This document shows, piece after piece, positions 1 through 64,000 of a stretch of DNA of 64,000 nt. The notes beneath the pieces were generated by a model. That model saw only the letters and a list, made by a program, of their open reading frames with translations. It searched no databases and was not told where the DNA came from. A program made the translations under genes and the position numbers. The DNA is from Bryum argenteum (lineage: Eukaryota; Streptophyta; Bryopsida; Bryales; Bryaceae): assembly GCA_037043015.1 (NCBI GenBank), contig CM073327.1:13932727-13996726 (forward strand). The letters are read 5' to 3'. Numbering within the stretch: position 1 is the first letter of the stretch; each line of letters opens with the position of its first letter.

Positions 1-968
1 CACCAGTCATGACATTGTATTGTACGTATAAGAATTCTAAGAAAATGTGTATCACATTTCCCCATCCCCTACATCGGTACAAAGTGGAATCATTTGCTAG
101 ATAGTGGGGATTTTTACGAAATTCATAATCTTGAAGCCATTCTACTCGTCGTCTTCTGTCCTCAATCTCTTCCATAGGGTGAATCCAAGGTTGTCCAAAC
201 GACAACCCATCACCCTTCAACTTTAATATGTAGAATTGCAAAGTCATGAAACCAAAGTCCTCGTAAGTTACTTTTGTGCCATCGTTGAGGTTATAGAGTT
301 CTCTCATCTTCTCGTGAATCCTCATGGATACATCAAGATATGCAGGAATAAGGATGTATAAACCGCCCATACACTCAACCATCTCAATTCCCTAACTCCC
401 AATTTGAAATCCAAACTTCCACATGTAATCTTCATACAAATTTGTAGGGATGAAATCTTTCAAAGCATACCGCGCAGCTACTTTCCATGTACCTTCTTGA
501 TCATCCACTTCAAACACCCTTACTCCGCCCTTGGTTAGCATCTCCAAGTCACCTATATCTTTGGATTTGGTCTCTCCTTCCACTTCTAGCTAGCTCTGCA
601 TACAAGAGCTTTCCTCCTCGTGGAATTGCGCATGCAACATTGTAATACCAACTACACATTTTGTATTGTTCAGGGTGGATATTCCATGAGCTGCTATTAA
701 AGCCATACGAGCCCCATGGAATGGCTTCCTTGAAAGGTAAAAAACTCCAACACTTGGTGGTGGACTTGTAAACTAAGAGGCAGTCCCTAAACACTACCAA
801 GAGCTTGTATGCATTGGCACACTCATCTTCCACAAAGTGAGCTCGGGTGCTGTGGTAGTCCCACGACCGTGACTCTGCATTAGCAGGTGCAGGAAGCACT
901 CTATATTCTTTTGTTATTGGGTTGGTTACAAGGAACGGCATCCAAGGGAAGAGCCCAGTTGCATCACT
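1..968 (-). pseudogene. F-box gene copy A, C-terminal part (broken)
   Basis: This is the 3' part of a host F-box gene, closely matching the intact copy at 11,372-12,928 (position 1 corresponds to about 11,459). The reading frame is interrupted: open stretches at 392-583 and 549-941 lie in different frames and match neighbouring parts of the intact protein. The gene is further split from its 5' part (2,843-3,352) by an insertion at 969-2,836. Its 3' end lies left of the window. F-box proteins act as substrate receptors of SCF ubiquitin ligases, but this copy cannot encode a full receptor. It is best read as a pseudogenised tandem duplicate. Confidence 0.85.
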
Positions 969-2836
969 CTGAACCGCCGAAACGGTTCACGCTTGTACAA
1001 AATACGATCTACAAGCGTTAGTCTAATATTTTTACGTTCAAAATCCCCAATTGGGGCATTTAGGCTAATTCCTTTGGTTTCCGGAATTTCTAGGATAATT
1101 GGAGGGGTCTTGCCTAGATGGCCCGGTGGTTGTTTATTCTATTCTAAATTGGTAATATTAAATTGCGTCAAAGTTTCATGACATGATTTTGGTTATGTTT
1201 TATTACTTTATCATTATTCATAATTGCTCAAGATTCCTCCTAGTTAATAAACTAGGGAATTAGTAAGACTCTGTGGATGAAATGCTGGATGAACAAAGTT
1301 TCATCCGTTTGAACCGGATGAAACTCTACCACATCCAAGTGCCCAACTAGGGAGAGGAAGGAGAATTAGGGTTCTATGTTTTTTGGGTTTTGTGTGACTT
1401 TTTTGGAGGTGTGTGGAGGAGTGTGTGTGCGGAAGGATCTAGATTGTTTTTTGGGTCATTCTTTGGATGTGTGTTTTTTATTGTGTGTGTGGGGAATCTA
1501 GGAAGAAGAGTGCGATTGGCATGGTGGAGGACTAACTCGGTCGGGGTCAGATCCGAATAGAGGGAGGATCAGATTGCAGAGAAGAGCAATCGGTGCGGAC
1601 TTGGAAGAGGGACCAGTGGTAGCTCAGAAGAGTGAGCGGCCGGCACTTGGGCCTGGGAAGCACTTGAGCGGCGACGACGGAATCGGCCAGGGAAAGGTCG
1701 GCACTGCCAAGGCAGCCCGACATTAACGATCGGGAAGGCGAGCAGCTCGTAGGAGGAGCCGAATCAGCAGGCCGACATCGTGGCAGCAGCTCGGCAGTCA
1801 CACGCCGATGGCAGGAACTCGACGGCAGCGGATCGGTGGTTCGGCGTGAAGGAGCCGAGCAGGGGAGCGGAGGCCGGCATTGACGACCAGCAGCACGCAC
1901 GACGGCGGAACAGCGAACAAGGCGACTGGAACCAGTCACGTGGACGGGACTAGCAACACGAGCGGAGGGTTGGCACAGGGAACCGCTCGACAGCAAGAAC
2001 TGAACGGCCGCCTCCACCGACACGGCAGGGCGGCATTCTCGGCGATTGGGCGAGAGGGCGAGCAGTTCGGATAGGACCGACGCCAAGGGTGCCGGACCGG
2101 AGCCAACAGCGATCTCAGCAGCCCGACCGCGGCGATTACGAAGGCGCCGGACCGGAGCCAGCAGCGACCTCAACAACCCAACAGCGGCGATTACAAGGCG
2201 CCGGACCAAAGCCAGCAGCTTGACAGCAGCTATTTCAGCAGCCCGACAACGGCGATTACGAAGGCGCCGGACAGACTCAACCGCGCAGCGTAGCAGCGGC
2301 TCAACCCCTGCCTCTCCGTGTGACAATAAGGAGGGTTGATAGGGGATAATAGAGAGGGAGCTCGTCTCTCCCTTCCTTGCTTAAAACCTAGCCATATTTG
2401 CGTTTTTAAATTGTTAGCTCGAGTTCTGAACTTACATATTAAAATGGCAAGAGTAATTGCCAAAAAATTGATTGGTTGTTGTTGTTTTTGATTCATGTTA
2501 CCTTATGAATGTGATGGTTGTGTTGTTGAATGAGTATACCTTGCTTGCCTTTGTTGTTTTGAAAGATTAGATGCTAGTGTGCGCCACGAGTAAGGGTAGT
2601 GCGGAAGCTCTGTTCAAATTCTAGGCTGAATTCATAAATCTAGGTTAAAAATTCGGGAATTTGGGATTAAGCGCGGAAGCGTTGCCCAATTTACTTCCGA
2701 ACCTCAGAATTTAGGTTGGGGAAATTGGCTAGAGTGTTGCTTGGTTGTCCATTGCTTGGAAGGTTGTAGTGTTTGCACCCCCCCCTCACGGCCCAATTTG
2801 TAAGTTAGAACCGGAACACCGGGATTTAGCCTCACA
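969..2836. mobile_element. 1.87-kb insertion in F-box copy A, possibly a solo LTR
   Basis: The intact F-box copy lacks this block, so it is an insertion. The motif atcact occurs at both junctions (963-968 and 2,837-2,842), like a short target duplication. The inserted DNA begins TGAACC and ends TCACA, giving TG...CA ends as in an LTR. The inside has a G/T-rich stretch (1,380-1,500), a GC-rich stretch (1,540-2,340) with a roughly 57-bp repeat at about 2,090-2,280, and a more AT-rich tail. No pol or gag-like protein is seen. The long GC-rich open frames inside are repetitive in composition and are not called as genes. Family assignment is uncertain; it is a fossil insertion. Confidence 0.5.
2090..2285. 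repeat. about 57-bp GC-rich minisatellite inside the insertion
   Basis: The motif GGCGATTACGAAGGCGCCGG recurs with small changes three to four times (near 2,130, 2,190 and 2,255), each time with a flanking cagcagc/cgac-rich stretch. It explains the long open frames on both strands here, which read as repeats of the same arginine/alanine-rich peptide. Confidence 0.6.
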
Positions 2837-2842
2837 ATCACT

Positions 2843-3352
2843 AAGATTCTTGTTATTCCAAGCTCCCCAACCATGCTGGTTTGGTGTTCAAAGAGCAAAC
2901 AATAGCAATGATCCTGAAGTATCAATAAGAAAGTTGAAGCGGCGGCGTTTGAAGTTACTCTCGAGGGCGTAGTAGGTTTTGGCATAGGTGAAGCTGCTGT
3001 TGCCGAAGGGAAGGTAATCCAGGCAGGGAAGGGTGTGGACCTTTCCTGTGGACCTCTCCTCGCTTGTCCACGTCCAAACAGCTTTCCAATGGTTTCGTTT
3101 CCGCTTTTATAGATCTTGTTGTAGAACGCAATGTATTAGTAAGCACAAAGGAAAGTAAAAGCCTGAAGAGTCATCATCGTGAGAACTGCGTGCTAAGGCG
3201 GTGAAGATGCTGTTTTTGGATACCAAAGCTGCAAATCGTTTGGAGACGGCCTTAAGTTGCACAAGTTCACGAGTAGAGAAGGTGCTGCTTATGTGCGCGA
3301 ACACTGGATCCGTAAATGCTGGCACTGAAAAGGGTTGATCTGAACACCACAA
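2843..3352 (-). pseudogene. F-box gene copy A, N-terminal part
   Basis: The frame starting at 3,352 (MWCSDQPFSV...) matches the N-terminus of the intact F-box protein at 12,928, including the F-box segment (FTDPVFAHIS...FSTRELVQLKAVSKRF). It leaves the parental frame after about 75 residues; further homologous sequence in other frames continues to the insertion boundary at 2,843. With 1-968 it makes up one interrupted gene. Upstream, 3,390-3,870 is conserved with 12,985-13,450 of copy B, so the duplication includes the promoter region. Confidence 0.85.
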
Positions 3353-4362
3353 AAGTAACCACCACCCGCTTAGACAGAGTTTTAATTCTGTGGGGAATCA
3401 CTTAATTAACATTCTACACGTTGTTCTGTCACGAGGCAGTGATTTAGGAGATTTGTGCAGAAAGATGTATCGTACGGGTGTGGAACAAACTAGGTCTGAT
3501 GAAGTACTTGACACATTGGACTCTGGATTCCTCTTCGAAGCACGCGTCATTGCCATGCCGATTGATAAGGAAAGGTGCTGTAAAAAGCAAATTTGCTGAA
3601 AACAATAAACAACGGTCGTGAGTCCTACCCTGAAGTCTATAGTAAAAACAACTATTTTCCATGGAATAAATTCGTTAAAAACATGTCCTCTTTGTTAAGT
3701 CGCCATACAATTGAAGTTTGAGCTCTTTGGCATATGATGCTGACACTGCTACAAACGAGTGTGGGCACATCTACCAACTCTAGAGTTGTAAAGTAACGAC
3801 TCCGGCTAAACTCGAGTGCAACTTCGAATATAAAATCTCGTTCCATTACAATTCGCCTCGAGCATTCATAACCGTGAATAGTGCTTTTTGCTTGATTGTA
3901 TGCTCAGTCTCGAACTCTCGATCGTTGCTATGAGGAAAAGTAGAAGGAGTTTCTTGCAAGTTAATTCCTAAAGGGTGCTTATTGTTAGATAGTTTCCTTA
4001 CCAATTGAATAAATTAATGAATCCAGGCCCGTTATGGTGGAGTACGTAGATTTACTTTTTGATGAGTGACCTTAAGCTGATAAGAATTGAGGTAAATGGA
4101 TATGTATGAGGTTGAGGATGATGATGAGATTATGTATTAAAATACTTAAGATAAAGTGAAAGGTTAATTTTACTTAGGTATGAGATAGGTTGTCAAAAAA
4201 AAGAAATAAGAAAAACTAAAGTGGTGGTCATTGTAAATGTAAAAGTGGTTCTTTGTAAGGAGAGAGGAGGAGGTGCCTTCCATTTCCATTGCCTACCATA
4301 GGCCATAGGAATATAATTTTGTATTAAATGTATTTGTGTTGTTTATTTAACTAATTAGATGA
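3353..4362. other. spacer upstream of F-box copy A, duplicated
   Basis: AT-rich spacer conserved with 12,929-13,935 of copy B. The first 500 bp are the most similar and contain short open frames on both strands that are also present in copy B; these are not supported as genes. No RNA gene is seen. Confidence 0.6.
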
Positions 4363-4366
4363 TTAA

Positions 4367-5350
4367 CCCCTAAACGTCCCAGCCTATTTTTAGCCAAAAA
4401 TCACATTTTCAAAAAAAGTGTCATAGATGAAAATGATGATAAGCTATTTAGATCTCAACCGTACAAACTTGTAATAGACTTGTTGTAGGTTATGTGGACC
4501 AGAATTTGAATCATGAGGCCTTATAGATTGCAAGACCATAACATATTAGTGCGCAAAACAAGCTACAAAATTTCATCATTTTCACTTTAGAGTGGAAATT
4601 TTACCGACAAAGCTACTCCAATGAAAAAATCTCCAACTAGAAAGATGTTCATCTTTATCTCAATATTACCCATGTGTAAAAAAAAATCATCAAAAAAAAA
4701 ACTTGGCTCAAAAAATACCCTTGCAATTATGGTGAAAACTACCCAAAAATTTACAAAGGGAAAATAGTCCAAACTAGTCCCTTTGCACTCAAATCTACGC
4801 CTTATCTACAAAACACCTTCAATTTGGTCAAGATTTGTACTACTAGGAGTAGACTCTAATAAGAATCCATCCAAAAAAAATAAAGTTGAAATCTAACGAT
4901 GGATGAAGGAGATATGGCTCTTCAAAAATCATCCATTTTTCCACTGTTTTCATTGTGGAAACATCATTAAAAATCTAATACCAAAAGTATTTGAATCAAA
5001 AATCTTCCTAGTAGAAAATTGTTAGATTCAATCTAAAGATCATGTTCATGTAAAAAAAATTCATCGAAAATTATTTTTAGTTTCACATAATTGGCTTGTA
5101 ATAGTAAAACATGCCTAATATCTGAAAACCCAAAACCAAAAGCTGCCTTCACTAAAATGCATGCTGTTAATTCATACTTCATTGTATGGCTCTCAAATTT
5201 TTACCAAACACACTAGACTTGATTTGGGACCCAATCCAAGTGATTTCATCCAAAACGGAGTTTGGATGAAGGCGTTATGGCTCTTCAAAGTTTCTGCCCT
5301 CCATCCAAAATGTAGAAAAACGACATTGGGGACGTAAGGACGTTTAAGGG
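4367..5350. mobile_element. piggyBac-like nonautonomous DNA transposon (984 bp)
   Basis: The element is bounded by TTAA on both sides (4,363-4,366 and 5,351-5,354). The termini are inverted: CCCCTAAACGTCC on the left, and GGACGTTTAAGGG on the right, whose complement is CCCTTAAACGTCC. The paralogous site in copy B (TTAA at 13,936-13,939) and the inverted copy C (near 16,950) are both empty with one TTAA, which shows insertion after duplication and duplication of the TTAA. TTAA targeting with termini starting CCC is the hallmark of the piggyBac superfamily. No transposase-like frame exceeds about 60 residues, so it is nonautonomous. Confidence 0.85.
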
Positions 5351-6519
5351 TTAAACAACTCGAAATTTTGTTTTTTCAAGATTTGTTAGTGTGAGATTGG
5401 GCATATCCGTTGTGAGTACCTCAAAGGTTAGTTTGTAATGGATCTCATGAAAAATGGGTTGAAGTACCTTAGTTAACCCACATCAAGCCTTTTTGGCATT
5501 GAAGGGTTGAAGAAAACAAATTTTTACATGTGTATGGTTGTTACAAGTGAATAATGTGATGTGTATTAGTTACATGTGGTCAAGGTGGTTTGTATCACTT
5601 TCCAAGCAATTAGTCAAGCACTCACTTGCCTCTAAATTTCTTTGAGTTTTTGGAAGCTTCGAATCTCAAAACTTCGATTTTCAACCTCTACAGGCTCCTA
5701 GAGTCCTAGGAGTATGTAGCAATTTATTTTTTTTGCTTTTTTCTAACATCCAACCATAAGATCTTGTAACTTACCCCATTTCTTAGTAGTTAGTACTCTT
5801 CCAAAAAATGGCCGTTGGATGTTTATGATTTGTGAGATGGCAACATTGAAAGCTGTAGCAAAGCTTTTCTAGGGCATTGATGTTTGTTCTTAGTGACGCA
5901 AACGGTAAGTTGATGATTGATACCCCAAAAATTTGGCTCAAATTTTTTCCATGTAGGTAACTAAATTGAGTATGTGCGTACAAAGACTATATTCCCCAAT
6001 GTTCTTCACGCGAAAACTTTTTTTTTTTTCCTACATGGAGGTCAAATTTTAGTTTCTAAATTAGCAAACTAAGTATTGTAGAATGACAATTTTGAATAGA
6101 AAAAGATCAACGGTGGTTAGGTGCCTTTATGAATTTGTGATTTTAAAAATTCCAAAATCTCAATTTTCGACAAATTCTGAAAGAAATAATACAATATCTA
6201 CTAAAATCAAGGTTTTCACGTCGGGCGAAATGATTCAATCCCTTCCTATTTGTGATGTTGTCCATCGCTAAGAGGAAGGGTGGGAACTCCCAATCGATTG
6301 GTTGGTGAAGGATTGTTCATCCTACCTATGTAGGAAAGATTCAGGTAGATCCAAGTCTGGCCATAAGAAAGGAACGGCATAAACTTCTCATTGAATGACC
6401 GTTTTTTGAGCATTGTTCATCTTACCTATGTGGAAAAAGTTTTGAAATTTTTAAGTTGGGGACATAGAGTGTCCTTTCAAGAAAGGGTTTGAAAATTCCA
6501 TTTTTTGTTTTGGTTTCAG
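5351..6519. other. spacer between F-box and hydrolase exons, copy A
   Basis: AT-rich spacer matching 13,936-15,141 (copy B) and, inverted, about 16,240-16,950 (copy C). A frame at 5,783-5,983 (minus) recurs in copy B at 14,356-14,568 but with length changes, so it is probably a chance frame carried by the duplication. Poly-T near 6,018. Confidence 0.55.
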
Positions 6520-7472
6520 GTTGGAGAGACAGGGTTTTGCATGGGTGGAGCATTGACAATTGCAAGCTCAGTACGCATCCCGGAAATCGATGCTGCAGTA
6601 GCGTTTAACGGCATCCCTCCTCCTGAGCTCGCTGACCCTGCCCAGGCCAAAGCTCCAGTGCAAGCTCACTTCGGTGAAACCGATCCCATGAAAGGATTCT
6701 CTGATGTCGATGTAATTCTCAAATAATACTACGTTCTTTCAGTTATTTCAATGAGTGGATTCCTCGCAACCAGGACTTTAGCTTTATAAGAAATCAATAC
6801 ATTTCGCTTGAACATTGTTCGGAAATTATACTAGCCCGATGACATTCAGTATGCTCATTCAACACAGTATGCACTCGTTAACAACACTTCCTTGACGACA
6901 ATCCATTAATGTATGCTAAACTGGATTTGGACCCTCTTTCACTCGTCAATTACACTTACATTTACTATGCTCTCCGGAGGCTTATATGTTCACATAAGTT
7001 CATGAAATGGCATAAGAATTAAGCCTTGCATTAGAAAAACTTCATTGATTAATCCTACCATCCCCACTACATGCATCTGGCAATTATGAAGAGAAGACAT
7101 TACTCCAAGAGCCGTTTTGATAGACCAAAGTGCCATGGCTTATTTTGATTTTTCTTTCGAAGTGCAGCACCGTTTCCTTCTTTGCAGAATAGTATCATGT
7201 TCTTTAGTTTCATCTAATTTCTGAGTGTCATGTTATATATACTCGATTTGGGGGTTGTGCAGAGCGCCAAGGGGTTGGAGAAGAAGCTGCAGGAGGCAGG
7301 AGTAGCAAGTGAAGTGTACATCTACTCCAACGTGGGACACGCTTTCATGAACGCCTCTCCGGAGGCAGTGGAGCGCAAGAAAGAGACTGGCTTCGGAGAC
7401 CATCACCCCGAGGCGGTCAACTTGGCCTGGTCCCGCTTCGAGGCGTGGTTCGGCAAGTACCTCAAGGCTTGA
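6520..7472 (+). pseudogene. dienelactone hydrolase-like gene copy A, last two exons only
   Basis: Two exons match exons 5 and 6 of the complete gene at 61,632-59,480: 6,520-6,711 (192 nt, the same length, with the nucleophile motif GFCMGG) and 7,263-7,472 (210 nt, ending FGKYLKA and a stop, with the histidine motif NVGHAF). Splice sites are kept (ttcag before exon 5, GTAATT after it, tgcag before exon 6). Exons 1-4 are absent upstream, so no complete enzyme can be made; the duplication took only the 3' end of the gene. Both exons remain open, suggesting a fairly young duplication or gene conversion. Confidence 0.85.
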
Positions 7473-9340
7473 GCCTGCTTCTTCTTATGTATCTTTTCTC
7501 TTTGTGTAGTGTAAAGGTCGATGAGTAAAGATTTCGAGGGTTAAATCCCACAAATGTTTGTTTGAATTCCGTGAAACGGATGCTTTTGAATTGGACCCTG
7601 ACTCGTGTACGTAGATTTTTGCTTAATATGGACCGACGTTGAAGGGTTTGTGCAGAATCACTTGGTATTGATGTTCCGAGGTAAACACAAGGAGTAGCTC
7701 AGTGATGAAATGATCAAAGCAGATGATGAAAGATGGCATGTGTGCACTTTTTACTTGTGTTGTCAGCAGTGTGAATAGTAAAACTGGATTTTTTCCTCTG
7801 AAATGAGAGTGTGAATTGAGTTCGTTACAGCGATTCTCCATACTGAAGACTCATATTTGGTACCTTAGATCTCCTGCTAGCCAGTACGTCGATAAAATTG
7901 TGCTTGTGGTTCTTTCCAATCAGATTGTCAGTCACCTTTTTTATACTCAAGAAAGTAGATTACTCTTCTCGTACTTTTTATGACTTTTAATATTTCTAGT
8001 TCCTCTTACGAAAGCTATATACTCATGCCGAGCTAAGTAACTTAGCTGATTTGGATAGATGAATACTCCCACTACACCACTTCAGAAGTTGATGAAGAAG
8101 TGCCCAATAAAACTTGTGAGAATCTGTATGTATGGACATTTTGTAAGAGACATTTCCCAGTACATATTAGTTGTTGACTAGTGTTACAAACGTCATTTTA
8201 GAAATTCGAGAAACGTCATTGTAATACTAAATGTCACAGTGCAAACTATAACACTAAATGTCTCATGACACCATAGTGTTACAATACTATTTGTCAAACC
8301 ATAACATTAAATGTTAGGGTGTGCACACTTTCTTGCAAGTGAAAGAATTTATTGAAAGTGGTGCAATTAGTGGCTTGAAGAAAAAACAAGGGACATTGAT
8401 TGTTATGGCGATTTAAAGTGAACACTAATTTTAAGAGAGTTGAGAAATAGTGTTCATTACCAAAAGTTACCCATTACACTAATCTTCACTTAACACTAAA
8501 AAACAACCCTTGTGTAGTAGAAACTGTGATTCAATGTGGCAAGGACTAGGCCCATAACTTCCTTTGTAACATCCTTCTAAACCAATTTCCGCACACTCTG
8601 ACAAGCGTACATAAGCCATGATACGGTGGTTTTAATTGTATGAAAAAGATGAAGCAAATTTAGAAGCGTTGGTGTATACTGGCTATGCTGAGTGCGTGCA
8701 ATTGCACCTTTAAGGCTACGACACAATGCCACGAGACAATGCCAAAAAGGAGGAATAAGACGGGGGCGATGATGGTGATGATATTCATCCTTGTAATATC
8801 TATTGCTTTATATTCTATTCATTGAGTTAGGCGTATATGTCGTTACTTTTGCATCTAAGGACTAGATTACCTCGTCACTTTTAAAGGAAAGAACAATGGA
8901 TTTTTTTAGTACGCTAAGGGTTTCTTCGACTCATATAAGCAAAGATATAAGCTAAAGAGCAAAGATATAAGTTAGACTTTAGTACCTATAAAACGTATGG
9001 AGTTTTTTTTTTTTTTTTCTCCAACATCTTTGCTTCTTATAATTATAAGTTATTGTGATTCATAGAACTATGTTGAATTCTTGAATGTATTTAAGAAAAA
9101 AATAGCAATTTTATAGTGATATATACCTTCCATTCCATATTCTTGATTAAGATTTTGATTGGGTGTTTCCTACAATATAAAGTGTGCATGCACCAAATTG
9201 TAAAGTTGAATTCCAATTTTTAGATTTTCTAGGGCAATTCTTGAGATGTGATCGAAGATAGGGCGGTTTAATTTTACCTTTTTACAATTTTTTTATTTTT
9301 GAACCAATACTCAAATTGCGAGTTGCTAGTTTGCCACGAC
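7473..9340. other. duplicated downstream region of the hydrolase, copy A
   Basis: AT-rich, no gene seen. It matches the inverted strand of about 56,060-59,480. Examples are the block at 7,640-7,860 against 59,140-59,340, the block at 8,340-8,450 (aagtggtgcaattagtggc) against 57,640-57,735, and the block at 8,880-9,200 against 56,400-56,880. Indels are frequent. Poly-T at 9,005-9,020. Confidence 0.6.
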
Positions 9341-9594
9341 TTGAGAGGAGCCTTTGTGCATGTTGCCGTGGCGCCGTTACGCCACCAACATAGGGATTAG
9401 TTGGTGCTCGACCACTGAGCTATTGTCGACTTCTACAAGCAAGTGCGTCGACAACAACGACGTTGATCGGCAGACCATCAAGGTGAACCGTGCGAGGCGC
9501 CTTTTCATGTGTCAAGCTCTAGGCGCCATGAGGCAAAGGGTGCTCGCTCTCAAATGAATGTGGTGCATTTATCACACTTAAGGTACATGTCATA

Positions 9595-10005
9595 TTATTA
9601 GAAATTAACTCCATTTGCTACGTTTATGTTTTCATAAAATCCACGTTTGGTGAGTAGCTTAACGTTTTTGTTACACTTAGCTTTTAGAACTACACCTTGT
9701 AGCAAGAACGTTTTAAAACATAGTTTAATTTATTCCACAAATGTGGATTTTATGAAAACACAACCGCGTAAAAAATGGGGTCAAATACTCAAATTCTATT
9801 AGTGATAATACTAGATTTCGACTCCATTTGCTACGTTTGTGTTTTCATAAAATCCACGTTTGCGGAATAAATTAAACTACGATTTTGTTGAAACGTATTT
9901 TTGGGAATTACATTGTAGGAGAAACGTGTTAAAACGTAGTTTAAGCTACTTCCCAAACATGGCTTTTATGAAAACATAAACGTAGCAAATGAGTCAAATT
10001 CTAGT
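9595..10005. mobile_element. two adjacent hairpin-type MITEs
   Basis: Two elements of about 190 bp lie side by side (about 9,603-9,790 and 9,829-9,997). Each has inverted ends of about 40 bp, beginning ACTCCATTTGCTACGTTT and going on with a TTTTCATAAAATCCACG block; the other end carries the complement (aaacgtagcaaatg at about 9,976-9,990). The motif attctattagtga / attctagtagtga appears at the outer right sides. There is no coding capacity. Superfamily unknown. Confidence 0.65.
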
Positions 10006-11371
10006 AGTGACTCACTTAACTTGTGCTCAATTATACTGGCCTTTGACCATGATACCAACGTTTAAGCAGAAGATGGTTTGCAACGAGAGTAATCCCAGGC
10101 AAATATAATTTCAATGGACCTTTGTGACTCACCTACTAGTTGCGGCTCGTTCACGAAATTCTACACCGCAAGCACAAGTACAGTGCTTACGAAACCAGTT
10201 GAAAACCTTCGTCTCTGTATTCTCTGGAACCAACGCGTCGATTCTTTACCGCTTGTTCTCCTCTTGCCTTCGCACAATTGTTTCAATCGCATCATCGCCT
10301 CAGTCGCTCCCAGAAACCCTCCTTCTAGCATTCTCGTGCACCCAAGTTTCGATGGAGAATATCAACTACTACCCTTGCCTTTGTTCACCTTGAGAACTTG
10401 ACTTCAGCAATGTTTCCAACCTCAAATTTACTAAATTATAGATAACATCGCTTGGGAATTTCATACGTTGCTTATTTTCTCAAAAATGGTCTTGAAACAA
10501 AGTCGAAAACGGTCTTGAAACAAACTCCAAAATGTTGTTTTTCTGAGGTCTAGCAGCGATTCCAACTTCAAATCTACTAAATTATAAAATAAGATTATTT
10601 GGTGATGAACTAATGATACATTGCCCAATTTCTGGAGAACGTTCCTAAACCAAATTCCACAATGATGCATCGCTTAAGCAATGTTGGAGAAAAAAATGTT
10701 ACAAAGCTTCACTTAAGCAATGTTGGACGAAGAAACTTACCAAAGCTTCACCTAAGCAATGTTGGAGAAAATAAACCTTACAAAGCTTCACTTAAGCAAT
10801 GTTGGAGAAAAAAAATGTTACAAATCCCCCAAAATTGTAGTAGTGTGGAGACTCAAAACCCCCTTCAAATCAACTGGCTTTTCTTTCTAAGATTGATATG
10901 ATCACACAATCGTCCTTTCTTTCTAAGTTTTATATAAAAATTCATTAAGATCTTACTACAAATCTTATTTGAAACCATGAAAATATTTTTAATCCCCACA
11001 TCTCAATAGTTAACATTTTAAATCTTGGAATATATACGTTTGAGATTTTCCTTTAAATCATTTTTTTAGAAGGCGATATCCAATGCAATATTGCGAGCCC
11101 CATTTGTTTGCCTCCAAAGTGATAGCGTTCTCTAATATCACTCTTTCTATTCCATCATCAACATCTTCTATGATACCACCAACATCTGTGGTATTCTCAC
11201 GTCAATTATGTACATACTAGGCTATGTCCTTTGAGCATTTCCAATTTGAAGGGCAACATCAAATTGGATGTTATAATCTCACAAAGGTAGCAAATGTAAA
11301 ATGTTGAATTAGAAAATTTCACATTATAAAGTTGAAAAAAAACAAAAAAAAACAAACCTATCCTATTCCTC
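10006..11371. other. spacer with short tandem repeats
   Basis: Intergenic. 10,114-10,401 is less AT-rich than its surroundings and open in two frames, but no family is recognised. The remainder is AT-rich with no gene evidence apart from the tandem repeat at 10,662-10,830. Confidence 0.5.
10662..10830. repeat. about 39-bp tandem repeat
   Basis: Units built on taagcaatgttggagaaaa, followed by a 'ttacaaagcttcac' segment, recur four times with small changes. The plus-strand frame across them (10,662-10,901) reads as a repeated LSNVGE.N peptide and is explained by the repeat. Confidence 0.8.
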
Positions 11372-12928
11372 CTATGGTTGTAGGCGTAAGCTTGGACTGT
11401 ATGATAAATCTAGTTGCTCGTTGAAACCAAAACTTGGGCTGAATTGGGTTATTGCTACACCAGTCATGACATTGTATTGTACGTATAAGAATTCTAAGAA
11501 AATGTGTATCACATTTCCCCATCCCCTACATCGGAACAAAGTAGATTCGTTTGCTATATAGTGAGGATTTCTACGAAATTGATAATAAAGATAGCATTCT
11601 AAATCTTCTCTATCGTCATACTCTCCCATAGGGTGAATCCAAGCTTGTCCAAACGACAACCCATCACCCTTCAACTTTAATATGTAGAATTGCAAAGGTA
11701 TGAAACCAAAGTCCTCGTAAGTTACTTTTGTGCCATCGTTGAGGTTATAGAGTTCTCTCATCTTCTCGTGAATCCTCATGGATACATCAAGATATGCGGG
11801 AATGAGGATGTATAAACCACCCATACACTCAACCAACTCAATTCCATAACTCCCAATTCGAAATCCAAACTTCCACTTGTAATCTTCATACAAATTTGTA
11901 GGGATGAAGTCCTTCAAAGCATACCGCGCAGCTACTTTCCATGTACCTTCTTGATCATCCACTTCAAACACCCTTACTCCGCCCTTGGTTAGCATCTCCA
12001 AGTCACTTATATCTTTGGGTTTGGACTCTCCTTCAACTTCTAGCTCTGCATACAAGAGCTTTCCTCCTCGTGGAATTGCGCATGCAAAATTGTAATACCA
12101 ACTATATATTTCGTATTGTTCAGGGTGGATATTCCATGATCCGCTATTAAAGCCACGCGAGGCCCATGGAATGACCTCCTTGAAAGGTGAAAAACTCCAA
12201 CACTTGGTGGTGGATTTGTAAACTAAGAGAGAGTCTCTAAACACTACCAAGAGCTTGTATTCATTGGCACACTCATCTTCCACAAGGTGAGCTCGAGCGC
12301 CGTGGTAGTCCCACGACCTCGACTTTGCATTAGCAGGTGCAGGAAGCACTCTGTATTCTTTTGTTACTGGGTTGGTCACAAGAAACGGCATCCAAGGGAA
12401 GAGCCCAGTTGCATCACTAAGGTTCTTGTTATTCCAAGCTCCACAACCATGCTGGTTTGGTGTTCTAAGAGCAAACAATAGCAATGATCCTGAAGACTCA
12501 ATCAGAAAGTTGAAGCGGCGGCGTTTCTCGCAAGTGATGTACATTTTGGCATGGGTGAAGCTGCTTCTACCGAAGGGAAGATAATCTAGGGAGGGAAGGG
12601 TGTGGACCTTTCGTGTGGACCTGTCCTCGCCTGTCCACGTCCATACGGTTCTCCGATGGTTTCGTTTACGCTTTGATAGATCTTGTTGTGCTGTTGGTGC
12701 ACTGGGATGGTCTAGCAACTCCAAAGGAAAGTAAAAGCCCGAGGGGTCATCATCGTGAGAACTGCGTGCTAGGGCGGTGAAGATGCTGTTTTTGGATACC
12801 AAAGCTGCAAATTGTTTGGAGACGGCGTTCAGTTGCACAAGCTCACGAGTTGAGAAGGTGTTGCTTATGTGCGTGAACACTGGATCCGTGAATGCTCGCA
12901 CTGAAAAGGGTTGATCTGAACACCACAA
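11372..12928 (-). CDS. F-box protein, intact copy B
   Basis: A single open frame of 518 codons. An N-terminal F-box (about residues 10-55: FTDPVFTHIS...ELVQLNAVSKQFAALVSK) is followed by a long region with motifs typical of plant F-box-associated domains, such as GLFPWMPFLVTNPVTKEYRVLP, then a KSTTKCWSF stretch and IPRGGKLLYAEL. Known role of the family: substrate receptor of an SCF E3 ubiquitin ligase, binding SKP1 through the F-box; the substrate here is unknown. No intron is needed. The first ATG fits the start of the F-box region and is shared with broken copy A at 3,352. The gene and its upstream region are a tandem duplicate of 1-3,870. Being uninterrupted while copy A is broken suggests this is the functional member. 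Confidence 0.85.
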   Translation of the reverse strand: MWCSDQPFSVRAFTDPVFTHISNTFSTRELVQLNAVSKQFAALVSKNSIFTALARSSHDDDPSGFYFPLELLDHPSAPTAQQDLSKRKRNHRRTVWTWTGEDRSTRKVHTLPSLDYLPFGRSSFTHAKMYITCEKRRRFNFLIESSGSLLLFALRTPNQHGCGAWNNKNLSDATGLFPWMPFLVTNPVTKEYRVLPAPANAKSRSWDYHGARAHLVEDECANEYKLLVVFRDSLLVYKSTTKCWSFSPFKEVIPWASRGFNSGSWNIHPEQYEIYSWYYNFACAIPRGGKLLYAELEVEGESKPKDISDLEMLTKGGVRVFEVDDQEGTWKVAARYALKDFIPTNLYEDYKWKFGFRIGSYGIELVECMGGLYILIPAYLDVSMRIHEKMRELYNLNDGTKVTYEDFGFIPLQFYILKLKGDGLSFGQAWIHPMGEYDDREDLECYLYYQFRRNPHYIANESTLFRCRGWGNVIHIFLEFLYVQYNVMTGVAITQFSPSFGFNEQLDLSYSPSLRLQP

Positions 12929-15141
12929 AAGTAACCACCACCCGCTTAGACAGAGTTTTAATCTTGTGAAGAAGCACTTACATTCTACACGTTGTTCTGT
13001 GACGAGGTAGTGATTTTGGAGATTTCTGCAGAAAGATGTATCGTACAGGTGTGGAACAAACTAGGTCTGATGATGTACCTGACACATTGGACTGTGGATT
13101 CCGCTTCGAAGCACGCGTCTCTGCCATGCCGATTGATAAAGAAAGGTGCTCTAGAAAGCAGAACTGTAAAAAACAACAAACAACGGTCGTGAGTCCTACC
13201 CTGAAGTCTATAGTAAAAACAACTATTTTCCATGGAATAAATTCGTTAAAACCAAGTTCTCATTGTTAAGTTGCCATATAATTGAAGTTTGAGGTCTTTG
13301 GCATATGATGCTGACACTGCTACAAACGAGCATGAGCACACCTACCAGCTCTAGATTCATAAAGTAAACGACTCCGGCCACAATCAGAAACTCGAGTGCA
13401 AATCCGAATACAAAATCTCTTCCATTACAATTCGCCTCGAGCATTCATGACCGTGAATTGTGCTTTTTGCTTAATTACATGCTCACTCTCGATCGTTGCC
13501 ATGAGAAGAAGTAGAAAGAGTTGCTTGCCAGTTAATTTCCAAAGGGTGCTTAGTGTTAGATAGTTTTCTTACCAATTGAATAAATTAATTAATCAAGGCC
13601 CGTTGTTGTGTAGTACATAGAATGTCTTTTTGATGAGTGATCTTAAGGTGATAAGAATTGAAGTAAATGGATATGGATGAGGTCGAGGATGATGATGAGA
13701 TTATGTATTAAAATACTAAAGATAAAGTGAAAGGTTACTTTTACTTAGGTCTGAGACTTAGGTTGTGAAAAAGAGAGATAAGAAAAACTTAAGTGGTGGT
13801 CATTGCAAATGTAAAAGTGGTTCTTCGTTAGGAGAGAGGAACGGGTTCCTTTCCCTTTTGAAGGCTACCATAGGCCATAGAAATGTATTTTCCTAATAAG
13901 TGTATTTTGTGTTGTTTGTTTAACCACTCAAATGATTAAACAACTTGAAATTTTGTTCTTTCAAGATTTGTTTGTGTGAGATTGGGCATATCCTTTGTGA
14001 GTACCTCAAAGGTTAGTTTATAATGGATCTCATGAAAAATGGGTTGAAGTACCTTAATTAACTCACATCAAGCCTCTTTGGCTTCAATGAAGGGTTGAAG
14101 AAAACAAATTTTTACATGTGTATGGTTGTTAGAAATGAATAATGTGATGTGTATTAGTTATATGTGGTTAAGGTGGTTTGAATCACTTTCCAAGCAAGTA
14201 GTCAAGTACTTATTCTCCCCTAAATTTCCTTGAGTTTTTGGAAGCTCCAAATCTCAAATCTTCAATTTTCAAACTCTACTGGCTCCTAGAGTCCTAGAGG
14301 TATGTAGCAAGTTATTTTTTTCTTTTTTCTAACATCCAACCGTAAGATCTTGTAACTAACCCCATTTCTCAGTTGTCTTCCAAAAAATGGCCGTTGGATG
14401 TTTATGATTTGTGAGATCGCAACGTTGAAAGCTGTAACAAAGGTTTTTTAGGGCATTGTACGAGATGTTTGTTCTCAGTGATGCAAAGAGTAAGTTGATG
14501 ATTGATACCCCAAACATTTGGCTCAAATTTTTTCCATGTAGGTAACTTAGTTGAGTATGCGCGTACAAAGACTATGTTCCCCCATGTTAATCATGCGATT
14601 TTTTTTTATTTTTTATTTTTTTCTTTTTTTCTTTTTTTCTACATGGAGTTCAAATTTTGCCTTCAATGTGTAAATTAGCAAACTGAATATTGTAGAATGA
14701 CAATTTTGAATTAGAAAAGATGAACGGTGGCTAGGTGCCTTTATGAATTTGTGATTTGTTATTTTTTGAAAAATTCCAAAATCTCGATTTTTGACAAATT
14801 TTGAAAGAAATCATACAATATCTTCTAAAATCAGGGTTGTTCCAGCGGGCGAAATGATTCAATCCCTTCCTATTTGTGATGTTGTCCATCGCTAAGAGGA
14901 AGGGTGGGAACTCCCAATCGATTGGTTGGTGAAGGATTGTTCATCCCGCCTGTGTAGGAAAGATTCAGGTAGATCCAAGTCTGGCCATAAGGAAGGAAGG
15001 GCAGAGTCTCCTCTGTGAATGACCGTTTTTTAAGCATTGTTCATCTTACCTATGTGGAAAGAGTTTTGAAATTTTTAAGTTGGGGACATAAAGTGTCCTT
15101 TCAAGAAAGGGTTTGAACATTCTAATTTGATTTGGTTACTG
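12929..15141. other. spacer upstream of F-box copy B
   Basis: Duplicate of 3,353-6,519 without the piggyBac-like element; the empty TTAA is at 13,936-13,939. AT-rich, with poly-T/A near 14,590-14,640. No independent gene is supported. Confidence 0.6.
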
Positions 15142-15325
15142 GTTGGAGTGACAGGGTTTTGCATGGGTGGAGCATTAACAATTGCAAGCTCAGTACGCAG
15201 TCGATGCTGCAGTAGCGTTTTACGGCATTCCTCCTCCTGAGCTCGCTGACCCTGCCCAGGCCAAAGCTCCAGTGCAAGCTCACTTCGGTGAAACCGATCC
15301 CATGAAAGGATTCTCTGATGTCGAG
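15142..15325 (+). pseudogene. dienelactone hydrolase exon 5 copy B, decayed
   Basis: Matches the 192-nt exon 5 of the complete gene but is 184 nt long, so the frame is lost after GFCMGGALTIASSVR. The acceptor AG before the exon is changed (ctg instead of cag). The last exon is missing: sequence from about 15,680 onwards matches DNA that lies downstream of the gene in the other copies. This copy cannot be functional. Confidence 0.85.
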
Positions 15326-16160
15326 GTAATAGTCAATACCACTCTCTTTTAGTCATTTCAATGAGTGGAGTCCTCACTACCAGGACTTTAGCTTCAACAG
15401 ATATTAGTACATTTTGCTTGCACATTGTTCGGAAATAATACTAGCCCGATGACATTCAGTATGCTCATTGAGTAGGAGCATACTGAATAGATGCTAAAGT
15501 GGATTTGGACACTCGTCAATCACACTTACCTTCTGACATTCAGTATGCTCTCTGGAGGCTTATATGTTTGTCACATAAGTTCATGGAAGGGCGTAAGAAT
15601 CAAGCCTTGCATTAGAAAAACGTCATTGATTATTCCTACCATTCCCACTACATCTGGCAATTATAAAGAAAACGACATTATTTTCAAATTTGGTATCTTA
15701 GATCTCCTGCAAGATGGGTGGCTAATCAGTACGTCGATATAATTGTGCATGTGGTTCTTTTCCGATCAGATTGTTAAGTCAGCTTTTCTCAACTCAAGAA
15801 AGTAGATCACTCTTCTTGTACTTTCTAAGACCTTCTATTTTCCTAATTCCTCTCACGAAAGTTGTACTCATACCGAGCTGAATAACCGACCAGATTTGGA
15901 TAGATGAATACTCCCACTACACCACTTTAAAAGCTGATGAAGAATAGCCCGAGAAAACTCATGAGAGTCTGTGTGAATGGACATTTCGAATGGAAATAGA
16001 CAAGTGAAACGAAGTAATTCAGTCGCAGAAGCCATGGAAGTCCTCTACATGGCGTACGGGAGTGAATAAGATCTGATTGCAAAATGGTCTAAGTCGATAT
16101 CCTCCGAGGGTGTTGTGTTGATGATCGTCTACTGCTCCTTGTAAATTATCTCTTTTCACC
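15326..16160. other. downstream remnant of hydrolase copy B
   Basis: 15,500-15,660 resembles the hydrolase intron at 6,900-7,100. 15,690-16,150 matches the opposite strand of about 58,660-59,110, including a block at 15,980-16,080 equal to 58,720-58,830 inverted. No gene is supported. Confidence 0.6.
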
Positions 16161-16239
16161 AGAACAAATCGACAATGATCTAAATACAAACCATGAACAC
16201 TTTATATCTAATTCGAAATTGTCAATCAACAAAATTTAG

Positions 16240-17360
16240 TTTGCCAATTTTCCACATCGAAGGCAAAATTTGACCTCTGGCATGTAGAAAACAATTTTAG
16301 TTTTTGCCTTTGAAACATGGAGGAACATAGTTTTTGAACGTGCATACTCAACTTAGTTACCTTCATGGAAAACAAATCTGAACAAAATGTTTGCGGTAAC
16401 TATCACCAACTTACACTTTGCACCATTGAGAGCAAACATCCCGGGCATTGCTCTGAAAATCTTTTGCGAAAACCTTGAACGTTACGGTCTCACAAATCAT
16501 AAACATCCAACAGTCATTTTTTTGGATGTGTAACTACTAAGAAATAGGGTTAGTTACAAGATCTTACGGTTGGAAGTTAGAAAAACGTAAAAAAAAACTG
16601 TTACATACCCCTATGAGTCCATAGAGGTTGAAAATTGCAGTTTTGAGATTCCAAAACACAAGAAACATTAGGGGCAAAAAAGTACTTGACTACTTGCTTG
16701 GAAAGTGATTCATACCAAAATTAACCACATGCACATCACATTATTCACTTGTAACAACCATATGCATGTAAAAAAATTATTTTTCATTAACCCTTTATGG
16801 TGGAGGAGGCGGCGGCGCGATGTGGGTTAATTTAGGTACTTCAACCTACTTTTCATGAAATCCATTACAACCTAATCTTTGAGGTACTCACAACAGATAT
16901 GCCCAATTCTCACATAAAAAGGTCTTGAATAATCTAATAATAAATTGTTTAATTCTTTGAGTGGTTAATCAAACAACACAAAATACACCAATTACACAGA
17001 ATACATTTCTATGACCTATGGTAGCCTTTGGAAAGAGAAAGAACCCTTTTCTCTCTCCTCACGAAGAACCACTTTACATTTACAATGACCACCACTTTAG
17101 TTTTCTTATCTCTCCTTATAAAAACCCAAGTCTCAGATCAAGTAAAAGTAACCTCTCACCCTATCTTATTTTTATCCTTACAAGTGAGTCTTATGCATCA
17201 CATAGTCAATCTTGTGCTACAGTTCACTTATTCAATTGGTAAGGAAACTATGTAACAACAAGCACCCTTTAGAGATTAACTTGCAAGCAACTCTTTCTAC
17301 TTCTTCTCAAGACAACGATCAAGACTGAGCATGTAATCAAGCAAAGAGCACTATTCACGG
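16240..17360. repeat. inverted partial copy of the F-box/hydrolase spacer (copy C)
   Basis: Reading the minus strand from 17,360 down to about 16,240 follows the same order as 13,480-14,700. For instance ggttagttacaagatcttac near 16,547 is the complement of the block near 14,345. The piggyBac site is empty here as well. It makes copies B and C a head-to-head inverted pair around 16.2 kb. Confidence 0.75.
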
Positions 17361-17369
17361 TAAAAAATG

Positions 17370-17620
17370 CAGGGCGAGTACCCTTTAAGGCGGGGCAGGT
17401 TCTTGGAGGGGCAGGTGCAGTTGTTAGAAGGGCGGGGCTGGTTCTTTGAGGGGCATGGCGAATGACTTGATGGCAGGGTGGATTCCTAGGGAGTAGGGCA
17501 GATTCCTTGGGGGAGGTTGCTCCTTAATGGCTAGGCTAGTAACCTGATGGCATGGCAAATTTCAAGGCGACAGGGCGCATAACTTCATTGCAAGGCGGGT
17601 TTCCAAGGGAGAGGGCTGGT
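17370..17620. repeat. GC-rich degenerate minisatellite
   Basis: Short GC-rich units of the type GGGCAGGTTCTTGGAGGGGC recur irregularly. A similar CCCGCC-rich tract on the opposite strand at about 55,620-55,880 is on the other side of the 36-kb element, so it belongs to the older inverted-duplicate flanks. Confidence 0.55.
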
Positions 17621-18320
17621 ATGGGGCTAAGATGATAGGTGCAAATTTTCATATATAAGGGGATTGCAATTTGGTGAAAACCATAAATATTAACATAATT
17701 CATGTTGAAAAATAATACATTGAAGAAATGACTAGTTATAATGAGAAGTTCCCAAAAACCCATAGAGCTAATATGAGTTTATTTTAGTTATAAAAACGGC
17801 TCGATATGCTCACCCTTTGGGTGGATGTACCGGCCATATTAGGATCTCGGATCATTTCTTAGATGACAACGTCATCATCATCGAGCGCCTTATCATCGCA
17901 TCGTCGTTGTTACTGCTGCCACGTTCAATATGTGCTTCGCAGTCGCTACCACTTGCAAACAAGTTGACTCATTATGAAGGACTATATTTTTGCCATTAAG
18001 GTTTGTCTTCGAGTCTAATAACCTTGTGTCTCTTTGCTTTGGAGTATTCCCATTTTGATTTTCCAAGTAATTAGTATCTAATAAAAAAAATATGCATGTT
18101 TTTCAAGCATGGAAGAAATAGAATTATTTTCCTAAAGATACTCAAGTTTAATTAGACTTATCAAATTGGGGAGCGCTCACAGATTTATGTTAAAAAAATT
18201 TAAAAAATAGGTTTATTAAGTCTAGACTAGCTAATAAGGACCCTAGAAATATAATAGAACCATCAAAAGAATTGTAAAAAATTGGAGCTATTTTTCCCGA
18301 TTTACTTAGAAGTGGCTGAA
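17621..18320. other. AT-rich left flank of the large transposon
   Basis: No gene supported. From about 18,220 it contains the first unit of the 164-bp tandem repeat that is interrupted by the large element. Confidence 0.6.
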
Positions 18321-18330
18321 GTGACCGGAC
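18321..18330. repeat. target-site duplication, left
   Basis: GTGACCGGAC here and again at 54,679-54,688, in direct orientation, outside the inverted ends. Nine to ten bp fits the 8-10 bp duplications made by MULE transposases. Confidence 0.85.
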
Positions 18331-18540
18331 GGACGTTGCTACTGTGTGAGCGTTGAGCGGTGAGCGGTGAGCGGTAAGATTTAGAATTTTTAGGACTGAG
18401 TTTGTATTTTTAGTAAAAAAATTTCTTAAAATAGATTTTTAAAAAAAATTGAGAATAATTTTCGTATATTCTTGGGAATATTTGAATATTCTAGACTTAT
18501 TACCGTGGATTTAATGACCCAAACCCGTGGAAATAAGGCT
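18331..18540 (+). repeat. left terminal inverted repeat
   Basis: Contains four 7-bp TGAGCGG-type units at 18,346-18,376, then an AT-rich part with TACCGTGGA (about 18,501) and CCGTGGA (about 18,526). The same blocks occur in the same order on the minus strand from 54,678 inward. Confidence 0.8.
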
Positions 18541-18796
18541 TAAATTCCCTGAATTTGTGAGACTTGAGCTACAAAACTAGACAGTAAATCACAAATTTTT
18601 AAATGTCAAGAGGTTTCTACGGTAATATTTCTAAGTGAATAGTACTCCGAGTTAGACAAATTGGCAAGGTTTGATGTACATGTAGGTACTGGTATAATTA
18701 TTTTTAATCAGTTGTGAAAAAATATCACATACAGTGTGGAGCACCCAATCATAGGACTAACATATAGCGTACGTAGATGAGGAGATATAAGGCATT

Positions 18797-21700
18797 CTAA
18801 TCTGTAGCATGGTCTAGGATTCCTCTCTCCAGAATCTTCTTCACCTCGTTAAAACTAAGAGTGGCCGCGTAGATGAAGAGGTCTGCATCCGGATCAAATT
18901 TGCAAACCAATACCGTGATGTAGTATAGGTGCTTGCAAGGTCGGTAAGGATCTCTCCGTCCTAACGAAGAGATTGTTTTCTTGAACACTGGGCATGAGCA
19001 ATCTGGGAATTTACTAATTGAAAGTCTATAAACTGCATCCGAATCCGACTCCAAGTCTATGATACACCCAAAACCAGGTTGCGGGATCATTGTTACCTTC
19101 AGAATTTTGGCCCGCATTGAGGTGGCAGACTCAATATTCTTCATGTGCTTTGAAGTCATAGCTGGAATGCGTTTCATGTTCTTCGATCTTCTTGACCTCG
19201 GGAACACGTCCGGTTTCTCCGGGACTGGAAAATGGGACAAGTCTCTTGGTGGGGCAGCATTATTGAAAGTACGGTTCGTAGGAAGCTGTTCTTTTTGTGG
19301 TAGTCGAAAGCCCGCATTCTCCAACGCCTCCATTTCATCTCGTGTGAGGTTAGTCCCTATCTTAACAGGCCATATTGTAGGAATAGGGGGTCTATCCTTG
19401 CTTACAGAGAATGGCTCAATCCACTTGCGACGATGACCCTTCACACACCTGTCAATATCATCCGCACAAAAAAAGAACTGATCAATTTTTCTTGGCCCCT
19501 CTTGAGGGCGTTGCCATACTCCGGTGTAAGTTGGAGCTGCGGTCGCCTTCCCCTTCTGAATAATTCGTGAGTCACATCTTTTTTTACTCTTTCGCATGAT
19601 ACCCCAACAAGCCTTGGCAGAATTCTCCCTCAAACGGGCAATGTGCCACAACCTCTCGTCTACTTTAGTCTCCTGAACAGCGGTCACACGATCAATACTA
19701 GGTCCAGCAAAAGTGAATGGTAATGTCGGTGGCTCCTCAAGTTCATCCTCTTCCTGGATAGTACTCAGATTTTCAGCCAAGGCTCGGGTAACCCTTCTCC
19801 CAATTCGGGGTCGTGAGTAGCTCACGGTGTCAGGTCTGTGCGTTTCATCATCAGCTCCAATCGGAACATCAGCCTTACGTTTCTTGGATCCGAACACCTC
19901 GGCCCCCTCAAGGTGGGCGTCCCGGGTACAAATCTTTTCAGCTCCTGGATAGTCAGACACTGCCTTTGTGAGGCCCGATGGATCGCCGGTACGTTGAGCT
20001 TTATGGGCAAGACGAAGTAAGAGTTCTTCGGATGTTGGTCCACTACCACCCTTGCCACCCCCGTTGAAGTCGTGGTAACCGACAACTTGGAGGAAAGCAC
20101 AAACATAATCATCAACAGCTGCAACGTACAAATCCCCACCCTTGTTGCCGGACGCTTGCAACCATTTGTTATGGATAGATTCCGCAAGGTTACACGAAGG
20201 CATCTCCGCCAGCTCCTCTGCAGAATATTTATTCTCCTGCAAGGTGCAATGACATTTGACTTAATAACAAAAAAAGTTGATCACGATATCCAAAGCGGGT
20301 TAGACTTTCGTCACCGAAAGTCTTATCTAAAAATAGAAGTTTTTGAAGTTTCAAATATTTTAAAATGTTGTTAATTTAATCAATAAAAAAGTGAATATCC
20401 TATAGTAAAAAAGTAAATAAACTTTACGGATTTGCTTGACATAAAAGCTCGGTACATAATTGCTACAATGGCCGCGGACTCACGAGTTCCATGAAGCCAC
20501 CCCATTGCCTGTATCGGAAGTGCCAGAATGCAAGCCAATGTTCGAGGTGACCTAATCCAACTTCGGAGGTGGCCTGCGCCGACGCCCACCATGCTCGGAT
20601 CGCCCAGTATCTTGTCTCCGCCTCAGCCATGGTGCGTGCATCTTTGTATTGCTTACAATGATGTCGATGTTGATCCTGCAGTTCGTGCACGATGTATTGT
20701 TTGGTGTGTTTCTCTAGGGATTGCGTCCAATGGAAGTAGCAGGTTCGTTCCCGGCCTTCCATGGGCACTTTAGGATCTCCGGAGCCGTAAATGATCCGCA
20801 CAGCGTTCCAGTTGGCTTGCGCACTGTCGGCCATGAACCCTTGAAACTGCGGCGCTTCCACTCCGTTCCTGCCCATGACGTGGTTTAGGTTCTTCCAGAA
20901 GACGATTTGAGCATCTCCGTCTTCAGACTGGAAATCACAGCATGCAATAGTTAGAATGCGACAGATTTTTGAGTCATATACATGGCACGCCATAGTGGTC
21001 CAATTCTTCACACGCTTGACATGGTCAAACATCATCCACGCGTGGGACAAGTCGCCTTGAGGCTGCATACGACGAACAAGGTCTACACCGCTTCCGGGGC
21101 CGACCTCGGACATCTTGAAAATGAAAACTTTGTCACTTTCATCTCCTTGGCCGGGGAACTGGTTACGTTGGATGTAAGCCCACTTGCTGAGGCCTCGAAG
21201 CTTGGTGATCCCATCAAGAACGCCGTATCTGCGCAAGTGCTTGAATGTGGTAATACGATTCCTGACACTCGGAGAGTTTAGCTCTTTACACTGATCGAAG
21301 ATAGGTTCTAGCTCCTGGAGGGTGAGCTTGGAGGTTACAGGGTCACCTTCTTCACGGAGAAGTAAGTTTCCGAGTAAGTCCTTGCTTGCCTCCATGACTA
21401 TTTTGGACGTGGTAGCTTGTGGGTTACGTTCTACGTGCTCCTCTATTAATTCATCAATTATTCTACCTGCACATCTATAGTCTCCGACCTTGACAGGATG
21501 TTTGTGCGTACCAATATGCACACACGCACGCTCTTGACTCTCGTCTCCGAATACGTAGAAAATTTTAGAAGGACATATAGCAACACAAACGGGAGGTTCT
21601 TTGCAGATCTTACAGACAAGTGTTGAAGAAGGAGGAGGCGCGTGGCCGACAGAGAAGGGGTCCTTGGTAAACCCCTCGAACTCCACCTCATTCACTTGTG

Positions 21701-22634
21701 CTCTGCGGTCAGGTTGTAGCAAGAAGCCGCACTTGTCATTGTGGCATTGAAGATGCCCTACACAGTTAGAGTAGCTGAAAGACAAACCGAGGTTGTTACT
21801 GATGTTAGTAATCATTGTCCTCGTCCACACATGGCCGTCGTATCTTTTGTCCATCCCTTCCATAGATTTGGCTACCTTCATAGCAGTATTTGGAAAAATG
21901 GGAGGGAGAACGTACAGGACATCACCATTGAAAGTAGGAGGCAGGAAAGATACGTTGTAAGTAGGAATGGAATGGAAATCAATTTTTTTGAGTATAGTTT
22001 TGTTGCGAGACATGCTACCTAGTCTTCGGAGCGAGGAAAGAATGTTTTTATGGTTTTCAACTTTGGAAGCCGGAAGTGAAACGGGGGTGGTTCTGAGACT
22101 GTGTTCGGAACTAGACAAGGGGGGAGGGAGACTTGATGCTAGACGATGGGACTGTATGGACGATTTTCTTTCATCGTCAGATGAATCAGAAATATCGATA
22201 CGGACTTCGAGTCCGGGTTCGACCTTGACACGAGGAAGAACTGGAACAACTGTGGAGATGGTAGAAGAACTACGAGGAGTGAGGAGGACGGTGGAGGCGT
22301 TCATGACGGACTCAGTCAAGCCGAACAGTCGATACTGTCCAGGCCGTAGCTTGTAGATTTTGCAGTTACTGTCTAGGGCGACTGGTCCAACTAGGACAGA
22401 GTAGTCGACAAGATTAGTGTTAGGATCTAAGACTTGATTCTCTAGCCAGAGAGAGGACTCATCAAACCCGAATCGAATGGCTAGCCAAGACGGTGTGACT
22501 TCTGCCACTCCATTGACCCCAGAAGGAATGCAGATGGGGGGACTTAAGTCTTCGGACCTGATCGCGATGACGTTGGTAGCTGGAGGCAGGGTAGCGGCAG
22601 ATGCCATGATAGATGCAAGCGAGGAAGAAAACAT
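18797..22634 (-). CDS. MULE-type transposase with SWIM zinc finger (two exons)
   Basis: Exon 1 runs 22,634-20,484 and exon 2 20,236-18,797, joined in phase across a roughly 250-bp intron (donor GTGAGT, acceptor cttgcag), giving about 1,200 residues. In order: a low-complexity N-terminus; Cys/His clusters (CHNDKC, CKICKEPPVC, then ACVHIGTHKHP) resembling the zinc-binding WRKY/GCM1-like DNA-binding region of MULE proteins; an RNase H-like core with AWMMFDHVK, then FMADSAQANWN, then CYFHWTQSL; the third acidic motif CNLAESIHNKW just after the splice junction; and a C-terminal SWIM finger (CSCPVF...PCKH). This is the order of MULE transposases. Both exons are open throughout, so the gene may be functional. 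The ATG at 22,634 is the first in the frame; 22,607 is an alternative. Confidence 0.85.
20237..20483 (-). other. intron of the transposase gene
   Basis: AT-rich, with GTGAGT at the 5' end and a pyrimidine-containing cttgcag at the 3' end. It splits the DDE core just before the third catalytic motif. Confidence 0.75.
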
Positions 22635-23158
22635 CGACAAGGTCAAGGAGAAAGAGAATCTGAGGTGCGTTTCGGAAGTTCAAATATGTGAATTTGGTTT
22701 AACGTATTTGAATACGTACTGAATACCTATTAAACGTAATTTTGTTTAGTACAACATACAGATACTAGACACTCTTAATCGTGAGCATGACAATTTGAAA
22801 ATACGTTACTTGCAGTACTTAAAATATCAAGACTGACATAATTGCCTTAAGTACTTAGAATTTAAATAGGAGATCTCTCAACAAAATAAGTATGTGTATC
22901 TGGTAAAGTGACGGCGGGCCGTCATTGTCAGAAATTTAGTTGGATAATAGATGCGTCCCAAAGTAAGCTTATTTCAAATTTGTCAGACACGGTCATAGCG
23001 GGATGTTAGGGATTACACGGTGGCTGATTAGGGTTTTACAGCCGCAAGAGATACTAATATATTGGAGTTGGAAATCATAGTTCGACCTCTTCATTTGCAC
23101 GGAGAACACTAGGACTCGTTAGGTGGATCGAGTGATAAGTTCTCTCATTGCAAGCGAC
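22635..23158. promoter_or_regulatory. divergent promoter region between transposase and acidic protein gene
   Basis: A 524-bp gap separates two genes transcribed outward. It contains several GTAC words, for example in aatacgtactgaatacc (22,713), and a telo-box-like gattagggttttaca at about 23,026, 130 bp before the plus-strand start. No firm TATA box is assigned. Confidence 0.4.
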
Positions 23159-23891
23159 ATGGACGAAAACGCTAGCGGTAGTGAGAGAGGAAAGGATATT
23201 GGTCAGAGAAAGAAGAAGCGCAGGGGTGGTATCAAGTTCAGTAATTCTAAAGCACAGAGGCGTAGTGCTTTGCGGAAGCGCGATGAGAAAAGCTTTAGCG
23301 GCGACGATTGGGACCTAGACGGATACGATATCTTGATAGACGATGATGTCCTACCGGTATTCAGGCGGACTATCAAGATACGATCGCTGAACCTCGACAC
23401 TGTGCCGGAGAGTGTCGCGGTGGACGAAGCTGAAGAAGACCAGGAGGAAGGGCGTAGCATGCAAATCAGGAAGTCTAGCGGGATTATTAGCGCCGACGGA
23501 GATGACGATGGAGGTGTATACTCTACATATGAGGTAAGGAAATTGTGTATGTTAAACCTGTGAATATTCGTATAGGTTAAACTATTATCGATTATGTATA
23601 TGGTTTAATATGAAGAATTCATTTCTTCAGGGCCGCAGAGGATCGAAAGAGGATGACAATCGATCAGGAGATGAAACACTAATTTCTGAGGAGAAAAGGG
23701 TCACCGATGTGGGCGACAGAGCAGGAGTCTCTTTTCAGCAGGAAACACATGATGATACTACGGATGGATTTGAGACAAGTGCTGAAGAGTTAGAAGAGGT
23801 ACATGAGAAACCCTACTTCCTGGTACATTGGGGGGACTTAGGGTTAATTAAGTATACAGTAAACGAGAGTACATTTTTCGGTATGAGTTAG
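23159..23891 (+). CDS. acidic/basic nuclear-like protein of unknown function
   Basis: Exon 1, 23,159-23,533, starts MDENASGSERG and has a basic cluster (RKKKRRGG) that could be a nuclear localisation signal, followed by acidic stretches (DDWDLDGYD and EAEEDQEEG). It ends at GAG|GTAAGG. The next exon starts after ttcttcag at 23,631 in the same phase (GRRGSKEDD...) and stays acidic to EELEE. It either splices at 23,798 (GAG|GTACAT) to a later exon or reads to the stop at 23,891. No known domain is recognised. The gene diverges from the transposase and may be its accessory partner; it may also be the 5' part of a longer plus-strand gene with exons near 24,961. Confidence 0.6.
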
Positions 23892-24129
23892 GTAGAACTT
23901 ATGATATTATAGAGTTCCATGACATATATGAATCCAAGACTAAATGCCAATTTAGTACTTGCGGGCGCCAAGTTTGTACTTGTAGGTCACAGTTAAAAAC
24001 ATGTGAGCCTTTAGTTTGTACTTTTAGAATTATAACGAATACAAATGATTTTGGTGTTATTTTACTTTGTGTGCATACTTATTACTGCGTGAAAGAATTA
24101 GATATATTTACGTAAATATGTAACACTGT

Positions 24130-24330
24130 TTTGACACGCTGGGTAGGGGTGGTCCGGGTAAGTACGGGGTGGGTAAGGGTAGGGTCAGGGCTAGTAGGAG
24201 AACTGGATAAGTCAGGGCAGGGTTAGTACGGGTAGGGCCGGGGATAGGGTGTGAATAGGGTAGGGCCTGGGCTGGGTAGGGCCTGGGCTGATAGGGCCGG
24301 GGATAGGGTCGACCAAGGCCAAAGTCTCGA
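24130..24330. repeat. G-rich minisatellite (GGGTAGGG-type)
   Basis: Irregular units of GGGTAGGGCCTGGGCT and related G-runs. Such G-runs could form G-quadruplex structures. The open frames through it (minus, proline-rich) follow from the composition. Confidence 0.6.
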
Positions 24331-24700
24331 TGGAGTCGATCCGGGGATCAACCCGGGTACCCGGAAAGGCCGGGCAAAACCATGCCTCCATGTATCCGGT
24401 CGACGCTGGCTCGGTGGGGGTTGATACCGCGGTGATGACCAGGATGGTACCTGTGTCCGATGAAGCGCTGAGCTCCGCCTCGCCCGCTCGAAGTCTCCGC
24501 TCGCCCGCTCGAAGTCTCCGCCCACCGATGCATTCTGCCCTGACAGCGCGATCGCCGAATGCTCTATTTCGATAGCTGTCCAGCGATGGCAGCCGGATCT
24601 CCCACTTGCACACCGGATTTCGTGCTGTCACAGAATCGTTTGATTGACCATTTCGGTAGTTTGTGGAGGCGTAGATGGAAGTAGGCAGATAGTACGACAA
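24331..24700. other. GC-rich segment, no gene supported
   Basis: GC-rich, with a 21-bp direct repeat (CTCGCCCGCTCGAAGTCTCCG, partly doubled near 24,480-24,520). Several overlapping open frames in both directions without recognisable domains. Confidence 0.4.
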
Positions 24701-24960
24701 TCGAAATTTATTAAACCCTAGCAGTTGAATCTTGTAGGCCGCCGCTTCGAGAATTGAGAGGTTGGTAGGGCATTATTTTTAGAAAAGATGAGGGATTTTG
24801 GCTGACAACAGAAGATTCGAGATGCCTGGACATTGACTTCTGACTTCACTTGAGAAATTGATGAAGGTTCTTACGCAGCCGTGTTTGGAATCGTCGTTGA
24901 TTTATTTCTGTATTTGGGAAATTGAAGGAGAGAGGTGCTCAGATCGAAGAAGAAGGAAAG

Positions 24961-25188
24961 ATGGCGGACGAAGTTTGCGAACAGATGGCACTACTGCGAG
25001 GGGTGGAGGAGGTCGTACTCGAAAGAGAGAAAGAAGTTGTGCTGGTACCAGGCGAGGAGCAAGTCGTGAACGATATCGACAATGTGCGTTGTAATTCATC
25101 AGAATCGAGTTTGTTCGCTTCTATTTACACAAGTGATCCATATTGGGGCCAAGCGATGAAGATTCAAGCGTACACGAGAAATTTTAAG
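24961..25188 (+). CDS. putative first exon, unknown acidic protein
   Basis: ATG at 24,961 opens MADEVCEQMALLRGVEEVVL and continues 76 codons to an in-phase donor (TTTTAAG|GTATGG). No domain is recognised; the glutamate/valine-rich stretch could be helical. The next exon is not clear because a satellite monomer and a direct repeat occupy 25,400-26,915. It may belong to the plus-strand gene continuing at 27,283. Confidence 0.4.
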
Positions 25189-25405
25189 GTATGGATTCCG
25201 GTAAACCCTACACCTACTTCGTAAAAAAATCAGCCTCTCTCTTGTTTACAATGGTTTGACTGTATTGCGGTGTGCCGAACAAGGTTTCCCTCAGGATACT
25301 AGGTCGGTGCTCTATACTTTGTTTTTTGCGGCTGCTGTCCTTCGCTACAGACCTCCTCATGAGATTCTCGACCTCAGCTCGCAAGAAGCAGGGAGAGAAG
25401 TCGGG

Positions 25406-25793
25406 TTGAGCGCCTTGCTTGCCTCTGCGGTGGCCCCTCGAACGCCTTGGCAATGAAGCACGAGTGCTGAGCCTGCTCATTCATCTGTTGGGGAAGCTCG
25501 TGGAGGTGGCCGTGGTGAGGGAATGGCGATGAAGCGGCAGCTGAGCCAGCCCCGCGCTGTCGATGCTCATCACCCCCGAGCTCTTGGTGATGGAATTGTG
25601 GGGTGCTGGATTCGTGATTCTTCGAAATGGCCGAACTAGTGTCAGACTTGCGTCGACGCAAGTCTGACACTAGTCCGACCATATCTTGTTTTTTTTTTCA
25701 ACTTTGTGCGCTTTCTGTCTTGCTAAAGTCTGGATGCAGCTTGTCGGGTTCGATTCCCCTTCCTTGATCAGCAGGGTGAGTGGTCGGGTTGAT
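25406..25793 (+). repeat. solitary monomer of the 380-bp palindromic satellite
   Basis: One unit, almost identical to the unit at about 40,600-40,985 (only a few differences in the compared 230 bp), lies 12 kb from the main array. It is bounded by gtcgggttga on both sides, the same unit phase at which the main array starts (37,561). It carries the palindrome with the 'cagact/agtctg' version of the arms. Confidence 0.85.
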
Positions 25794-26129
25794 GGGTATA
25801 AGCACACTAGGGTGGGTACATGTTCGACAAAACTCGAAGTATGTTAAGTACATCATTTTGGAAGAATGCTTTGGGATTTTCCCAAAATAGGGCTACCGTC
25901 GATTATTTCTGACAGATTGATCTTGGCCGTTGGAGGGTTGAGGGTCGTTGACTTGACAGTCTGACAGTGGGCTGGACATTAATGGCTCGGATTAGGGTTC
26001 AGGGCTTTTCCCGCGAGCTGTTTCGTCGTCTTGTTGTTTTTGGGGAGCTGCTTGGTGTTGTCGCAAGCTTTTTGCGCTGAACTCGCGTCTCATTCTTGCA
26101 CTCTGGCGCACGAATTGCAACATCCGTGG

Positions 26130-26915
26130 GCGGTTTTAGTGGGTGCGGGTAGGGCCATCACCTTCCGCATTTTGGGGAGGGGGTTTCGCGACTTGCTGTT
26201 TGAGTAGAATTTTTTTAGGGAGCTGTTGCTGGAGGGGGTTTCGCGAATGACTTGCTGTTGGAGTGTAGTTTGTTTAGGGAGCTGTTGGTGGAGTGGAGCT
26301 TGCGGTGTAGCTTGGGTGAACTCGTGCAACGGAGGAGTATTACGGGCACATCTGAGTGGCACAAGGTGAGCGCATCGACCGTGTTTTTAGGCAGCGTAGG
26401 GTTTAGAGAAATGTCGTTGAGGTTGTGCAAGGGTTCGCGGCGGCTTCTCGCTCAGGTTTTCTTTCATCTGCAAATGCTGATTCAATGCGTATCTGAAATG
26501 CGTATGCTCATCCAGTGAGTGAGCGGTTTTAGTGGGTGCGATTTAGGGCCGTCACCTTCCGCATTTTGGGGAGGGGGTTTCGCGACTTGCTGAACATTGG
26601 AGTAGAATTTTTTTAGGGAGCTGTTGCTGGAGGGGGTTTCGCGAACGACTTGCTGTTGGAGTGTAGTTTGTTTAGGGAGCTGTTGGTGGAGTGGAGCTTG
26701 CGGTGTAGCTTGGGTGAACTCGTGCAACGGAGGAGTATTACGGGCACATCTGAGTGGCACAAGGTGAGCGCATCGACCGTGTTTTTAGGCAGCGTAGGGT
26801 TTAGAGAAAAGTCGTTGAGGTTGTGCAAGGGTTCACGGAGGCTTCTCGCTATGGGGTTTTCTTTCATCTGCAAATGCTGAAATGCGTATGTGAAATGCGT
26901 ATGCTCATCCAGTGA
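26130..26915. repeat. direct duplication, 393-bp period
   Basis: Two copies, about 26,130-26,520 and 26,523-26,915, starting GCGGTTTTAGTGGGTGCG and ending near ATGCTCATCCAGTGAG. They differ by scattered substitutions and small indels. Contains telo-box-like GTAGGGTTTAGAG in each copy. Long open frames in both directions are duplicated with it; none is a recognised protein. Confidence 0.85.
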
Positions 26916-27282
26916 GCGCAAAACCCTAAGCCCTACATTCCCCACAGCTAACTTGGGTCTTTGTGTGCGGCGATCTGCATTTGTAAGGTGACGGCCAAAA
27001 TCGAGCCATTGAAGCTCAAACTTGACTTCCACGGCCAAAATCGAGTCTGAAGCTCCAACTTCGACGGCCAATACTGAGCTGCTCCAACTTCCTGATTCTG
27101 CTGGTGCTAAGTAAGTGAGTAGATCTTGATTCTAGGTAGAGGTTGCGATTATTGTGAGATGGTGTGGTTGATTGGCTTCTGACTCCCCCGGCTGGTTGTT
27201 TGTTGAATAGATGTTAGCATTTTCACGGATTCTTACGAACTGAGCAAAGCTGTGTGTGTTGGGTTTTGGGTGGGGTTTAGGG

Positions 27283-27588
27283 ATGGTGAAGAAGGAGAAA
27301 AAACCTTCTGTTGTGGTTGACGATGAAACAGACCCACCCCTTCTCACTGTGGACGAAGTAGATGAGAAAATAGCAATTTTGCGTAGAGGTGCCCCTCCTC
27401 CTGCAGTGTCTTTCGAGGAATTTAGAGATAGGTTTGGATTGAACGGGACGGGGATCAATCCCCACAAATCCAAGGATACTACACAGATCCTCCAAACCGA
27501 TCTAATCACGTTTGAGGCGGCGGCGAGGGAAATCAGGGTTCTGGTTTGGAGATTTGAAAGACGCAAAGGTGAAGTCCGCCATAGCTAG
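27283..27588 (+). CDS. N-terminal segment of the RING-like protein gene
   Basis: ATG at 27,283 opens MVKKEKKPSVVVDDETDPPL and runs 101 codons to a stop at 27,588. It contains an acidic/hydrophobic stretch (LTVDEVDEKIAILRRG) and EEFRDRFGL. Its 3' end overlaps the start of the long frame at 27,512-28,741 in a different frame, so the two are either separate, or one gene with a short intron or a frame change between about 27,510 and 27,560. Telo-box-like motifs (AAAACCCTAAGCC near 26,929) lie upstream. Confidence 0.5.
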   Translation: MVKKEKKPSVVVDDETDPPLLTVDEVDEKIAILRRGAPPPAVSFEEFRDRFGLNGTGINPHKSKDTTQILQTDLITFEAAAREIRVLVWRFERRKGEVRHS

Positions 27589-28741
27589 ACTGTACCCCAT
27601 AGTCTACCAGAAACCTTGTGTCGTAAAAACAAAACTGATAGGTAAAGAATTCGCAATCGGAATTGTAGCCGATGTAGTGAAGGGTTTAGATGTCGATTGG
27701 GCATCTTATGCTCACATCACGAATCGAAACCAGCGCAGCGCGTGGCAGAAAAAGATGAAGGGCTGCTTGGAGATGAAAGCAGTCTTGACTGAAAAAAGTA
27801 TGAGTGAAATTTTGGAGGAAGAAGACATGAAGACTTTGATGCAAGGTGACGGGCTTGTGAAGGCAGAGCCAGGTGATCGGCCATGCGGAGGGGTAGACTC
27901 TAGACAGCCCGAACAGAGCTCTTCATGGATAGAGAAGAAGAAACGAGAAACCCAAGACCTTCAGCGGGTGATCGAGTTGGAGTTGCAGGGTGTCAAGATC
28001 GACATACAATCGACTCTGAAAGAGAAGAAAGGGATGGACTCTAAGGTGGAGGGTGTTCGAGTAATGCTGGAGTCGATGAAGGCAACGTGCGAGGGCTTCA
28101 AGTTGAAAATGCAGAATTGTGAGGAGGGGGAAGATCAAAAGAAGATGCAGATGACGCTGGACTTCTACGAGGAAACTTTCAAGAGGACAGAAGGTGAATA
28201 CGATGCGTTTGTTGCTGAGCAGGTATTCCAAGATGCTGTGCATGAGAAATTGGTGCGTAGGGAGGCATTTCTGTGCGGACAGCAGTCTATGCTGGAGAAA
28301 CAACTGTCCAGTTTGCGAGGTGGACGGCCTGGCTTCGCTTTGCACCCCCACCCCATGTGCAACTCAATGGGCATGAAGGAAATGGAAATAGATTTTGTCA
28401 AACTAACTAACTGCGTTTTGTGTGATTCCAAGTTTTTCTATAATGACATTATAGTCTGTAGTTGCAGGCATGTTTATCACCCATGGTGTGCTGTGTCGTG
28501 GTTTAGCACATCAGTGAAGTGTGTAGAAAAGGATTGTTCAGTAGTCCACCCAGACTGGTTCAAGAGTTTCGGCTTTGGGGACCAGCCAACCAGTCTTGAA
28601 GAGAAGGCAGAGGAGCTAGAGTGCGAAGAAACGAGAAATTTTGTTATCTCCGAAAGAATAGCTGCTGCGAAGCGGACTGGTGTAGACATTGGTATGACCC
28701 CCTTCACCCATGTGCGTTCATTGCAGTGTGATTTGCCTTAG
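27512..28741 (+). CDS. coiled-coil protein with C-terminal RING-like zinc finger
   Basis: An open frame of about 409 codons ending with TAG at 28,739. Early residues (DLKDAKVKSAIARLYPIVYQ) may be a helical domain. Residues about 140-265 are strongly charged with heptad-like leucines (RVIELELQGVKIDIQST and following), a likely coiled coil. At about residues 300-345 a Cys/His cluster reads CVLC, then VCSCRHVYHPWCAVSWF, then KCVEKDC, spaced like a RING-H2 or related treble-clef finger. A RING would suggest E3 ubiquitin ligase activity, but the spacing is non-standard and this is an inference. The true start is uncertain, since the frame begins inside the preceding segment. Confidence 0.6.
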   Translation: MRRRRGKSGFWFGDLKDAKVKSAIARLYPIVYQKPCVVKTKLIGKEFAIGIVADVVKGLDVDWASYAHITNRNQRSAWQKKMKGCLEMKAVLTEKSMSEILEEEDMKTLMQGDGLVKAEPGDRPCGGVDSRQPEQSSSWIEKKKRETQDLQRVIELELQGVKIDIQSTLKEKKGMDSKVEGVRVMLESMKATCEGFKLKMQNCEEGEDQKKMQMTLDFYEETFKRTEGEYDAFVAEQVFQDAVHEKLVRREAFLCGQQSMLEKQLSSLRGGRPGFALHPHPMCNSMGMKEMEIDFVKLTNCVLCDSKFFYNDIIVCSCRHVYHPWCAVSWFSTSVKCVEKDCSVVHPDWFKSFGFGDQPTSLEEKAEELECEETRNFVISERIAAAKRTGVDIGMTPFTHVRSLQCDLP

Positions 28742-29325
28742 GTAAATATTTTGTGAATAGGAAATGGCAAGCGTGTGGACTGTAGTTTGTAAGTTGATAT
28801 ACAGTATGGTAGTGTAATGCAGAGTTAAGTAACTGAAGCTGTAGTATTTTGAAAGATTGACATTGCGGTTTGTACCCGTGGAGATAGAACTTCTACTTTG
28901 ATACACACAGAATTAGACTTGTAGTAGTAGAGGGGGCTTATAATAGTTTTTATACTATATTCTTTATTACACAAGATACAATAGGACATACATCGGATAG
29001 TAGATTTGAGTGTACTCCACGGTCTCTTAACATACAAAGCCCGAGTACTTTGCTTGTACCATACCGTAGTCACAAGTACATGAACATATTTTTGAATTTT
29101 TTTTGCACTTGGAAGACATGGTTAAAGTATGTTGATATACCATTCAGTGCAATCTGAGTGAGATATATGCACTGAATGAGATACATAATCATACTTGCAA
29201 TCGATTTAGAGGTACATGCAGTTGTCTTATTTGTAGTTACAAGTGTATTTATGCATTTCGAAGTACATATACATGGTGCCATTCTTTTGATACTAATCAT
29301 CTTTTGAGTTTAGGAGGTTAACTAC
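28742..29325. other. AT-rich, GTAC-rich spacer
   Basis: No gene supported. Seven GTAC tetramers in under 600 bp (for example gagtactttgcttgtacc at 29,040). Confidence 0.5.
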
Positions 29326-30214
29326 ATGATTGTTTCACAAATTCCAGGCTCTTCTCAACAGCCATTGATGGGTCAAGCTTCGGCATGCACTGGGACGTAC
29401 AGCTTGGGAGAGACCAGTCAAGCACAGATTCGGGAAAGTGACAAAAAGGTTTTGGAATCGCCACCCATTCGATTTCCTGTGCAAGTTCAGAAAATCAACA
29501 AGAAGGCTGAGAACTGTACGCTTGGCGAGGCAGCACCCGAAATATGTACGCCAACCACAGCGTCAATAACGACTGCCGCCGATGCTCCGGGACCAACATC
29601 TGAAGCGATTGGGGCAGAGGTGGGTCAGCATCACCCTAATATAGGTTTTTGGGGTTTTTAGAATAAGTGCGGTTTTGAATATTAAGTGCGGTTTAGAATA
29701 AGTGTGGTTTACTGATTTGAGGTTTACGTATATGTAGGCTGTTGACAACAAAATTCTAAGTTCCCCTACAAGAATGGAGGAGCACGGTTCCCAAGATTCC
29801 AGTGCACACGACGTGCCTATGCTTGAGGAGGAGAATGACAGTGAAGATGGAAGAGGCCTAGATCCGGAACCTACAGAGGGAGAGCGTAAGACTACACCAG
29901 AGGTGTCCAATGATGATGAGGTGGCGAGATTAAAGGCCACAATTGTTGAGCTCAGGAAGCTTTCATCAAACACGGGAGTAGTACGTCGAGCACCACCATT
30001 TGAGGAAGAGCACGGGAAGACAGGACCAGCCGTGAAGACTAGGAGCGTTGCTGATGTCACAAAGAGTGGCAACCCACCTTCAGCAACCACGAGGAAGAAA
30101 TCTAAAACTGATAAGGTTAGGACACGTGCAGATGGGCCATCTGAAACATTGGAGGTCACGGGGAGTGGTTCGAAGAAGAGCCGTAAGAAGATGGAGACAA
30201 CAAAGAAATGGTGA
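29326..30214 (+). CDS. disordered charged protein, possible N-terminal part of the SET gene
   Basis: Exon 29,326-29,619 (or from an acceptor at 29,347) reads Ser/Thr/Pro-rich sequence and ends EAIGAE|GTGGGT. The next exon, from 29,738 after tatatgtag, is in phase (AVDNKILSSP...), passes acidic (MLEEENDSEDGRG) and short helical (DDEVARLKATIVELRKL) stretches, then basic ones (TTRKKSKTDK, SKKSRKKMETTKKW), and stops at 30,214. No domain is recognised. Its position directly upstream of the pre-SET exons on the same strand makes it a candidate N-terminal extension of the histone methyltransferase, as plant SUVR proteins have long, poorly conserved N-termini. Confidence 0.5.
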
Positions 30215-30384
30215 CAAAGACCATCGATCGTGATGAGCGTGTGTCCCCGAATCTTTGAACTTCAACCCCCCCCGCCAAGGTAAAGCGAACCCGGAAAAGT
30301 AAATATGAATGTGATTGCGTAGATAGTATGCCTCTATGTGCAGGCATGTTTCCTAGGATATAGCTGGTTGTAGGTGTTTTGATG

Positions 30385-30660
30385 TATTGCATGAGGTAGA
30401 GCTGAATGGTGTATCACATGCTATTAGTGACTGCATCCATTCCATAGGTGTATTGAAGTATTGCATTAGGTAGTGTTGAATGGTGTATCACATGCTATTA
30501 GTGACTGCATCCATTCCATAGGTGTATTGAAGTATTGCATTAGGTAGTGTTGAATGGTGTATCACATGCTATTTGTGACTACATCCATTCGATAGATGTG
30601 TTGATGTACTGCATTAGGTGTGTTGATGTACTGCATTGGGTAGTGCATTATGTATGACAT
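30385..30660. repeat. about 73-bp tandem repeat (3 units plus partials)
   Basis: Units of the type ggtgtattgaagtattgcat, then ttaggtagtgttgaatgg, then tgtatcacatgctattagtg, then actgcatccattccat. The first two complete units are almost identical; the last ones decay. Confidence 0.85.
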
Positions 30661-30749
30661 GTATATTTTTATTCTGGGTATATGCTAACATATTTTTGGG
30701 AAATTTCCAGTCGATCAACATCCCCATTGTCGCAGGAGATAGGTAGCCT

Positions 30750-30840
30750 CTTATTTTTGTTGACGTAGTGCAGCCATCAATATTGATTGGACTGCTGTTG
30801 TTGACGGAATGCAGCGATCAATATTGATTGGACTGCATAG
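30750..30840. repeat. about 42-bp direct repeat
   Basis: Two copies of a unit ending cagc.atcaatattgattgg followed by actgc. The inner AATATTGATT part is locally self-complementary. Confidence 0.6.
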
Positions 30841-30905
30841 TATGTTGTGTCACGCACGGTATATGCCTTCTATGTCTTTCACGCTTTGCAAGAATTGGCA
30901 TGCAG

Positions 30906-32276
30906 GGTTTTAAAGTGAAGATTATATCACATGATATTTCATTGGGTGCCGAGAATGTCCCCGTACCTATAATCAGCAAGGAAAGCAATGGACGATTCTA
31001 CCTAAACCTTTCAAATACATTCGGGAGAGCATATTCCACAAATCAGTTTTGGGTTCGAATCTAAGTTGGGGAAAGGGGGTGGGCTGTACTAATTGTGTTT
31101 CAGCATGTGGCGTTGGGAGTTCTTGTATCTGTGCGTTTGCTGCTGGTTTAGCCCCTTATTCCAAAGGAGGCCTCTTACACCCACATCATATTGAGATGGT
31201 ATCTCCGTCTTACCTAGTCCTTTCCTTGTTAAAGCTCATGTGTCATTTGATGTTTCTTAAACTGCCACCGGTTTGTTGGAGTTACTAATTTGATAATGTT
31301 TGTTCTTGGAATTGTAGAGACGAAGGGAAGTTTTGGGTGAAGATGAGGATCTCTATGAATACTGTGACAAGTCCAACTGTTCAAGTTCGGAGTATGGAGA
31401 ATGTGGAGGGCACATAATAAGTTTTTTCTTGAAGGAGTGCGGAGTTGGCTGCTCTTGCAAAAGTCATTGCAGAAATCGAGTGATGCAACAGGGTATAACC
31501 CGAAAACTGCAGGTGAACATCGCATTTGCAATCTTTTGTAAGTTTCAACTTTTAGAAGCATTCAGGTCCTCTACAAAATTTGTTGATGACTCTTTTTGGC
31601 TCCCTACGGGTTTTCGACCAACCCTCAGAAGGAATGGGGCATCAAAACTTTGGAAACCTTGCCTGCAGGTGCATTTGTCTTCGAATATGTTGGAGAAATC
31701 ATATCCAACGAGGAATTGGCATCCCGGAAACACAAGGGGAAGTACGCAATGAATCTGGATTCAGATTGGAGAGCGGAAAATGAATTGAACGATGAGGAGG
31801 CTCTTTGTATAGACGCATCAAACTTTGGGAACATCTCAAGGTTTCTGAATCACAGGTGATGCTTTCATGAAAGTCGCTTTCTATATTTTGATGACCTTGG
31901 TACCTCTCAGATCCTCTAGAATGATGTAAAATGAGAATGCTTTTAATTACAATGGCTATCAACCACAGGTGTTCTGATGCAAATTTGGTAAACTTACCGG
32001 TCATAATCAACACCACAAGAAGAGGCTACTACCATGTGAGTTGATGACTTCGAACATTTTTTTTGACCACCTTAATTTCACCCGTTCTAATACGTTCTTT
32101 CACATGTATGCTTGAACCAGGTAGCCTTTTTTACCAATCGGCAAGTGTTCAAAGGGGAAGAGCTTACCTGGGACTACGGGTTAGATTTTGAAGATCCCGA
32201 GCATCCTATTCCTGCATTTCAGTGTGTCTGTGGAAGCGAGTACTGCAAGTTTACCAATCAGCAAGGAAAGCTCTGA
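30906..32276 (+). CDS. SUVR-type SET-domain histone H3K9 methyltransferase
   Basis: Exons inferred from phase and splice sites: about 30,906-31,048, about 31,050-31,198, 31,318-31,512, about 31,611-31,855, 31,969-32,035, 32,121-32,276. In order: SUVR-like lead-in (HDISLGAENVPVPII); pre-SET zinc cluster (CTNCVSACGVGSSCICA ... ECGVGCSCKSHCRNR); SET core (GAFVFEYVGEII, then SRFLNHR, then CSDANL, then AFFTNR); the active-site region GEELTWDYGLDF; post-SET CVCGSEYC. NHRC.DAN instead of NHSC.PN is the form found in plant SUVR1/2/4 proteins, which act on H3K9 and in transposon silencing. There is one frame change between the first two exons, and the acceptor before 31,611 is not clear, so functionality is uncertain. 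It lies inside the giant MULE as cargo. Confidence 0.85.
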
Positions 32277-33131
32277 AGTCTCACAAAAGCCCTTGTGAAG
32301 GTAGTATTTTATTTGACTTCAATCCGCATTGAACGGGACAAGTTGTTGTTCAAATTCTATTTCTTGTAGTATGAACACTGTAGTACACTATAGTGGTACA
32401 CTATAGTACACTATAGTACACTATAGTACACTATAGTACACTATAGTACAGTATAGTATACTACAGTCAGTCCGTATCTATTACACTTTGGTACATATTG
32501 GTGGCGACACAGAGTACATATTAGTACATGTAAATTAAACTGTAAGACATTGTTGCATACCGCGCAAAGCATTTTTGACACTGATACTAATTGCATGATT
32601 TAATTTTAAGATTGCCCTCTTTCAAAACATATGCATATTTTGAGTTTCCTAATAGTATTCTGAAGTATATGACCGTAAGATTAGGCATGACATCATGGAT
32701 TATCACCTCTTATCAATATAGGAGATCAAAAATTATACTAAAAGTACAAGAATAGTAGATCTGACTTTTTGGTGAGTTGTGCAAGTTTATGCATTAACGC
32801 AATTTTGGGCACATTTCAGCATTCACTCATCAGTACTATTGTTTTAAACGTTGACTAAGAATACTTCCTAGACTATGTTGAATTTTGATGCATAAACAGA
32901 GTTTCCAGAATGAGTTTAAGGGAATTCTGCATATCCAAACTTGTACTAACAATACCCCAGGCTGACAAAAAGCATATCAGTCCATTCCACTGTAACAGGC
33001 CACTTCAAACTATGGAGGTCAAACGAGAATTCGAACAAAAGAAGGAAATGGGGTGGGTGCTTGTCAAATCGCAAATGCAGGTCAAAAGTTTATATGGAGA
33101 AGAAGTTTACAAACTTCATCAAAACGTTAAC
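32277..33131. other. convergent spacer with (TATAGTACAC)n
   Basis: Lies between the 3' ends of two converging genes. AT-rich; holds a 10-bp microsatellite at about 32,385-32,460. 32,880-33,145 is open on the plus strand (MSLREFCISK...) but shows no recognisable family. Confidence 0.5.
32385..32460. repeat. 10-bp tandem repeat ACTATAGTAC
   Basis: At least six near-perfect head-to-tail copies of the unit. Confidence 0.95.
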
Positions 33132-36100
33132 CTACAAAGCTTCTAGACTGGTTGTGATTACATCAATTGTTTCACTTAACAATTGGTACACAGGCTCATC
33201 CCCCTTAACTCTATGCGCAGCTGGGACCATTTGAAATTTGCATGCAAGGACTAAGGAGGCATTTACATAAGCTACTCTGGAATCTCTCAAGTACACATAA
33301 GAATTACGAGACTTCCCCCACTTCTGATAATAGGTTTCTGCAATGACATATTCTCCTACGTCAAACTGCCCACCCCAAACACATGTAAACTTCTCCCTTA
33401 CGATCTGTTTCTTCCTCTGGCATTGAAGAATGTAGAAGTCAACCAATTCTTCATTACCTTCAACCGCCGGAACTGCAAAATTATCACCAGTGTCGACTAA
33501 GTCCCCTAGTGTCTCTTCTGCGACGTAATCCCATGCCTCCTCTCCTTCTGCTTCAAGCTGCCCTGAAATCATTTGTTCCCTTACAAACGAAACATCTAAT
33601 GGAACAAGTTTGATAACTCTCCAAGGCTGTACATGGCCCATCTTCTCGCAAGCAGCCCAATCACCGTCCATGCAAGGGGTACAAAAGCACGACAAATTCC
33701 TTACCATCAGCAATGTTGGATCTGAAATAGACACTCCTTGAATAGAGTGCAATTTTCTAGAACCAACGATGGTGTCACAACCGTGAAGGTGCCCGACGAT
33801 CTACATCATCGAGGCTTAATAAGGTGAAAGTACCTATAAGATAATTGTTTTATCTCCACCAACCGAACTTTGCACAATGCCCTCCATAGTCTCCTTCAAG
33901 AAGTCAACTCGCATCTTTTGCATCTTGTAGCTTCCTTCCGGGGTTGTGCGATTCTTTGTGTCTGCAAAGCTCTCTTCACAACGGCACTGCTCCATCCCAC
34001 TCGCCTTTGCCGTGGCTCCGTACCAAAAAAATTCCGGGGACATAACACACCCACCCGTGAGACCTGGATATCTGCTAACAAAGTACATGGGCCTTGCTCC
34101 TTTAAATTGCCCTGCACAACCATCACTCCAAACCCAATGACGAGCTACATTGACACCTTGCAATTTCAACCACTCCCAAAGTCTTTGCGGAAGCAATCTT
34201 TGGACAAATAAGGTGTCATGGGTTTTATCATCTGACACATAGAAGTGGCTCTCCTTCACCATGCTATAAGTCAACGGGTCAAATCGATATGTTATGTGAA
34301 CAAGAATTGTAATCTGGAAAGAATGCCAATGCATGGACTGAATTTCGTTTTGGATCTCAAACGAGTAGTTCTCAGCAAAATCAACATGGGACAGAACAAC
34401 ATCGACAGGTAACTCTTTCATACTAATTCTGCACTCTACATCTTGCCACCTAGCAACGAAGTTGTGACTAACAAACTCATGCAACTTTGGCTTCAAATAC
34501 TCAAAAAATTCAACACAAGAGGTTTCCATGAAAACTTCCTGGATTCGTTTTCTGGGTTCCCCATCATCGTTTACTCCAACCACTTCATAGCTGAAGCACC
34601 GCCACTTCAGTTTGAATGCTGCAGCCGATACCTCTAGTGGGCACAATGGAAGAGTATGTACACCGCACTCGGAACATGAACCCATCAAGCAGTCAAGTTT
34701 ATGGAACTCCTCTGATTCCCCTTTTGGACATACAATCTGCTCCCAGAACTTAGTAACACCATCACATTTGGTCAAATGCGCAGAACAAGAATCCTCAGAT
34801 GAATTGTAACAAACAGGACATGAACAAGTACAAGAAATGGTAGGGTGTACTCCCTTCATGGCATCCCTCATTGTGTTGACTGCCTCCCGTAGCATGTCTA
34901 TCTCAACATGGTACTTGCAGCAGCAGACATTTCGGTCTTTGCACTTTTTAACAAAGAATGGCTTCAGGCACTCGAACGCACGCATGGAAATGGTAGCTTC
35001 AGGGTGAGATTGAACAAAACGCTCATAGAATGAAGCCTGCACAATACATTTGAGTCAATGGTACTCAAAATTTGTACTACTACATACTTCAGATGGTGTA
35101 TGGAACCACTTCATAGCTGGAAACACAGTACCTAATAGTAGAGCGAGTACTTTTCAGGACTACACATTAAACACCAATTGTATACAATGTATACACAAAT
35201 CCTTTCGAAGTATATTGTACTCCCATGAACACATACTATGACTTAGGAATTCATAGTACATAGACTTCAGGGAAGGACTACTAGACACTACTAAGGTATA
35301 TATTATATACTAGTAGGAGACCAACAGTATGTTAGCGGTACTATGCATATATGGTATTGGTATGAACACCACAATTAAAGGACTGTGATTGTAGTTCTTG
35401 TATACTATTGGGTGTGACAAGGTATTAGCAATATCACCTAAAATACAACGAGTACAAACGATATGTACACCTAAGTAACCAGGAAGACTCCAAAAAATAC
35501 TACTATGAATAAATACAAGTAAACACGAGTACTATGAATAATTGAATACTTCATGTAAATCTGAAAACACAAACAGATACTACGTAGACAGCGGACTTAC
35601 ACCATGTGTACTAACAAAGATCAATAGATCTGACAACAAGAGCATGTAAACTCGAGGAAGTTAGAAGTTCAGATGTAATACCTGACTTTCGAGTAGAAAG
35701 TGGGTAGCTTGCTGGTCGTAAACTTTGGGCCCCAACCTCTTTCGAGTAACATCTTTCTTATTGGGACTCACACGAGTTTCTGAAGTCCACCAAGCAATTA
35801 CAAGTTCTCTAGTTTCGCCCGAAACACCATCCCTCCTTCTCCTCTCAGGCAGCTTGAAAATGGATGATCCATTACCTTCAAGTGCCCGACGTCGATGAAT
35901 GGCAGAGGAAATGTTCTGGGGCTTTGTCCCCAACACTCTTGACAAGGCTCGTACTCCAGCGATGTCACTGCTCACTGCCGCTTCTAGCATGGTCGTCTTC
36001 CTCACCAGCTTCTCTTTTGAAGATGGATTCTTCAAGAGATGCAACTCTTTCCTGAAAGACTGAACAAATACATGAGTAGCCTTTGCCTCCAAAGAGGAGC

Positions 36101-36488
36101 TGTAATATTCAGGCAAGTGTAGAGCAATCGCATCGTTCGTGAGAACTGATTCTAAAACAGCCTGTCCAAAAAGCGGACCATCACAATCGTTCTCCAACTG
36201 CGATACAATAAATGAACAAATTTTGCTTGAGACTCGAAGGACATCCCGTCGACAGGGTACATTGGATTCTTCAGCAGCTCTTAGTAACGCTAACTGCTCT
36301 GATTTCCGTTGTAGAAGCCGCTTCCTTGCCCTACATTGTCGCTGGCGTTCCGCAGCATTCTCCCTTGCTGCTACAAGAGAAGCAGTAGGTTCAGGAACTC
36401 TAAATGACTCTATGTGCGCTCTCTCTCTCTCGGCAGGTCCAGGCCGTTTAACGCCCCGACGACGATCTTGAGCTCTTGTGTTGCCCAT
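33132..36488 (-). CDS. second transposase-like protein with SDGCAGQFK motif (three exons)
   Basis: Exon 1 36,488-35,682, exon 2 35,036 to about 33,834, exon 3 from about 33,760 to 33,132. Exon 1 has a basic, charged-helical stretch (AARENAAERQRQCRARKRLL), reminiscent of a bZIP basic region. Exons 1 and 2 join in phase (LLESQ|ASFYERFV). Exon 2 has FFVKKCKDRNVCCCKYH, a CSCPVC cluster, then HVDFAENYSF, SDDKTHD, VWSDGCAGQFK and FFWYGATAKASGMEQ. Exon 3 has LSCFCTPCMDGDWAAC. The spaced aspartates suggest an RNase H/DDE-like fold, and I recall uncharacterised proteins with these motifs in other eukaryotes, but no superfamily name is certain. The phase at the short intron between exons 2 and 3 is ambiguous. 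It could be a nested second transposase or a partner of the MULE transposase. Confidence 0.6.
35037..35681 (-). other. GTAC-rich intron
   Basis: Donor GTATTAC, acceptor ttgtgcag. Eleven GTAC tetramers in about 600 bp; otherwise AT-rich with no other feature. Confidence 0.6.
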
Positions 36489-36860
36489 CTTGTAAGGAAC
36501 ACATTCAACACAAAGTCAGTACTTCGCGCTTCACAAACACGACCATTACAATTCGAAAATAGTTTCTAAGGATTTGGTGGTACGCATGTACCTCTGCGGA
36601 TTACGAGAAACGTCCACCAAAAACCACAACTGCAAGTCCTCGCACGTACAACGCAATCGAAGCATGCACCAAAGGAAACTGATCGAAGCAAACCCTAAAC
36701 AACTGATCGAAGCATGCAGCGTACAACTCAATCGCAGCATGCAGCCCTCACTGCAAACCCTAACGAAAACAATAGCCCCGTGTAATGTCACCTTCAGCCG
36801 CCACCCTAAACCCTAACCTTGAAAGAGACGTTGCCCCACCTAAACCGAATCTGAAAGCCA
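36489..36860. promoter_or_regulatory. upstream region with telo-boxes
   Basis: Upstream of the minus-strand gene starting at 36,488. AAACCCTAA/AACCCTAAC motifs occur near 36,692, 36,757 and twice near 36,805-36,818. In plants such telo-boxes are found in 5' regions and bound by Myb/TRB-type factors. A direct repeat (aactgatcgaagcatgc type) runs 36,655-36,745. Confidence 0.45.
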
Positions 36861-37560
36861 TGTCAGCTGCCTTCAATGCTTTCCAAGTTTAGGAAGCCCC
36901 AAAAGTTTGGGGAGTCTGCCAGCAATAAAGGATCGAGAATGCCACGCGGGCATCTCCCATTGGCCGAATCACCTTCACAAAGTATGTTGAAGTACATATG
37001 GTATATGCACCCTGCCCAATCTCTTGATTTTTGAAGTTAATATATCTGGTACGAAAATGCTTTTATGGCACGCTGTTTCAGGGGGCCCACGTACTATGCT
37101 ATCTGTTCTATGCGGGCAGAAGCAAAAATTTATTAAAAGCTTTTATTTCCTTGTGTTTGAAGCACTTACTAAAATAATTCCAATTTCTTTATTAACCGTT
37201 AAGTGGATTGCAATTTTTTGGGGATTTTTTCACACAATATGCTTCATAAACATATATTACACTTCTCACGAAGAGGAAATTGAAAACTATAACCTAAAAC
37301 CCACAAAACGAAGTCTATTTTCATAAAAAATATACTCTGTGACAAGCAACCACTAGTACATAAATATACTCACTACGCCCAATTCATGAGGAGTTTATTA
37401 ATAGCAAATACAAAAATTTATGCTCATCTATATATACAACTATATTTTTCAATACTATCTCTAAACTAGATAGTATTTCAAACTCTACAAGGAAATGAAT
37501 GCATAAATCTTCAGAAACTGCAGTTTGTGACAACATTTTTGGTACAGCTTAGTGTGCTTC
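36861..37560. other. AT-rich spacer before satellite array
   Basis: No gene or repeat of note seen. Confidence 0.5.
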
Positions 37561-40500
37561 TACCCTGATCGGCTTGTTTGCCTCTGCGGTCGCCCCTCGA
37601 ACGCCTTGGCGATGAAGCACGAGTGCTGAGCCTGCTCATTCATCTGTTGGGGAAGCTCGTGGAGGTGGCCGTGGTCAGGGAATGGCGATGAAGCGGCGGT
37701 GAGCCACCCCCGATGTCGATGCTCATCACCCCGAGCTCTTGGTGATGGAATTGTGGGGTCTTGGATTCGTGATTTTTCGAAATGGCGGACTAGTGTCGGA
37801 CTTGCGTCGGCGCAAGTCCGACACAAGTCCGACCATATCTTGTTTTTTTTTCAACTTTGTGCGCTTTCATCCTGCTAAAGTCCGGATGCGACTTGTCGGG
37901 TTCAATTCCCCTTCCTTGATCGGCAGGGGTGGGTCGGGTTGATCGGCTTCCTTGCCTCTACGGTGGCCCCTCGAACGCCTTGGCGATGAAGTACGAGTCT
38001 TTGAGCCTGCTCATTCATCCGTTGGGGAAGCTCGTGGAGGTGGCCGTGGTCGGGAATGGCGATGAAGCGGCGGTGAGCCACCCCATTGCCGATGCTCATC
38101 ACCCCGAGCTCTTGGTGATGGAATTGTGGGGTCTTTGGATTCGTGATTTTTCGAAATGGCGGACTAGTGTCGACTTGCGTCGACGCAAGTCCGACACTAG
38201 TCCGACCATATCTTGTTTTTTTTTCAACTTTGTGCGCTTTCTATCTTGCTAAAGTCCGGATGCGGCTTGTCGGGTTCGATTCCCCTTCCTTGATCGGCGG
38301 GGGTGAGTGGTCGGGTTGGTCGGCTTGCTTGCCTCTGCGGTGGCCCCTCGAACGCCTTGGCGATGAAGCACGAGTCTTGAGCCCGCTCATTCATCTGTTG
38401 GGAAGCTCGAGGAGGTGGCCGTGGTCGGGAATGGCGATGAAGCGGCAAATGAGCCACCACATTGCCGATGCTCATCACCCCGAGCTCTTGGTGATGGAAT
38501 TGTGGGGTCTCTTGGATTCGTGATTTTTTCGAAATGGCGGGACTAGTGTCGACTTGCGTCGACGCAAGTCCGACACTAGTCCGACCATATCTTGTTTATT
38601 TTTCAACTTTGTGCGCTTTCTATCTTGCTAAAGTCCGGATGCGGCTTGTCGGGTTCGATTCCCCATCCTTGATCGGCAGGTGTGAGTGGTCGGGTTGATC
38701 GGCTTGCTTGCCTCTACGGTGGCCCCTCGAACGCCTTGGCGATGAAGCACGAGTCTTGAGCCCGCTCATTCATCCGTTGGGGAAGCTCGTGGAGGTGGCC
38801 GTGGTGAGGAATGGCGATGAAGCGGCGGTGAGCCACCACCAGTTGTCGATGCTCATCACCCCGAGCTCTTGGTGATGGAATTGTGGGGTGCTCGATTCGT
38901 GATTTTTCGAAATGGCGGGACTAGTGTCGGACTTGCGTCGACGCAAGTCCGACACTAGTCCGACCATATCTTGTTTTTTTTTCAACTTTGTGCGCTTTCT
39001 ATCTTGCTAAAGTCCGGATGCGACTTGTCGGGTTCGATTCCCCTTCCTTGATCAGCGGGGTGAGTGGTCGGGTTGATCGGCTTGCTTGCCTCTACGGTGG
39101 CCCCTCGAACGCCTTGGCGATGAAGCATGAGTCTTGAGCCCGCTCATTCATCCGTTGGGGAAGCTCGTGGATGTGGCCGTGGTCGGGGAATGGCGATGAA
39201 GCGGGAGGGCTGAGCCACCCCCGCATTGTCGATGCTCATCACCCCGAGCTCTTGGTGATGGAATTGTGGGGTCTTTGGATTCGTGATTTTTTCGAAATGG
39301 CGGACTAGTGTCGGACTTGCGTCGACGCAAGTCGACACTAGTCCGACCATATCTTGTTTTTTTTTCAACTTTGTGCGCTTTCTATCTTGCTAAAGTCCGG
39401 ATGCGACTTGTCGGGTTCGATTCCCCTTCCTTGATCGGCAGGGTGAGTGGTCGGGTTGATCGGCTTGCTTGCCTCTGCGGTGGCCCCTCGAACGCCTTGG
39501 CGATGAAGTACGAGTCTTGAGCCCGCTCATTCATCTGTTGGGGAAGCTCGTGGAGGTGGCCGTGGTGAGGAATGGCGATGAAGCGGCAAATGAGCCACCC
39601 CCATTGTCGATGCTCATCACCCCGAGCTCTTGGTGATGGAATTGTGGGGTCTTTGGATTCGTGATTTTTTCGAAATGGCGGACTAGTGTCGGACTTGCGT
39701 CGACGCAAGTCCGACACTAGTCCGACCATATCTTGTTTTTTTTTCAACTTTGTGCGCTTTACTTGTCTTGCTAAAGTCCGGATGCGACTTTGTCGGGTTC
39801 GATTCCCCTTCCTTGATCAGCAGGGTGAGTGGTCGGGTTGATCGGCTTGCTTGCCTCTGCGGTGGCCCCTCGAACGCCTTTGCGATGAAGTACGAGTGCT
39901 GAGCCTGCTCATTCATTTCTTGGAGAAGCTCGTGGAGGTGGCCGTGGTGAGGGAATGGCGATGAAGCGGGAGCTGAGCCAGCCCCCCGCTGTCGATGCTC
40001 ATCACCGCCGAGCTCTTGGTGATGGAATTGTGGGGTGTTGGATTCGTGATTTTTCGAAATGGCGGACTAGTGTCAGACTTGCGTCGACGCAAGTCTGACA
40101 CTAGTCCGACCATATCTTGTTTTTTTTTCAACTTTGTGCGCTTTCTATCTTGCTAAAGTCTGGATGCAGCTTGTCGGGTTCAATTCCCCTTCCTTGATCG
40201 GCGGGGGTGAGTGGTCGGGTTGATCGGCTTGCTTGCCTCTGCGGTGGCCCCTCGAACGCCTTGGCGATGAAGCACGAGTGCCGAGCCCGCTCATTCATCC
40301 GTTGGGGAAGCTCGTGGAGGTGTCCGTGGTGAGTGAATGGCGATGAAGCGGCGGTGAGCCACCCCATTGTCGATGCTCATCACCCCGAGCTCTTGGTGAT
40401 GGAATTGTGGGGTGCTGGATTCGTGATTTTTCGAAATGGCCGGACTAGTGTCAGACTTGCGTCGACGCAAGTCTGACACTAGTCCGACCATATCTTGTTT

Positions 40501-41273
40501 TTTTTTCAACTTTGTGCGCTTTCTATCTTGCTAAAGTCTGGATGCAGCTTGTCGGGTTCGATTCCCCTTCCTTGATCAGCAGGGTGAGTGGTCGGGTTGA
40601 TCGGCTTGCTTGCCTCTGCGGTGGCCCCTCGAACGCCTTGGCGATGAAGCACGAGTGCTGAGCCTGCTCATTCATCTGTTGGGGAAGCTCGTGGAGGTGG
40701 CCGTGGTGAGGGAATGGCGATGAAGCGGCAGCTGAGCCAGCCCCGCGCTGTCGATGCTCATCACCCCCGAGCTCTTGGTGATGGAATTGTGGGGTGCTGG
40801 ATTCGTGATTTTTCGAAATGGCCGGACTAGTGTCAGACTTGCGTCGACGCAAGTCTGACACTAGTCCGACCATATCTTGTTTTTTTTTCAACTTTGTGCG
40901 CTTTCTGTCTTGCTAAAGTCTGGATGCAGCTTGTCGGGTTCAATTCCCCTTCCTTGATCAGCAGGGTGAGTGGTCGGGTTGATCGGCTTGCTTGCCTCTA
41001 CGGTGGCCCCTCGAACGCCTTGGCGATGAAGCACGAGTGCTGAGCCTGCTCATTCATCTGTTGGGGAAGCTCGTGGAGGTGGCCGTGGTGAGGGAATGGC
41101 GATGAAGCGGCAGCTGAGCCAGCCCCCCGCTGTCGATGCTCATCACCCCCGAGCTCTTGGTGATGGAATTGTGGGGTGCTGGATTCGTGATTTTTCGAAA
41201 TGGCCGGACTAGTGTCAGACTTGCGTTGACGCAAGTCTGACACTAGTCCGACCATATCTTGTTTTTTTTTCAA
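37561..41273 (+). repeat. 380-bp palindromic satellite array, block 1 (about 10 units)
   Basis: Ten units with palindrome centres near 37,804, 38,177, 38,558, 38,938, 39,321, 39,698, 40,087, 40,461, 40,847 and 41,226. Each unit holds TGATCGGCTTGCTTGCCTC, a GC-rich part, AATTGTGGGGT, the 40-bp palindrome centred on GCGTCGACGC, the sequence CATATCTTG plus T8, and GGGTTCGATTCC. Frames remain open across units on the minus strand, but indels move them between frames from unit to unit, so this is not a conserved protein. Block starts at the TGATCGG phase and stops at TTTCAA, where a TIR element follows. Confidence 0.95.
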
Positions 41274-43202
41274 CCATTAGGTGCAAAATGGGGTCTCGAA
41301 AAGGCCGTGTAAGCCTGCCCTTTCTAGGTGAACATCCTGCCCAAATGCGGCACTGTCGCTGGCAGCGGGTGCCAGGATCGCTGCCCGCAAAGTTAATAGG
41401 GCGGTTTAATGGTCTCGAGATGGGGTTGCGGGGTGGGGTCGGTGTGCCTAGTGGCGCCGAGGTGGCTGCCTTGTTTGGTGAACCACGCCTTCTCGCATTG
41501 ACTGCCCATGAAGCACGATTCGAAGGAGAGATGACGGGAGATTGGTGTCAACCGTTACAAGATTCAAAGTTTGCTGCCACAACGGGAAGAAGCCATGGAG
41601 CTCGGTCGACACTAGGTTGGTCTCCCCACCTGGGAATGGGGAGAATAGAAGTTGGGTGCGTAGAATTTGGGTGTTGCAGGACCAACGACCCAATTTGCAG
41701 GTGGAATTCGAGAGAGTCAAGGGAAATTGTGACAACTAAACCAGTGAGCATGATTGTACAGATCTGTACTACCGCAAAGAAATACAAATTTGAGCAAAGA
41801 AAGCATTCGAAGGGTGTTCTTGCAACACCTACTACCGTGGATCAAGAGGTTGTGTAAGTGTCGATTTCTCTATGACAAGTTTGGGTCGTGCATTTGTACA
41901 TTGCATGCTATTCATTTGATCCTGCAATTTCCTTGAGTGGCTATGGTATAGGGTTTGGTTGTTGTGAACTCTGCAGTTTTGGGTATTTGGCAATCTTAAA
42001 AACGTTTATCTACATACTTCCAGCCGACCGGGGCATTGAGAGCTTGAAGCACTACTGAATTCCGGACTCACGATGGCGGCAGGAGTGGCGAGTCTTCAAG
42101 CTACCGTTCCTCAGTTTTGCTTGATGCACGCTACGCACCACTTGTTAGAAGAGGTTCAATGAGATCCGAGCAACCCTGCCCATCAACATTTCCTGGACGG
42201 AGGGCAGCCGGGGATACAAACATTGATTTGTGGATCGATGGCAGCATTTTTACCCGGTTGATCCAGAACAGGAGGCCACCTCCATTCAAAACTCTTCGAC
42301 ATTGCCTGGAATTCATATGTCATGGAGAGCAAGGTCTGTATGGATATGCACGCAGATTGGGTCTCGTTGATGGAGGAGGACCTACACGGCGTGAGATGGA
42401 AATGCAGTGCCGACATTTAGAAGAAGAACTCGGCAAGGTGAGAGACGACCTCGCTGGCAGCAGAGAAAGGCTCGATCATAATAGGGACATTGAGGATACA
42501 TGCATGCAATTGCGGATTGAATTGGAGACTATTCGAACCGAGATGAGCAGCATGGAGAGAAATCATAGAGTGACGGTGCAGGGCTTGGAGACCGAGGTTC
42601 GTCGCTGGCAGCAAGCAAGTGAGCGCGTACAGGAGGGGCCTAGCCCTTTGAAGGACACGCCTATGGGGATGCGACGTAGGGCTCGATCGCTCAGGGGGAT
42701 TCATGAGTTGAATCATGGATCAGGGTGGGCAAAACGCAGAGTGAAGCTCGTTAGGATGCATTTGCAACCTCATCTCGTGGATGCTGTCAACGACAACAAC
42801 CGGGTCAACCATGAGAAGCAGCGACTTCATGGGGATAAAGCTTCCCAAACAGTAACTGCTATAGCGTTAGCAAAGATATTTCAAAACTTCGGCACTCACT
42901 CATCGTCGGTGGAGGAGGTAGGTGGTCGGACTCGTAATTTCCTCGTTCAAAGTCTTTGGCGAAAACTTTTGTTGACATGAGCAGCCCGGCTCGGATCCGG
43001 TCCTTGCTCCGATCCGCCGCCACCCGCATCGATGTGCCTCCACACGCCTCGTGGGAGGTCATTGGTTCGAGCCCCGTGGCGGTTGCTTGCACCACCACGT
43101 GGCATGTGCGGTGCCATGTCAAAAAGCACGCGCGCGCGCTGCTTTTTTTTTCTCTCGCGTGCGCTTACACGGCCTTTTCCGCACTTATTTTGCACCTAAT
43201 GG
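41274..43202. mobile_element. 1.93-kb TIR DNA transposon inserted in the satellite
   Basis: Ends are inverted repeats of about 41 bp: CCATTAGGTGCAAAAT at 41,274-41,289 with its exact complement at 43,187-43,202, then, after a divergent 7-8 bp, GAAAAGGCCGTGTAAGC at 41,298-41,314 with its complement at the other end. No clear target duplication is seen because the right flank is an inverted satellite piece. No transposase is recognised; it carries a 287-codon frame (42,117-42,980). Superfamily not assigned. Confidence 0.8.
42117..42980 (+). CDS. coiled-coil protein frame within the TIR element
   Basis: 287 codons. The frame begins with TTG; the first ATG in frame is at about 42,159 (MRSEQPCPSTFPG...). 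Residues about 95-175 form a likely coiled coil (EMQCRHLEEELGKVRDDLAG, then CMQLRIELETIRTEM). The ends have no known domain. It is not a recognisable transposase; it could be a captured host gene fragment, as in Pack-type elements. The last part overlaps the conserved right end of the element. Confidence 0.45.
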   Translation: MLDARYAPLVRRGSMRSEQPCPSTFPGRRAAGDTNIDLWIDGSIFTRLIQNRRPPPFKTLRHCLEFICHGEQGLYGYARRLGLVDGGGPTRREMEMQCRHLEEELGKVRDDLAGSRERLDHNRDIEDTCMQLRIELETIRTEMSSMERNHRVTVQGLETEVRRWQQASERVQEGPSPLKDTPMGMRRRARSLRGIHELNHGSGWAKRRVKLVRMHLQPHLVDAVNDNNRVNHEKQRLHGDKASQTVTAIALAKIFQNFGTHSSSVEEVGGRTRNFLVQSLWRKLLLT

Positions 43203-43404
43203 GTCGGACTAGTGTCGACTTGCGTCGACGCAAGTCCGACACTAGTCCGCCATTTCAAAATCACGAATCCAAAGACCCCACAATTCCATCACCAAGAGCT
43301 CGGGGTGATGAGCATCGACAATGGGGGGGCTCACCGCCGCTTCATCGCCATTCCCTCACCACGGCTTCCTCCACGAGCTTCCCCAACAGATGAATGAGCA
43401 GGCT
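43203..43404 (-). repeat. inverted satellite fragment
   Basis: About 200 bp of the satellite unit in reverse orientation, from the palindrome down to the 'gagcctgctcattc' part, between the TIR element and the probable LTR. Confidence 0.9.
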
Positions 43405-44726
43405 TGTCGCGGCCCTAATTACTCCCAACTCTTTTTCATCAAGTAAGCGTTACTTGGTAGCGGAATCACGACTTACTTTGTTGGTAGCAACCGGCCACAA
43501 CTTAGCTAACACTGCACATGCCAAGCACACACAATGTTAGCACTCTTTCTAGTCAAGGTGTCCAACCCACCTTGACTCCCCCAATTCATTACCCGGAACC
43601 CGTAAACCGGAACTCCCACAAAGCACATGGGCATGCCACTTGGTGGCACGGGGCGGCCTTCCACACATGTCCAAGCTCCCAAGGGTGGCACTACTCACCC
43701 CCGGAGCTAACCGCCCTTGCATATTGTCCAACTCCCCACTAGTCCCCTTCCATTCATGTCTACACTCTCCATTCGGGACATTACCGAAACCGCACTACTT
43801 TTCACGGGGACTAGTTTGGAGCGGGACACTTTTCCAACCCAATGTTTCGGGATGCACACCACAAGCATCCCATAGTGCCCAAGGTGCGGGAGTGAGGCTC
43901 CATCCCAAGTCTCACCCCTTAGAGCCACCCCGGCTCTCCTCGGCACCATGTGGAAGTGAGGAGGGAGACCACTCCTCCTCATAGTACTCTCTGGAGTCTT
44001 CGGTAGGCCCCCCCTTCTTGTGTTGAGGGGCCTTCCGTGACACACTTTTATTTTGGAAGACCACCCGTTTTTGCCTTAGCCTCAAAAACGGGTCGTATCT
44101 TCTTCTCGGGCTAACTTGTAGCTCAGTTATCCAAATGGGACGTGTGAGCCCATTTTCGACATCTACTCTTTGAGTAGATGTCGATAGACTCCTCACTTGT
44201 CCCAATCGGAGCTTCTATGTGGAAGCTATGCTCCCTTGAACATTCGGGAGTCCCGGGAGGCAGCAGTCCCGGAGTCCCGAAGTCCCGATGCTTTGGAGAG
44301 CCATATCTCCCAAAGCATTACTTTGCTCCTCACGAGCCTTAGCATTTTGGAAAGCTCTTGTCCAGAGCTTTCCAAAGACATGCAACATGCCGCCATCCAA
44401 GAAGGACGACATTTCGAGTCCCGAAAGGTAACACTCCCGAGTCCCGGAGTGTCCCGGAACGCGCTCCAACTTTGGAGAGCCATATCTCATGACTCACAAC
44501 TCCAAATCGCGCGTTCTTTGGACCTATGGGTGCGTGCTTGAACAAGGTTTCCAACCATGTAAAGCACACCACCAAGTTCGTCCCGAGCACGACGCCATTG
44601 CGTGCTTGTTTGCTCGGGACTCCCCTTAGTCACTTCACCTTGTCTCATGCCAAGCCCGGGACGTCACTCCCGGGGTCCTCTTGGCTCACCACGGTGTTCG
44701 GGCATCCTTTTGAAAGGGATGTGACA
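43405..44726. mobile_element. probable solo LTR (about 1.32 kb), Ty3/Gypsy-like
   Basis: Begins TGTCGCGGCCC and ends GATGTGACA, giving TG...CA ends with the TGTC/GACA inverted tips common to plant LTRs. Flanking pentamers AGGCT and AGTCT are similar but not identical. No internal domain, gag or pol sequence is present, so only a solitary LTR is likely. Internally GC-rich with CCCGGAGTCCCGAAGTCCCG-type short repeats. Confidence 0.55.
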
Positions 44727-47700
44727 AGTCTGGATGCAGCTTGTCGGGTTCCATTCAACTTCCTTGATCAGCAGGGTGAGTGGTCGGGTTGATCGGCTTG
44801 CTTGCCCCTGCGGTGGCCCCTCGAACGCCTTGACGATGAAGTACGAGTGCTGAGCCTGCTCATTCATTTCTTGGAGAAGCTCGTGGAGGTGGCCGTGGTC
44901 AGGGAATGGCGATGAAGCGGGAGCTGAGCCAGCCCCCCGCTGTCGATGCTCATCACCCCCGAGCTCTTGGTGATGGAATTGTGGGGTGCTGGATTCGTGA
45001 TTTTTCGAAATGGCCGGACTAGTGTCGGACTTGCGTCGGACGCAAGTCCGACACTAGTCCGACCATATCTTGTTTTTTTTTCAACTTTGTGCGCTTTCTA
45101 TCTTGCTAAAGTCCGGATGCGCTTGTCGGGTTCGATTCCCCTTCCTTGATCGCGGGGTGAGTGGTCGGGTTGATCGGCTTGCTTGCCTCTACGGTGGCCC
45201 CTCGAACGCCTTGGCGATGAAGCACGAGCGCCGAGCCTGCTCATTCATCTCTTATGGAAGCTCGTGGAGGTGGCCGTGGTGAGGAATGGCGATGAAGCGG
45301 CGGTGAGCCAGCCCAGCGGCCATCGATGCTCATCACCCCGAGCTCTTGGTGATGGAATTGTAGGGTCTTGGATTCGTGATTTTTTCGAAATGGCGGACTA
45401 GTGTCGATTTGCGTCGACGCAAGTCCGACACTAGTCCGACCATATCTTGTTTTTTTTTCAACTTTGTGCGCTTTCTATCTTGCTAAAGTCCGGATGCGCT
45501 TTGTCGGGTTCGATTCCCCTTCCTTGATCGGCCAGGTGAGTGGTCGGGTTGATCGGCTTGCTTGCCTCTACGGTGGCCCCTCGAACGCCTTGGCGAAGAA
45601 GCACGAGTCTTGAGCCCGCTCATTCATCCGTTGGGAAGCTCGTGGAGGTGGCCGTGGTCGGGAATGGCGATGAAGGGGGAGCCGAGCCACCCCCATTGCC
45701 GATGCTCATCACCCCGAGCTCTTGGTTATGGAATTGTGGGGTCTTTGGATTCCCGATTTTCAAAATGGCGGACTAGTGTCGGACTTGCGTCGACGCAAGT
45801 CCGACACTAGTCCGACCATATCTTGTTTTTTTTTCAACTTTGTGCGCTTTCTATCTTGCTAAAGTCCGGATGCGACTTGTCGGGTTCAATTCCCCTTCCT
45901 TGATCGGCGGGGTGAGTGGTCGGGTTGATCGGCTTGCTTGCCTCTACGGTGGCCCCCCTCGAACGCCTTGGCAATGAAGCACGAGTCTTGAGCCTGCTCA
46001 TTCATCTGTTGGGGAAGCTCGTGGAGGTGGCCGTGGTCGGGAATGGCGATGAAGGGGAGCCGAGCCACCCCCATTGTCGATGCTCATCACCCCGAGCTCT
46101 TGGTGATGGAATTGTGGGGTCTTTGGATTCGTGATTTTTCGAAATGGCGGACTAGTGTCGGACTTGCGTCGACGCAAGTCCGACACTAGTCCGACCATAT
46201 CTTGTTTTTTTTTCAATTTTGTGCGCTTTCTATCTTGCTAAAGTCCGGATGCGACTTTGTCGGGTTCGATTCCCCTTCCTTGATCGGCAGGTGAGTGGTC
46301 GGGTTGATCGGCTTGCTTGCCTCTACGGTGGCCCCTCGAACGCCTTGGCGATGAAGTACGAGTCTTGAGCCTGCTCATTCATTTCTTGAGAAGCTCGTGG
46401 AGGTGGCCGTGGTGAGGGAATGGCGATGAAGCGGGAGCCGAGCCACCCCATTGTCGATGCTCATCACCGCCGAGCTCTTGGTGATGGAATTGTGGGGTCT
46501 TTGGATTCGTGATTTTTCGAAATGGCGGACTAGTGTCGGACTTGCGTCGACGCAAGTCCGACACTAGTCCGACCATATCTTGTTTTTTTTTCAACTTTGT
46601 GCGCTTTCTATCTTGCTAAAGTCCGGATGCGGCTTGTCGGGTTCGATTCCCCTTCCTTGATCGGCGGGGTGAGTGGTCGGGTTGATCGGCTTGCTTGCCT
46701 CGCGGTGGCCCCTCGAACGCCTTTGCGATGAAGTACGAGTCTTTGAGCCCGCTCATTCATTTCTTGGAGAAGCTCGTGGAGGTGGCCGTGGTGAGGGAAT
46801 GGCGATGAAGCGGGAGGCCGAGCCACCCCCATTGTCGATGCTCATCACCGCCGAGCTCTTGGTGATGGAATTGTGGGGTCTTTGGATTCGTGATTTTTTC
46901 GAATGGCGGACTAGTGTCGGACTTGCGTCGACGCAAGTCCGACACTAGTCCGACCATATCTTGTTTTTTTTTCAACTTTGTGCGCTTTCTATCTTGCTAA
47001 AGTCCGGATGCGGCTTGTCGGGTTCGATTCCCCTTCCTTGATCGCGGGGTGAGTGGTCGGGTTGATCGGCTTGCTTGCCTCTGCGGTGGCCCCTCGAACG
47101 CCTTTGCGATGAAGTACGAGTCTTGAGCCCGCTCATTCATTTCTTGAGAAGCTCGTGGAGGTGGCCGTGGTGAGGAATGGCGATGAAGCGGGAGCCGAGC
47201 CACCCCATTGTCGATGCTCATCACCCCGAGCTCTTGGTGATGGAATTGTGGGGTCTTTGGATTCGTGATTTTTCGAAATGGCGGACTAGTGTCGACTTGC
47301 GTCGACGCAAGTCCGACACTAGTCCGACCATATCTTGTTTTTTTTTTTTCAATTTTGTGCGCTTTCTATCTTGCTAAAAGTCCGGATGCGACTTGTCGGG
47401 TTCGATTCCCCTTCCTTGATCGCCAGGGGTGAGGGTCGGGTTGATCGGCTTGCTTGCCTCTCGCGGTGGCCCCTCGAACGCCTTGGCGATGAAGCACGAG
47501 TGCCGAGCCGACTCATTCATTTCTTGGAGAAGCTCGTGGAGGTGGCCGTGGTCGGGGAATGGCGATGAAGCGGAGAGCCGAGCCACCCCATTGCCGATGC
47601 TCATCACCCCGAGCTCTTGGTGATGGAATTGTGGGGTCTTTGGATTCGTGATTTTTGAAATGGCGGACTAGTGTCGGACTTGCGTCGACGCAAGTCCGAC

Positions 47701-48717
47701 ACTAGTCCGACCATATCTTGTTTTTTCAATTTTGTGCGCTTTCTATCTTGCTAAAGTCCGGATGCGACTTGTCGGGTTCGATTCCCCTTCCTTGATCGCC
47801 AGGGTGAGTGGTCGGGTTGATCGGCTTGCTTGCCTCTACGGTGGCCCCTCGAACGCCTTGGCAATGAAGCACGAGTCTTGAGCCCGCTCATTCATCCGTT
47901 GGGGAAGCTCGTGGAGGTGGCCGTGGTGAGGGAATCGCGATGAAGGGGGAGGCCGAGCCACCCCATTGCGATGCTCATCACCGCCGAGCTCTTGGTGATG
48001 GAATTGTGGGGTGCTAGATTCGTGATTTTTTCGAAATGGCGGACTAGTGTCGACTTGCGTCGACGCAAGTCCGACACTAGTCCGACCATATCTTGTTTTT
48101 TTTTCAACTTTGTGCGCTTTCTATCTTGCTAAAGTCCGGATGCGGCTTGTCGGGTTGATTCCCCTTCCTTGATCGCCAGGGGTGAGTGGTCGGGTTGATC
48201 GGCTTGCTTGCCTCTACGGTGGCCCCTCGAACGCCTTGGCGATGAAGCACGAGTCCGAGCCCGCTCATTCATCTGTTGGGAAGCTCGTGGAGGTGGCCGT
48301 GGTCGGGGAATGGCGATGAAGCGGCAATGAGCCACCCCATTGTCGATGCTCATCACCCCCGAGCTCTTGGTGATGGAATTGTGGGTCTTTGGATTCCGAT
48401 TTTTCGAAATGGCGGACTAGTGTCGGACTTGCGTCGACGCAAGTCCGACACTAGTCCGACCATATCTTGTTTTTTTTTCAACTTTGTGCGCTTTGTCTTG
48501 CTAAAAGTCCGGATGCGGCTTGTCGGGTTTGATTCCCCTTCCTTGATCAGCAGGGTGAGTGGTCGGGTTGATCGGCTTGCTTGCCTCTGCGGTGGCCCCT
48601 CGAACGCCTTGGCGATGAAGCACGAGTGCTGAGCCTGCTCATTCATCTGTTGGGGAAGCTCGTGGAGGTGGCCGTGGTGAGGGAATGGCGATGAAGCGGG
48701 AGCTGAGCCAGCCCGAT
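44727..48717 (+). repeat. 380-bp palindromic satellite array, block 2 (about 10 units)
   Basis: Ten units with palindrome centres near 45,034, 45,414, 45,790, 46,169, 46,548, 46,928, 47,301, 47,687, 48,061 and 48,435, in the same orientation as block 1. It restarts only 25 bp of unit sequence after the point where block 1 stops, so the two blocks were one array of about 20 units before the interruption. Ends at CTGAGCCAGCCC. Confidence 0.95.
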
Positions 48718-48937
48718 GCAGTCAACTGAGTTCTTAATATTGCTGGCATTGGGGTTGGATTCGGGTTGGATGTGTTGATGTTTGCTTTTAGTCTGAAATG
48801 TTGAAGAGTGCCTCGCTCGAATCTCCCATGGATGATGCGGGATTGTGGATCCTTGAGATCATCTATGCGTACTTGAACATTCTAATATGATTTTCTTATC
48901 TGATTTTACGTTATTATTCTTTTCGTTCGTATTGCAG

Positions 48938-49258
48938 GACCCTCATAAGCGCTCACGTGCTGTGGAAGAAGAAGAATCGGATGCGGATAGCGATCTATCC
49001 GCTTTGAGAGTCCATGTCCAAGCTTACGTCGAGTCCCGTAGATTAGCAATACCATTGTCCGCCGTTCCTGAGACTCCCTCTCCTACAACTCCTGTCCGTC
49101 GTACTTTTCATGACGACGTTGATCGGGTTGCACAAGGGAATTGCACAAAATCAACTAATTATGCAAAGGCAAAGGCTCGTCGATTACAAGCGATAGCATT
49201 GGCTAGAATTGAACCACGTCGTTCACCACGACTTTCAACCAAAACTACGTCCAAGTGA
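48938..49258 (+). CDS. exon of unknown basic/acidic protein upstream of the ParB-like gene
   Basis: Follows an acceptor-like cgtattgcag and reads DPHKRSRAVEEEESDADSDL, then further hydrophilic sequence ending ARIEPRRSPRLSTKTTSK and a stop at 49,256. Acidic then basic; no domain. It could be the 5' exon of the gene at 49,399 through a weak internal donor, but the simple GT just before the stop does not keep phase, so a separate or alternatively spliced product is possible. Confidence 0.4.
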   Translation, partial: DPHKRSRAVEEEESDADSDLSALRVHVQAYVESRRLAIPLSAVPETPSPTTPVRRTFHDDVDRVAQGNCTKSTNYAKAKARRLQAIALARIEPRRSPRLSTKTTSK

Positions 49259-49398
49259 ATGAATGCTTAGAGTTCATGAAATACATGCGACCCTTTTTAG
49301 TATGAGACTAATATATAAATCTAATGATATTTTATCTTCATTTTCATAATTACTTATTGCCCTATGTGCATTGTTGCACTTGTTTTTTGGATTGTCAG

Positions 49399-52300
49399 AT
49401 GATAGCATGTGAAGTGCTTGCCCTTCAAGATGGACTAGACGATTCCCTCACTCCAAACAAAATACCCATTTCTGCGCCCAATTCTGATGGTGAGAATCTT
49501 GGTGATGACACGATTCAGACATTACAACAAAATGTTGAAGGTGAAGGCAATGCTGTTTCAACTGACATCCATCTCGACACTGAAGATCTCCATCTACCGA
49601 GTGAAGACCATGACGGACTCCAATCTATCTCGGATGATGAAGAAACTACACTGCCTGGAGGTGTGAATGTTGGGATCATTCACATGCCTCAACATTTGCA
49701 GAACAAGGACCCTGACTGGAGTGCGAACGAGATGCGCATGCTTCACAAGAGTGATTCGATTGCGATCATCAACAGGTTACGCTACAAACCCGTTAAGAAG
49801 TCTCGTATGCTAATTCCACTTTGCCGCCTCGTTTGTTATCCGAAGGTTCGCCCGATCTCAGAACAAGACATCAGAAAACTCGAGAATGAGTTCAACAAAG
49901 GATACCGCGAAGGCGATCGGGTGATGTACGTGTCTCCCTTCGACAGGAAAGGCCGAGAGAAAATGGTTGACACTCAAGATGAACTTTGGAAGAACCCGCT
50001 TTGGGCAGCCGCGAATGAAGAGTTCGAGAGTACGTTGCGGTCTGATCCTGATCTCTGTAACCTTAGCGACAAGTATTTTTATGTCTACGAAGGTAACCAC
50101 CGTGTTACAGCCTGGATGCGCCATATCGAGAGGTATCACAAGAATGATCCCTCATGGTACATTTCGGTTGATTGCATCGTTCTCGATGCCCGTGGAGAGA
50201 GCAATCTCCTCCTCGATGCTATGAACGACATTAACTGGTAAGTGAATGTCGCATTTAGAAAAAATAATTTATTTTGTGATTTTATCATATACAACTTTTC
50301 TCAATTTTCATTCTCTGTTGTAGGTCCACTGAACATGATCACGTCGAAGACAGTTTGTGTGCGAAACTCCAGCGCATAAGAAAGTTCGGGAAGTTAAAAC
50401 TCGAGGATTTCAAGGACCTTATTTCCCCTGAAGATTACAGGATCTGTAAGAACGCCAAAGCAAAAAAGGAGACGTGGTATCCTATCACAATAGACGTTTT
50501 TGTAAAATTCCTATACGCGGTACGTTCATTTCATATGTGCTCGTCTCTTTTTCTTTAAATTTATTTAAAACAAATTCTGATTTCTGTTTCGGTTGTTATG
50601 TAGAGGAGGTTAGCAAAAAAATCCGACGATGCTGAAGCTACCTACTACGCCACGGTTCCAAAAGATAAACAAACTGGACCGGGAGTATGGAGTGCCATGG
50701 ATAACGCAATCAAGGCTGAAATCAAATTAATACGTGGCAAGAATTTCGACAAAATGGTCGCTGTGGCCAATATCAATCTCGGGAAAGTTTTTGCAAGAGA
50801 GGTATTGTTGGCTGGGTTCTTCGATTACTAACACTAAAACTGTACCAACGTTCTACTGCTCTAATCAAAACCGTGATTCTGTTGTACAGATTAATTCTCA
50901 TTACAGCCAGAACCTGAAACCCGATATGACAATCGATCGCTTACAAATGGTGGCCACTACCAATGTTCACTTCGATCACAAGGGAAAGTGGCTCCAATGG
51001 TGGAACTCATCAGACGAAGTTCGACGATCATTTCGCTTTCCAGAAGATCGTCCTATGAAAGATAAAGCTTTGGTTGCATTTCTACATCGTGCTTCTCTTT
51101 GGGCACATGTAACTTGCATTTTCGTTCCGTGATGACAGAATTTGAGTTCATATGTTATTTGAAATACTAACATGTTTCCTGTATTCTCAGCTTGAGCAAT
51201 CACTAGAAAGTGAATTGCAGAATTTAGTGGACAACGAGAACCTCAACATTGAGTGGTCTAGTGTTGTCCTAAAGCCAGCTGCGTACGTCGAGAAGTGGAG
51301 GTTACTCTTATGGGAGAAGGCATTCGGAAACTACCTCGATTCAAATGCCAGTCCGAAGTTCATTAAAGGCTCGGATCTTCGTAAAATTACTGGAGGCAAA
51401 GCTACAATTAAGCGGCTTATATTTCGGTGCGTATTCCTTATTTTATAAAATATTATAGAAAATGTTTCAACGTTTTCTATTTTCCCTATCTAACTTGTTT
51501 ACTTTCTTGTAGGTACTTAAAGCAAGAGCTCGTTGCTAAAGGAGCATTGCCTTCGTTCTCGATTCCCATGGAGTTCGAGGACGTTGCAGTGATGAATGAT
51601 CCCCGCAGCTTTTTCTCCTCAGCCCAACAAGAGCGGTTTACTAACTCCCAATTGACGACCGGTGGTTGGTTTCTTGAGTGCGACGACAACTACGTCCACA
51701 AGGAGGAGAAGCATCTTCTTCGAAATCTGGCTACAAACCCAGCTGACTCAACACCGATGGAGATTGACGACGATGACGATGACGACTTGTCCATTTTACC
51801 AGATGCACCAGATCCAATCTCCTCTCCTTCGTCACCAGTTGCAGTGCCCAAGTCTCATGCAACCAGGAAGCGACGCAATGCTGTTGCGGAACCTGTAGTC
51901 GATCTCGAGCAAGAATCCGAAGAAACTGCTCCCCTCCCAGATGACATTGCAGGGCCAGAAGATGCTGATCTGACTCAGGCTTCAGAGGGAGTGACAAACA
52001 ATGCAAATCGACGCAATGCAAGACTGACTCAGCTTTCTACAGGTGGACTTACGAATGCAGGGTCCCCTCCTCAATCGTTCACCGTGGACCACAACTCACA
52101 GCAGTCTCCGCGTCGCATCAGCCAGCCATTGTTTCCGAAACGCCCTCTTCCGAAACCCAATCACATTGGTAGCAGCTCATCGTCAAAAATTTCGGTGACT
52201 CTGCCAATGTATCTCGAGAAGGGCAACATTGGAGACTTGGTTCATCAGTCGTCGAAGACTGCAAAATGGGATTCGCAAATCCTCGATATCGTTGAGCACA

Positions 52301-53699
52301 TCAAGAAGGTATTGTTTCATACATTTGTCATTTATATTTTCCATATGTAAGTTGAGTACTTGTGAATCTATTAGCCAGTATCTAAATTTTCACTTCTATC
52401 TCAGATTGGCAAAGACCGTAAGTACCCGTGTTCAGCGATGGAGAATGAACCCAAGCATCCAGGAATTGATCTCATTTTTGCAGATGCTCCCGAAAATTTG
52501 CCTGTTCCGGTGTGTCTCCAACAAAATTCCATCCTGGAATCGGCGTGACAAAACCTACTTTGAGAGCCTCTTCGTGTTTGCCGCTTATCATTTGACGGAC
52601 GTTGGAGCCATACTTGATGCATCCAAAATGTCGTAGAATCGAGCGTACTCGATTCTCGAGTCCGCAACATATAGTTTTCGTCTGGTTCGAGACTGGTGGG
52701 GATATAATCCCCTTCCTATGGCCTCTACCTTACCCAAACCGAAAGAGGTACGTAACAGATTCCAATTTTAAATTTCACGATTCATGATCATTTCCGACTA
52801 TGCTTCTATGTTAACGTATTTTTACTTGTGTTTTGCAGACTCACTGCTTCCACATCAAAGTCTATGTTCGTAAAGAGTATGTTTCGAAGTTCCGGACTCG
52901 GCAAGTGGCACACGATACGGGGTGTGGCAATCGTGCACGATGAGGAAGACCACCTCTCAGAACTGCGCAGAGAAAGAAACATTACGTTATCGTCCGGACG
53001 GTACGCCGTGGCGTGGCTCACGAGAGAAGGACCCCTCCTTCATTCAGTGTTTCGTCGATTGTCTCACGGATGACGGAGGTATAGTCTTCGATTGGAGCGC
53101 TAGTACAGGTAATGTTTCCGTAAACACTACATTCGAGTTCGTTTATACACACTTCGCTTTTCTAACGTGGGCTTCTGTATTTGTAGGTGCATCTGTCATT
53201 GCTTGCGCGCGCTCCAACCGACACCTCATCGCCATGGAACCTGACGAAGAAATCTTTGATGGTGTGCTAGCTGATTACAAGAATGGTCCTCCCGGTGATG
53301 AAGAAAGTGGAGAATCTGCCCCTCCCGCGGATTATGACTCTGACAAACCGGTCGTGAAGAAGCCACGAAAGTTCATTGGTGCGTAATTCCCTCTTGTATT
53401 CTTTTTCTCGATTTTTTATTTAGCACTTACAAATCTGTTGGACTGACTTTCTTTGCAATTTTAGGATCGCAGGTCTGAAGGAGCGATTGACTCGCAACGC
53501 TCATCTCTACAAGAGCCCTCCATCAAAATTCACCCTACCATCGTACGCTAAGCGACTTGCTGAAGAGTTTGTTCAAGCTCCATCTCCCATTCTCTCTGAC
53601 ACTCCACGTCGACGTTATAGCAATAGTGTGCTTAAGTTTATAGACTTTGAGGCTGATCAGTGTGATCAGCACTTTAATGGTTCAACACCTTCTGCCTAG
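49399..53699 (+). CDS. ParB-like domain fused to degenerate N6-adenine DNA methyltransferase-like domain
   Basis: Exons by phase: 49,399-50,237; 50,324-50,519; 50,604-50,801; 50,890-51,108; 51,191-51,426; 51,513-52,308; 52,405-52,747; 52,839-53,108; 53,187-53,378; 53,473-53,699. The first exon ends with a ParB/sulfiredoxin-like segment: RPISEQDIRKLENEF, then YFYVYEGNHRVTAWMRHIER (compare the DGNHR motif), then YISVDCIVLD. Middle exons are helical, then acidic and disordered (MEIDDDDDDDL). Late exons have DLIFADAPENLP where beta-class methyltransferases have DPPY, and GGIVFDWSASTGASVIACAR then HLIAMEPDEEIFDGVL where they have the FxGxG SAM site. The order (motif IV before I) is that of the beta class. 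The DPPY aromatic is missing and the frame changes within the exons at 52,405-53,108, so catalysis is doubtful. ParB-methyltransferase fusions are known from phages and bacteria. Confidence 0.65.
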
Positions 53700-54499
53700 A
53701 GTGTGATTTGTTTTCTGATAGGTACTGGACATGGTACTAGAGTATTCGTTTACCTCGATCTATTACTGCTATAGCATGTATTTGTGTTTTTCAATATATA
53801 TGGTTTTATATATTTATTTATTGTGATTATCATTTATAGCTTAAGCTACACTAAGTGTTTCAAGTATTACTTTAAGTATCTCACTACAATGTAATCTAAA
53901 GCCATGCTTGCCTGTAATGAAGACGTCAGCCCTAATTTTGATGTAACTTCTTAAACTCCAATTTCGGTGCACCGGTGTATGTAAATGCTTAAGTTCTAAC
54001 CTAAATGCAGACTAAAAGTTTGAGAAGGTCTTTTTTTATTTTCATTGGAGTGATTGAATTTTGCCAATGTTGGTAGGGGCTATAGTCCAGTATTTGTATA
54101 GCTCAGGATAGCTGATTTAAGACGCAGTGCAACGCTCAAACGAGGCCGAGGAGAATCGAACTCGGGCCACTACAATGCCACGTGAATGTCTTTTCGTACA
54201 CCTTACAAGGAGACACGGGAAGACGACGTGTAGTGATAATTTTCAGATAATATATGCCGAAGCATTTACATATAATTCTAACAAGTGCAATACGCAATTG
54301 ATGACGTCAGCCCTAATTAGTCTCTAAAGCTTACTGTCGATAAATTAAACTTATTGATTACCTAAATGGATCATCCCAAATTTCGGTTTATATTTTGGAT
54401 ATGATTTGAATTGTGTTGGTTACACATGATGATGCTAGTCCATAATTCAATTAACTTTTATTTAAACTTACAAGTGTGGATAATTTTGAAATATTGTAT
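53700..54499. other. spacer between ParB-like gene and right terminal repeat
   Basis: AT-rich; no gene. A short GC-richer patch at 54,120-54,240 includes the complement of GAGTTCGATTCTC, a tRNA T-arm-like word, without a full tRNA fold. Confidence 0.5.
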
Positions 54500-54678
54500 G
54501 ACCTATGTCCACGGTTTTGGGTACTTTTATGCCTAAAAATGACCATTTCAAAAATTCTAAACCACCCATTCCACGGTAATAGGGCCATTAACTTTAAATT
54601 TTTTTTTTCCTTACCGCTCAAACTTTACCGCTCACCGCTCACCGCTCACCGCTCAACGCTCACACCGGTGGTTTCCCC
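54500..54678 (-). repeat. right terminal inverted repeat
   Basis: Complement of the left end: ACCGCTCACCGCTCACCGCT and neighbours at 54,625-54,664, with TCCACGGTAATAGG at 54,571 and TCCACGG at 54,509. One or two more 7-bp units than the left end. Confidence 0.8.
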
Positions 54679-54688
54679 GTGACCGGAC
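54679..54688. repeat. target-site duplication, right
   Basis: GTGACCGGAC, direct copy of 18,321-18,330. Confidence 0.85.
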
Positions 54689-55010
54689 CTTGGAAAAATG
54701 GAGAAAAAAATAGAAAAGAGGGGAGGGAAAATAACTTTAAATATACTGTTAGCTGATAGGGACCCTATGAAAATGATGCAATCATCAAAAAATTTATAGA
54801 GAATACGGATCTGTAGGCTAGGTTTTCCTTCCAAGTATTCAAAATCATTGAAAGATTGAAAATTAGGAAATGAATAGATAATAAGAGGGATGGGGTGATT
54901 TCAGCACTTGCACTGTCTAATTAGAACCCTATAAAAATTATGGAATCATTAAAAAAATCATAGGAGAATTGCATCAATATGTCATCATTTGTGCAAAGAG
55001 TTATAATTAT
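54689..55010. repeat. 164-bp tandem repeat interrupted by the transposon
   Basis: Units start at GACCCTATGAAAAT (54,761) and AACCCTATAAAAATTATGG (54,925), 164 bp apart; the first unit is split and starts at 18,239. Later parts of the units also agree (AATAGAAAAGAGGGGAGGG near 54,708 against AATAGATAATAAGAGGGATG near 54,874). Confidence 0.8.
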
Positions 55011-56050
55011 CATAAACTTTTAAATTTCTCAAAATGATGATCTTTTAATTTCTCTGAACTATGGTTACTTCCATATACTAAATTATAAATATTTAATTTA
55101 CTTGGTTTCATACAAATATTTGATTTTTCTATAATACACAAGTATTTAATGTTTTTAAACACACGTATAACTAATGCATATATATAGATAGATAGTTTGA
55201 CAACAAATACTACATTATAAATATTATATCATTTATCCGCTACGTTTTTACAATTTCAAATTATTTTCATAATTTGGTAAGTTTGAACTAAACTCAAAGT
55301 AGCTTTATCATTTCAAATTCTTTTGTCAATTTCTCGACGCAAATTACATTTAGATTCTCCTTATTGTTTCAAGGTTATGCAGTAACAAAAGTTGGGCTAC
55401 ATTTGGATGCAATTATGAGATGTGTTTTTTAAACATGTGAGGGATGGGAGTCTTTTTTAAATTATCGTTAAGCTACATTTCTAAGCTTTTGTATTTCAAA
55501 GTAAATAAGAGAGGGGGGGGTTGGGGTGTGGTAGCTCAAATTTTAAATAATAGGGGGAATTAGGAATTTCATATTTGGTGGCACAAAGTTTGAATAAGAG
55601 GGGAATTTATAGTGGGAAGATTTGCATCCCCCCTCTCCTTGAATCTCCCCCACCTTCTCCACCTTCTCCACCTTCTCCACCTACTCCATGGGTGACCCGC
55701 CGTGCCATGGAGAATCCACCCTAGGAATCCGCCTTTCCATGGGAAACCCCCTTAGAAACCCCTCTAACCCCCTTGTGTTAGACATCTGCCCTGCCTCCTG
55801 GCGCACCTGCCCTATAGAACTCGCTCTTTCACGAGGATCCCGCCCTACTCTGAGAGACCCGCCCTAACCCTCCCAACAGCCTTCACAAGAGGTTTCTCAA
55901 GGCTTTCCTCATCTCCCTCGCTGTTCTCCTTCTTTGAAGTAGGGTTGGGTATTTTTGGAGTGGGCAAATCCAAATATTTTTCCACAAACCATATGACAGA
56001 CAATTGTATATTTTAACTTATAGAGACAAACAAAAATATAAAAAGCTAAA
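55011..56050. other. AT-rich spacer with CCTTCTCCA repeat
   Basis: No gene. A 9-bp repeat (CACCTTCTC-type, four copies) at 55,648-55,682 is followed by a CCCGCC-rich tract to 55,880. Confidence 0.5.
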
Positions 56051-59000
56051 ATTAAATGACCCTATCTCGAATTGCATCCCAAAATTGTCTTAGAAGATCC
56101 AAAAATTGAAATTTGACTTTACAATTTGTTGCACACACACTTTGTACTCTAGGGAACACCCAATCAAAATCTTAGTCAGAAAAATTAATCCTAATCCAAG
56201 AACCTAGGCTACCCAACATAGCAAAAGACCATTTCAATCTTCGAAGAAAGTCAAGATGGGGTTAATCGCAAGATTATGATTCCAAAATAGTCCCAATAAA
56301 GCTTGTGTAGAGTAAAGCATCACTCAAATAAAAAGTAGGTTGTTCTAAAAGAAAGTTAGGCATGTGTAAACGACATAAGATAACCAAATGAGACTCATTT
56401 TGGAATAGAAGGCGTATATCACTATAAAATTGCTTTGTTTTTCACAAATACATTTAAGGATTCAATATAGCTCTATAAATCACATTAACTCATAATTATA
56501 AGAAGCAAAAGTGTAAGTGAATTTTTTTTTTTTAAATCCATACATTTTATAGGTAAAGTCTAACTTGTATTTTAGCTTTTTAGCTATCATTCACCTAGCA
56601 TATTTCACAACAAAGCTACATCGATAATCAAAAACTACAAAAGAAAATTTCATAAAAACATTCGTTAAGAATATTAAAAAGAATTTATTAAAAATTCTAT
56701 CTAATAACAAATTACAAGAAGAAAATTCAATATAAATTGTTTTTGAACATTGCATAATTTGTTTCAACTTAAATTTTATATGAATCCAAAAAACCCTTAG
56801 TGTACTCAAAAACTCCATTGTTCTTTCTTTTCAAAGTGACAAGGTAGTTTTCTCCTTAGGAGCAAAAGTAATCACATCTAAGCCTAAGAGGATGAATAGA
56901 AAATAAAGGGAACCTCAATTTGGTTAAAATGACACTATGCTATGTGCCATTTTGTCACACCAAATCTTACATATGTGCTCATATGGAATGGTGTATTTTT
57001 TAATATCACAATATTTTTAATAATATCACTCCTTTATATACATTGTCACTCTTTTTTTATGATATCACCTTAAAATTCTGTTATATCACATGGTTTTTGA
57101 ACTGCACTTCCGAAAGTTGAGTAGTCTTACGTAGTCATAATGCACATTTAGGTAGAGAGTGTTGAGGGATAGCTAAGGAATTTTATGCATTGTAATCATG
57201 AAGCAAGGATTCACATGTAGAAAATGGCACTAAACCTGACGTTCGTAATGACACGGAGTGCGTATTTTAATTGTGCTTCTAACGGCAATAAATTTTTATA
57301 TTTGTTGCTTTTTAATTTTTTTTGTTGTAATTATCATACTATAGCCTACTAAATTAGCAAAAAAAATTAAGAAAAAGAAACAAATATATTCCTTTATTAG
57401 ATGCACAATTAAAACAAGCACTTTGTGTCATTATAGACAAGTCATTACGGGCATCACATTTAGTTTCATTTTCTACTATAATTGCTTTTCGTGTGATTTT
57501 TTACTTGTGCTTGCTTTTCGTGCCATTTTCTACTAGTGACTTCTTTTCGTGCAATTCTTTACTACACAAGAGTTGTTAATTAGTGATATGTGAATATTAG
57601 TGTAACTGAAAACTTCTGTTGAAGAACTCTACTTCCCTACTCTCTTAAGATTAGTGTTCACTTTGGGCCACCATAACAACCAATGTCCCTTTTTTTTTCT
57701 TCAAGTCACCAATTGCACCACTTCCAATTTATTCTTGCATTTGCAAGAAATTGTACATGCTCTAACATTTAGTGTCATGGTTTGACGATTAGTGTTACTG
57801 CGACAGTTAGTGTTACGGTGTGCAATTAACATGTTACATGTACATTTAACAACTCATGTGTACACTAGAAATTATATTTAGCGTTGGATGACAAATAGTA
57901 TAGTCACCTCAATCATTTCACAACACTATTAGTCATATAATGGACAATTAGTGTATGTACCCATTCTCTACGTTTCTTAAGCTTCACTTCTTCCCTAGCT
58001 TTGAAATGCCGGAGGGGAGAGGGGATCTCCCTGAGCAGATCTTGATCAGCATAGGATGGAGGGGAGCAGATCTTGATCAGCAAAGGATGGAGGGGTTCAC
58101 TGACTGACAGGGGTTTAATGGCTTCGAGTGTGTCCAGCTCCATTGTTCTCACTTTTTTGGTGGTCGCTCGTTAGCTTCTCAACCAATAAATTGGTTGAAA
58201 TGTAAACCTTAGAGCTCTTCTTTGGTTTACGGTAAGATTCTCTCTTGTGCTTTCTTTCAAGCGATAAGAAAGGCGATATGCAAACAGGGCATCGTTCACT
58301 CTATACATACACAAGTGAAAGATTCAGGAAGTGGAAAAGTGCCTCTCAAGGAAATAGGGCTTGATGTTGAAAGTGTCATTTATGAGGATCTCCTAGCCTA
58401 AAATCCAACACTAGAGGTCAACTATTTCTTACTAATATTCTATAGAATTTTCAATTGTAGACAATTGGTGTTGTAGTTGGCATTTAGAGTTGCCATAAGA
58501 TTACCCTTGTTGACAATTAGTGTTGTTCACATTTAGTGTTGCCAACACTGAATATAGTTTTTAGTGTAGTGGTTGCTTTTGGTGCCATTTTCTACTAGTG
58601 ATTGAGAGTAAGTGTTCACAATTTGTTCCCATATCATTGTTGATTTGTTTGGCTGAGTAGAGAGGATTTTCAGGGAACAGTAGACGATCATCAACACAGC
58701 ACCCTCGGACTTGGGCCATTTCGCTGTCAGATCTTATTCACTCCCATACGCCATGTAGCGGACTTCCATGGCTTCTGCGACTGAATTATTTCGTTTCACT
58801 TGTCTATTTCCATTCGAAATCTCCATACATACAGATTCTCACAAGTTTTATCGGGCAAATCCTCATCAGCTTTTGAAGTGGTGTACTGGGAGTATTCATC
58901 TATCCAAATCTGGTCGGTTATTCAGCTCGGCACGAGTATACAGCTTTTGTAAGAGGAATTAGAAATATTAAAAGTCATAAAATCACAAGAAGAGTAATCT

Positions 59001-59479
59001 ACTTTCTTAAGTTGAAAAAAGGTGACTTGACAATCTGATCGGGAAAGAACCACATGCACAATTTTTTCGACGTACTGGCTAGCAGGAGATCTAAGGTACC
59101 AAACATGGGTATTCAGTATGGAGAGTCGCTGTGAAGGACTCAATTCACACTCTCATTTCAGAGAAAAAACTCCAGTTCCTATTTACACTGCTGATAACAC
59201 AAGTAAAAAGTGCACACATGCCATCTTTCATCATCTGCTTTGATCATTTCATCACTGAGCTACTCCTTGTGTTTACCTCGGAACATCAATACCAAGTGAT
59301 TCTGCACAAACCCTTCAACGTCGGTCCATATTAAGCAAAAATCTACACGAGTCAGGGTCCAATTCAAAAGCATCCGTTTCACGGAATTCAAACAAACATT
59401 TGTGGGATTTAACCCTCAAAATCTTTACTCATCGACCTTTACACTACACAAAGAGAAAGATACATAAGAAGAAGCAGGC
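56051..59479. other. downstream region of the complete hydrolase (copy D, inverted)
   Basis: Opposite-strand counterpart of 7,473-9,300. No gene is supported; open frames at 58,768-58,962 and 59,131-59,334 match non-coding duplicates in the other copies. Confidence 0.6.
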
Positions 59480-61632
59480 TCAAGCCTTGAGGTACTTGCC
59501 GAACCACGCCTCGAAGCGGGACCACGCCAAGTTGACAGCCTCGGGGTGATGGTCTCCGAAGCCAGTCTCTTTCTTGCGCTCCACTGCCTCGGGGGAGGCG
59601 TTCATGAAAGCGTGTCCCACGTTGGGGTAAATGTACACTTCACTTGCTACTCCTGCCTCCTGCAGCTTCTTCTCCAACCCCTTGGCGCTCTGCACGACCC
59701 CCAAGTCGAGTATAAATAACATGACACTCACAAATAAGATGGAAAGAACATGATACTATTCTGCAAAGAAGGAAACGGTGCTCCATTTCGAAAGCAGAAT
59801 CAAATGTGCCATGGCATTTTGGGTCTGTCATAATGGCTCTTGAAGTAATGTCTTTTCTTCATAATTGCCTGTAATGCAGATGTAATGGGAATGGTAGGAA
59901 TAATCAATGACGTTTTTCTGATGCAAGGCTTGATTCTTACGACATTTCGTGAACTTATGTGAACATATAAGCCTCCGGAGAGCATACCGAATGTCAGAAG
60001 GTAAGTGTAATTGACGAGTGAAAGAGGGTCCAGATCCACTTAGCATGTATTTATGGAATGTAATTAAGTGTTGTTAACGAGCAAAAGAGGGTTCTATTCC
60101 AATTTAGCATGTAGTATTGAACAAGCTCTGCACTGTGTACCTTGAATGAGCATACTGAATGTCATCGGGCTAGTATTATTTCCAAACAATGTTTAAGCAA
60201 AATGTATTGATTTCTAATGAAGCTATAGTTCTGGTTGCTAGAAATCCACTCCTTGAAATGACTAAAAGAGAGTGGTATCGAGAATTACCTCGACATCAGA
60301 GAATCCTTTCATGGGATCGGTTTCACCGAAGTGAGCTTGCACAGGAGCTTTGGCCTGGGCAGGGTCAGCAAGCTCAGGAGGAGGGATGCCGTAAAACGCT
60401 ACTGCAGCATCGATTTCCGGAATGCGTACTGAGCTTGCAATTGTCAATGCTCCACCCATGCAAAACCCTGTCACTCCAACCTGAAACCAAAACAAAAAAT
60501 AGAATGTTCAAACCCTTCCTTAGAAGGCCATTGATCAGTTTGAGGACCAATTCAAGTCGATTCATGGTTTATTAACCTGCTCTACCAATTAGAGCTTTTT
60601 CCATCTCTTCAGAACCACTTTAAGGACTGCAGTTTCGAACCCTATTGGAAGTATGACTTCTTGCTGTAATGGATATATGTATATACCACACAAAGCACTT
60701 GATACTTTGTGTAAAACCCCTGCTCCACATTCACACAATCTACCCTTATTTTCTTCTGTTTGTACAGGGTGTTTCGATACCAAACTCTCGAATTGTATAC
60801 CTCTAATTCTTGTGAATATCCAAGTCAAGAATGTACTTATTCTCTTCGAGAAAGTAAGATTACCTTCGGAGATCCGTTTTTCTTCAACCACTTGGCAGAG
60901 GCAGCAATATCCGCAACAGCACCAGGCCAATCCAAACCCTCCATCAAGTGCTGCGCTTCAGCCGCATCCAAACCAAGCTTACCACGGTACAAACTGAATC
61001 ACAAAAACAAAACAATCAACAATCATTCACACAAACTAACAAAAACTGATAGAAAAGATAAAAGAGTAAGTAAAACATACTCAGGAATGAGAGCACGGTA
61101 ACCCTTCTGCGCAATAATCATGGCATGGTTCTTAATTTCGTAATCCACACCCCACCATTCCTGCACCACAACAATACCGGGAGCCTTCTCGTCTCCCACC
61201 ACATAGATATCGAACACCTGCACACAAAACAAACAATCAGATCCGTTTCAATCGACAAAATCAAGAAAGAAAGAGAGGGGAAGAAACTGACATCATTGGC
61301 GTCTCCGTTGCGCTGGATTTCGAGCTTCTCCAGAATCAAGGCCATCTTGGACGAAGAAGGAGAAGAAGCTCCGGGTTTCCGAGTTGCTGCTGCTGTTGCT
61401 GCAATGACAGAAAGGAAACTTGTGAGTGGATAGAGAGAGAAGTGAGGGTTTTGGAATGTGGGGTTTTGTGTGTTTTTGTACCTGTCAAGGATCTATGGCG
61501 AGCTACAAGCTTTGGCGACAATGGAGATGGGATGGGAATGTGGGTTCGAAGGAGAATGATGGATGCTTTTGAGGAGCATGAAGATGAGGAGATGGTAGGG
61601 GCCAAGTGGCGCCACGCGCTACGGGCCGCCAT
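59480..61632 (-). CDS. dienelactone hydrolase family protein, complete, with transit-peptide-like leader
   Basis: Six exons: 61,632-61,482; 61,398-61,292; 61,217-61,081; 60,993-60,864; 60,480-60,289; 59,689-59,480, giving 308 residues with all phases consistent. The N-terminal 70 residues (MAARSAWRHLAPTISSSSCS...) are Ser/Arg/Ala-rich with almost no acidic residues, as in plastid or mitochondrial transit peptides; MALILEKLE starts the mature-like part. The alpha/beta hydrolase core has VVVQEWWGV, GYRALIPEDLYRGKLG, the nucleophile elbow GFCMGG, an acid region FGETDPMK and the histidine in NVGHAF, together the Cys-Asp-His triad of dienelactone hydrolases. The substrate in plants is unknown. This is the intact member; partial copies lie at 6,520-7,472 and 15,142-15,325. 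Confidence 0.95.
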
Positions 61633-63105
61633 GCTCGCTCTCTTCTCGCATTCGCATTCTTTTGAAAGTATCCATCTAGAAGGAAAGGTTGGTTTGTCGT
61701 GAGCATCTATGTTGCAGTATTCCATATTCGGATTTCAAAAGTGGATTTTTTTTCTTTTCTCTTTTTTCTTTTTTTTTCATCACTTGTGAACAATGTGTGG
61801 GGAGAACCGACGACTAGTTTATGGATTTAGCACACTAGCCAGTCTATTTATGAAACCACTGGCTAAAAACCCAAGAAAATTACAAATACATTTATATTTT
61901 CGTTATGAAATAAGACAATTGCCACAAGATATCAGCGGAAACCCGATTGGGTGTGGGAAATGCTTGTTATTAGCGAGTAAAAGTCAAAAAACTTCTTGAC
62001 CCTTGCTTGAAGGGTTCAAGAAGTGAAGGTGATGTTTGTTTTATTGTGTAGGTTTGGAGAGTTTTAGTAGTCAATTCTTAAGTCGGTTAGGTTTTTCAAT
62101 GGTGTTGAAGAATATGTTGATTAAGTTGGAAAATTGTTGTATGATTTTTATCCCCTAATTGGTAATATTGTTGTTGATTAAAAATTTGAATGGCCTTGGT
62201 AGGTTAATTGCAGTTTAATTTTGGAAAAACAAAAATTCACTTTGATGAGTTTAGTTTTTGGTGGTTTGTGTTTTTGGCCTTGTAGTTTTTTTGTTTTTGT
62301 TTTTTATTTTTCCATAAGCCTCAAAAGAAAAACGAGGCAAGATTTTTTTTCTTGGGTAGTTTGTGTTGCCTGATCGGTTGATTTTGTCCATTATTTTTCT
62401 TTTTATTTCCAGGTTGCAAGCTTTAGGGTACATCTGACGATTGCAAGCCACACACCATTATTTGTCAGTAAATCCAATAATTATAAGACTTCGTGGGGTT
62501 GTAGATAACTCTATTTAATTTTGAATTCCAAGAATAGGGTCAAATTTGAATTTAGTTTGTGATTACAGCGCTTTCTTAATTTTGTTGCCCACAATCATTT
62601 TTTGGTGACTGATTTTCATCAAAGTACAATGATCTCGCAATCTTCTTGTCAAAAAAAATTGAGATTTTTGGTAGAGCTTTAAAACTTAGTATCCAACAAG
62701 ATCCTACATTTACAAAATTACATGGATCATGAGAAGAAACTCAAAAATTGAAATCACTTGCTCACTTGAAATATATAAGAGACATTGAGACTAAATAACA
62801 ATCATCTCAAAAAAACTCAAAAATAAAAAAGACATATTTGTACTAAAAAATCAGAATTGCCAGAAAAATAGGTTTACCAAATTCTGAATCGCAAAATTAA
62901 TTACTTATTTGGCACTATAGTACCGAAATGGCCATACCGCCCTCTAACTAAATAAAGTAATGTGATATTAGAGAAGGTGACATTAAAGAGGTCGTCGTCT
63001 TCACCATATTAGGGTTTATCAAGTCGAGACACAGCTTGCACCGAGCTTCATTCAACACCTTCAATTACGAAAGCTTTGTGGTGGCAACCTTGCCAGTTAC
63101 TCACC
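61633..63105. other. intergenic region between hydrolase and SF3B5
   Basis: The two genes diverge, so promoters of both lie here. AT-rich. A telo-box-like ttagggtttatc at about 63,010 lies 95 bp before the SF3B5 start. Confidence 0.5.
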
Positions 63106-63921
63106 ATGCAGGTCTGCTTGTCCTTTCCTCTTCATTTTTTGTTCTGAAGTAGATTCCGGGTTTTTTAATAAATCAGAAGCCGGATTTTTTACTTCGATTC
63201 CTCGTTCTTTGCAGGCCAGTGATCGCTTCAATATCAACAGTCAACTCGAGCATTTACAGGCGAAGTATGTCGGCACTGGCCATGCGGATGTCAATCGCTT
63301 GTAAGTTAAAGTTTCGCTCGATTTTGGTCTCATTTTTCAATGGACGCTATTAGCTTGTCTAACTGTTAAAAGTTTCAGTCGTTGGTTATTTATTATGTGG
63401 TTGAAGAATACGTTCAACAAAGAGACTCGTTCATAAGCTATCCCTTAATTTTTCTACTCTCGATCACTCTCTGGAATATTTTCTCCTTATCAATTTCAAC
63501 AGTTTCTTGTCCAATTTTAGAGCGAAGATAAAAGTTTTTGAACGGCGAAACGATAATCATTGAGCCGAAGGCGCAATTAAGAAGATGAAACAGAACAAGA
63601 CTTTACTTCTGGATACTTCGAGGATGTGCTTAGGGTTTGAATTAATGTGTTTTCTAGTAGTTATCGTGTACTATGACGGTGGAATCAAGTTATTTAGGTC
63701 ACAAGTTAGTATTGAAGTTCTCTTGATGTGTGAGCCTCACTGTCTGCATTGAGATTTGTTCACTAATGAGCACCAATTTGTGTTTTTATCGTGACAGTGA
63801 GTGGGCAGTGAACATCCAGAGGGACAGTTATGCCTCATACATTGGACATGCTCCTCTCTTGGCCTTCTTCGCAGTCGCTGAGAATGAGTCCATTGGACGT
63901 GTGCGCTACAATTTCATGCAG
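63106..63921 (+). CDS. SF3B5: splicing factor 3B subunit 5 (SF3b10), 5' part
   Basis: Exon 1 63,106-63,111 (only ATG CAG), exon 2 63,215-63,300, exon 3 63,798-63,921; further exon(s) lie beyond the window. The product begins MQASDRFNINSQLEHLQAKY and continues through GTGHADVNRFEWAVNIQRDS, then YIGHAPLLAFFAVAEN, then RVRYNFMQ, which is the highly conserved SF3b10 protein. It is a small subunit of the SF3b complex of U2 snRNP and takes part in branch-point recognition. All introns have GT-AG ends and the phases agree. The first exon with just two codons is notable. Confidence 0.95.
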
Positions 63922-64000
63922 GTGAGCAATCTATATCATTTCATGAACTTCCTTTTTCACAGGCTGTGTTTAATTCGCAGGGTTCTTACACGTTTCTTTG

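Follow-up and report, generated by a model that had tools for sequence, protein, structure and literature searches.

MULE target-site duplications span 8–11 bp and the terminal inverted repeats of these elements are commonly hundreds of bp long (PMC6446971). MuDR elements with SET genes have already been published, as have algal transposons with ParB-methyltransferase genes, and SET-carrying MuDR and HarbingerS families have been described in Phytophthora (Kojima and Jurka 2014, cited in PMC12730594). C5 cytosine methyltransferases are carried by some retrotransposons in dinoflagellates and charophytes (PMC5890265), and a bdelloid rotifer has a pair of enzymes, N4CMT and SETDB1, that form a loop between 4mC and H3K9 (PMC8885841). 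No report of a histone and a DNA writer gene of these two types in one Mutator-like element was found in the literature searched, which took in few subscription papers and no bioRxiv preprints.

The window analysed here is a stretch of 64,000 nucleotides from the moss Bryum argenteum. Positions 18331–54678 of this window are probably a single, very large terminal-inverted-repeat transposon of the Mutator-like type, inserted in one piece.

Ends, target duplication and empty site

The limits of the element were read directly from the sequence, with 36,348 bp lying between the two copies of a direct repeat. The target-site duplication, GTGACCGGAC, is found at 18321–18330 (+) and 54679–54688 (+), is perfect (10/10) and lies 13 bp outside the inverted-end core on either side. 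When all 40 × 40 offsets outside the end cores were compared, the only 8–12 bp words common to both flanks were GTGACCGGAC and words contained in it, placed symmetrically at offset 13/13. The left end (18331–18378, +) consists of 13 variable bp followed by a GTGTGAGCGT(TGAGCGG)3 core, while the right end (54614–54678, −) contains five TGAGCGG words, four of them adjacent, then the shared core and the outermost 13 variable bp. The cores form an inverted repeat of the type GTGTGAGCGT(TGAGCGG)n (18344–18378 against 54665–54631, 97% over 35 bp), and each begins 14 bp from its duplication. The direct repeat outside inverted (TGAGCGG)n ends, described in the initial annotation, is therefore borne out.

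In their outermost 13 bp the two ends do not resemble each other, and similarity past the core is marginal: bases 36–260 score 23 (shuffle maximum 24, with 0.4% of 500 shuffles as good) and bases 61–400 also score 23 (shuffle maximum 29, with 3.6% of 500 as good). The window contains 21 copies of TGAGCGG, where 4.8 would be expected; three are in the left end, five in the right, ten in the internal arrays and three elsewhere. In a self-comparison at E ≤ 1e-6, which disregarded matches of array to array, the left/right pair gave the only row involving the end core, and neither a further copy inside the element nor a third one was seen.

The element interrupts a 164-bp tandem repeat. The left part of the interrupted unit is at 18240–18330 (+), its final 10 bp being the duplication, and the right part, together with the next two units, is at 54689–55089 (+). 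ACCCTA anchors at 18240, 54762 and 54926 give a spacing of 90 + 74 = 164 bp over the joined flanks and again of 164 bp to the following unit. The earlier claim that removal of the element restores an exact 164-bp tandem repeat thus holds for the spacing, which is exact, but not for the sequence, which is diverged: 108 of 143 aligned bases are identical between the junction-spanning unit and the next one, in an alignment covering both sides of the junction, and 108 of 147 in the next pair of units. The junction unit scores 29 against the next unit, where the shuffle maximum is 25 in 1000 and random junctions reach at most 19.5 (0/1000 as good). Against the whole third unit its match is weak (15.5), near the mean of about 13 that shuffling gave for the other two pairs, the only ones shuffled; the left 250 bp score 31 against the first part of that unit (54853–55016), with 0/1000 shuffles as good. 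The flank-to-flank match was likewise equalled in none of 1000 dinucleotide shuffles. In 300-bp pieces, no part of the window matches the left flank piece better than the right flank does, and the best match of the right flank piece, after its neighbouring unit, is the left flank.

The lone pair of inverted cores, the symmetric 10-bp duplication, the restored 164-bp unit and the lack of any further end core seen inside make a one-piece insertion the best reading, and the earlier proposal that the whole 36.3 kb inserted as one unit is well supported by them. A DDE transposase, presumably the product of gene A (below) or a relative supplied from elsewhere, would have bound at the (TGAGCGG)n ends and moved the block as a whole into the diverged tandem repeat, making the 10-bp target duplication. 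The locus is also a clean case of a 36-kb insertion whose empty site can be checked from its own flanks.

The flanks are themselves duplicated. The left flank contains a large direct duplication (1–8141 and 11458–15986, 80–92% alike), and part of it (6470–9294) has an inverted copy beyond the element at 60530–56029 (about 79–88% alike), so that duplicated blocks in inverted orientation lie on both sides of the insertion. An F-box-like frame of 562 aa, named by eye, is found at 11372–13060 (−), with a partial duplicate at 549–986 (−); it had no Pfam match at E ≤ 0.01. This frame, the introns and the type of the SET domain would point to a host of the plant lineage.

Gene content and palindrome arrays

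The element was initially described as very large and as carrying several gene types, which is right, though about 7.7 kb of it consists of two tandem arrays. A SET domain lies at the 3′ end of its gene (31318–32276, +), in four exons (31318–31512, 31629–31855, 31968–32035 and 32120–32276) with GT-AG introns and a single open frame down to the stop. It matches Pfam SET over the whole model length (E = 6e-20) and its best relative in PDB is G9a/EHMT2 (E = 1.1e-32). The pre-SET cysteines, the SET core and the post-SET CxCGSxxC are all in one frame, with the start of the pre-SET approximate. The domain looks like that of a G9a/SUV39-class histone methyltransferase, and the protein may be near the plant SUVR proteins. 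These coordinates cover the domain only, and upstream exons would lie at 29.3–31.3 kb. A gene model with a RING-like finger (27283–28711, +; zf-RING_2 E = 0.00027, below the Pfam cut-off) could belong to the SET gene. Coding-like open frames without a recognised domain are present at 23123–25224 (+); a chromodomain guess for the 23.6–23.9 kb piece was dropped, as there was no Pfam match. A tandem duplication of about 395 bp, 94.5% alike, is found between genes at 26126–26916.

Gene D (49702–53699, +) looks like a gene for a DNA amino-methyltransferase with a ParB-like part. The ParB-like first part, at about 49.7–50.3 kb, matched phrog_1033 (E = 0.0026) and had no match in Pfam or NCBIfam. The C-terminal methyltransferase part, at about 52.4–53.3 kb, matched phrog_3008 (E = 2.3e-5), which places it with the AdoMet-binding N6_N4 methyltransferases, and Pfam N6_N4_Mtase below the gathering score (E = 0.0026). 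In a tblastn search the methylase part matched 98 phage records at E ≤ 1, and 17 of the best 20 of these are labelled DNA methylase or methyltransferase (best E among those 20, 1e-3). For the same piece, nothing in PDB matched above chance level (best E 0.17). Catalytic motif IV has a characteristic form in DNA amino-methyltransferases, and the residues DAPE (about 52.48 kb), picked out by eye through comparison with it, are a candidate for this motif. The apparent reading then changes frame and meets a stop near 52.5–52.64 kb, which may represent a small intron or damage, so that gene D is possibly interrupted.

Gene C (33132–36488, −; the ‘DGCAGQFK’ gene) encodes a ‘SDGCAGQFKGARPMYFV’ protein. 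This motif and its expected continuation are, we assume, those of transposon-type proteins. Downstream of SDGCAGQFKGARPMYFV the continuation is split over three frames, and gene C is therefore apparently decayed and frame-shifted. With an apparent frame shift in gene C and a possible break in gene D, this copy of the element is ageing; its transposase frames and its SET domain, by contrast, are open.

The two arrays lie between genes C and D. Array 1 (37566–41274, +) has a unit of about 382 bp repeated 9.8 times with 10 palindrome cores, and array 2 (44726–48714, +) a unit of about 378 bp repeated 10.6 times with nine cores; they have the same orientation and are 93% alike. An LTR-retrotransposon reading, which the shared orientation would allow, was rejected because the array edges differ in phase and have no matching TG...CA ends. 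The spacer (41275–44725, +) contains an inverted unit fragment (43202–43404) and a frame, at 42048–42980 (+), judged coiled-coil-like by eye, with weak coiled-coil-type rows (E 0.017–0.066) and no Pfam match at E ≤ 0.01. A single stray array unit of about 380 bp, with a 40-bp palindrome, is found at 25387–25796 (+).

A palindrome core is present in 21 units, 10 and nine in the arrays and two single. It is perfect over 46 bp in 10 of these, over 44 bp in one and over 40 bp in one; six have only a 20-bp perfect core and in three it is shorter than the 18 bp required for listing. Conservation within the unit peaks at the palindrome (97.5% compared with 89.6% outside); the palindrome's window is 8th among 334, and all seven higher windows overlap it. 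Counted by eye on the alignment, five of the 21 units have a paired change common to both arms, which may go back to a single event, and seven have lost one base from one arm, which speaks against strict selection for perfect palindromes. The word found at the transposon ends, TGAGCGG, also occurs in the palindrome arrays (10 of the window's 21 copies), where it could stem from one word amplified with the unit.

From the domain matches, the element appears to carry two gene types that write chromatin marks, one for a SET histone methyltransferase and one for a DNA amino-methyltransferase with a ParB-like part. It is possible, with the balance tilting against it, that the products of the SET gene and gene D act on the element's own chromatin, the ParB-like part guiding the DNA mark; the element would in this way tune its own silencing or mark its copies. 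A more specific version, in which self-recognition resembles that of a plasmid partition locus, is quite improbable: the ParB-like half would bind the array palindromes and spread or methylate, SET would add the histone mark, and the element would form its own chromatin domain. Nineteen of the 21 palindrome units lie in the two arrays neighbouring gene D, and the palindrome is perfect over 46 bp in 10 of the 21.

An explanation that has a chance only just short of even is that a smaller Mutator-like element has grown by nesting or capture. Only the transposase and the ends would then be its own, with SET, the ParB-methyltransferase, gene C and the arrays as passengers without a role. This competes with the functional proposal and not with the one-piece insertion. 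Gene C, which looks like a second transposon-type protein and which appears decayed, would fit such a history, as would the arrays with their stray unit, the introns of the SET gene (as expected from capture at the DNA level) and the possible break in gene D. Against it, terminal repeats of nested elements were not seen around the cargo, either among the repeats listed (20 of the 37 families of direct repeats, 25 of the 189 pairs of inverted ones) or in the self-comparison described above, and the SET frame stays open across its four exons. Observations on other transposons point both ways: nested insertions are present in most of the giant families of Ectocarpus, while ParB-methyltransferase genes recur in other transposons (PMC12477816).

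Transposase and superfamily

Whatever the history of the cargo, a one-piece insertion remains the preferred reading of the whole block. Gene A (18797–22634, −), which looks like a transposase gene, was modelled by script with exons 22634–20552 and 20217–18797; by eye, the true donor is probably nearer 20480. The transposase frames read open. By eye, these two long open frames contain DDE-like motifs (MMFDHVK, GFMADSAQANW and NLAESIHNKW) and the C-terminus has a SWIM-like CxC...CxH, for which Pfam SWIM gave E = 0.18, below the cut-off. A single-sequence AlphaFold prediction for gene A had a pLDDT of 31.0, and a second single sequence folded with AlphaFold gave 34.7. Comparison of the transposase core with PDB returned only chance-level rows (best E 0.09), and four Pfam scans matched neither a MULE nor any other transposase family profile. 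The end core had no matches in viral contigs, and searches there with protein pieces from genes A, C and D gave 12, 0 and 4 pattern matches, none of them confirmed, as expected for a eukaryotic element.

The label ‘MULE-like’ given in the initial annotation fits the perfect 10-bp duplication and the inverted ends; because no Pfam MULE model matched, it is from these features, and not from a profile, that we infer the superfamily. The 35-bp inverted core is shorter than the hundreds of bp common in MULEs (PMC6446971).

It is unlikely that this giant transposon, still inserted in one piece, belongs to another DDE superfamily (e.g. Sola1 or KDZ-like) and not to Mutator. Duplications of Sola1 and KDZ are shorter than 10 bp. 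The negative Pfam MULE scans would agree with such an assignment, as would the ParB-methyltransferase gene reported in Ectocarpus Sola1 (PMC12477816), but the duplication found here is within the MULE range of 8–11 bp (PMC6446971) and the C-terminus of gene A is SWIM-like to the extent described above. It is very improbable indeed that there is no transposon, and that the ends of two different small elements were brought together or a host segment rearranged, since the unlike outermost 13 bp, the marginal similarity past the core and the large inverted duplications in the flanks, which would suit that account, are set against a perfect symmetric 10-bp duplication, a restored 164-bp unit and the absence of a third end core from the self-comparison.

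Comparison with known systems

As a Mutator-like giant with two putative writer genes, the element has partial counterparts in several systems. The Pack-MULEs (PMC6431247) and KAONASHI (PMC13317346) are likewise of Mutator type with extra genes or gene pieces; unlike the present element, no Pack-MULE of the 2004 set exceeds 7 kb, and these hold gene fragments (PMC6431247). The VANDAL elements of Arabidopsis, with VANC, are also Mutator elements encoding their own epigenetic regulator, but VANC leads to loss of DNA methylation, whereas the genes found here look like writers (PMC5735166, PMC10398659, PMC13317346). The retrotransposons with C5 enzymes share with it a DNA methyltransferase gene on a mobile element, which here is a DNA transposon with an amino-type enzyme (PMC5890265). 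The MuDR and HarbingerS families of Phytophthora are DNA transposons with a SET histone methyltransferase gene, as here, although their host is an oomycete and the citing passage makes no mention of a ParB-methyltransferase (PMC12730594).

If other copies of the element carry both genes, one mobile element would hold the histone and the DNA halves of a chromatin-writing loop. This would allow a direct test of whether transposons write silencing marks, beyond merely escaping them, and would mean that ParB-methyltransferase accessory genes are present in a Mutator-like giant as well as in algal elements (PMC12477816). In the bdelloid rotifer an amino-type DNA methyltransferase similarly acts beside H3K9 methyltransferases at transposons, but N4CMT and SETDB1 are host genes, whereas here the two writer-like genes lie within one mobile element (PMC8885841). 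Sola1 of Ectocarpus is, like the present element, a large DNA transposon with a gene for a ParB-like protein and N4C/N6A-type methyltransferase beside the transposase; it is 21.5 kb long compared with 36.3 kb here (PMC12477816), and the element from Bryum argenteum has a 10-bp duplication and, in addition, a SET gene and palindrome arrays.
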